Part shown: piece by piece, positions 1 to 64,000 of the stretch
Numbering within the stretch: the first letter of the stretch is position 1
Layout: every line of letters starts with the position of its first letter
Made by a program: the position numbers and the translations under genes
Source: Ianthella basta
Taxonomy: Eukaryota; Porifera; Demospongiae; Verongiida; Ianthellidae
NCBI GenBank assembly: GCA_964019415.1
Contig: OZ025880.1
Span: forward strand, 2,500,813-2,564,812
Length of the DNA stretch: 64,000 nt
Direction: 5' to 3'
Notes under the pieces: generated by a model
What the model saw: the letters and a program-made list of their open reading frames with translations, nothing else
Told to the model about the DNA's origin: nothing
Databases searched by the model: none

Positions 1-437
1 AAGTAGAAACATACATACATACGTACAATGGCAATCTGTTACACCAAACACCAGTGACAGCGATTGAAACAAGGGCTCCACAATATATCTATCCAAGTGT
101 GTAATGATGGAAACAATACAGTGTGCTTGTGCCAGTTTTGTGCCTATGCCTTTGGACTATGTATGTATGTATGTATGGCCCTTCATAAGGAGCACTGTGT
201 GTTTAGCACGAGCTCCCCTAAAGGGGACCACTGTGTTCAATGTTGCCTGTCTACTGACTGTCAGACACTGCCACAGACTGACCGCCTTAACAACAGGCCT
301 CTAGGATGGGTCCACCACCACGATCACCACCACACATATACATACACAGTAGTACAAATGCTGCGTAGCTCTATTTTTCACTCTAGATCTAAATTTAGTA
401 TGACTTGTAATTGATGATATGCATGAAATTATATTCA

Positions 438-1272
438 TCATATACTGTACACTATCTCTATTGTGTCTCTCTCGATCTCTGCCTCACTGTCAGGATCCCT
501 GTCGCTGTGTTTGTGCTGTTTCAGCCAGTCTTTGAGGCTACTTTGGATGTGGGTAACCGTGGTAACCCAGTCAGCCTTATCAACAATGTCTTCCTGTATT
601 GCGAGCACAATGATGGGGTATTCACAGACCACTACAAGCACATACTGTAACATACACTGTGACACACACTGTGACACACATAAGGCACACACTGTGACAC
701 ACAATGTGACACACATAAGACATACACTGTGACACACATAAGGCACACACTGTGACACACACTGTGACACACATAAGCACACAATGTGACACACACTGTG
801 ACACACATAAGACATACACTGTGACACACATAAGGCACACACTGTGACACACACTGTGACACACATAAGCACACAATGTGACACACACTGTGACACTCAC
901 TGACACACACAAGGTGTATACATATGTACAGTACAGCAACGGTGAGCCACCATTAGCAATTGCTAGCCATTGCAACAGACTACGACTGTGCGCATACTGT
1001 AGCTGTGCACAACAAAGGAGTGTGAGTTCTGTGCAGAGCATGCATCTTGTCTGGCCTTGACCAAGAGCTAGATGTGCTCAGCACTAGCTCCCTAGGGGAG
1101 ACCAGGCAGTCAATATTGCCTGCGTTCTGACTGTCAGACACTCTCATTGACTGACAGCATCACCTACAGGCTCTCTGTCCAATGGCTTCTTGCCAAGCGA
1201 CAGTGGTTCGTAGTACAGGAAGCATTGTGTACACTGTACAGCATTGACAAGTTATGAACACACAGACACACA

Positions 1273-1343
<71 letters not shown>

Positions 1344-1810
1344 TCACACACTTGCTCACGCTCATGCATACGCATATGCACACACATCACACACTCACAC
1401 CTTGCCACAAGCATAGGCAATCTGATGGAGCAGAGAGGCCATCTCTGGAGTCCTCTTTGAGTCCTCCAGAACTGACTGCAGGTGTGAGAGGACAGAGGGC
1501 TCCTCCTCCTCCAGTTCATCAGTGGCTGACCCCAGTAAGAGGTGGAGGGCATCCCAGACACTTGAAGCAGAAGCAGTAGCAGGTGAGAGGGGAGTTGTGG
1601 ACCATGAGGGGCTGAGGTAGCTTCCTGGAGCTGGTGCACAGTGGAGGAAGGAGTGAAGGTGGAGTTGGAGGTGACATATAGAGATAAGGGGTGTTGTGTG
1701 CGCATGTACTATGTATGTATGTATGTACGTATGTATGTACGTATGTATGTACGTATGTACTTGTGCGAGTATATTTGTGTGTATTTGCATGTAGGCGTGA
1801 ATCCATGTGA

Positions 1811-1850
<40 letters not shown>

Positions 1851-2995
1851 ATGTGTGTGTATGTGTGTGCACTCACTGCAAAAGTCCTTCTCCACATCAG
1901 AAGGAGTAAGAAGGCTTTGAAAATAAACCTAGGCAACACCACCACCAAACACCACATAATACATACATACATACGTGCATACAAACATTAGTGCACACAT
2001 CAGTATTACAGACTGCAAACGTCCGCACACATTGCACATTAGCATGCAGCAAACTGCAATACACAACAGTAGCATACTGTACATTAAATCACACCCAATC
2101 TGCACCTCACTGCGTGTACACTGCCTGTGTTGGGGTACACACATACACATCTACACATACGCACCTCTGTTGTCACCTTCTCCAACCAGCCAAAGGCCTG
2201 CACACTGAAAATGACATGGAGAAAGAAAATGATGGAGAGATGAGGCAGTAGAATTATGATATAATGAAAATGATGACATGGTATTTGCTGGTGTTAACAT
2301 AATGTGTTGCTGTATATTATACAGTATACAATACTTCCAGGAATGAAGGACACTCTTACGCAATACCTTTGCACATATGCACACATAATGTAAAATACAA
2401 TGACATGAGAAATACACATGTACGCAGCTATGTATGTAACAGTCTGTCACACACACCCACCCCCCCCCATACACATGCCCACAACCACACAGTACCTGAT
2501 AACAGTGGTAAAGTAAACCCCATTCCTGGATGCTGCAACTCCCCTGACCAAAGTCTTCGGAGGGTGGGGGGAGTGTTGTAGTAACACAACCTCACTCTGC
2601 AACACCGTGAGACCTCCGCCCCCAGCCGCAGGCGACCCTGCCCCCCAGGGATCAAACAGCTGAGCCGTCCCGTCCATACCAATACTGAGTGAATGCACAC
2701 CACCCGCAGTATGCACCTGTGTGATACCTGGGGGGGGGGGGGACGGGACACTTCTATGTACACACATTACACAGGTACTGTATTTATGAATTGTGCATGT
2801 GTTTTTGTATGTACTGTATCACAGGCAGTCTGCATGATTCATAATTGAAATTGCTTTTAAAAACGTGCAAGGGCACCCCTATGTACAGTAAACAACGACA
2901 ACAACAACTCCCTTTAACTGTACCTACAGTTAGAGTGAGGTGACTCAGGAGATAAGTTATAAGCAGAAATGCATACATGTATGATGTGTGAGTGG

Positions 2996-3034
<39 letters not shown>

Positions 3035-3069
3035 TGTGTGTGTGTGTGTGTATGTGTGTGCGAGTGTGC

Positions 3070-3110
<41 letters not shown>

Positions 3111-3999
3111 CGTGCATGTGTGTGTGTGTGTGCACGCACCTGCTATAGGCAAGTTATGCCCTCCAACAACGAAGGCCAACACCTCCAAGGAACGACAGCC
3201 AATGGTAGCCACCCCAACAGCAGTACCCTTGCTGAAGAGCAGCCTACTGCCGTCCTGACCATGGCCAGGGCACCACACCAAGTGGTGAATAGGGATCTCG
3301 TCTACTTCAGCGCTGCTGTCGGTGAGCTGTGTGGGGCAGACCACAACCTCCGCCGTGGGGCTGGTACTCATCAGGTGGAGGGAACCGTCCGAGCAGCCAA
3401 TGGCTAACATGCACTCTAGACAGACAGACAGACAGATGGACAGACAGACAGACAGACAGACAGATGGACAGACAGATGTACAATACCTGAATAAGTGTGC
3501 ATGGCTAGGTTGCATCACTGGTAGCTCTAAGTCACTAGAAATATTAAATAGTGTTAAAACACAACAACCGCATACAGTTATAGGCTATATTCCCATGGCT
3601 ACCTACAGTAATAAATCTGCTACTACACACCTGTAGTGCACCACCTCACAGTAATACATACCCTTACTCTCCTGCACTGCTTCCTCTGTCCATGCCATAC
3701 ACAGAATTCTATGTGACAACAGTATGGGAACCTTCCCTCTGCATACCAACTGCTCACTGACACGAGTTGACAGACTGTCACTGGTGACAGTGAAATGTGA
3801 CGTCATGTCAAACACACTGACGTGGCCCGACCTAGTGCCCACCGCTAGTCTTGCGTTGGTGTGGTTAGCCTCTCCGCTCTGCCATGCAAAGGCTGCAAGG
3901 GAGTATGGCATAAGGCATGCACCAACACATTCACACAAGTAGGAAAACAGAGACTAACACATGCACACCAACAGACACGTTACTGTACACACAACAGAA

Positions 4000-4060
<61 letters not shown>

Positions 4061-5066
4061 GTAAGCAACATTCTATAGGAAGTGTAATAGCATAAATGTA
4101 TGTACATGTACAGTGTACATTACTGTAGAATACCATCTACATACCAACATTCACTGACATACATCAACAGATACTGATAGTTACAAATGGACACTGACAG
4201 AGACTGACAATAACAACACACATTGACAACATACATAGTACAAACACGATAGGAAGGGCCACTATCAATGAGCGACTCCAAGACAACAATTACACACTGC
4301 ACGCATATGAAGTCCACAGCTTCAATTACAGTCAATAGTAAACTTCATTACATTGTTGAAGTTGGAGTTTCACTAAAGATGTGATCCCATCAAATGGGTG
4401 GAAGTGGAAAAAAATTGAGTTGCATTGCAGTTGTGTGTGGTATATCATAGGACACGTAGAACCTGCTACCACAGACTACTACTGCTGGAACGTGGCCCAC
4501 TCCTCACCGGTCACTGCTGCGCAGTCCCTCTGGCTCATGTGAGCCCTTGACTGCTCACTCTGCAAATAAGCTTTCATTTTAATGTGAGCGGTTGAAGACA
4601 ATGAATCAGGAGGCTTATCGAGTTGTTGAGCGGGACCTGCAGCTGGTGACTCCTGAAATGTGTGGGTGGGTCCAGGAGATTCCTCAGGATGGTGTACAGG
4701 TCCAGGGGACTCCTTGGAATGGTGGGGAGGACCAGAAGAGTCCTTGCTTGAATCACTTTGTTGTATTGCATGTGCTAGTAAGGCATCTGAAAAGCTGTGG
4801 ACCTACGGTGAGGAAGAAGGTACTGTATGCATGAGAGTATCCATCTGCATTCCCATCACATCTCACATAGGGAGTGCTGGAGTACGCAAGTGATGTGAAT
4901 ATGTGTGGGGGTGGAAGCAGAGGAAGGAGAGGGGATGTGCTTGGAGAGAGGGAGACAGACACACACACGCACACACACACACATACACACACATACACAC
5001 ACACACAACACACACACACACACAATAATATATACACACAAACAACACACACACATGCACACACAT

Positions 5067-5122
<56 letters not shown>

Positions 5123-5131
5123 CACACACAC

Positions 5132-5209
<78 letters not shown>

Positions 5210-6419
5210 ATCTTCCATGCTTTCAGTCCAGTGAAGGGTGGCTCAAACAGGTACAAGTGACCCCGAGAGGTGAGACCGCAGAGAAGAAAGCCAGTGGCAT
5301 TGTCCAGTGGGCACCATTCACACCCCACAAAGGTCCCAGCTCCATTGCTGTACAAGGGATCAAGGACCAAGGTTGTCATGCTGTGGGTGTTTTCTGTGTG
5401 CGTGCAGTGGAGAAGGGGAAGTGGTCTAAGGGTTACGCTGCAAAATAACCATTATGCCACAAATGTCCTACAGTGCCACCCAATAAAATGCACAAATGTG
5501 GTAGAGCAGTTTGCAATGTGGTTTTCATGAATGTCATATGACCACGGCTCACCTCTGAACTTTGGCCTCACTTTTGGGTGGTAGCCGTACCATACCTGAA
5601 CAGCTCAGGTCCCCTACATACAGCACCAAGTGAGGCCAAAGCTCAGATGTGAGTCATGAGTCAAATGACCTTCACGACAATCATTGCAAGCCGCTGTAAA
5701 TGCATAAACTGCGACTTGCGCTGAACCCGCTACAACTCCTTGTGCCAGTTTGACTACCTAGGAGAAGTGGCTTGGGGTGAACTGACCATCTCTGCATGTT
5801 TCCAGGCAGAAAGCGTCCACTCTCTTCTGTGGAAAAGAGCAGGACGGATCAGTCTTGGACCTGACGGTGGGCAGCTCTGCCACTGTGACAGTGAAGGACT
5901 CTGCTAGAGGAGGTTGCCTGGTGGTCCTTCCTCCATCACTAGCACTGGATAGAGGAGACGGTGTCTGGGAAAGGCTAAGGATGAATCACTTCTTCAAGAA
6001 TACAAGCAAGTCAGTTCACAACTATTGCCCTCCGTACCCCTGGATTGAGAAGGAGGGGGAGAGTCCCTGTTGCAGCACTATATAGCTACTGTACAAAATG
6101 GCTTTCATGACCAAAATTAAACCCAAGTCTGAAAGTGAACGAGAACTAGGCAGAGAGCAAGTTCAGGGCGTCCCTACACACAAGTCCCGTGAACAGGCAT
6201 AGACACAGGAGGTTACATACGTACTACAGTTACTGCTGCACAGAACCGTTCAACAATAACTAAACTCCTGGCACAGTGGCACTACCATATTAACTAAGAC
6301 AAGGGCGATACCAGAACATAGATGAAATTGGAGGTGCATATCGCAACTCTTCCATCTCCTTTAGACCACTTCACGACGTCAACGCCGTCCGCAAGTTGGG
6401 AGAACTTCACTTTGGACAT
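438..6419 (-). CDS. TFIIIC90/GTF3C4-like WD40 protein, split gene
   Basis: Proposed subunit of TFIIIC, the DNA-binding factor for RNA polymerase III genes, acting in the nucleus. Exon 1 (6419-6312) starts [18 protein letters not shown] and ends at a GTATCG donor. Further exons: about 5906-5785; 5393-5209; 4802-4508 (Pro/Ser-rich, disordered); 3892 to about 3640; 3415-3140; 2727-2496; about 2196-2164; about 1930-1878; about 1636-1415; about 636-438. Propeller-type segments include [17 protein letters not shown] and [14 protein letters not shown]. The segments [19 protein letters not shown] and [16 protein letters not shown] resemble human GTF3C4 regions from memory. The reading frame holds across 5209/4802, 4508/3892 and 3140/2727; the last exons are less sure. 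The usual C-terminal zinc-binding region was not found. Another WD40 family is possible. Confidence 0.5.
648..905. repeat. Minisatellite of CACTGTGACACACATAAG-type units
   Basis: About a dozen imperfect tandem copies of a CACTGTGACACACA core with variable ACATAAGGCACA or ACATAAGCACA spacers. It lies in the last intron of the TFIIIC90-like gene, just upstream (in gene sense) of the last exon. The long Cys/Val/His frames across it are products of the repeat, not genes. Confidence 0.9.
1261..1341. repeat. (CA)n microsatellite
   Basis: About 38 CA units in an intron of the minus-strand TFIIIC90-like gene, so GT in the transcript. Confidence 0.97.
1705..1858. repeat. Compound GTAT/GTAC tetranucleotide and (GT)n tract
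   Basis: Tetranucleotide ATGT/ACGT steps at 1705-1765 are followed by irregular T/G-rich DNA and a pure (GT)n run at about 1811-1847. It is intronic, about 20 bases from the donor of the 1930-1878 exon. Confidence 0.9.
2998..3132. repeat. (GT)n microsatellite beside a splice donor
   Basis: Interrupted (GT)n tract. On the minus strand the exon ending at 3140 reads directly into GTGCGTGCAC(AC)n, so the tract begins inside the donor region. Confidence 0.95.
3418..3477. repeat. (CAGA)n tetranucleotide forming a polypyrimidine tract
   Basis: CAGA repeats with GATG interruptions. On the minus strand this is (TGTC)n ending in TCTAG, immediately before the exon starting near 3415, so the repeat seems to serve as the acceptor's pyrimidine tract. 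Confidence 0.9.
4003..4060. repeat. (CA)n microsatellite
   Basis: Near-pure CA run in the intron between the 4802-4508 and 3892 exons of the TFIIIC90-like gene. Confidence 0.97.
4958..5208. repeat. Long compound (CA)n tract whose end is a splice donor
   Basis: About 250 bases of CA repeats with AACACA and ATGCACAC interruptions. On the minus strand the exon ends GGAAGATG and the intron starts GTGTGT, so the first bases of the repeat are the donor site itself. Confidence 0.95.
5521..5690. mobile_element. Foldback MITE-like element
   Basis: Two roughly 50-base arms are imperfect inverted copies: the left contains GAACTTTGGCCTCACTT and the right, read in reverse complement, contains GAGCTTTGGCCTCACTT. 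A short loop around 5585-5630 separates them. It lies in an intron of the TFIIIC90-like gene, has no coding capacity, and its family is not identified. Confidence 0.65.
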
Positions 6420-7219
6420 GGTGCGCGCGTAAATGAGTGCGCGTGGTGGGGAACTGGAGCCGCGGGGAAAATCCCTTTAAAATGAGGGCAAACAGTACTA
6501 GTCGTCTCGCTTGGGGCTCTGTGCCTCACCTGAGGGGCTACCACTTTGACAACCACATTGGGTCAACCCAATCACATGTGGCCAAGCGATCCACAGTCCA
6601 TCAGTGTCATATTATATAACAGTTATAGCTATGACTGCAAGCCTATAGCTATCTACATGTGCAGCTAACCACGTGCACATGGACTGGGATTAGGTCAACA
6701 ACCACATGGGTACCTTCTGAAGTATATAGCCAGGCGCATTGTCTAATTAAAGGTCTCCCCATGGCCAACTGGTTAAATATGATTCCAATCCATCCCAATC
6801 CATGTACTACGTATATACATTTGCTAAATGTACTTCCATGAAAAACATGCATGTGCTGCACGTATATACGTAATTATATTATACAATATTAGCTACACAT
6901 TATTTCATGTACATGTATGGAAGCAGGTATCTAATAATTATATGTAGGGTACATGTGAAGTAATCTAATTAATATAGCTATCTGTATTGATCACATGCAT
7001 ATGAGTACATGCGTATACGTAGAATAATATGTAATTATAAAATGACAGGTACATACAAGTTTATAATTAATTGAATGACAAATGATTTCCCATATTACTG
7101 CAGTAATGAACAAAAAATATGTAGCACACGCCAATAGCTATAATAATAGTAACAAGGTAGATGATGCGACTGTTACGTTTAATAAAAAGCAGCACGTGTG
7201 TCGAATCACACTGCTGTCA
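6420..7219. other. Intergenic: upstream of TFIIIC90-like gene, downstream of RTK
   Basis: The first 60 bases upstream of the ATG (6420-6480) are rich in CpG and GCGC, consistent with a TATA-less promoter for the minus-strand gene. The rest is AT-rich with no convincing gene. The RTK stop codon lies at 7222-7220 on the far side, so this stretch also holds its 3' untranslated region. Confidence 0.4.
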
Positions 7220-19137
<11,918 letters not shown>

Positions 19138-19655
19138 TTCGAGGATTTCACATTAAGCACTCGAGAGGGAACTGGTCTGCTTAATAACCGCGGTCGAAAT
19201 TTCCATACGTATCTCAGATGACAAAATGTCCGGCAAAACGCAAGCAGGTGATCTCATGATCACTGCAGCTCCCGGCGTCACGAAGACGAGACACACTCCT
19301 TAGCTATTTATCTGTATTCTTATTTTAGTGGCATGTCTCAGCACGCATGGCTAGCTACATGAGAATGCAATGGCCCATGCAAAGGTTCTTCCTGTGCACC
19401 AGTGTGCTGACAATCAGCATAATAATATTATATATAAGATACTCTAACCCCACGGTTGGAGAATCTACTGTTAAATTCAGCAGACACAGTACTTACAGAG
19501 CACTGACCCATCACTATCAAGCTATACATCACAGGGCTGACTAAAGGGTTATACTATTATAGACAAAACAGTGCTCAATGTAACATCAAGAATACTCTTG
19601 GTGACATGCTATGAAGTGCTGCAAAATCAGTGTATTTGCTGAGAGCTCAAAACAG
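19138..19655. other. Upstream region of the RTK gene
   Basis: Intergenic DNA 5' of the RTK start. The first 150 bases hold scattered CpG, including CCGCGGTCG near 19187, which may mark the promoter; no TATA box stands out at a usual distance. Nothing else recognisable. Confidence 0.3.
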
Positions 19656-19659
19656 TGGC

Positions 19660-19905
19660 CCATAAAATGTGATCTGTTAACGTTGTCATGACAGCATGGC
19701 AGCCTGGCTACACAAAATGTGAACTGTTAACTGATCTGTTCGCAGCCTGGCTACACAAAATGTGATCTATTAACGTTGTCATGACAGCATGGCAGCCTGG
19801 CTATACAAAATGTGATCTGTTAACTGATCTGTTCGCGGCCTGGCTACACAAAATGTGATCTCTTAACGTTGTCATGACAGCATGGCAGTTGGCCTGGCTA
19901 CACAC
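19660..19905. repeat. Alternating two-type tandem repeat (A-B-A-B-A)
   Basis: All units share CCTGGCTACACAAAATGTGA. Type A (about 50 bases) continues with AACGTTGTCATGACAGCATG; type B (about 43 bases) continues with AACTGATCTGTTCGCAG. They alternate, giving a higher-order period near 93 bases. Confidence 0.85.
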
Positions 19906-20085
19906 AGTTGACTATGTATACACATTGCACTCGAACAACTACGTATAGGATGGCATAACGTATCTTATGTGGCTTGGTACATTACAAATTCCCATTCTGC
20001 ATGATGCAAACATGTATCAATACTCAATACATACACAAGCCTATCTCAATGACAAAACTATTACTATTATATAGTTTTAATATTA

Positions 20086-20290
20086 CAGTAAAACCTGTCT
20101 AAGACAGCTAGCCGTCATGTGGGCCAGTTGCAACTGACCTTTATAGAGAGGTGGCTGCTCTACAGAGGTATTATTATATAACTATTGTAATGTTGTTACA
20201 GAAGTGCTATTAGGGGCAAGGGAGGCTGGCCATTGTATATAGAGAGGTCACTGCCTATAGCACAGCGACCGTTTTAGACAGTTTCCACTG
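20086..20290. mobile_element. pogo-like MITE, copy 3
   Basis: Starts CAGTAAAACCTGTCTAAGAC and ends GACAGTTTCCACTG, flanked by TA (20084-20085 and 20291-20292). It is longer than copies 1 and 2 through small internal insertions. Confidence 0.75.
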
Positions 20291-20683
20291 TATAGTATGA
20301 CAAACTGGAGCTAGGGAACAGCTTGAGAGCTGAAGTGCAAGAATCCATGACACTTGATAAAGTTGGACTTGTACTGTATGCATGCGGCGATAGTATACAT
20401 GTAAATATACGTATACTTGAACAAGCCCACTAGCTGGTCACCTATGTATTGAATTGCACTATTGGGCTGTGTAGCGACATGGTTCACATGTGCACAGTTA
20501 ACATAACAACACAGCCTGACCGTGCAGCTGGTGAGTCATGCTACATTCGACAATGCACAAGGACACCCTGTCCTAGTAGGAAAGAGCAGTTTGACACTAT
20601 AGCACGTAACTCTGACATTCCTCACATTTCGTGGCATAGCTATGTACACAGCTAGTGCAACCATGGTAATGCGGCCCCAAACA

Positions 20684-20814
20684 TACCAACAGAGGTAGAT
20701 TTCAACACTTTATATGCTATTTGAGGCCAGGGGAGCTGGCTGCTTTATATAGGGAGGTGGCTGCCTGACACAGTGACCATTAACATTTTCGATTCGATAT
20801 TATAGGTTCCACTG
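20684..20814. mobile_element. pogo-like MITE, partial copy 4
   Basis: Retains the interior GAGGTGGCTGCCTGACACAG and the right end GGTTCCACTG but lacks the left end, and carries a short unrelated insertion before the terminus. Confidence 0.65.
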
Positions 20815-21450
20815 TACTTTGTGAACATGTGTAGTGGAAGTAGAGGAGAGGGGCTGGCCATGTGAGACAAGAGAAAGTGCTACTGTCCAAACAGGACACT
20901 ACAACACACACATATGCATTTAGCATATACATGCAATACATAGCTGCGGCCAAATAATTGTTTTAACTTACCATATATGGCAACAGGCCATCAGCCTGGC
21001 TACAAGCAACACAGCTGATTATGAGAACACTGTACATACAGATTGTGGTGGCTTGTACAATTACTGGGCTATATGCTGCGAAATGCATATGCATACACAA
21101 ATTCTACAAATCTGTCATCATCATAAATTTGACCAATACACAGAACATGCAGCTTGAATGGGTGGAAGCTAGCTATATACGTAGCAGGAGATTAGATTAT
21201 TAGACTGTGACATGTGGAAACCATTCAGAGTGCATTAATGTAATTAACAAACCACAGAGTGCACACTGGTGGTCAATGGCCATATACACTGAAACTAGTT
21301 GATGTTATGAAATTACATGCAGCTCTGTGAATATAGGGACAGTAAAGAGAGGGAAATTAATCACACATGCAGCTGAGAATCGACCTATGCGCCTTTACAC
21401 AAGACAAGAGAGTGCAGATGGTTACCATTATTAACAGTCACCTAGGTTTT
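20815..21450. other. Gene-poor intergenic DNA
   Basis: No gene, RNA or repeat family could be supported here. Open frames are short, and base composition is AT-rich without coding character. Confidence 0.5.
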
Positions 21451-22299
21451 TAGGGGCTGCCGCAGGCAGCCCCTATATTGTTTTCAAATTGACGTTTTCA
21501 TATGGCTTCATGTTACGGATATATATATATATATATATAATACGCCAACCTACGGTTGTACGTCAATGCTTACATTTATATTGAATGTATTGGGCGAAGT
21601 ATTGGGTATAGGGAATTTATATTGTCGGCCATTTTATTCGGCCGGAAGTGGACCGTGTGCGAGGCCAAGGGACTTTGAAAACCGGCTTCCAAACGACGTT
21701 TTAGCGAACTTTGGACGTTCTCTTCCGCCTCTGATCCTGGAACAGACTCCTACAGCACTTCTGGTCGACGGGCAAAGACACAGCTTCGAGACAGCGCCCA
21801 ACAGGTCATCGACTTAGCCCCGCGCCTTCTTCGATAATGGCCGCGCCGCCTCGGAGGACTTCACTCCGCCGCCTGGAACACATGACAGGAGTAACGTAGA
21901 AACTGGTGAACGCCGTGATATGTACACGCTAACGTTCTTCAACCGTTTCTAGCTTAACTCGCACGGTTGCCCTTCTAAATGCTCTTCAGAACCTGGCCCA
22001 CGCGTACTGCGCTGTAGCAAACGTACGTAGCTTTTGCCACCACAGACCACTAGCTACTCTGGCGACTGTGGGTTCCTTGGTACATTATGTTTCTGTAATT
22101 ACTCACTGTAAATGCACGTGCTATAAGCAGTCATGTGTCTGTCTGCTGGACATTTCTCTGTGCATGTGTTGTGGGTTTGTGTGTGTGTGTGGTGTGTGTG
22201 TGTGTGGTGTGTGTGTGTGTATGTGGTGTGTGTGTGTGTGTGTGTGTGGTGTGTGTGTGCATGTGGTGTGTGTGTGGTGTGTGTGCGTGTGGTGTGTGT

Positions 22300-22350
<51 letters not shown>

Positions 22351-22455
22351 ATGTGTATGTGTGTGTGTGTGTGCATGTGTATGTGTGCATGTGTATGTGT
22401 GCGTGTGTGTGTGTGTGTGTGTGCATGTGTGCGTGTGTGTGTGTGTGCATGTGTA

Positions 22456-22499
<44 letters not shown>

Positions 22500-22518
22500 T
22501 CACGTGTCTGGTGATAAT

Positions 22519-22559
<41 letters not shown>

Positions 22560-22664
22560 AAGTTACTGAGGTATTGTGACGCGATGTCAGGTTTATCTAT
22601 TGTGAGTGACAGAGCAGCGACCGAAGGGAGCAAGTATTTCGAGTTGGGGCGGCAGCCCCACGAG
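21451..22664. mobile_element. Possible hairpin-ended element of about 1.2 kb
   Basis: Left edge has a strong hairpin, GGGGCTGCC / GGCAGCCCC, preceded by TTTTTA. The right edge, read on the minus strand, has TTAAAAACTCG followed by GGGGCTGCCGCCCC. The shared core GGGGCTGCCGC at both edges in opposite orientation suggests one element. The interior contains a CpG-rich segment (about 21600-22040) and the GT tract at 22172. No transposase was recognised. The two hairpins could instead be unrelated. Confidence 0.35.
22172..22556. repeat. Compound (GT)n tract, about 385 bases
   Basis: GT repeats broken by GGTGTG, GCATGTGTATGT and CACGTGTCTGGTGATAATG segments; the long Val/Cys and Thr/His frames here are artefacts. 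Confidence 0.97.
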
Positions 22665-22684
22665 TTTTTAACTCGAAATACTTG
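22630..22684. repeat. Near-perfect palindrome with GC-rich core
   Basis: CAAGTATTTCGAGTT is matched by the exact reverse complement AACTCGAAATACTTG, enclosing GGGGCGGCAGCCCC. It would form a stable cruciform or RNA hairpin. Confidence 0.85.
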
Positions 22685-22959
22685 TTTTAATAATGACCTT
22701 TTATTTATAAATAAAGGCCATGATACATAAATAATGACCTTGATATTCAAATGATGACCAATATAATAATCTGTACGTGTTTAGTGCAATGGTGGCAGTG
22801 GTACAGGGATGCATATATGTAATGCATGCAGTGAAAGGGAAAGTGTATACTATGCATTAATCATTCTTACAGCATGCACAGATCTTTATACATCAGTGAA
22901 CAGCTAGGCAATGCTGGGCATATACGTATGTATGGCAATTAATTGCCACGACAAACTGT

Positions 22960-23200
22960 ACTAGAGCACACACAGATGCACTTATTTGTTGCCTCACATG
23001 CATGTGTCCGTTCTGATTGACACCTGTGAGTGTGCCCCATCAAGTGACAGTATATACCTATGCACATGTGTGCATGACATGTACAACAGCCTGTATACAA
23101 CAACATAGTGACTATTGTATGTGAACCACATGCCATTATCTCAAGTGATAAACTGTGCATATGAGTTGTTGACTACAGATGCAATACCCTTGTCTATAAT
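22960..23200. repeat. Dispersed direct repeat, copy 1
   Basis: About 230 bases similar to 24735-24940, sharing for example CTGTATACAACAACATA and ATCTCAAGTGATAAA. Non-coding, no terminal structure seen. Confidence 0.75.
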
Positions 23201-23209
23201 TATTATATA

Positions 23210-24730
23210 TAGTCATTTCATGCAATACACTTAGCACCTACGTGCTTAGTAACATGTTCCTTTAGTATGCCTCAGTATATTCTCACTCAAGTGTCATAGT
23301 AGGATCTGAAATGTAACATGGATCTGTCCCCACGTTACGCTCATTCCAACACTTTTGAGTCCTTGTAAGTTAGGCCCGGCCCTACTTGCCAGGAGTGTTC
23401 TTATCTATTTCAGTTAATTTACACAAGGCTGGTGTCACATTAACTGTAATTCAGTTTTAATTGTTCTGCATGATTGTTCACATGTACACACCTGCCCACC
23501 TACTGACCCACCCGCACATCTATGTCTGCCCATCTCTATCTACCCATCATGCACACCCCCCACACACGACATTGTACGTATGTTTAAATATAGGTTATAC
23601 TGAGATCATGGTCATTTCTCGGTAGAACTGGCCAGCGCGGTCATTCCCCACATTGACGCTGGTTGAATGCATGCATTATGTTACATAGTAGGATCATTCA
23701 TCAGGTGCTCATGCAATAACAATGATGTCACGCACCAAAAAATCACTTCCAACTTCTGAGGTGACACTATTCATGCTTGGCTACATGGTGCAATCACATT
23801 AGACGGAAAGAGCCACACGAGCTCACACAGCTCACACACACTTTTGACGTGCATACGTAAGAGCACTCCCCAACCAAGCAGAGTTGAGTCATGCTCAACC
23901 AGATCACAGGACACGTCCTGCCCTTGTAGGCTGCATGACTCGAGAGCATGCAGTACAACTGCAACAATTCTTATCAACAAGACTTCCAGCCATATTGTTT
24001 TCAGGTTCATACTTGGAGAATTGTCCTAACACATGCTAGACCCAGCTGGGAAGTATCCACTTCATTGTGAGAAAGATCTCCAGCTTGCAGTTGTGTTAAG
24101 GTACACATTCACACTATGGTGATTAATTAGTGGAAGTGCTTGGGCTGAGTGAACAAAATAATTGACTCATTCCCTGGTAATCATACTTTGATGCATTCTG
24201 CTGATAGGAATTTTATCAAGATACTATGTAATTACTGTATCAGCAAAGTATGCACACACTGTAGGCCATGTTGTAGTGGCTTATCAATGCAATTTACTCA
24301 ATCAGCCACAATAGCATATTTTCGCACCTCCCATATCACTAAAGTAAGAAATGGGAATGCGTGCTGAAGTATATTAGATACGTGTAGCTTAGCTCTGTTG
24401 GTCAGTGTGGGCACCACATCATTCTCACATTAAAGTTTTTCTTTTTACAATGTGTCTGTCCCCAAGATGTTTATCTGGAGACAGACCACAATTTACATGT
24501 ACATACGTACCTAAAAATATCGAGTGACTGATGTGGATCAATGAGCGGCTGTGGTGGGTTCACAAGCATGCCACGTCAGGTGTAATCAGTACTGCTTGCA
24601 GTTAACGGCTTTAGGTGTCCTCCAAATGCAAAGTTATATGCTTTCAAAATAAATGCTTCTTTTGTGTACATCTGTGGAAGAGACAACAAAGGCATGCACT
24701 GTTAATTTCTTTGACCAACATACTCACAGC
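23210..24730. other. Gene-poor intergenic DNA
   Basis: No convincing gene. The search here for the missing C-terminal exon of the YBEY-like gene (histidine motif) found none. Open frames of 60-80 codons show no recognisable domain. Confidence 0.5.
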
Positions 24731-24734
24731 ACAA

Positions 24735-24940
24735 GAGCACACACAGATGTATTTATTGTTGCCTCACGTGTGTCCATTCTGAGCGACTCCTGTGAGTGTA
24801 GCCCATCAAGTGGCAGTACCCGTGTGTGACAATAACCTGTATACAACAACATACTGACTATTGTGGACCAAATGCCATCATCTCAAGTGATAAATTATAC
24901 ACAAATCGCTGCTAACAGATGCAATAACTTGTCTAGACAT
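24735..24940. repeat. Dispersed direct repeat, copy 2
   Basis: Partner of 22960-23200 in the same orientation, with substitutions and a few small gaps. Confidence 0.75.
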
Positions 24941-25612
24941 GCTCTTCTTAATTAAGTTGAGAACACAATTCATCAATCCTGAATGTGTGCACTGTATTAT
25001 GTATCTACACTGAGAGCCAACCCAAAGTCAAATGGGGAACAGAATCTAACTGTTGTCATGGATATTTCATCCCTGGACTGCCCCTGAAGTTGGCCTGTCC
25101 CTGTGTACACACTAGTACTAGTACACACATACACATTTACCTAGGTTTCAGAGCCTCACCCTTGTCACTAAACTACCATATAAATCTATGGGGTCCAACA
25201 GCTGTACACTTCACATTAGCTAGTTTACATACGCCACATACAAATCATGCGCCACACTATAATGGCACTCATTTGTGCCAGGAATAAGACATGACATATG
25301 AAGTTACAAAAGAGATGAAGGATGAGTACTGACAATCAAAGAGGTGCATCTGAAGGCTATTGATTTAGAAAGCATAATAAATATCTATGAAGAATAAATA
25401 CCTTGGCTACAGCCAGTGTGGCCTGCTAGACCCTCCCCTCATCGAAGAAGGCAGGGTCTAGCACACTATAATGCGTAACATTTGGTTTTACAGTGAACAG
25501 CCAAACATGTATGTAATATACTGGCAGAGAGTGCCGACTGAGCAATTACCTAATCTTAATTGAATGATTACAGGACATGCAAGCACCACACACACACACA
25601 TGCACATACAAG

Positions 25613-25615
<3 letters not shown>

Positions 25616-25700
<85 letters not shown>
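25616..25700. repeat. (CA)n tract beside the YBEY-like donor
   Basis: About 42 CA units. In transcript sense the donor GTAAGTAAGT at 25706 leads directly into the GT repeat. Confidence 0.97.
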
Positions 25701-25706
25701 ACTTAC

Positions 25707-26351
25707 TGGTAGCCTCTGCTCCAAGCTGTACCCCTCAGACTGTGCGTCCTCCTGGATAACTGGCAAGGACAAGATAACATCACCCAAGTTGTAGTCGTCT
25801 GCTCTCTCAGGAGTGGGGAGCACTCCAGCAGTGAGCTCCTGTGTAAGCGGGAGTGAACATAGATCATCTATGGGGTGCATAGCATGGACATGCATTGAAT
25901 CTCATGCTCAAAAATGCTAAATATCAGACAATTAAGTAATACAAACGTGCACATATAAGCTACAGGCACTTTCATTCACACACTCACATACATGCAAACA
26001 CAAACACATACACGTGCACCCCCCACACACATACACACTATACAGCACAGACTACTGCTACTACTGCTGGTAACATTCACAAGAAGGAGTTACGTACAAC
26101 ATGCCCCGCTGCTATCACACCTCATGGTAAGGGAAGGAGAGGACGTCTGTAGGCTCATCCACCTTTCTGTACGTTCTGTTCAGGTACTGAATCTTCCTCC
26201 GACCAACGCACACCAGGCTCACATCGAACCGACCTGCACCTGCTGCGCAGAGAAGGAATTCGCCAACACATTTCAGCCAATGCACGTTTAGTGGGATCCT
26301 GCTTTGGACGTTTCTGACGAAAACGGGCATAGCTACACGCTCATTTATCAA
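25707..26351 (-). CDS. YBEY-like endoribonuclease, 5' two exons only
   Basis: Human YBEY is a mitochondrial RNA-processing enzyme of the UPF0054 family. Exon 1 is 26351-26121 and exon 2 25838-25707; they join in frame (LSFPYHE / ELTAGVLPTPERADDYNLGD). Family landmarks seen are VRNVQSRIPLNV near the start, NRTYRKVDEPTDVLSFPYHE and DDYNLGDVILS. The true start may be the second Met (26330), which matches the usual N-terminus. The catalytic HGxxHLxGxxH motif should follow in the next exon, but no such exon was found between 25,700 and about 22,700. The gene may be truncated, or the exon may lie further off across a long intron. Confidence 0.8.
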
Positions 26352-26483
26352 CTAGCATGGTTGCATATTATATGTATTAAACACTATAGGTAATCTTATA
26401 GCTTTCCTTACAAATATGTGATTGTATATTGTATCTATTAGTAAATACTCCTTATTGCACATATAAATACTGGTTGTGGAAGC
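26352..26483. promoter_or_regulatory. Compact bidirectional promoter region
   Basis: Only 132 bases separate the start codon of the minus-strand YBEY-like gene from that of the plus-strand TPR gene, so both promoters and 5' untranslated regions must share or overlap this AT-rich stretch. CATATAAATA at 26459-26468 resembles a TATA box but sits too close to the plus-strand ATG to be a sure one. Confidence 0.55.
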
Positions 26484-29390
26484 ATGGGAAAGGGAAAGAC
26501 CTTAGCTGCTAGAAGGCGAGGTATGTCAGCGCGTCAAGGAACTGCTGCACTGTATCAGTGCCACAGTCTACTGTAATTGAGTGAATTACATTTGTTGCTA
26601 CTGCAATGTGCCGCCATCCCTATAGAACTGCATGTAATTGTTTAATAAAAAGTATAATGTGTGTATTCGTGGACGATAGATTGCATTGCTGTGTATAAAG
26701 TGTCTACAGTACAGCACTCTGGTCAAGCAAGAACACTATACCGGCCAATTTAGTACACTGTAGTTGTGATGTACATGTGTGTTTAGTGTACCATAGCAGT
26801 GGCGGATCTAGGATTTATGAAAGAGGGGTTCTAAAGTAGTTAGGTGCACACACAATGCCCTTGATATGTGGCCACCGCACCTCCTTCTGGTCTAAAAACT
26901 GCCCAAATCCTACATAGGACTAGCAAAGGGGGGTTCCTTTGTACCCCTGGATCCCCTCTAGATCTGCCACTGCCTAGTGAATGTCGGGCATGCCATGATC
27001 ACAGCTGCTCTGTTGTATGTCCATTCAGCAGCTGCTGTTAGAGGTGGCAGCAAGGTAAGCAAGAAGAAAACCTCAGCAGCAAAGAAGAAAGGAAAGGGCT
27101 CCTCATCGTCAAAAAGAACCCCCACTGCTGTCGACGTTCTTCAGTGTGTAGATGAGTTAGTTGACTGCTTTCAATATGAGGAGGCCGTCAAGTGCTGCGA
27201 AGAGGCTCTACATAGGGACCCTCACAATGCAGCCATCTTGGAGACCCTGGGATCATTACTGTTGGAGCTGGGCCATGCAGATAAAGCATACGAGATATCC
27301 TACTCATCCAGCACTGCACCAGTCACATTCTAACTATTGGCAACACATAGAGCCATGTATTTAACATACTCACAGACTGTTATATTGTTGTATCGCCTTG
27401 ACTGTATGTGTGACACAGCTTCACACTAGCAGTGGAGGCCTCCCCTGAGAGTGGATACTCAAAATACATGTACCTTGGGCAGCTGGTGGAGGGAGAGGAG
27501 GCAGTGGGGTACTTCTTAAAGGGAATTGCAATCATGGAGAGGGAACTGAAGGAGATGCAAGAGGTGTGTGTGGTGTGTCTCCTGTATTTTAGATACTTGT
27601 GTTGAGACTTGATGGCATTTGTGGTTGCTACGTACATCCCCTTGGTTAGTATAGTCATGTATGGAGTGAGAGATTTGGTGATGTACCAACTGCTTGCCAG
27701 TGTCTGTCTCTGTCATCCTGCTAGGCTGCTGCAAAGGGTGCTCACTCAATGGCAGAAGTGAATATAACACCTCAAGACCTCTCCAGTGCCTGGTGCTCTG
27801 TGGCTGAGATGTACCTCACAGACTGCTGGTGAATTGATTGATTGAAATGACGTTGACTTTTGCACTCTGTGGCAGTAGGCATGCACCCTTGTATTTACTT
27901 AGTAGACTGGTTATTATAGAAAACTGTAGGTTGGTGGCCTGTTGTTGTTTACAGCTTACCTATGATGTAATGAATGTAAGGATGTGTTGTAAACAATAAA
28001 CAGAGATATTGCCACAGGATTAAATCAGTAATTGTCTGTGTTTGAATGTGGGTTTGCCCTTCTCATTCCTACTCCACTCCTTTCAACTACCCTTCTCTCT
28101 CTCCTTCAGTTTTGATGACACTGCTGAAGCAAAATGTGGTGAATACTGCCAGAAGGCCGTAGACTGCTGTCCCTCCAACCCAGAAGCATACCAGATGATG
28201 GCTAGCTACCTGCTCAGCAAGGGCAATGTGAAGGTGCATGGAACTGTCCCAATTGCTCACTATCTTTGCTATTCAAGTGCATAAATGTAATGCTGTTATG
28301 TGTGTAATGTATAGCGTGTGTACATTCATACCAATACACACCACTCTTGTCCAGAGGATGCCTATATGTAATAGTTTAATGACGACCAAGAGGTATCTGC
28401 GTGATTTAGAGCACAAGACTCGAGGGCACGAAGCGCTTGAGTGCCGAGTGGTCTAAATCACATGGTCGCCATTTAAGTGTTATAGATTCAAATCCGTTTG
28501 CTTACCCAATCATTTCGCGCTCTTGTCTCTTCTTGATGACATATGCTTAAGTGATGTCATATTACGATGATAAATGCCCCCGCAGAGTGCCCGCAGATGC
28601 TTATATGGGATTTATAAGCACCCACGCTCTGCCCACAACGTACTATTATGGGATTTAGAATCTCGTGTGAAGCAATTGGAATGCTTCTCAGAGATTAAGA
28701 ATCATCAATTAAACGCATGTTACCATGGCAACAGGATCTAATGTGGTATACGAACATGTGCTTAGCTGGGGCCATTCCTATATATACTGTGTGTACGAAT
28801 GTGCAGTGACAATGCACAAGTCCTTGAACGTATGTAAATGAGAAGAGTGTTGTGATGTGTGGGAGCTGTCTCTTCCCCAACCCACTGTGTAGGAGGCACG
28901 GGAAAACCTATCCAAGGGCCTGTCCTTGTGGTTGGAACAGAGTTCAGACGACCAACCTAACTGCCTACCCCCTCCATACTCCTCCAGGGTCAATGTAGCA
29001 AAGATGTTGATTGAAGTGGAGGAATTTGAGGTATGTGTAAGTACGCAATCAGTAGTCACATGACCATCAGCATTCCACAACCAAACTCTCCTCTTGTTTA
29101 ATGATACGCTTGATTGAGTGTATTAGTGTGCTAGACACAACACATGGATGTACAGGGTGATGGCTTTATCTGGCTCTTACATCTTGCTGTTCTTCTCCCT
29201 CCTTCACCAGAAAGCCTTCCTTGTCTTGGAGGGCTTGTTGAAAGAAGATGACGAAGTGGTGCAAGTATGGTATCTGATGGGCTGGATGCACTACCTAGCC
29301 AAAGACAAGGATTCCTCTCGCTTCTACTTAGAACAGGCAAAGGAGGTGGGCGTGCTTGTGCATATGTGTACGTACATATGCATATGCAGC

Positions 29391-29448
<58 letters not shown>

Positions 29449-30572
29449 TGTGTGCGTGCGTGTGCGTGTGTGTGTATGCACTCATGTATGTGTGTGCATA
29501 GTGTGTAACATGTTTATATGAATGTGGGTATGTGCAAACATAAGACTGCAGGCTATTTACTCATCATACTGTGATATTGAAAAAAATCCTTTGTGGCTAG
29601 GGGTAGACATGCTAAAATCTATTACTGAACTTCACTAGCCAAATCTTGAATCAATTACCTACCGTTTCGACAACTATTCAGTTGTCTTCATCAGTGGTAG
29701 CTACCACTGATTCCATAGCTACCACTGATGAAGACAACTGAATAGTTGTCGAAACGGTAGGTAATTGATTGAACAACTATTCAGTTGTCTTCATCAGTGG
29801 TAGCTACCACTGATGAAGACAACTGAATAGTTGTCGAAACGGTAGGTAATTGATTCAAGATTTGGCTAGTGAAGTTCAGTAATAGATTTTAGCATGTCTA
29901 CCCCTAGCCACAAAGGATTCTTTTCAATATCGCTAGGTACCTACCACTGATGAAGACAACTGAATAGTTGTCGAAACGTTTGGTAATTGATTCAAGATTT
30001 GGTTAGTGAAGTTCAGTAATAGATTTTAGCATACTGTGATATTATGGTCCACTTCTAATACTAGTACTAGCATGGTGGAGAAAACCACTCATTGTGCTAC
30101 ATATGCACACTCATTGACAGTTTCTAGTAGACTGTGAATGTATGTTTCCAAGGTGATGAGAGTGGGCAAGGGCAAGCATAACTTATGACTAATTTGAAGG
30201 ACAATGCAACCTATCTAGCTAAGACATTTGAGAAGATTGATGATTGATGGCTACTTTTTTTACTGAGGCAGACTGATAAATAGTTTTGAAATTCATGTGA
30301 GAATTTTCAGAGTTTAGCTTGGATACTGCTCTTCCATTTCTCTTCAGTTGTATGTAAAGTTTGCCTGTGATGATGTTGAGCTACTGAGGCACATGGATGA
30401 GTTGCTTCAGGACTTGCTCCTGACAGTGTCCTCCAAGGGAGTGGAAGGGGAGGCTGAGGGAGAGGGTGACGCAATTGAAGTGGAGGAGGGTGACCCCAAT
30501 GGTGACAGTGAGGAGGATAGCAACTGTAGCACTGATCACAACCCGCTCACAGAAAGCATGGATTTCTCATAA
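26484..30572 (+). CDS. Acl4-like TPR protein (RPL4 assembly chaperone family)
   Basis: Likely cytosolic/nuclear TPR chaperone; yeast Acl4 escorts ribosomal protein L4. Exons: 26484-26520, 27029-27294, 27417-27563, 27725-27828, 28110-28233, 28893-29030, 29211-29345, 30348-30572. The start [12 protein letters not shown] is chosen because its GTATGT donor joins in frame to [15 protein letters not shown] Lys/Ser-rich head is followed by TPR units such as [20 protein letters not shown], then [37 protein letters not shown] and [18 protein letters not shown], and an acidic C-terminal tail. The second intron is AT-AC type. Intron 7 holds a Penelope-like piece with hammerhead motifs. Head-to-head with the YBEY-like gene, tail-to-tail with beta-helix fragment F. 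Its last exon is copied at 57137-57388. Confidence 0.8.
26797..26972. mobile_element. 176-bp MITE with CAGTGGCGGATCTAG ends
   Basis: Left end CAGTGGCGGATCTAGGATTT, right end CCTCTAGATCTGCCACTG, a clear inverted repeat. It lies wholly inside intron 1 of the TPR gene. The ends resemble widespread invertebrate hAT-like MITEs (from memory); the target duplication is not clear. Confidence 0.75.
27295..27416 (+). other. U12-type AT-AC intron (122 bases)
   Basis: Begins ATATCCTACT against the U12 consensus ATATCCTTT, has CGCCTTGAC with a candidate branch A at 27401 (consensus TTCCTTRAC), and ends GACAC 15 bases later. Splicing here joins GHADKAYE to [14 protein letters not shown] in phase 0 and restores a TPR helix pair. 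No GT-AG pair nearby keeps the frame. Confidence 0.8.
28380..28520 (+). mobile_element. tRNA-like, possibly SINE head, with hairpins
   Basis: GCCGAGTGGTCTAAATCA (28443 onward) resembles the A box of Leu/Ser tRNAs, and AGATTCAAATCCG (about 28486) resembles a B box. The fold is not a complete tRNA. GTGATTTAGA and TCTAAATCAC flank a 45-base stem region just before it. It lies in intron 5 of the TPR gene. Confidence 0.35.
29397..29475. repeat. (GT)n / (GTGC)n tract
   Basis: GT run followed by GTGCGTGC repeats, about 50 bases after the donor of the exon ending at 29345 of the TPR gene; GT in the transcript. Confidence 0.95.
29579..30029 (+). mobile_element. Penelope-like element fragment with hammerhead motifs
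   Basis: A 451-base insertion flanked by a 14-base direct repeat, CATACTGTGATATT, at 29565-29578 and 30030-30043. It contains inverted and direct copies of a unit with hammerhead core CTGATGA plus stem GACAAC/GTTGTC plus GAAAC. Tandem and inverted terminal units with minimal hammerheads are described for Penelope-like retroelements. There is no reverse transcriptase here, so it is a terminal piece. It lies in intron 7 of the TPR gene. Confidence 0.7.
29942..29985 (+). ncRNA. Hammerhead ribozyme motif (best copy)
   Basis: Core CTGATGA (29947-29953), stem II GACAAC-loop-GTTGTC, then GAAAC (29973-29977). TACCA just before the core pairs with TGGTA just after GAAACGTT, giving stem I around a minimal stem III. 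Other cores: 29725-29755 and 29810-29840 (plus), 29694-29664 (minus), and an incomplete one at 29797-29771 (minus). Confidence 0.65.
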
Positions 30573-31598
30573 TTGTTACATTATTTTTCTTGATCCTGAA
30601 TCTACTGCATGAATTGTACATTATGGTAATGTACCTATGTGTGTATTCCATAGTATTATTGTGTCTATGATCGCTCTTACACTGCATGTTACCAGCACTG
30701 TACGCATGTTTATATGGTTTATAAGATTACAGAAATAGCTACTAGACTGCATAGTTAAGACATGTGGGCTGCATTGTTGATCATTGTTGATTTGATGGAC
30801 TATCATCGAAATTTTGGTCTGGCAAAAAGATGATCCAGGGACCAATATTCCAAGAAAAATGGTTCACCTGGACCATTTTTCTCTGAAACTATTGGTCTGC
30901 CTAGCCACAGCAAATAGTAAGTGTGCAGCAATTGTGTTTAATGAAGTGGTAGTGGGCTTTAAACCCTTTAATGTCCAAAGGAAGTATCGGTAGTGTTGAG
31001 CTTGAGGTCTGCAGAAAACAGACGATCATGCTTAAAAATGGAAGCTCACATATCGAACAAAGCACCTAGCACCAGTACCTATAAAGAGAGGCTAGGGTCT
31101 TTAGAGAGTATTGGTTGAGTGATGAACATGAAAAGGTTGGCAGCAGAGAAAATGCTGTCTTGGAGTAGGCTATTGACTATGTGCTGGCTGGCAGTGGTTG
31201 TCCCTTCAATCATCTGAAGGACTGCATGAAAGTGCGCAGTTCAGAATAGAGCTGCAGCATAAATCATAGAATAGACCCATGGACCAATATTTTCACGACC
31301 AATTTCCAGTGACAAGACTGGAGGATGGTTTCTTCACACTGTGTATGTATTAGAATTGCGATGCATGTAAGTTGTATGCATATTTGCTATAAATATTATC
31401 TGCTTTGGTCACAGTAACAGAATTAATTAACATACTGTATTATACACTGTTATTTCTGAAAGAAAAAGGAATACAAGTCTGCATGTACTTGAAAATTAAA
31501 TCTAATGCTTAAACACTATGCCTGCCCTCAAGGAGAATTTCAAGTAAGTAGTGATGTGTATAAATGCGAATAAACAAATATGTAGTAGCTACAGGGTC
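30573..31598. other. Shared 3' flank between TPR gene and beta-helix fragment F
   Basis: Non-coding. Pieces resemble the 3' flanks of the other beta-helix copies: for example the segment near 31400 (GGTCACAGTAACAG) parallels 38730, 43805 and 58465 (CAGTCACAGTATCAG). This suggests the region is the source or sister of the duplicated flanks. Confidence 0.55.
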
Positions 31599-31599
31599 A

Positions 31600-32047
31600 A
31601 GTGGGATGTTTCTGTCTCTGTCTCAGTCACTGTGTCATCATCCTCTGAGGTGGGCAGTCCAGCACGCAGTTCTGTTATTAGAACAAGGTTCCCAAGTCTC
31701 TCTGTTGGTGCTTCCAACAGTGGCTCGGCATTATTCTCCCTTTGCTCTTCCTGTTTCTGGCAGCATCTCAACTGCCTGCACTTCAGTTACACCTTCTTTC
31801 CCAGTAGAATGCCAGGATACAGAAGGGCTAGGTAGATGAGGAACATCTGGAAGGAAGCATAGAACTGTCTTGTCCCAATGGGTGTGTTGAGATCAGTTAT
31901 GTGAAGACTCAGGATGAGGATGAGGGCCAGGTTACCAAGGATGGCTGCATCCCAAGCGTTGAGTACACGTGAATTGTAGGGCTGGCAGGTGGCAATGAAT
32001 AGCAACAAGGCTACAGTGAGGAAGATTGTACAGCTACATGGGCCCAA
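31600..32047 (-). pseudogene. Beta-helix/TM family, 3' fragment F
   Basis: Encodes only the last two or three membrane helices and the tail of the family (QPYNSRVLNAWDAAILGNLA, YPGILLGKKV, then RLGNLVLITELRAGLPTSED). The upstream 85% of the gene is missing and a reading-frame change lies between the helices and the tail. The break at its 5' side coincides with the partial MITE starting near 32028. Tail-to-tail with the TPR gene. Confidence 0.85.
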
Positions 32048-32165
32048 AAGTCTAGCTAGCTAGTTCCATGTAGCTACAAGGAATTAGGAATGAAGAACGA
32101 ACTTCACGGCAATATGTGGTTCATCATGGTGTTAGTTACTGTTGCTTGTTGTTAGTTACTGCGGT
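32028..32165. mobile_element. Partial copy of the palindromic element at 37558-37879
   Basis: Carries the central loop (TGTACAGCTACATGGGCCC, inverted relative to the full copy) and one arm (GAACTTCACGGCAATATGTG), ending near GTTACTGTTGCTTG. It abuts and overlaps the edge of beta-helix fragment F. Confidence 0.75.
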
Positions 32166-33276
32166 TATGTAAGTGCTGCAACAAAATGGCAGCATTGGGG
32201 TATGCGTTGATACACGGGGAAGATAAACTGTGCACTCAGGGAGAGAATTGAATTCCACAACACCCATGCATATAATTATATACTCTGCAAGAGAAAATGT
32301 AGTACATATATACGTATAAAAGCAAGGAAGAACACTTGTGCAAAAACAAAGAAGTTCAGAACTTCACACAACCAGGAAAAAGTGAATTCATCGCTCAAGT
32401 TCAGACGTATCTTCAGCTTCAAAATAGTCGTGATCTACTAACTGCACCAGCTTCATGTGAAGGACCTGAAAGGAAGGTCGATTATCAGGACCCTGCAACA
32501 ATTAAAGAGGAAATAGGAGGAGGCTGGACACAACAGTTACAGTCTTTAATGTGGTAGGCTATTGGAGTACACTGAACATTAAAGGCAACAAACACAGAGG
32601 AGGCTGGACACAGCCTTCCATGGCCTTAACAGAGCTACACAGAGAGACGCTACTGCATTCTCTCTAAAACTTCATCACCCATTGTGCCCAGAACATTTGT
32701 CACTTGGTGGCAATTGGAATGGGAATGAACAAGATGGCCGGGGTGATGAATATTTGGATTATCGCCACGAAACAATAGATTGGACGACGAAATCTTGGGG
32801 CACTTTGTTAGGGGCATTTCTCGATGAAATAGTAGATTTTGAGCTCACCGTTGGGACAGCCGTTCGAGGCCTGTGTTCACACAGACTCCTGCACACTGAC
32901 GACCATCCGCGAGTGCAAAGAACGTGCCAGTAAATGCAACAGGTACGCTGTAGCCATGTAAGGAGACGAAGATGACGTACTTGGGTACCCTTGAAAGGAA
33001 TGGAGCAACAAGCGGCTGTCTACTGAGGAGAAAAGTACGATGCGATTCTTGTCTGGCAAATTAATGTGACGAATATTAGAATACCTGAAATTCGTCAGAA
33101 ATTAGAATATGTTTGGTTTTTCAGGGATGGCGAATATATAGAGAATACGGTATGAAGACAGGAGACCCACAATCGTGCCTGCTATCCACTAGCTATGTGA
33201 CAAGCAGCCACTGTACACCACTACAGTGTCATCTATAGTTGTTGCTGTCTGTGTGGGTTGACCTTGTTGCTAGTAC
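32166..33276. other. Intergenic or 3' intron of the Tec-like gene
   Basis: Searched on the minus strand for the final kinase exon of the Tec-like gene (an RPxF-type motif) without success. The open frames present show no domain. Otherwise no recognisable content. Confidence 0.45.
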
Positions 33277-36340
<3,064 letters not shown>

Positions 36341-36344
36341 GGGC

Positions 36345-37041
36345 TGCAAAGTGGGTGTGACCAAACAAACTTAGTCACCACTGGCAGCAACTCACACTGT
36401 ATCACTGTAGAATCTTGAAGTTAGTCACTATACTAGGGCATACATTAAAATGCAACCAGCCTCGCTTGAAATTGAATGTATATAGCTAGCTATTTCAGTA
36501 AAGTTCAGTGCATGAGCGTAATTATAACTCGACCAGGGCAAGTACATTTTGGACAATTGAACTGCAATCTGCTTTCACTGGCTGTCAGAAAGAAGGGATA
36601 GCAAGCCAGACCAAGCACTGGATGGCAGCTGGGCAATCGACACCTACATATTTGGAGCTGCGCAAGGAAGCCCGTCCGTGCTGTGCTAACACAGTGCTCG
36701 TTATCGCTTCACCCGAGGGAACAGTGAAAGTGTTCCCGGCCACGAGGGCAAATGACGTCAGTCAATATGGCGGAATGCCCATCAGGCGTGTAGCCCTCGC
36801 TGAAGCAATGGACGACGTTAACAACAATCTGAACGCAGGGTGCAGCGATGACGTGAAGTGTTGAGCATTTTCGTAGCCGATGGTGGCCAAGTAGAGCGTT
36901 TTGTTGTCGTGAGCGCCTGCGGAGAACACCGGGCTGCAATCTAGGTGTCTCGGGTGGACTGGGGCGGATATACATATATACATACATACACACATACATA
37001 TACACAAACGGGGGGCGACAACGCATCACGATTACTTGCTA
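36345..37041. other. Upstream region of the Tec-like gene, CpG-rich at 36700-36950
   Basis: CpG density rises around 36650-36910 compared with the flanks, which would suit a promoter or 5' non-coding exon. A minus-strand frame with HDNKTLYLATIGYENAQHF looks mildly protein-like but has no recognised domain and no supported join to the SH3 exon. Confidence 0.35.
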
Positions 37042-37190
37042 CCTCTCTAAAACAGCTAGCCCGGTCCCAATTGGCACTAACACAGCACTAAAACATTGCA
37101 GTCTACCTCTGTAAATACAGCCACCTTTTATAAAGGCCAATTACATCTGCCCCCAGCCCCAGGTAGCTGTCAAAGACAGGTCTCACTCTA
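37042..37190. mobile_element. pogo-like MITE, partial copy 5, inverted
   Basis: Recognisable interior on the opposite strand (CAGTCTACCTCTGTAAATAC, TTTATAAAGGCCAATTA) and one degraded end near CAAAGACAGGTCTCACT. Confidence 0.6.
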
Positions 37191-37557
37191 CATGTGTTTT
37201 GACAGTACACACACATGGGTCACTCCACAGCCTGCAACCGTGCCATCACTACCGCCATCACATATATGAATTTTAAGAGGAAATATTCAGTGTTGAGAGC
37301 AGTAGCTAACTGGCAATGTATGCATGTGAACAGTGCTTGAATCACCACATGGACTGCACATAGGACTATAGCTACATACATATTACACACACACATGCTT
37401 ACCAGTCTGGGTTTTGCCTCCCTCACTGGCACAACTGTTGGACCTGAGGTCACAGGAGGAAGGGAGGGGCAATGCACGGCACACTGACTACACTGCATCT
37501 CACTACAGCACACGGTCATGCGTAACTGAACGTTTCAGTAGCAGTGCTGTAATAACA

Positions 37558-37879
37558 ACTAGTGTATAAAATTTCTTTAGAATTAAAAGGGTTTAGGAAT
37601 GGCCAGCAGAAAAGCTTAGAAACAAGCAACGGTAACTAACACCATGATGAACCACATTGCCGTGAAGTTTGTTCTGCATTCCTAATTCCTTGTAGCTACA
37701 TGGAACTAGCTAGCTAGACATTTGGGCCCATGTAGCTGTACAATGAAATTAGGAATGCAGAGTGAACTTCACGACAATGTGGTTCATTATGGTGTTAGTT
37801 ACTGTTGCTTGTTTCTATGCTTTTTCTGCTGGCCATTCCTAAATCCCTTTTAATTCTATAGAAATTTTTATACACTAGT
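37558..37879. mobile_element. 322-bp palindromic MITE
   Basis: Ends ACTAGTGTATAAA and TTTATACACTAGT are exact inverted copies, and the arms pair for roughly 130 bases with a loop around 37690-37745 containing GGGCCCATGTAGCTG. It has no coding capacity. The high arm identity suggests recent activity. Family not identified. Confidence 0.85.
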
Positions 37880-37959
37880 CCATATAATTATGCACACATT
37901 ATAGTGAGTTCAATCCTGCTGATGGCAAGCAGAAATTAAATTCTCCTGCATTGCATGCA

Positions 37960-38440
37960 TTGGTGGGAATATATGTGTGTGTGTGATTCCATATGCAGCT
38001 GCAGGCTTGCAATTGTTATCACGTCTTTGTCAGCTGTAAATTCTTTGTTTCATAATAATGTGTGCTTGCAAGAATGTGACTGCCATTCTCAAGCATGTTT
38101 CACATAAAGAAAAGCTTTGATTGCATTGCTTGCCTGTTTGTTGCAGCTGCATGGCCCAGGATGTGCACTGCATACATACTATGCCAAGGTTCCATGCAGT
38201 GGTGGCCTTGGCAATGGTGATAGTATAGCTGCAACTCAGCTAAAGTTAATGGGTCAACAAGTAGTGAAACTGCAGTCCATGAATACTCTATTCACACATG
38301 ATGTATATGAAAGACACATACACAATATCACTCATTGTTAGTGTACACAAAGAAAGGTCACTGTACTGAATGTGAACCCTAGTGCATTGTGCTATCTCAT
38401 TCAGAGTACAACAATAGTCAATTACCCTATGCATATGCAC
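37960..38440. repeat. Long dispersed repeat, copy at 3' side of copy D
   Basis: About 450 bases closely match 50040-50470 in the same orientation (for example GCTGCATGGCCCAGGATGTG). Each copy lies beyond the 3' side of a decayed beta-helix gene, D here and C there, so it is part of the duplicated landscape. Confidence 0.8.
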
Positions 38441-38957
38441 ATGCATGTTGTTCTGTCCTGTTAACCAGGGTGTACTGCATGGGCCACAAGCTCTAGCTAG
38501 CTATAGATCTCTGGTTAGTTAATTAGCTTCACACTTACAGAAACAGATTGCATGAAGAATAGTATGGCAATGGCTGTGAGGGATGGTAATGCTGACACAA
38601 TGCTGGTGGATTTGATAGACTGTTTATAACAAGATGTATAGGTACTGTAGCCACACACTCTTTGTACAGTATGTATTGGAAATGTGATTCATGCAAAATA
38701 CAAGGTGTGATGCTTTATTATCTGCTTCAGTCACAGTATGGGTATTAGTTAATAGAAATTACAAATGTGCCCATTGTACAATTATTGGAAGCTGAAATGT
38801 TAATTTTTAAATGGAATACATTGATAAAGAGAGTTTGAAATGAGTAAATAATTGATGTGCATGAACTTAAGGAATGTATGCAAAAAGAGTATGTTATTGT
38901 AATATACATTATGTATTACCAGTCAGATGTGTGCATTATACATGTTTAAAGCTACGT

Positions 38958-41770
38958 AGTTATGTTTCTGTCTCTGTCTCAGTCCCTGTGTCATCATCCT
39001 CTGAGGTGGGCACTCCAGCACGCAGTTCTGTTATGAGAACAAGGTTTCCAAGTCTCTCTGCTGGTACTTTCAACAGTGGCTCAGCATTATCCTCCCTTTC
39101 TTCTTCCTGTTTCTGGCAGCATCTCAACTGCCTGCACTTCATGTACACCTTTCTTCCCAGTAGAATGCCCGGATACAGTAGGATTAGATAGATGAGGGTC
39201 ATCTGGATGGAAGCATAGAACTGTCTTTCCCCAAGTTATGTGAAGACTCAGGATGAGGATGATGGCTAGGTTACCAAGGATGGCTGAATCCCAAGCTTTG
39301 AGTACAGGTGAGTTGTAGGGCTGGCAGGTAGCAATGAGTAGCAGTAAGGCCACAGTGAGGCAGATCTGGATGCGTAGAGCATCTTCAGCTCTTGGTATGA
39401 ACACAGCCACAAGGAGGTGAACAATGCATGAATGAGGTAGAGGGAAGAGAAGCTTCTGAAGTGCTCCTTGTAGCAGCCTTGAAAGACATTGATAAAGTGG
39501 TAGACCCATCTGTCAGTGTAGACATTGCTGCAGAATGTCTGAATTCTCTGCAGCTTCCTCAATGGTGGCACAGCTATGAGGAGTCTACCAAACAGCTGAG
39601 GCCCAGTGGGAAGAGTGAGGAGAAGAAAGGACGGCAAAAGGACAAACACTAACAGTATGACAATGGCTGGTATGAAGTATGCAATGTGTTGTATGGAGCC
39701 ATAGGGCACAGAGCCCTGCCCCCACACCACCACCTTCCTCTCCCCATCTTCCCCTGTGATGGTCTGATGGACAAGGATGTAAGTGCAGCTGACTAGAAAA
39801 CGAGTGAATCCAAGAATGACAAAGGCAGGAAGTGATCTGTCATAATATATGCCACCACTCTGTCATATGACATGCCATCTGAGTACTTTGCCTTCCATCG
39901 TCGCATTCTCCTGAGACATTGGTCCACTCGGTGACAGCATATCCACTTCTCTGCTGACCTCTTCAGAACAATGAGTGTGATGGCCACTGTCAGTGGGAAC
40001 AGTCCAATGGAGCAGTGAAGAAGGAGTGTCTGAAGCAGGGTGAGGTTGGCATTTGGTGCAAGGCAGTATGGTGGGAGGAGCACTCCAAAGAAGTCCAGGT
40101 TCCACATGCCATACAGAAATCGGTATATCCTGACAAATACATTGTGCACTGGTCCCAATTCAGCATCACCTCTGATAGTGGAAAAGGCCAGGAGTTGTGC
40201 AAACAACAGAAATGAGTTGAACCTTCCTGACACTAGATCTATGTTGAAGAGCATCAAGACAAACATGAAGGTGAACATGGGCACCCACTCACTCAGTATC
40301 CACACAAGAATACCCACTTTACTGAGCCCTTCCTCACGATTGGTGCACACAGGTCGGAACCCATTGAAGCTCATAGCAATGCCTTTTCCTTCAAGGCAGT
40401 CTCCACAGAGGAGTCCTTTGCGATTGGACCCAGTACATACTACTTCCTGGAGCTTTTGCTGTGAGTTGTTTTCTGGAAGGGTGATTGGCTGTGTTCGACA
40501 GTATCCTGGAGGACATGGTCCAGTGAAGAACTTCTGTCCATATCACAGCTGTGTTGGTCATTGGATGGCAGGTATCCAGCCCAGTGGTCTCTCTCCAAGA
40601 CAGCACCAATCACCTCAGGGTGACTCTCATTACATTCTGCTATCCCAATCACACTGTGCACTCCGGAGTAGGTCTGTGTTATCTAGTGACTGCAGAACTA
40701 GCTGAGAAGGTCTAACTACTGCAGATGTGTTGCTCGTGTTGCTGGGGAAGGAATGGTTGGCCATGTCATGTCGCTGTGGAATGCCATGGAGGATGACTGT
40801 AAAGTCATTAGTGTATTTGGAGAATGGATCCAGCTTTACTGGTAATGAGATATTGTTCTTGTTAATCAGTACAGAGAACACTAATCTGATGTTATTGCCA
40901 ATGTGAAACAAATCAAATGCATGAGTATAGGGTAGTCTTTCTGTTTGCCAAGTATGAAACTCATGGTCACTGGTTTGTTTAAGTCAACAGTGACAGCACT
41001 GACATGGTTGGGACCAGACACTGCCTCATGTTGCAGTGTTCTCCATAATAGTGATTCCTTATTAGGGAAGCATCTGGATCTCTTGTCTGTAAAAACTTCA
41101 AAGTGTATCCCACTGGCATGGTTGCCAAAATGGTCTACTCTAACATACTCCAGCAATACATCCCCATTTGTTATTGTGATGTCATATTTAATGAAGGAAA
41201 TTCCTCTGCCATAGGGGCCAATTATTGTAAGGAGAATGTATTGTATTATTACTTTCTTGCAGTCTTGAAAGTACAAGGTTGATAAATCTGAGAGAGAGTT
41301 ACTGTACTGCAGCTGTTCACCACAGTCTTGGAATGCTAAATTTTTAACTACAACTATCTGAATATTGTAAAATGCTAAGTTTGCTCTGTTGGTGCACTGA
41401 ATTTGTGATCTGACATTTTCACAAGTACCATTACTGCTATGGTTGCAACACTCATTAGTGGCGTTCCATTTAGCAAACTGCCAACTGGCTCAAGTACATG
41501 GATACCACAACCAATGACAATCGCAGAATTATTCCCAATGTGTGTAAGAGCATAGTTCAGTGACCCACATGATTCATTAAGGTGTCGTGGATGGGGTACT
41601 GGGTCACTTGTTGGTGTGTCATGTATACACTGTGGACTATCATCTCCTGTTGTACTAACCCACATGGTTCTTGTGTAGTCCTCAGAAGCTGCTCCAGTGC
41701 AGCATGTGAGCAGCCACAGCACACACACCAGTAGGCAGTGTTTGGCTAGCTGACTTCAAATTCATTGTGT
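38958..41770 (-). pseudogene. Beta-helix/TM family copy D, decayed
   Basis: Begins with the family N-terminus (LVCVLWLLTCCTGAASEDY, WVSTTGDDSPQC) and ends with the membrane part (GILVWILSEWVPMFTFMF) and tail (TSEDDDTGTETETET). Compared with copy C it lacks about 1.9 kb of beta-helix coding DNA; the join lies near 41045, between FEVFT and LLWRTLQHE coding. Several further frame changes are present, including one near the signal peptide, one near 41450 and some in the membrane region. It is unlikely to make a full protein. Confidence 0.9.
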
Positions 41771-43384
41771 TGATGACTTCCTTTATAGGCTTGTAAGGTA
41801 TGGTTGCATAATCCTATATGAAACCAACATCCCATATATATGTACGTATGTGCAGATGAGGCATTGATCAGGAATGAACAAGGAAAGTGATAGAAGATTC
41901 AAATATATTGAGAACAAGCATTTGATGAAGGGTGACTGTTGTACAGTTGACAGCTATACACATGGTGTCATAACAGAAATTCAAAAGGCAGAATAACTCA
42001 TGCAAGGTTTATGCAAGGTCTATTATTATATCGATAGAGAACTGTGAAGAATGATTAAGAGAACGAATATACCATGCACTTTGCCCCAAAACTCACAGAT
42101 GATATGTGACAGCTTCCCAATGTCTTGGCTGGCCTTGGTGTGTGGCAGCTAGTTATTCTGTCTGAATTGCTTAATGTGTAGATTCGACAGTCCCACCGTA
42201 TTGCTGTTGCAGAAGCTGACAATGCTGGGTGTATAACACCAACTTACATAGTGCACTCTGTTTCCACAGCTTGTCGAGGTTCTATCTAGGATACAATATA
42301 GGGGGAAGGTTTAGAGCACAAAAGTAGAAAGATGGTCTGGGATCCTGCCTCCTAGAAACATTTTGGATTGAGAGTCTTTGAATTTGATTCTAATGCATTC
42401 TGGGAAGAAAATCACATTACTGCCATTTTCACTGGAATTGGCCAATTGTTCCTTCAATCAATGTTGTGTGTAATACTGGATTGTATCCATCTCTTAACCT
42501 ACGACTGTAATTTTGGGAGTTCAACACTGAAACTGTTAATAATAATGGATTTATTCATAATGAATGATCTGCACCGTGGTCAATCACACGTGATATATGC
42601 ATATGGCTATAATGGAGTCACAAGTACACATGATTCATCCATTGTTAGTTTATACAATATAAACCCTCTAATTGTATATTGTCAATGTGAATATTCCATG
42701 AACGACAATTTGACGAATTGAACCTGTTATATATGGCATTTGCGTATTGCACTGTCTATTATTATGTTTTGGGAATCATTTAGCCACTTTCATATTGTGC
42801 TTATATATTATGGTCATGTGGCTCCATTTACGTATGTATACTTGATGGTTAATGGCTGAAGAAGCGTTAAGATGATTTCAGTGCATGATCAGTGAAGTGC
42901 TAGGTATCAGTCATGCATTCCTCATATTTTCAAACAGTACTAACATTATTACATTAACCATTGGCAGACACAACAATTACAGATTGACTATCTTCTTCTG
43001 ATGTACGTACATACTTAATTTATCTATAACCTATTGTATAACAATGGCCAATACAGATCGTATATGTGCATATATGTGTGTACTTGAAGAGGATTCATTG
43101 TGTTGGTGCATGCTTTCCATTGTAGACCTGCTGGTAAAGAAGCCTTAGGGCATCATGGCTTATGTCAGGAGTGCATGCATAGCATGACATCAGCATATAA
43201 TTATACTGGCGGTAGAAGAGAATAAATGAGAATATATGTATTAATTACAGTATATGACAACTGCATAGGGTACAGCTAGTGTACGGTAAAATGTAATGCT
43301 CAAACTACATAGAGAAGTGATGTTGTAGTACTAAACAATGAGAAACACTGAACAAAAATTGTAAGCAAGACATTAATTGTACAA
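41771..43384. repeat. Duplicated non-coding block (matches 54990-56620)
   Basis: The upstream region of copy D is nearly the same as the upstream region of copy C over about 1.6 kb, with scattered substitutions and a few small indels. It contains no supported gene; a 117-codon plus-strand frame around 42368 is conserved only as DNA. Confidence 0.85.
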
Positions 43385-43560
43385 GTGTGAATGACTGTTT
43401 CTGTCTCTGCTCCAATCATCATCTTGATCTGTGTTGGGTAATCATCTATTATTTGAACAAGGTTCCCAAGACTAGCTCTCAGGTAGGGCACTATTGGGTC
43501 ACTCATCATTCCTCTTTTTTCTGGCAGTAGCTACTGCTGGCACATGTACTTCACACACAC
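43385..43560 (-). pseudogene. Beta-helix/TM family, 3'-end relic G
   Basis: Short relic of the family tail: SLGNLVQIIDDYPTQ followed by GAETETV parallels RLGNLVLITELRAG and TETETET of the intact gene. The adjoining DNA TTTTTTCTGGCAGTAGCTAC parallels the family sequence just before the tail. It predates the block duplication because relic H is its twin. Confidence 0.65.
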
Positions 43561-43759
43561 ATATATATAGTGCTGCATATAGATGCACCCAGAGTAACTG
43601 TCTTTGGTGGGCTATGCATGTGTGTACAATTCCAATTTGGTGGACAGTGATGAATTTGAAGGACATTATACAATGAAATTAAGCAAAGAGCTTTGAGAAA
43701 GTTATGTAGATGATTACTGGCTACTTTCCTACAAGGTGAGGCTAACAGCAGAAATGTAA

Positions 43760-44037
43760 TTCTGGTGTCTTGAATATATGTATGTATTGCTACATTATTG
43801 GCTTCAGTCACAGTATCAGTAATATTATTATAATAGAACATTCACAGTATATGTGTGATGCTGAAGTGCTAATGCAAACAAACTTCATTGAGAAAGAGAG
43901 TTTGAAATCAGTAATGATGTGCATAATATAAACTGTAAGGAACAGTATGCAAAGAAAAGAATATGGCATTAATGCTGTGATTCTATGTACTGAATCATGT
44001 GTACATTGTTAACAATATGATTTTATTATTAAGCTAG
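43760..44037. repeat. 3' flank of copy B (matches 58432-58703)
   Basis: About 275 bases, nearly identical to the 3' flank of intact gene A, starting GAATATATGTATGTATTGCT in both. Probably contains the 3' untranslated region and polyadenylation signals. Confidence 0.85.
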
Positions 44038-47000
44038 CTATGTTTCTGTCTCTGTCTCAGTCACTGTACACGTATCATCATCCTCCGAGGTGGGCACTCC
44101 AGCACGCAGTTCTGTTATTAGAACAAGGTTTCCAAGTCTCTCTGCTGGTGCTTCCAACAGTGGCTCAGCATATTCCTCCCTTTCTTCTTCCTGTTTCTGG
44201 CAGCATCTCAATTGCCTGCACTTCAGGTACACCTTATTTCCCAGTAGAATGCCAGGATACAGGAGGGGTAGGTAGATGAGGATCATCTGGATGGAAGCAT
44301 AGAGCTGTTTTCTCCCAATGGGTGAGTTGAGATCAGTTATGTGATGACTCAGGATGAGGATGAAGGCCAGGTTACCAAGGATGGCTGTATCCAAAGCGTT
44401 GAATTTGCGTGAGTTGTAGGGTTGCAAGGCGGCAATGAGTAGCAGCAAGGCCACAACAAGGAAGATCTGAATGCGGAGAGCATCTTCTGCTCTGGGTGTG
44501 AACACAGCCACAAGGAGGTGGACAATGCGATGAATGAGGTAGAGTGAAGAGAAGCTTCTGAAGCGCTCCTTGTAGCAGCCTTGAAAGACATTGATAAAGT
44601 GGTAGACCCATCTGTCAGTGTAGACATTGCTGCAGAATGTCTGAATTCTCTGCAGCTTCCTCAATGGTGGCACAGCTATGAGGAGTCTACCAAACAGCTG
44701 AGGCCCAATGGGAAGAGTGAGGAGAAGAAAGGAGGGCAGAAGGACAAACACTAGCAGTATGACAATGGCTGGTATGAAGTATGCAATGAGTTGTATGGAG
44801 CCATAGGGCACAGAGCCCTGCCACCACACCACCACCTTCCTCTCCCCATCCTCCCCTGTGATGGTCTGGTGGACAAGGATGTAGAAGGAGCTGACTAGAA
44901 AACGAGTGAATCCAAGAATGACAAAGGCAGGAAGTGCTCTGTCATATGACATGCCATCTGAGTACTTTGCCTTCCATCGTCGCATTCTCCTGAGGCATTG
45001 GTCCACTCGGTGACAGCATATCCACTTCTCTGCTGACCTCTCCAGAACAGTGAGTGTGATGGCCACTGTCAGTGGGAACAGTCCAATGGAGTAGTGAAGA
45101 AGGAGTGTCTGAAGCAGGGTGAGGTTGGCATTTGGTGCAAGGCAGTATGGTGGGAGGAGCACTCCAAAGAAGTCCAAGTTCCACATGCCATACAGAAATC
45201 GGTATATCCTGCCAAATGAATTGTGCACTGATCCCAACTCAGCATCACCTCTGATAGTGGAGAAGGCCAGGAGTTGTGCAAACAGCAGAAATGAGTTGAA
45301 CCTTCCTGACACTAGATCTATGTTGAAGAGCATCAAGACAAACATGAAGGCGAACATGGGCACCCACTAACTCAGGATCCACATGAGAATGCCCACTTTA
45401 CTGAGCCCTTCCTCACAACTGACACAGACTGGTCTTATTCCATTAAAGTTCACTGCAGTTCCTTTTCCTTCCAGGCAGTCACCACAGAGAAGCCCTTTAC
45501 GATTATTATATTTGCTACAGACTATTTCTTGAAGCTGTTCCTGGGAATTGTTCTGAGGAAGTGTAATTTGCTGTGTTTGACAATGTCCTGGAGGGCATTG
45601 TCCAGTGAAGAACTTCTGTCCATCACAGCTGTGTTGGTCATTGGATGGCAGGTATCCAGCCCAGTGGTCTCTCTTCAAGACAGCGCCAATCTTCTCAGGG
45701 TGACTCTCTTTACAGTCTGCTATCCCAACCACACTGAGCACCCCACAGTGACAAGTTCCCATACGTCCTGGGCCATATCGGAAGACATAGCCAGGAGGAC
45801 AGCACTGAAGCTCTATGTTCATCACCAGGAGTAGGTCTGTGTTGTCCACTGACTGCAGAACCAGCTGAGGAGGTCTAACTACTGCAGATGTGTTGCCTGT
45901 GTTGCTAGGGAAGGAATGGTTGGCCATGCCATGCTGCTGTGGAATGCCATGGAGGATGACTGTAAAGTCAGCAGTGAATTTGGAGAAAGGATTCGGCTGC
46001 ACTGGAATTGAATCTTCCTTCTTGTTAACCACTACTGTGAATACTGTATTGATGATGTTACCAAGCTCATCATATGCATGAGTATAGGGTAGTCTCTTCT
46101 GTATGCCAGGTATGAAGCACATTGTCAGGGGGTTGCTGAAGTCAGCTATAGCTCTGTGATTAATATTCACATAGTTTGATCCAGCAACTACCTCATTTTG
46201 CAATGCTCTCCATGGCTTACTGTCATTGGTTACCTCATCATAAAGAAAAATCAATTTTAAATGAATTATGTCAAATAGACTGAACATAAGCCATTCAGGG
46301 TCTGGTTCGAAAGTCCTGGTGGTATTCCTTGCTGTGCTCCCAGATAAGCAATTTCGAATGTCTTTTATGTAAACTGACTGTCCTTCAGACATGGCTGAGT
46401 TTTTATAGAAGATGAATGCACCTCTGTTCTCTTCCCAGTCTTGGTCAAGCTGGAGGAAACAGTTTGACACTGGTACCAGTCCAGGTGCAGAGCTTGCATA
46501 AATGGCACCTCCTCTCTGAAAGGCATGATTTGCATTAAAGATTAATGCTACATTTTTGCCAACTCTGATGTAACTCTCTCCATTTAGAGAAAATGCCCCA
46601 CCATGTGTGGCAACACAGAGTGTGAACCCACCCCATGTATTTGACTGGAATATAATTTCTGAATCTAGTGCATAAATTCCCTGTGTAGAAGCTCCACATT
46701 GCATGTTTAGATTCCCAGCCATTATCTGTACTGACTTTGCTAAGATTAGGCTAGTGTTGGTGTTTGCTTGAAAAGAAGGCCTGACATTTTGTGTCAATTC
46801 GTTCTGTATATCTTTCATGTGGACTTTGTTCAAAGTGATGTCATTTTCACTCTGATCCATATACAATGGAAACAATGTCATCAGAAATTGAGTAGTCAAA
46901 TGTGCTTCAGTGTTTGTCATTATGACACCTCTGAACAACCTCTTCCCATGAGTAGGAAGTGACTGGAAGGCACATGCACTTCCACTTGCTGCTGTGTTAT

Positions 47001-48906
47001 GAAATAGTGTTACATTGTCCACAATCACCCTGTCTCCACTGTCGCCTTGATAAGCTGAATGCTTGTAAAGCATAGATATGCCCCCACCAATTCCTTGCTC
47101 TGCTGAATTAAAGAAAACAGCACACTCTGTAAAATTGACAATATTATTTGTCACAGATGTAGCACTGACAGTGGAGAACTCCACATGTACAGCTCCACCC
47201 ATTCTGTCATGTTTCTCTGATGGGAGAAGGGTATTTCTTGCAAAATAGTCTCTGAATAATTCTACCTTGTTTGCTTTAGTTGCATTCTGAATATGAATAA
47301 ACATGCCTCCACCACAGTGAGCTGTATTGTCAATAAGGTCTGTCCTTGTGATGTGAATGGTGTTATTGTCTGAGGAATCCTGCAGGATGAGGTAGACCCC
47401 ACCACCAAGTTCTGCAGAACCGTCGAAGATATAAGTGTCCACTACTTTGACTGTATTCTGACTGGCAAAGTCCTTGCAGACAAGAGCAATGCCACCACCC
47501 ATAATGGCATGAGTGTATTCAAACAGACTGTCTCTGATTTCCACTGAATTCTCCATAGCATGTTCACTGAATTCAATATACCCCCCAGCACCCCAACGTG
47601 CCCTACAGAACTGCGATTCTAAGTCCATTGCTTGTATGTCATTTCTCCTTGCCCATCCCGTGACTCTTACTTGTAGTCCTCTCTCCATGTTAGATGCCTG
47701 TAATCGTATTCCCTGAAGCAGAATCACATTTTCATCTGATCGATTTGAAATTTCAATGGTGAGTGCATTCCCTGTGAGTGAACTTACAATAACTGACACA
47801 ATTTGAATGCGATTTCTCGCTGAGTTGCCTCTGACTTCTACCTTGACACTGGAATGTGTACATGTAGTGGAGTTGTTTGCAGCAGTCTTGGTATTCTTTG
47901 ACCAGTCTGTATTGAATGTGGCACCAGTGTTGTGATGTAGCTCTGGTTTCTCTGAGACAACAGAGTCTACCACTGATACATTATAACCATGTACTCTGTC
48001 AAGTAGGGCTATGGAGATGCCACCAGTAATACACCTGGTGTTTCCTTTGAGGACAACATTGGTGAGATTAATCACGCCACCCTCTCCATCTCCAATCACA
48101 GTAATGTTGATGCCTATGAATGCTGCAAGGTTATAAATCGAGTGGATATTGTCATTCTCAACATATATATTATTCAGTTGAAGCTTCTCATGATCATTTG
48201 TCACAGAACTTTCTTTTGTGCTACCAGTAAGAACTTCAAAGTGTATCCCACTGCCATGGAAACCAAAGTGGTATATTACAACAGAATCCAACGACGCCTC
48301 CCCATGTGTGATTGAGGTGTCATACCTGATGAATGAAATACCTCTTCCATAGGGCCCAGTTATATTAATGTAAATGTTTTGAATCAGTACTGTATTGCAG
48401 TCTTGGAAGTACAGGGTTGAGGAGCGTGCGAGAGACTCATAGTGCTGCAGCTGTTCGCCACAGTCCTGAAATGCTACGAAATCAATTCCAACAAACTGCA
48501 CATTGTAAAATGCCAGGTTTGCTCCATCACAGCACTGAATTTGTGGGACACCGTTATCACAAACACCCATTACCCCTATACCTGCAACATTCAACAGTGG
48601 TGTACCATCTGGTAAGCTGTCAACTGGCTTAAGTACGTGGATGCCACAACCAATGACAATTAATGTCTCATTCTGAACGTGTGTAAGAGCATAGTTCAGT
48701 GACGCACATGATTCATTGAGGTGGCGTGGATGGGGTATTGCATCACTTGCTGGTGCATCAAGAATGCACTGTGGACTATCCTCTCCTGTTGTACTAACCC
48801 ATATGGTTCGGTCAGTCTCAGAAGCTGCTCCAGTGCAGCATTCAGGTAGTAAAAGTATACACACCAGCAGGCTGTATTTGAACAGAATTGGTTGCATCAC
48901 TTTCAT
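44038..48906 (-). pseudogene. Beta-helix/TM family copy B, one in-frame stop
   Basis: Intronless. Codons 1-1179 (48906-45370) encode signal peptide, beta-helix ectodomain with GGGI/GGGV/GGGM turns and the Cys-rich neck, then TAG at 45369-45367. The frame continues unbroken for another 440 codons (45363-44038) through all membrane helices to TETETET. In gene A the same codon is GAG (Glu), in WILSEWVPMF. No other break is seen over 4.9 kb. The membrane half is almost identical to A while the ectodomain is clearly diverged. Options: a recent nonsense allele, stop read-through, a secreted ectodomain plus a separately translated anchor, or a sequencing/assembly error. Confidence 0.85.
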
Positions 48907-50039
48907 GTATATGCCTTTGCTGTAAGTTGACCTGTTGGATGGGAATAAATTGTCATGAAGTGTTATACTAAATCAATGGTGTACAGTACCTCTGGAATGC
49001 AAAATAGGTTAGGGGTAATATTCTGTCAACAGAACAGGCAAATTGTATTATCCAATTTCAAATTCATCAAGTTAGATGCTGAAAAATGGTGATTATGGGA
49101 AAAAGTAATCTGTTATTGTTTGGAAGTATTCACAGTTACAGGCTTACTGCATGCAGCAACAGACAAACACAGCCTACATAATGGAATAATGCTAGCTTAC
49201 TATATACCAACTTACAGATTATTGTTGTGACAATCACAATTCCTTTCACGGGAGCTCTTGGACAAAGAAGAGAATCACACTGAAAAGAGTGACAAAATTG
49301 CTTTGTCTGATTTTATATTGGCAGCTGCAAAAGGGCCATATATAATATCTGTAGGGTCTGCTTCAGTTGTGCGGCACTCTACCTGCAGCACTGTGCTTTT
49401 ATGGTGCTTGTTACAAGCATTGATTATGAAATAGATACATTATTAAATTATGTTTGTTTTCACTCTAGTGTTTTTGCACACACAACAGCTGCATATATAG
49501 TGAGAGTACCAGCTGTTGACTCCTCATTGTTATTCAATACTTAGTACCCATGGGATACATAAATTGCTTGTTACCATATCTATAGCTACGAAATGGATAA
49601 TACACCAAATCACCCAAGTATGCACACTGAGCTACTGTCATGTGTACAGTGCGGCTGGGGACTGGGGACCAGTCATGCGTAAGTAAGATAGATGTGGCAA
49701 AAAGGAAGCATGCATGCATGCAGTCTTATTTATTGGTCTGCTTCAGAGTGTCATCACGATGCATCTGTCATGATGGCTGAATTCTATATCTCGTAATGGA
49801 AGCACTTGCAGCTCCACCTAAGTATAGGTAAATCTCTTCTTGACTGCTGAGTGAGCCACATTAAAGGTGAATGCAGCTGCTCAAAATTTCTGTTCCATGC
49901 AGACCATGCTGGGAGCACTCTTAAGTGCCAATACAGTCACCACTAATACATGCATATATACCAGACCTGCAGCTTATCCAGTGATATTATCATCTCACAT
50001 CATGATCAGCCTGTCATCACGTGCATTGGAGGCATTGGT
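48907..50039. other. Intergenic upstream of copy B
   Basis: AT-rich DNA with no supported gene. It should contain the copy B promoter; no clear core motif was identified. Confidence 0.4.
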
Positions 50040-50480
50040 CGGAATATGTGTGTGTGATTCCATATGCAGCTGCAGGCTTGCAGTTGTTATCACGTCTTTC
50101 TCAGCTGTAACTTCTTTGTTTCATCATAATGTGTGCATGCAAGAACGTGACTGCCATTGTCAAGCATGTTCCACATAAAGAAAAGCTTTGATTGCATTGC
50201 TTGCCTGTTTGTTGCAGCTGCATGGCCCAGGATGTGCACTGCATAGCTACATACTATGCCAAGGTTCCATGCAGTGGTGGCCTTGGCAATGGTGACAGTA
50301 GCTGCAACTCAGCAGAAATTAATGGCTCAACATGTAGTGAAACTGTATAGTTCATGAATACTCTATTCACACATGATGTATATGAAAGACACATACACAA
50401 TCATCCATTGTTATTATTAACAAAGAAAGGTCTCAGTATTGAATGTGAACCCTAGTGCATCCATTGTGCTGTAATTGAGT
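50040..50480. repeat. Long dispersed repeat, second copy
   Basis: Partner of 37960-38440. Its last 200 bases also form the left arm of the inverted repeat at 50275-50885. Confidence 0.8.
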
Positions 50481-50885
50481 GATTAGGTGCGGGCTTGTTT
50501 GTCATGATCACTGCTGTGATTGCCTGCCCTATTGTATTGCTAGGATTCAACCGGGTTCTATTCATTAATTCTATACTGAACAGTGGAGCCATTGTGCGTA
50601 GGCAATTCTTGAACCGGTTCACACCTGATGGTCAACAGGACAGATTAATTGTATTAGTGCATGCCCATTGACTTATTGTCATACCCTGAATGAGATAGCA
50701 CAATGCACTAGGGTTCACATTCAGTACAGAGACCTTTCTTTGTGCACACTAATGATGGATGATTGTGTACGTGTCTTTCAAATACATCATGTGTGAATAG
50801 AGCATTCATGGACTGCAGTTTCACTGCATGTTGACACATTTAATTCAGTAGAATTGTAATTATTGCCACTGTTGGGAACATGATG
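50275..50885. repeat. Large imperfect inverted repeat, arms about 200 bases
   Basis: Left arm 50275-50480 and right arm 50680-50885 are reverse complements: CACACATGATGTATATGAAA is mirrored by TTTCAAATACATCATGTGTG, and GAACCCTAGTGCA by TGCACTAGGGTTC. The spacer, about 200 bases, holds no gene. Confidence 0.75.
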
Positions 50886-51378
50886 GTGTAAGTATGCATG
50901 CCATATACAGTAGATGCAGCATAATATTATATAGGACTAATGTATTTATGTATGCATGATCATGCTTGCAACAATGACAGCCACACATGCATACATGCTC
51001 GTGAAAGACCATATTTTGTTCTACATATGACTCTTTGCACAGGCAATGTCTCTTGCTAGACTGTCTGGTTGAGGTAGACACCAGGAAACCTGACTCACAG
51101 TGAACTGTTGAGTTGAGAAGGATCTATTCCAGGCAGGAGAAAATTTTCATTTGCAGGCAAGTCCAGTCTTTGGGTACCTCCTACAGAGTGACAGAGGGTG
51201 ACAGATGTATTGATAACCATTGATACAAAAGAATTGATTGCAGGACCCACCCCCTGCCTCCAATGCTTCACAGACACAGTAACAATGGTGGTGAGATCCA
51301 AGCGGGAAGCAGGCTTCTGAAATACAAAATGTCAATTATTACTATTACAAATTTTATATCTCTCTACTATATATATAA

Positions 51379-52143
51379 CTAGCAGGAAAGCCCGCCTTTG
51401 GCGGGCTTCCCTGCTCCGGCGCCTCCACAACAGCTGCTGCATGGTAGCTACTCCATGACAGTGTGGCTTATGATTGTGTGGGTATATACTGTGGGCACAT
51501 CAAGTAAATTGGAAGCTTATGTATGCTCAGGGGAACACCATGTCTTAAGATGGTTTTGGACAGGTCATGCATGTTACTGTTCCAGGTCAAAGTGTGATGA
51601 AAAGTCACTGATTGGGCTACTATATCCCACTTTGGCCTAGAACAGTACCATGCATGTACTGTCCAAAACCATCAAGACATGTTGCTCACCTGAGTGTACT
51701 TAAGCTCCAATACTTGATGTGCCCACACAGCTATACAACGGTGAATAGAAGGTGCAAAATGTTGCCTACAGATTGTTAGCTATCATTGACTTGATGCAAA
51801 AGCAGCAACATGCTCACAGAAGGAAGAGGTCTATGATGTTGCTGGATTGTAGACTCATATTGTAGCTGATGTATATCAGAATGGTGCCATAGATGGTGTT
51901 GGCTGCAGCTCTGTTGCTTCACAGAAGGAAGAGGTTTACCATGTTGCCGCATGGCGTCTTTTTCCGTAACGGATGGAAAACGTGCGACGCTCTTCGCAGG
52001 CGCGGCGAATCATCTTCCGTCTACCCCCTTATAGCCATGACCATGCGGCGCTCTGTCATAATCCTGAGTTTCACGTCGATCGCGCGCAAACTGCGTGAGG
52101 AATTTGCGAACAGAGGATTTGAGCTCTACCAAAATATATAGAG
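51379..52143 (-). mobile_element. Helitron-like non-autonomous candidate
   Basis: Read on the minus strand, the 3' end has a strong hairpin (AAGCCCGCC / GGCGGGCTT within GCAGG...CCTGC) immediately followed by CTAG and then T, as at Helitron termini. The other end starts TCTCTATATATTTTGG, but the base before it is not the expected A. The interior includes a CpG-rich 52,000 segment, two copies of CAGAAGGAAGAGGT, and the long inverted repeat at 51480-51730. No Rep/helicase coding. Confidence 0.4.
51480..51730. repeat. Long hairpin, arms about 115 bases
   Basis: GTGGGCACATCAAGTA at 51491 is mirrored by TACTTGATGTGCCCAC near 51711-51727, and ATGGTTTTGGACAGG by CTGTCCAAAACCAT. The loop is under 10 bases, so an RNA from it would fold into a long stem. 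Confidence 0.8.
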
Positions 52144-52257
52144 AGCTTATAAGTTCTACTGTATCACATTGCATGTACTTCTTCTTTTGTTCCATGTATG
52201 TATACATATACCTTGTTCTTGGTGCCTATATAAAATGTAGCCTGTGAGGTTAAATGG

Positions 52258-54985
52258 GTTTAAGTCAACAGTGACAGCACTGACATGGTTGGGACCAGAC
52301 ACTTACTCATGTTGCAGTGTTCTCCATAATATATTTCCTTCGTTTGACATTACTTCAGGATGATATAGGAATGCAAAGTTAAAATGAAACATTAATACTA
52401 AACCAAGGCTAACCAGATTTATATGGGGTGCTAAAGTAGCAGTGATGTTCTTTAGTGTGCTCCTAGAAAAGCAGTTTTGTAAATCAGATGCATCAACTGA
52501 CTGGCCTTCATTCTTGGCAGTGTTGTCCCTGAACATGAGTGCACCGTGGTTCTCTTCCATTTCTTGGTCATACTGGAGGAAACAGTTTGATACTGGTACC
52601 ACTCCAGGCTCGGAGCTAGTGTATATGGCACCTCCTCTCTGAAAGGCATGGTTTGCAAATAAGGTTATATTTACACCTTTGTAACTGTGATGTGGCTCTC
52701 TCCATACAGAGCAATAGCACCACCGTGTGTAGCAACACAGTAGGCAAACAAAGCCGAAGTATTTGCCTTTAGAAAAATCTCTGAATCTAGTGCATAAATT
52801 CCCTGTGATCTTGCTCCACAAAAATGGCTAGTATGCCTGTTGTCAATGTTATCTGTACTGATTTCCCAAAAATTAAGTTTGTGTTGCTTTTCACCTGAAA
52901 AGTGGGGTTGATGGTTTGTAATAGTTGCTTGCGTAGAAATGCAGTTGCCTGATTGATTGAATCAGTGAACATCTTGACAGGGTCCACAGTATAAAGCTTT
53001 GATATTGCTTCCTTCAAGTTGTTTGGATATTCTGCCAAAAGTGCAACAGTGTTTATAATTCTAACACCTCTGAACAACCACTTCCCATGAGTAGGAAGTG
53101 ACTGAAAGGCACATGCACTTCCACTTGCTGCAATGTTGTGAAAAATTGTTACAGTATTCAAAACTACACCAACTCCAATGTTGCCTTGGTAACGGGAGTG
53201 TCTGTAGAGTACGGATATACCTCCACCAACTCCTCGTTCAGTTCTGTTGAAGATAATCTGAAATCTTGTGAAACTGACAAAGTTGTCTGTCCTGAAGGTG
53301 GCACTGACAATTGAGAGCTCCACATGAACACCTCCACCCATTAAGTCGTGTCTCTCTGATGGGAGAAGGGTATTGTGAAAAAAGTAACAATCCAGTAATT
53401 CTACCCTAGGCTGTTTGCTACTGATGAATCTTGAATCTGAATAAACATGCCTCCTCCACAAAGTGCTATGTTGTTGCTAAGGTTTATCTGTGTGAGATGA
53501 ATAGAGTTATTGGTTGAGGAATTCTGAAAGACAAAATACACCCCACCACCCTGTTTGGCAGAACCGTTAAAGACTCGAATGTCAAGTGCTTTGAAAATGT
53601 TCTGAGTAGCAAAGTCCATGTACGCAACTGCAGTGCCTCCACCTCTGAGGGCATGATTAAGAGTAAAGTCATGAGAGAGGCCATTGTTACCAGATCTCAT
53701 TACTACTAAATTCCCCATGGCATGTTCACTGAATTCAATGTACCCCCAGCTCCACAGAGCTAGGGCTCTATGGAACCATGATACTATACCAGTCACATGT
53801 ATTTCATTCCTCTTTGTCCGTCCTGTAACTGTTACTTGTAGTCCTCTCCTGGATACTTCTGAGCTGTTTGATCCCAACAAGTGTACTTTCTGAAGCAGGA
53901 TGACATTTTCCTGTGACTTATCTGTAACTTCAATGGAAAATGCGCTGCCTGGAACTACTCTGCACTTGCTCACATAGACATTTCCAAATTGTATGTAGTT
54001 ACCCGTGGTATTTCCTCTGAGTTCAATCTTGATGCTGGAATACGTAGTGGAGTCATTTGCAGGACTCTTGGTTATATTAGCGGAGCCTCGTAGCAATACC
54101 TTGTAACCAAGCACTGCATCATGTAGAGCAATTGAGATGCCACTACCTCTGGTTGCTGCATTGACAATGACATTGGAAAGAGTAATCTCACCACCCTCTC
54201 CGTCTCCCCTCACAGTAATGTTGATGCCTGTGAATGATGTGGTATATGTCCACTAGTTGATATTTCTCATGATTCCTTATTAGGGAAGCATCTGGATCTC
54301 TTGTCTGGCCTGTAAAAACTTCAAAGTGTATCCCACTGGCATGGTTGCCAAAATGGTCTACTCTAACATACTCCAGCAAAACATCCCCATTTGTTATTGT
54401 GATGCCATATTTAATGAAGGAAATTCCTCTGCCATAGGGGCCAATTATTGTAAGGAGAATGTATTGTATTATTACTTTCTTGCAGTCTTGAAAGTACAGG
54501 GTTGAAAGATCCAAGAGAGAATCACTGTACTGCAGCTGTTCACCACAATCTTGGAATGCTACATTTTTAACTACAACTATCTGAATATTGTAAAATGCTA
54601 AGTTTGCTCTGTTGGTGCACTGAATTTGTGATCCGCCATTTTCACAAGTACCCATTACTGCTATGGTTGCAACACTCATTAGTGGCATTCCATTTAGCAA
54701 ACTGTCAACTGGCTCAAGTACATGGATGCCACAACCAATGACAATTGCATAATTTTTCCCAATGTGTGTAAGAGCGTAGTTCGGCGACCCACATGATTCA
54801 TTAAGGTGCTGTGGATGATGTACTGGGTCACTTGTTGGTGTGTCATGTATACACTGTGGACTATCCTCTCCTGTTGTACTAACCCACATGGTTCTTGTGT
54901 AGTCCTCAGAAACTGCTCCAGTGCAGCATGTGAGCAGCCACAGCACACACACCAGTAGGATGTGTTTGACTAGAACTGACTTCAT
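52258..54985 (-). pseudogene. Beta-helix/TM family copy C, 3'-truncated
   Basis: Contains the start (MKSVLVKHILLVCVLWLL), the N-terminal domain and most of the beta-helix (GGGTAVAYMD, QGGGVYFVF, CGGGMFIQ, QRGGAIYTS) but stops near the codons for the strand before the neck. Neck, membrane helices and tail are absent. At least three frame changes split the rest. Very close to copy D where both survive. An upstream in-frame Met exists near 55066, but the family start corresponds to 54985. Confidence 0.9.
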
Positions 54986-54989
54986 TGTG

Positions 54990-56619
54990 TTGATGACTTC
55001 CTTTATAGGCTTGTAAGGTATGGTTGCGTAACCTATATGAAACCAACATCCTATATATATGTACATATGTGTAGATGAGGCATTGATCAGGAATGAACAA
55101 GGAAAGTGATAGAAGGTTCAAATATATTGAGAACAAGCATTTGATGAAGGGTGACTGTTGTACAGTTGACAGCTATGCACATGGTGTCATACAGAAATTC
55201 AAGAGGCAGAATAACTCATGCAAGGTTTATGCAGGGTCTATAATTATATATCGATAGAGAACTGTGAAGAATGATTAAGAGAAAGAATATACCATGCACT
55301 TTGCCCCAAAACTCACAGATGATATGTGACAGCTTCCCAATGTCTTGGCTGGCCTGGGTGTGTGGCAGCTAGTTATTCTGTCTGAATTGTTCAATGTGTA
55401 GATTCGACAGTCCCACCGTATTGCTGTTGAAGAATCTGACAATGCTGGGTGTATAACACCAACTTACATAGTGCACTCTGTTTCCACAGCTTGTCGAGGT
55501 TCTATCTAGGATACAATATAGGGGGAAGGTTTAGAGCACAAAAGTAGAAAGATGGTCTGGGATCCTGCCTCCCAGAAAAATTTTGGATTGAGAGTCTTTG
55601 AATTTGATTCTAATGCATTCTGGGAAGAAAATCACATTACTGCCATTTTCACTGGAATTGGCCAATTGTTCCTTCAATCAATGTTGTGTGTAATACTGGA
55701 TTGTGTCCATCTCTTAACCTATGACTGTAATTTTAGGAGTCCAACACTGAAACTGTTAAAAATAATAGATTTATTCATAATGAATGATCTGCACCGTGGT
55801 CAATCACACGTGATATATGCATATGGCTATAATGGAGTCACAAGTACACATGATCATCCATTGTTAGTTTATACAATATAAACCCTCTAATTGTTTATTG
55901 TCAATGCGAATATTCCGTGAATGACAATTTGATGAATTGAATCTGTTATATGTGGCATTTGTGTACTGCACTGTCTATTATTATGTTTTGGGAATCATTT
56001 AGCCACTTTCATATTGTGCTTATGTATTCTGGTCATGTGGCTCCATTTACGCATGTATACTGGATGGTTAATGGCTGAAGATATGACTGTAGGGAGCGTT
56101 AAGATGATTTCAGTGCATGATCAGTGAAGTGCTAGGTATCAGTCATGCATTCCTCATAGTTTCAAACAGTATGTACATTATTACATTAACCATTGGCAGA
56201 CACAACAATTAAAGATTGACTATCTTCTTCTGATGTACATACTTAATATATCTATAACCTATTGTATAACAATGGCCAATACAGATCGTATATGTGTATA
56301 TATGTGTGTACTTGAAGAGGCTTCATTGTGTTGGTGCATGCTTTCCATTGTAGACCTGCTGGTAAAGAAGCCTTAGGGCATCATGGCTTATGCCAGGAGT
56401 GCATGCATAGCATGACATCAAGCATATAATTATACTGGCGGTAGAAGAGAATAAATGAGAATAATTATATGTATTAATTACAGTATATGACAACTGCATA
56501 GGGTACAGCTAGTGTACGGTAAAATGTAATGCTCAAACTACATAGAGAAGTGATGTTGTAGTACTAAACAATGAGAAACACTGAACAAAAATTGTAAGCA
56601 AGACATTAATTGTACAATT
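54990..56619. repeat. Duplicated non-coding block (matches 41771-43384)
   Basis: Upstream flank of copy C, collinear with that of copy D, including the region around ACTGGAATTGGCCAATTGTT. No supported gene. Confidence 0.85.
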
Positions 56620-56795
56620 GTGAATAACTGTTTCTGTCTCTGTTCCAATCATCATCTTGATCTGTGTTGGGTAATCATCTATTATTTGAACAAGGTTCCC
56701 AAGACTAGCTCTCAGGTAGGGCACTATTGGGTCACTCATCATTCCTCTTTTTTCTGGCAGTAGCTACTGCTGGCACATGTACTTCACACACACAT
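56620..56795 (-). pseudogene. Beta-helix/TM family, 3'-end relic H
   Basis: Twin of relic G (SLGNLVQIIDDYPTQ, then GTETETV), differing by a few bases. Its presence in both blocks dates the relic to before the duplication. Confidence 0.65.
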
Positions 56796-57136
56796 ATATA
56801 TAGTGCTGCGTATATATGCACCCAGAGTAACTGTCTTTGGTGGGCTATGCATGTGTGTACGATTCCAATTTGGCGGACAGTGATGAATTTGAAGGACATT
56901 ATACAATAAAATTAAGCAAAGAGCTTTGAGAAAGTTATGTAGATGATTACTGGCTACTTTCCTACAAGGTGAGGCTAATGGCAGAAATGTAATTCTGGTG
57001 TCTTATGCATACTTTCATATGTTTTTGTTTGAATGCTTATAAACAGGTATATAGTACAAAGCTTTGCTGCACCAATCTGTGCTGAATTGCACGTTATATA
57101 ATGTACGAAGTGTAACCAAAGTGTAATACACTGCTC

Positions 57137-57388
57137 TTCTTTTCTCTGCTCATGTGAAGTTTGACGTTGAGCTACTGAGGCACATGGAAGGGTTGCTTCA
57201 AGACATACGTACAGTATACATACTCCAGTCTGTGTCCTGCAACGGAGTGGAAAGGGAGGCCATGCAAGGAGAGGCTGACACAAAGAAAGTGGAGGAAGGT
57301 GACCCCAACAGTGACGTGAGAAGGATAGCAAGCATTAATTTAATTATTATAGCTACTCGCAGAAAGCTAAGCATGAAGTTTTCTTAAT
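57137..57388 (+). pseudogene. Copy of the last exon of the TPR gene
   Basis: VELLRHMEGLLQD and VEEGDPNSD match [13 protein letters not shown] and VEEGDPNGD of the exon at 30348-30572. It has diverged, with an insertion near 57209 (ACAGTATACATACTCCAG) and a different C-terminus. No upstream TPR exons are found nearby, so this is an orphan exon carried with the flank of a beta-helix gene. Confidence 0.85.
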
Positions 57389-57535
57389 TGTAAATAAGTA
57401 ACTGATTGATATGATGATAAATCTAACACATGGGAATGTGAGTTAATGCATCTACAAATTACATTAAGGTATTGTACATTGCATTGAGTAGCATGTAGTG
57501 TGTATGATGACTCATAAATACACACTTAACTGCTC

Positions 57536-57539
<4 letters not shown>

Positions 57540-57596
<57 letters not shown>
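57540..57596. repeat. (GT)n microsatellite
   Basis: About 28 GT units, the only long dinucleotide tract between 37 and 64 kb. Confidence 0.97.
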
Positions 57597-57598
<2 letters not shown>

Positions 57599-57706
57599 AC
57601 ATGACTGAATATTTGCCTTACAAATGGCTAAACATTATCAATATCTATACTTGTTCTAACTGTCTATTTGCACTTAATTGCTATTCTATGTTATAATTTT
57701 GGGTAG

Positions 57707-57958
57707 GACAGACAACGTTTAGAACTACACATGGTGAGGAAAGAAAGGGGGAAGGGAAAAATGGCAGTGAACTGTACCAGCACTGGCAACCTCCTGATCT
57801 TTAGCCGACCCTTTAGCAGCCGGGTCACTGGTCACCGCCAACAGCCACTGATCCATTCCCTCCTCATATACTGATGGGGCTTCTTTGGAGCAGGCTTGAA
57901 CAAGCTTCCCCCCTTCCCCCTTCTTTCCTTACCATGTGTAGTTCCGAACGTTGTCTTT
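57707..57958. mobile_element. About 252-bp MITE with 48-base inverted ends
   Basis: Left arm ACAACGTTTAGAACTACACA, right arm in reverse complement ACAACGTTCGGAACTACACA, each continuing into a GGAAAGAAAGGGGGAAGGG-type purine tract. No coding capacity. TTTGGGTAGGA occurs just outside on the left (57698) and again at about 58000 on the right. Confidence 0.75.
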
Positions 57959-58431
57959 CATTCGTGTCACCATGGTACCTAGACCATCTTAATTAACTTT
58001 GGGTAGGATAGCTTCACAATTTACATTCACCTAGCTTCCTGTTGTTGTATTGTGTCAGCATGAATATACATAATTGCACAACACTGTATACTATGGTATA
58101 CAATATATGTCGTATGAATTATGATAAGCCCAAATTTTGAAGCCATAGAAAGGGCTGCATACATGGTTAAGGCAGTGAGAGCTTAGTAAAGTTGACTCAT
58201 TGTCAGTTGATTTGATAGACTATTTGTAGCAGAATGCAAAGATTTCTTCAAATCGGTTCATATAGACAAAAGCTTCGTTTGCCGGTTTTCGGCCATGTTC
58301 AGGAGTAGTGCGACTTTTCGTTTGTATTACAGCATACAAACAACCACTGCCATCCCTACATAGACAGCACTACTGTGCTGTCTGATAACCAGTTCATATT
58401 TATTACTGAAAATGTGAAGCATGTACAGTGT

Positions 58432-58703
58432 GAATATATGTATGTATTGCTACATTATTGGCTTCAGTCACAGTATCAGTAATATTATTATAATAGAACA
58501 TTCACAGTATATGTGTGATGCTGAAGTGCTAATGCAAACAAAATCATTGAGAGAGTTTGAAATCAGTAATGATGTGCATAATATAAAATGTAGGGAATAG
58601 TATGCAAAGAAAAGAATATAGCATTAATGGTGCGATTCTATGTACTGGATCATGTGTACATTGTTGACATATTACGTACAATTTGATTTTATTATTAAGC
58701 TAG
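58432..58703. repeat. 3' flank of intact gene A (matches 43760-44037)
   Basis: Immediately downstream of the gene A stop in transcript sense; probably its 3' untranslated region. Confidence 0.8.
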
Positions 58704-61700
58704 CTAAGTTTCTGTTTCTGTCTCAGTCACTGTGTCATCATCCTCTGAGGTGGGCACTCCAGCACGCAGTTCTGTTATTAGAACAAGGTTTCCAAGTCTC
58801 TCTGCTGGTGCTTCCAACAGTGGCTCAGCATATTCCTCCCTTTCTTCTTCCTGTTTCTGGCAACAGCTCAACTGCCTGCACTTCAGGTACACCTTATTTC
58901 CCAGTAGAATGCCAGGATACAGGAGGGGTAGGTAGATGAGGATCATCTGGATGGAAGCAAAGAACTGTTTTGTCCCAATGGGTGTGTTGAGATCAGTTAT
59001 GTGTAGACTCAGGATGAGGATGAGGGCAAGGTTACCAAGGATGGCTGTATCCAAAGCGTTGAATTTGCGTGAGTTGTAGGGTTGCAAGGCGGCAATGAGT
59101 AGCAGCAAGGCCACAACAAGGAAGATCTGGATACGGAGAGCATCTTCTGCTCTGGGCGTGAACACAGCTACAAGGAGGTGGACAATGCGATGAATAAGGT
59201 AGAGTGAGGAGAAGCTTCTGAAGCGCTCCTTATAGCAGCCTTGAAAGACATTGACAAAGTGGTAGACCCATCTGTCAGTGTAGACATTGCTGCAGAATGT
59301 CTGAATCCTCTGCAGCTTCCTCAATGGTGGCACAGCTATGAGGAATCTACCAAACAGCTGAGGTCCAATGGGAAGAGTGAGGAGAACAAAGGATGGCAGA
59401 AGGACGAACACTAACAGTATGACAATGGCTGGTATGAAGTATGCAATGTGTTGTATGGAGCCATAGGGCACAGAGCCCTGCCACCACACCACCACCTTCC
59501 TCTCCCCATCCTCCCCTGTTATGGTCTGATGGACAAGGATGTAGAAGGAGCTGACCAGAAAGCGAGTGAATCCAAGAATGACAAAGGCAGGAAGTGCTCT
59601 GTCATATGACATGCCATCTGAGTACTTTGCCTTCCATCGTCGCATTCTCCTGAGACATTGGTCCACTCGGTGACAGCATATCCACTTCTCTGCTGACCTC
59701 TCCAGAACAGTGAGTGTGATGGCCACTGTCAGTGGGAACAGTCCAATGGAGTAGTGAAGAAGGAGTGTCTGTAGCAGGGTGAGGTTGGCATTTGGTGCAA
59801 GGCAGTATGGTGGGAGGAGTACTCCAAAGAAGTCCAGGTTCCACATGCCATACAGAAATCGGTATATCCTGACAAATGTATTGTGCACTGGTCCCAATTC
59901 AGCATCACCTCTGATAGTGGAAAAGGCCAGGAGTTGTGCAAACAGCAGAAATGAGTTGAACCGTCCTGACACTAGATCTATGTTGAAGAGCATCAAGACA
60001 AACATGAAGGCGAACATGGGCACCCACTCACTCAGGATCCACACAAGAATGCCCACTTTACTGAGCCCTTCCTCACAATTGACACAGACTGGTCTTATTC
60101 CATTAAAGTTCACTGCAGTTCCTTTTCCTTCCAGGCAGTCACCACAGAGAAGCCCTTTACGATTATTATATTTGCTACAGACTATTTCTTGAAGCTGTTC
60201 CTGGGAATTGTTCTGAGGAAGTGTAATTTGCTGTGTTTGACAATGTCCTGGAGGGCATTGTCCAGTGAAGAACTTCTGTCCATCACAGCTGTGTTGGTCA
60301 TTGGATAGCAGGTATCCAGCCCAGTGGTCTCTCTTCAAGACAGCGCCAATCACCTCAGGGTGACTCTCATTACAGTCTGCTATCCCAGTCACACTGAGCA
60401 CCCCACAGTGACATGTTCCCATATGTCCTGGGCCATATCGGAAGACATAGCCAGGAGGACAGCACTGGAGCTCTATGTTCATCACCAGGAGTAGGTCTGT
60501 GTTGTCCACTGACTGCAGAACCAGCTGCGGAGGTCTACCTACAGCAGATGTGTTGCTTGTGTTGCTAGGGAAGGAATGGTTGGCCATGCCATGTCGCTGT
60601 GGAATGCCATGGAGGATGACTGTAAAGTCAGCAGTGTACTTGGAGAAAGGATCTGGCTCAAAGTGTAATGTGTCATCCATCTTGTTAATCAGTACAGAGA
60701 ATATTGAACTGATGTTATGGCCAAAAACATCCTTTGCACGAGTATAGGGAAGTCTTTTCTGTTTGCCAGGGATGAAGTGCATGGTAAGTGGTTTCCTCAG
60801 GCCATTTATGGCACTATACATAGCAACATAGTTGGGACCTGAAACTATCTCTCTTTGGACTGCTCTCAGTCTCCAGTCCCTGCTAGATAACTGTGATTGA
60901 GAAATGTTCAATGATGGAGTATGCCCACCAGATGTAACATAACAGAATGTAAAGTTGACTTGCCCCTCAAATGATTGCAAGCTAGTAATATGAGCACAAT
61001 TTGCTGCATTTGCGGTAATATTCCCCAGTGTGCTTCCAGTGATGCAGTTTCGAACATCTGATACATAGAATGACTGACCGTCACCTTTGGCAGTGTTGTT
61101 AATGAAAAGGAATGTGACTGTACTGTTTTTCTCTTCCCACTCTTGGTCATACTGGAGAAAACAGTCTGACACTGGTATTGCACCAGGTGCAGAATTAACA
61201 TAAAGTGCACCTCCTCTTTGAAAGGCATAATTTGCAAGGAACTCTAATCTGGTATTTTTGCCAACTCTGATGTAGCTCTCTCCATGGAGAGCAATAGCAC
61301 CACCATGTGTGGCAACACAGAACATTGACACTACAGATGAATTTGTCTGGAGCACAATTTCTGAGTCTAACGCATAAATTCCCTGTGAAGATGCGGCACA
61401 ATTGATGGTTACTCTTTCTGTTGTTATTTGCACTGACTTTGCATAGATTAAATTTTTGTTGGTATCAACCTGAAGAGAAGGGATGATTTTATTAGACACG
61501 TGCTTTAGAAAACACATAAAGGAGTAATAGACTACTTCAAGAAATCGATAACAATTTGATAACATTTTCTGCAGTTGCTTGTATTTTGTCCAAACTCCTG
61601 AACTAACAAACATTACAGTTACATCTGTTAGTCGAATGCCTGTGAACAACCTCTTCCCATGAGTATTAAGTGACTGGAAGGCACATGCACTTCCACTTGC

Positions 61701-63614
61701 TGCCTCGCTGTATTCTATTTTGGCCGTATTCACAATCACTCTATCCCCACTGTTCCCTTGGTGACGTGGGTGTCTGTAGAACACTGATATTCCTCCACCA
61801 ACTCCTTGCCCAGCTGAGTTAAACGAAAGATCACACATTGCAAAATTGACAGTGTTATCAGTTCTGAAGGTGGCATTGACAGTGGAGAACTCTACTTGAG
61901 CACCTCCCCCCATCATGTCATATTGTTCTGATGGCACTAGAGAATTGTGCTCCACTCTACCCAATATGTTTACTGCATTTGCTGTTGCAGTATCAATAAA
62001 CTGAACAAACATGCCTCCTCCGCAATGTGCTTTGTTGTAGCCGAGATAAAGCATTGTGAAATTGAAGGTATTATTACATGAGGAATCCTGAAGGCCGAGA
62101 TAGAATCCACCACCCACTTCTGCAACATTGTGCTCTGCCTTCATTCCAAGTAGCTCGAGTGTATTCTGAGTAGCAAAGTCCATACATGCTACAGCAATAC
62201 CTCCACCCCTATGGGCACGATTATAAGCCAAAAGGCTGTCAAATGCGAAATTTACTGAACTCCCCTTGGCATGTCCACTGAATTCAACATACCCTCCAGC
62301 TCCCCAGTATGCACTGTGGTACAGAGATGTGATACGAGTCACTAGTATTACGTTTCTCCTTGCCCATCCTGTGATGAGAACTTGTAGTCCTCTGCTGTGT
62401 ACCTTTGTGCTACTTACTCCCATCAATTGCAAATCCTGAAGCAGGATGACATTTGCCTCTGAGTGATCTGTAACTTTGATGGAGAGTGCACTGCCTGGAG
62501 CTAGTCGGCACTTCATCACATTAACATATCCCATTTGTATCTGATTTCCAGTGGAATTGCCTCCAAGTTCAATCTTGATGTTGGAGTGCATAGTGGAGTT
62601 GTTTGCATCGCTCTTGATAACATTCGACAAATGATTGTGGCCCCCGCATTGTTCCACAACCATAATGGATATGAATGATACACTGTGACTGCGAAATGCA
62701 TCATGCAGAGCCAGTGAGATGCCATTACTTCTGGTTGACCTATCAACTGTGATATATATATATGAGACTGCAATCTCAGTGTCCTCCATGTCTCCCATCA
62801 CAGTGATGTTAATGGCTGTGAATGATGTGGTAAGGTTGTAATGAAATTCTGGCTGGATATTGATGTGGTTAATGTCTATATGCCTCAGTTTAATTGTCTC
62901 CCTTGCCATTGAAGCAACTCCTGTGCTACCTGTAAGAACTTCAAAGTGTACCCCACTACCGTGGATGGCAGAATGGTATATTCTCACACTCTCCATTAAT
63001 ACATCGCCACGTATAATTGTAGTATGATGTCTGATAAAGGAAATACCTGTTCCATAGGGGCCAACTATATCTATGACAAGATATTGTATCACCATTTCCT
63101 TGCAATTGTAAAAGTACAGGGTTGATGAATCTGAGATGGAATCACTGTACTGTAGCTGTTTTCCACAGCCATAAAATGCCAAGTGTTTAATAACAATTTT
63201 CTCAGCATTGTAAAATTCCAAGTTTGCTCCATTAGTGCACTGAATTGTTGGTACATCAATTTCACAATTGCCCTTTATTACTATGGCTGTAACATTCATC
63301 AGAGACATCCCATTTAAAATACTATCAAGGGGCTCAAGTCCATGGAAACCACAACCAATGAAAATCAATGTATCATTCCCAATGTGTGTAAGAGCATAGT
63401 TCAGTGACCCACATGATTCATTAAGGTGTTGTGGAGAGGGTACTGGGTCACTTGTTGGTGTGTCATGTATACACTGTGGACTATCCTCTCCTCTTGTACT
63501 AACCCATATGATTCTTCTGTAGTCCTCAGAAGCTGCTCCAGTGCAGCATGTGAGCAGCCACAGCACACACACCAGTAGGCTGTGTTTGGCTAGAGCTGGT
63601 TTCAGTTTGCTCAT
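58704..63614 (-). CDS. Beta-helix (Pmp-like), Cys-neck, multi-pass membrane protein A
   Basis: Single 1636-codon frame without introns. Signal peptide (LLVCVLWLLTCCTGAAS, about 12-28); IIWVSTRGEDSPQC and LNESCGSLNYALTH start the extracellular part. A right-handed beta-helix with Pmp-type turns follows: GGGIAVA (about 467), GGGFYLG (501), CGGGMFV (532), GGGISVF (606) and NYAFQRGGALYV (800). A Cys-rich neck has CCPPGYVF (about 1053), GLLCGDC (1156) and VCVNCEEG (1177). About eight membrane helices follow from 1197 to about 1570, then a charged tail RLGNLVLITELRAG and acidic TVTETETET. Many NxS/T sites fit a glycosylated cell-surface protein. No enzymatic motif is seen. Function unknown; a receptor, adhesion or channel-like role is possible but unproven. 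Confidence 0.9.
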   Translation of the reverse strand: MSKLKPALAKHSLLVCVLWLLTCCTGAASEDYRRIIWVSTRGEDSPQCIHDTPTSDPVPSPQHLNESCGSLNYALTHIGNDTLIFIGCGFHGLEPLDSILNGMSLMNVTAIVIKGNCEIDVPTIQCTNGANLEFYNAEKIVIKHLAFYGCGKQLQYSDSISDSSTLYFYNCKEMVIQYLVIDIVGPYGTGISFIRHHTTIIRGDVLMESVRIYHSAIHGSGVHFEVLTGSTGVASMARETIKLRHIDINHINIQPEFHYNLTTSFTAINITVMGDMEDTEIAVSYIYITVDRSTRSNGISLALHDAFRSHSVSFISIMVVEQCGGHNHLSNVIKSDANNSTMHSNIKIELGGNSTGNQIQMGYVNVMKCRLAPGSALSIKVTDHSEANVILLQDLQLMGVSSTKVHSRGLQVLITGWARRNVILVTRITSLYHSAYWGAGGYVEFSGHAKGSSVNFAFDSLLAYNRAHRGGGIAVACMDFATQNTLELLGMKAEHNVAEVGGGFYLGLQDSSCNNTFNFTMLYLGYNKAHCGGGMFVQFIDTATANAVNILGRVEHNSLVPSEQYDMMGGGAQVEFSTVNATFRTDNTVNFAMCDLSFNSAGQGVGGGISVFYRHPRHQGNSGDRVIVNTAKIEYSEAASGSACAFQSLNTHGKRLFTGIRLTDVTVMFVSSGVWTKYKQLQKMLSNCYRFLEVVYYSFMCFLKHVSNKIIPSLQVDTNKNLIYAKSVQITTERVTINCAASSQGIYALDSEIVLQTNSSVVSMFCVATHGGAIALHGESYIRVGKNTRLEFLANYAFQRGGALYVNSAPGAIPVSDCFLQYDQEWEEKNSTVTFLFINNTAKGDGQSFYVSDVRNCITGSTLGNITANAANCAHITSLQSFEGQVNFTFCYVTSGGHTPSLNISQSQLSSRDWRLRAVQREIVSGPNYVAMYSAINGLRKPLTMHFIPGKQKRLPYTRAKDVFGHNISSIFSVLINKMDDTLHFEPDPFSKYTADFTVILHGIPQRHGMANHSFPSNTSNTSAVGRPPQLVLQSVDNTDLLLVMNIELQCCPPGYVFRYGPGHMGTCHCGVLSVTGIADCNESHPEVIGAVLKRDHWAGYLLSNDQHSCDGQKFFTGQCPPGHCQTQQITLPQNNSQEQLQEIVCSKYNNRKGLLCGDCLEGKGTAVNFNGIRPVCVNCEEGLSKVGILVWILSEWVPMFAFMFVLMLFNIDLVSGRFNSFLLFAQLLAFSTIRGDAELGPVHNTFVRIYRFLYGMWNLDFFGVLLPPYCLAPNANLTLLQTLLLHYSIGLFPLTVAITLTVLERSAEKWICCHRVDQCLRRMRRWKAKYSDGMSYDRALPAFVILGFTRFLVSSFYILVHQTITGEDGERKVVVWWQGSVPYGSIQHIAYFIPAIVILLVFVLLPSFVLLTLPIGPQLFGRFLIAVPPLRKLQRIQTFCSNVYTDRWVYHFVNVFQGCYKERFRSFSSLYLIHRIVHLLVAVFTPRAEDALRIQIFLVVALLLLIAALQPYNSRKFNALDTAILGNLALILILSLHITDLNTPIGTKQFFASIQMILIYLPLLYPGILLGNKVYLKCRQLSCCQKQEEEREEYAEPLLEAPAERLGNLVLITELRAGVPTSEDDDTVTETETET

Positions 63615-64000
63615 GTTTCCACTGCAGACCTGTAGATCCGTTGGTTGAGAGAGGAAACCCAGTCACATTACTTAATTAACTAGCTGTTGTATGTTGATGT
63701 ATAGGCAAGCATTGACTGTGTGACATCAATTAAGATCCAATCAGGAAACATTATCCTGTGGATACATAATGGTACATATAATCAGAGTTATTGAAGAATT
63801 GTAATGGTAAATTAATGTAACTTACAACAGCTGTGATGATCCTTGCACTCTCAGGTTTTCTGTAAGAAGGCAAACACACTAGAACCGACAGTATGAGTTT
63901 ACTTGTCAGTTAGACTGCATAATACTGATGTTGCAGGAGTTTGTGGTAAAGGGACCACTTTTACTGTTATATTATACTTTGGCACAGCGGCTTTTATGGT
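63615..64000. other. Upstream flank of gene A
   Basis: Presumed promoter side of gene A. On the minus strand CTGCAG lies just before the ATG (about 63623), so a 5' non-coding exon is possible. No other feature; the window ends here. Confidence 0.35.

Follow-up and report, generated by a model that had tools for sequence, protein, structure and literature searches.

The window, meaning the whole 64,000-nucleotide stretch of DNA analysed here, corresponds to positions 2500813-2564812 of contig C13 in a genome of 209 Mb and 96 contigs. Traces of one gene family had been predicted from the letters of the window at 31.6-63.6 kb, with pseudogenes nearby. Both are confirmed: the traces resolve into copies A, B, C and D, fragment E and two weak remnants, with C, D and E decayed and B carrying one stop. 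The features are as follows, in coordinates of the window.

58704-63614, minus strand: copy A, an intact single-exon gene of 1636 amino acids (genome position C13:2559519-2564426)
60660-63527, minus strand: ectodomain of A, amino acids 30-985, a predicted right-handed beta-helix (AF2 model and beta-helix structural matches)
60075-60464, minus strand: Cys-rich neck of A, about amino acids 1051-1180, with CCPPG ... GLLCGDC ... C..C in its sequence and invariant Cys residues
58896-60056, minus strand: membrane region of A, amino acids 1187-1573, with eight hydrophobic segments by threshold (hydropathy)
58707-60647, minus strand: homogenised anchor module of A, about amino acids 990-1636 (neck, membrane segments and tail), marked by a drop in dS at about amino acid 993 and seen family-wide
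44038-48906, minus strand: copy B (locus L007), full length with one in-frame stop
45364-45366, minus strand: premature stop codon of B
44041-45975, minus strand: anchor module of B, near-identical to that of A
52279-54994, minus strand: copy D, an ectodomain-only pseudogene equivalent to amino acids 1-931 of A, with frame changes
39002-41749, minus strand: copy C, a pseudogene that has lost the ectodomain from about amino acid 290 to 917, with frame changes and stops
31606-32026, minus strand: fragment E, an anchor tail directly next to a copy of a palindromic repeat (32025-32150)
43395-43473, minus strand: short, weak tail remnant
56628-56706, minus strand: short, weak tail remnant, partner of that at 43.4 kb
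41052-46210, no strand: block running from the 5' part of C through intergenic DNA to the anchor of B, 93-95% identical to 54270-60867
54270-60867, no strand: partner block with the 5' part of D, the intergenic region and the anchor of A, including an unmatched stretch at 57005-58430

Copy A encodes a signal-like segment, a beta-helix of about 950 residues, a Cys-rich neck, about eight hydrophobic segments and a tail. The two weak tail remnants sit in the two copies of the one duplicated block. Rfam and tRNA searches gave no match.

Several repeats lie around these genes. Inverted repeats that are palindromic and MITE-like, 200-460 bases in length, occur at 5502-5698, 29573-30032, 37558-37879 and 51490-51727. 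A 95% copy of part of the palindrome at 37558-37879 occupies 32025-32150 and starts where fragment E stops (32026), as if the element marked the break of this fragment. A 440-base repeat (37947-38387 and 50022-50460, 90.6% identity) flanks the C/B genes on both sides and has an inverted partial copy at 50667-50856. Long CA/TG dinucleotide tracts are found at 35890-36110, 22165-22556 and 17102-17267, one of them 221 bases long at 100%, and before 38 kb, 10 of the 14 ORFs of at least 150 amino acids overlap a tandem array.

The AF2 model of amino acids 29-1000 of A (pLDDT 84.8) predicts a right-handed parallel beta-helix (pectin-lyase-like) fold for the ectodomain, and polysaccharide lyases, glycoside hydrolases and surface adhesins are among its best structural neighbours. 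The anchor is modelled poorly (pLDDT 53.2), with its C-terminal hydrophobic segments drawn as helices at low confidence; a receptor-like membrane fold of the anchor is thus putative, which counts against the interpretation given below. Assignment of the anchor to the animal GPCRs (7TM) would be tentative. A structure search with this poor anchor model found no match above chance level and a sequence search of the PDB none at E<=1; the anchor also went unmatched when viral and genome contigs were scanned at the DNA level.

Among the matches listed for A there is no Pfam family, neither PF13229 (Beta_helix), which does not rise above its gathering cut-off, nor PF02415, and no autotransporter family. 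A does pass TIGR01376 (POMP/PMP repeats; 17.2 bits, cut-off 15), with no single stretch significant alone. The passenger of chlamydial Pmp proteins is a beta-helix, and A resembles these proteins in its GGA(I/L)-type turns; unlike them, it has a Cys-rich neck, about eight hydrophobic segments and an acidic tail, and is encoded in what is most likely an animal genome. Membership of A in the Pmp family is rejected because no C-terminal autotransporter beta-barrel was found and about eight hydrophobic segments stand in its place. In the titles and abstract openings of open-licence PMC papers, no description of a beta-helix built onto a multi-pass anchor was found among the matches listed.

Two protein searches yielded 209 and 208 matches, with no name on any among the best 120 of each. 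A profile of 14 anchors gave 114 matches and reached farther, to relatives at 43-47% (P0158, P0161-P0165) and at 24-29% identity (P0173, P0174, P0176, P0177, P0179-P0183), with E values of 1.1e-78 for P0173 and 4.5e-18 for P0183. PF13229 (Beta_helix) is present in the distant relatives P0173 and P0177. P0180-P0183 measure 564-639 amino acids, too short for an ectodomain of about 950 residues (P0181 being judged by length); P0180, P0183 and the NCBI entry P0182 have the neck and membrane motifs and no long ectodomain. The neck (GLLCGDC-like) and membrane motifs are common to the window's family and a superfamily of beta-helix/Cys-neck/multi-pass proteins, from which the window's subfamily stands apart as a tight array with an ectodomain of about 950 residues. 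Judged from sequence, the anchor is part of this wider, uncharacterised superfamily and seems to be an old module, joined to a beta-helix in some proteins but not in others. Similar proteins are presumably present in sponge and cnidarian genomes.

Searches with A and its relatives locate the family at no fewer than 75 distinct places in the genome, in three subfamilies, or at least 69 when contig C86, whose matches have the same scores as C4 genes, is set aside. The window's subfamily, together with unassigned places, accounts for at least 34 (24 on C13, 9 on C15 and 1 on C21), one C13 place (2014868) being counted without a subfamily label. At least 30 belong to the second subfamily (21 on C4, 6 on C86, and 1 each on C6, C11 and C13) and at least 11 to the third, all on C12 and several of them partial. 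All these counts are lower bounds that lie apart from the window's C, D and E and include some partial places, above all on C12. Of 405 candidates in the search with A, 29 were scored, all of them matching; searches with relatives added the C4 and C12 clusters and further C15 genes. Internal stops are absent from 25 of the 29 loci found with A and present in four (L007, L016, L018 and L026). The family genes of C86 and of C4:10.88-10.95 Mb have identical scores and an equal internal spacing of about 52.9 kb, C86 being either an unplaced haplotype copy of the C4 region or a further duplication.

The near-identity of the neck, membrane helices and tail of A and B under a strongly diverged beta-helix, noted in the original prediction, holds when dS is followed in windows of codons. 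Between the two copies, dS falls from about 0.8 in the ectodomain to about 0.1 in the anchor within about 20 codons: 80-codon windows have values of 0.32-1.7 if they end before amino acid 994 and of 0-0.16 if they begin at amino acid 994 or later, and nucleotide identity rises from 0.72 to 0.97 around amino acid 993. Divergence along the codon alignment is not even and takes a step at about amino acid 993. The match between the two duplicated blocks consists of two pieces, at 95.4% and 93.3%. What sets the A/B pair apart is that its match carries on through intergenic DNA. From its sequence, the block appears to be either a long conversion tract or the product of recent segmental duplication; each of its two ends lies within a gene, and this is one way to place an old ectodomain on a new anchor.

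The constant anchor extends beyond the window to the genome-wide family. In an alignment of 110 full-length proteins, members of the window's subfamily other than P0002, a near-identical form of A, are 46-64% identical to A at amino acids 30-700 and 82-94% identical at amino acids 1190-1636. The predicted combination of a constant anchor and a variable ectodomain is borne out across the 253 pairs formed by 23 copies on C13 alone (none from C15 or C21), with median dS of 0.66 in the ectodomain versus 0.19 in the anchor and median dN of 0.375 versus 0.043. Anchor dS is below ectodomain dS in 246 of these pairs and less than half of it in 228. Purifying selection as the sole cause of the likeness is rejected, since synonymous sites are homogenised too.

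In the 14 recent C13 pairs (ectodomain dS <0.25), both parts are alike in dS, 13 of them having 0.14-0.19 in the ectodomain versus 0.13-0.19 in the anchor (for example, 0.147 and 0.153 in L006-L008), and in old C13 pairs anchor dS stays at about 0.15-0.2. Anchor divergence has therefore been reset, and does not reflect slower mutation. By group, the median anchor dS lies at 0.15-0.23 inside C13 and at 0.30-0.33 for C13 versus C15, with ectodomain dS much the same. In the 10 recent C15 pairs, anchor dS ranges from near equality to one third of ectodomain dS, and between subfamilies it is 0.65-0.67 versus 1.73-1.77 in the ectodomain, the latter near saturation. Given the C15 and between-subfamily values, part of the effect may stem from a lower synonymous rate in the anchor. 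A constantly lower mutation rate is disfavoured by the similar dS of both parts in the 14 recent C13 pairs, an argument that the 10 C15 pairs fit less well.

Ectodomain and anchor trees of 29 loci have 6 of 26 splits in common. A is paired with L002 by the ectodomain and with B by the anchor (support 1.0 each), and in AU tests each data set rejects the tree of the other (p 2e-59 and 1e-40). Thirds of the ectodomain share 12-14 of 26 splits and the anchor halves 6 of 26, compared with 3-6 for ectodomain versus anchor pieces. Similarity also drops at the gene ends: in 231 pairs drawn from 22 C13 loci, L018 not among them, the fraction matched is 0.90 over the final 150 bases of coding sequence and 0.56 over the 150 bases past the stop (shuffled 0.50), and it is 0.57 just upstream of the start (shuffled 0.46). 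Low dS, the behaviour of recent pairs, the incompatible trees and the loss of similarity at the stop lead us to conclude that the anchor is homogenised by gene conversion together with purifying selection. We have high confidence in the evolutionary pattern itself, a homogenised anchor under a diverging ectodomain.

The ectodomain is weakly constrained. Across 15 loci in four clades of recent origin, the ectodomain has an omega of 0.84 (0.76-0.92), or 0.82 in a further estimate, and the anchor one of 0.27 (0.23-0.32). When the core is defined from 47 relatives in other subfamilies and not from the tested genes, omega at core positions of the 15 loci is 0.58 (0.45-0.75) in strands and 0.55 in loops, and at non-core positions it is 0.78 (0.68-0.92) in loops and 1.17 (CI 0.98-1.40) in strands; strand non-core positions at amino acids 421-640, one of four stretches compared, have an omega of 1.46 (1.03-2.16). 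The 24 pairs with ectodomain dS <0.25 range from 0.52 to 0.95 in the ectodomain and from 0.19 to 0.34 in the anchor. Ectodomain omega is lower in the second subfamily (L031-L035), at about 0.48. A count of sites across the full tree, from which L018 and L026 had been removed, finds 13 positive versus 174 negative codons of 938. Positive selection over the entire ectodomain, with an omega below 1 and these codon counts, is not supported, and of the diversifying ectodomain first proposed it is the weak constraint that stands. We conclude that the scaffold is constrained and that the rate of evolution on its exposed strand faces appears to be roughly neutral or a little higher; faster evolution on exposed strand residues is suggestive only.

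A and its alternative form P0002 are 99% identical and differ at 13 positions, five in amino acids 1-950 and eight in amino acids 982-1636, a split that therefore speaks against ectodomain hyperpolymorphism at A. Eleven C13 genes (L003, L004, L006, L009, L010, L011, L012, L015, L017, L019 and L020) are matched, over ectodomain and anchor alike, by 100% identical ENA proteins, which lie on different contigs from P0002. Partly on the basis of these identical genes, we infer that the proteins of the second haplotype come from one contig of the same species. This set comprises 26 listed family proteins, 24 of which were compared (two fragments of <400 amino acids were left out). Nine of the 24, P0002 (A) among them, have at least 97% ectodomain identity to one of the genome's own loci, three of these being 99.9-100% identical (L021, L022 and L027). 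For 13 others of the window's subfamily, the best ectodomain match among 35 own loci is 45-88%; the remainder are one second-subfamily protein and one fragment. Direct genome searches with P0020 and P0030 gave best whole-protein matches of 92% and 84%, and the remaining 11 of the 13 were compared with the 35 loci only, so that closer genes may lie elsewhere in the genome. In these sequences, the haplotypes seem to differ in gene content. At A, whose two forms are 99% alike, the excess of ectodomain change that an allorecognition determinant would be expected to have is not seen.

On balance, we favour the view that this family is a germline repertoire of surface receptor-like recognition proteins, clustered and apparently intronless, with an anchor homogenised by conversion; for the recognition role taken alone, the chances are about even. 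Each protein would present a secreted beta-helix ectodomain, borne by a Cys-rich neck and by a multi-pass anchor whose short tail is acidic. New genes would come from local duplication whose breakpoints may lie inside genes, and gene conversion and purifying selection would keep their anchors alike, allowing members to use one partner or signalling output. The ectodomain would mostly escape conversion and diverge, fastest on exposed strand faces, and the outcome would be a germline set of recognition surfaces on one output module. Such proteins would be located at the surface, bind ligands, share an output and act in recognising microbes or other cells.

The closest evolutionary parallel appears to be the NLR-B30.2 family of zebrafish, which is large and clustered; gene conversion is reported to affect its two domains differently, and the domain used for recognition to show high dN/dS and positive selection (PMC4852459). 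The window's family is comparable in that one domain is homogenised at synonymous sites and the other much less so. The zebrafish family differs in that its members are NACHT/B30.2 proteins and that positive selection is reported there but only suggested here, and no sequence kinship is claimed. Gene conversion can solve the conflict in families that need one output yet many ligands, and here the conversion pattern is found in genes that combine a multi-pass anchor with a beta-helix ectodomain. Should the host prove to be an early-branching animal, its array would be a concrete candidate for germline-encoded recognition of microbes or other individuals. This predicts haplotype-specific sets, exposed strand faces as the binding surface and a single common anchor partner.

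An expansion of adhesion, feeding or glycan-handling surface proteins, in which a polysaccharide-binding or -degrading beta-helix has a weakly constrained ectodomain, would account for the lyases, hydrolases and adhesins among the structural neighbours and for an ectodomain omega below 1. We consider it unlikely, because such neighbours are expected of any beta-helix and the difference between strand core (0.58) and strand non-core positions (1.17) is unlike uniform relaxation. It is quite unlikely that the array is an allorecognition locus, encoding self/non-self determinants whose haplotypes decide tissue fusion. The apparently haplotype-specific gene sets are in its favour (13 of 24 proteins at 45-88% ectodomain identity, P0020 and P0030 also by direct search), but A and its counterpart are 99% identical with no enrichment of ectodomain change, several other loci have 99-100% counterparts and the family is spread across several chromosomes. 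The pattern of recognition and allorecognition families seen in the original prediction accordingly fits as to recognition and, with no ectodomain excess at A, less well as to allorecognition. A polymorphic genetic basis of recognition is inferred in a sponge grafting study, the consulted portions of which point to aggregation factors and not to the window's family (PMC5450542). That anchor likeness arose with no gene conversion, from purifying selection alone or from recent segmental duplication with breakpoints inside genes, is very unlikely: the A/B block does extend through intergenic DNA at 93-95% and anchor omega is low, but homogenisation reaches synonymous sites, likeness across 22 C13 loci nearly stops at the stop codon, and the anchor halves have just 6 of 26 splits in common, which many tracts (or a weak signal) would produce.

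The favoured germline repertoire of recognition proteins could be taken further. We regard it as improbable, though conceivable, that the family represents a hitherto undescribed animal recognition system in which beta-helix ectodomains, and not Ig, LRR or lectin domains, are carried on one multi-pass anchor. It would be encoded by an intronless array with anchor identity enforced by conversion, and haplotypes with different receptor sets would make it a polymorphic locus for self/non-self or symbiont recognition.

Elsewhere in the genome, Wnt domains, which are not known outside animals, have 34 matches, versus matches in 0 of 14 control genomes, so that the host is most likely an animal. Contig C16 carries tandem runs of Wnt-domain matches at 1991483-2026924 and 174759-184125, more than expected.
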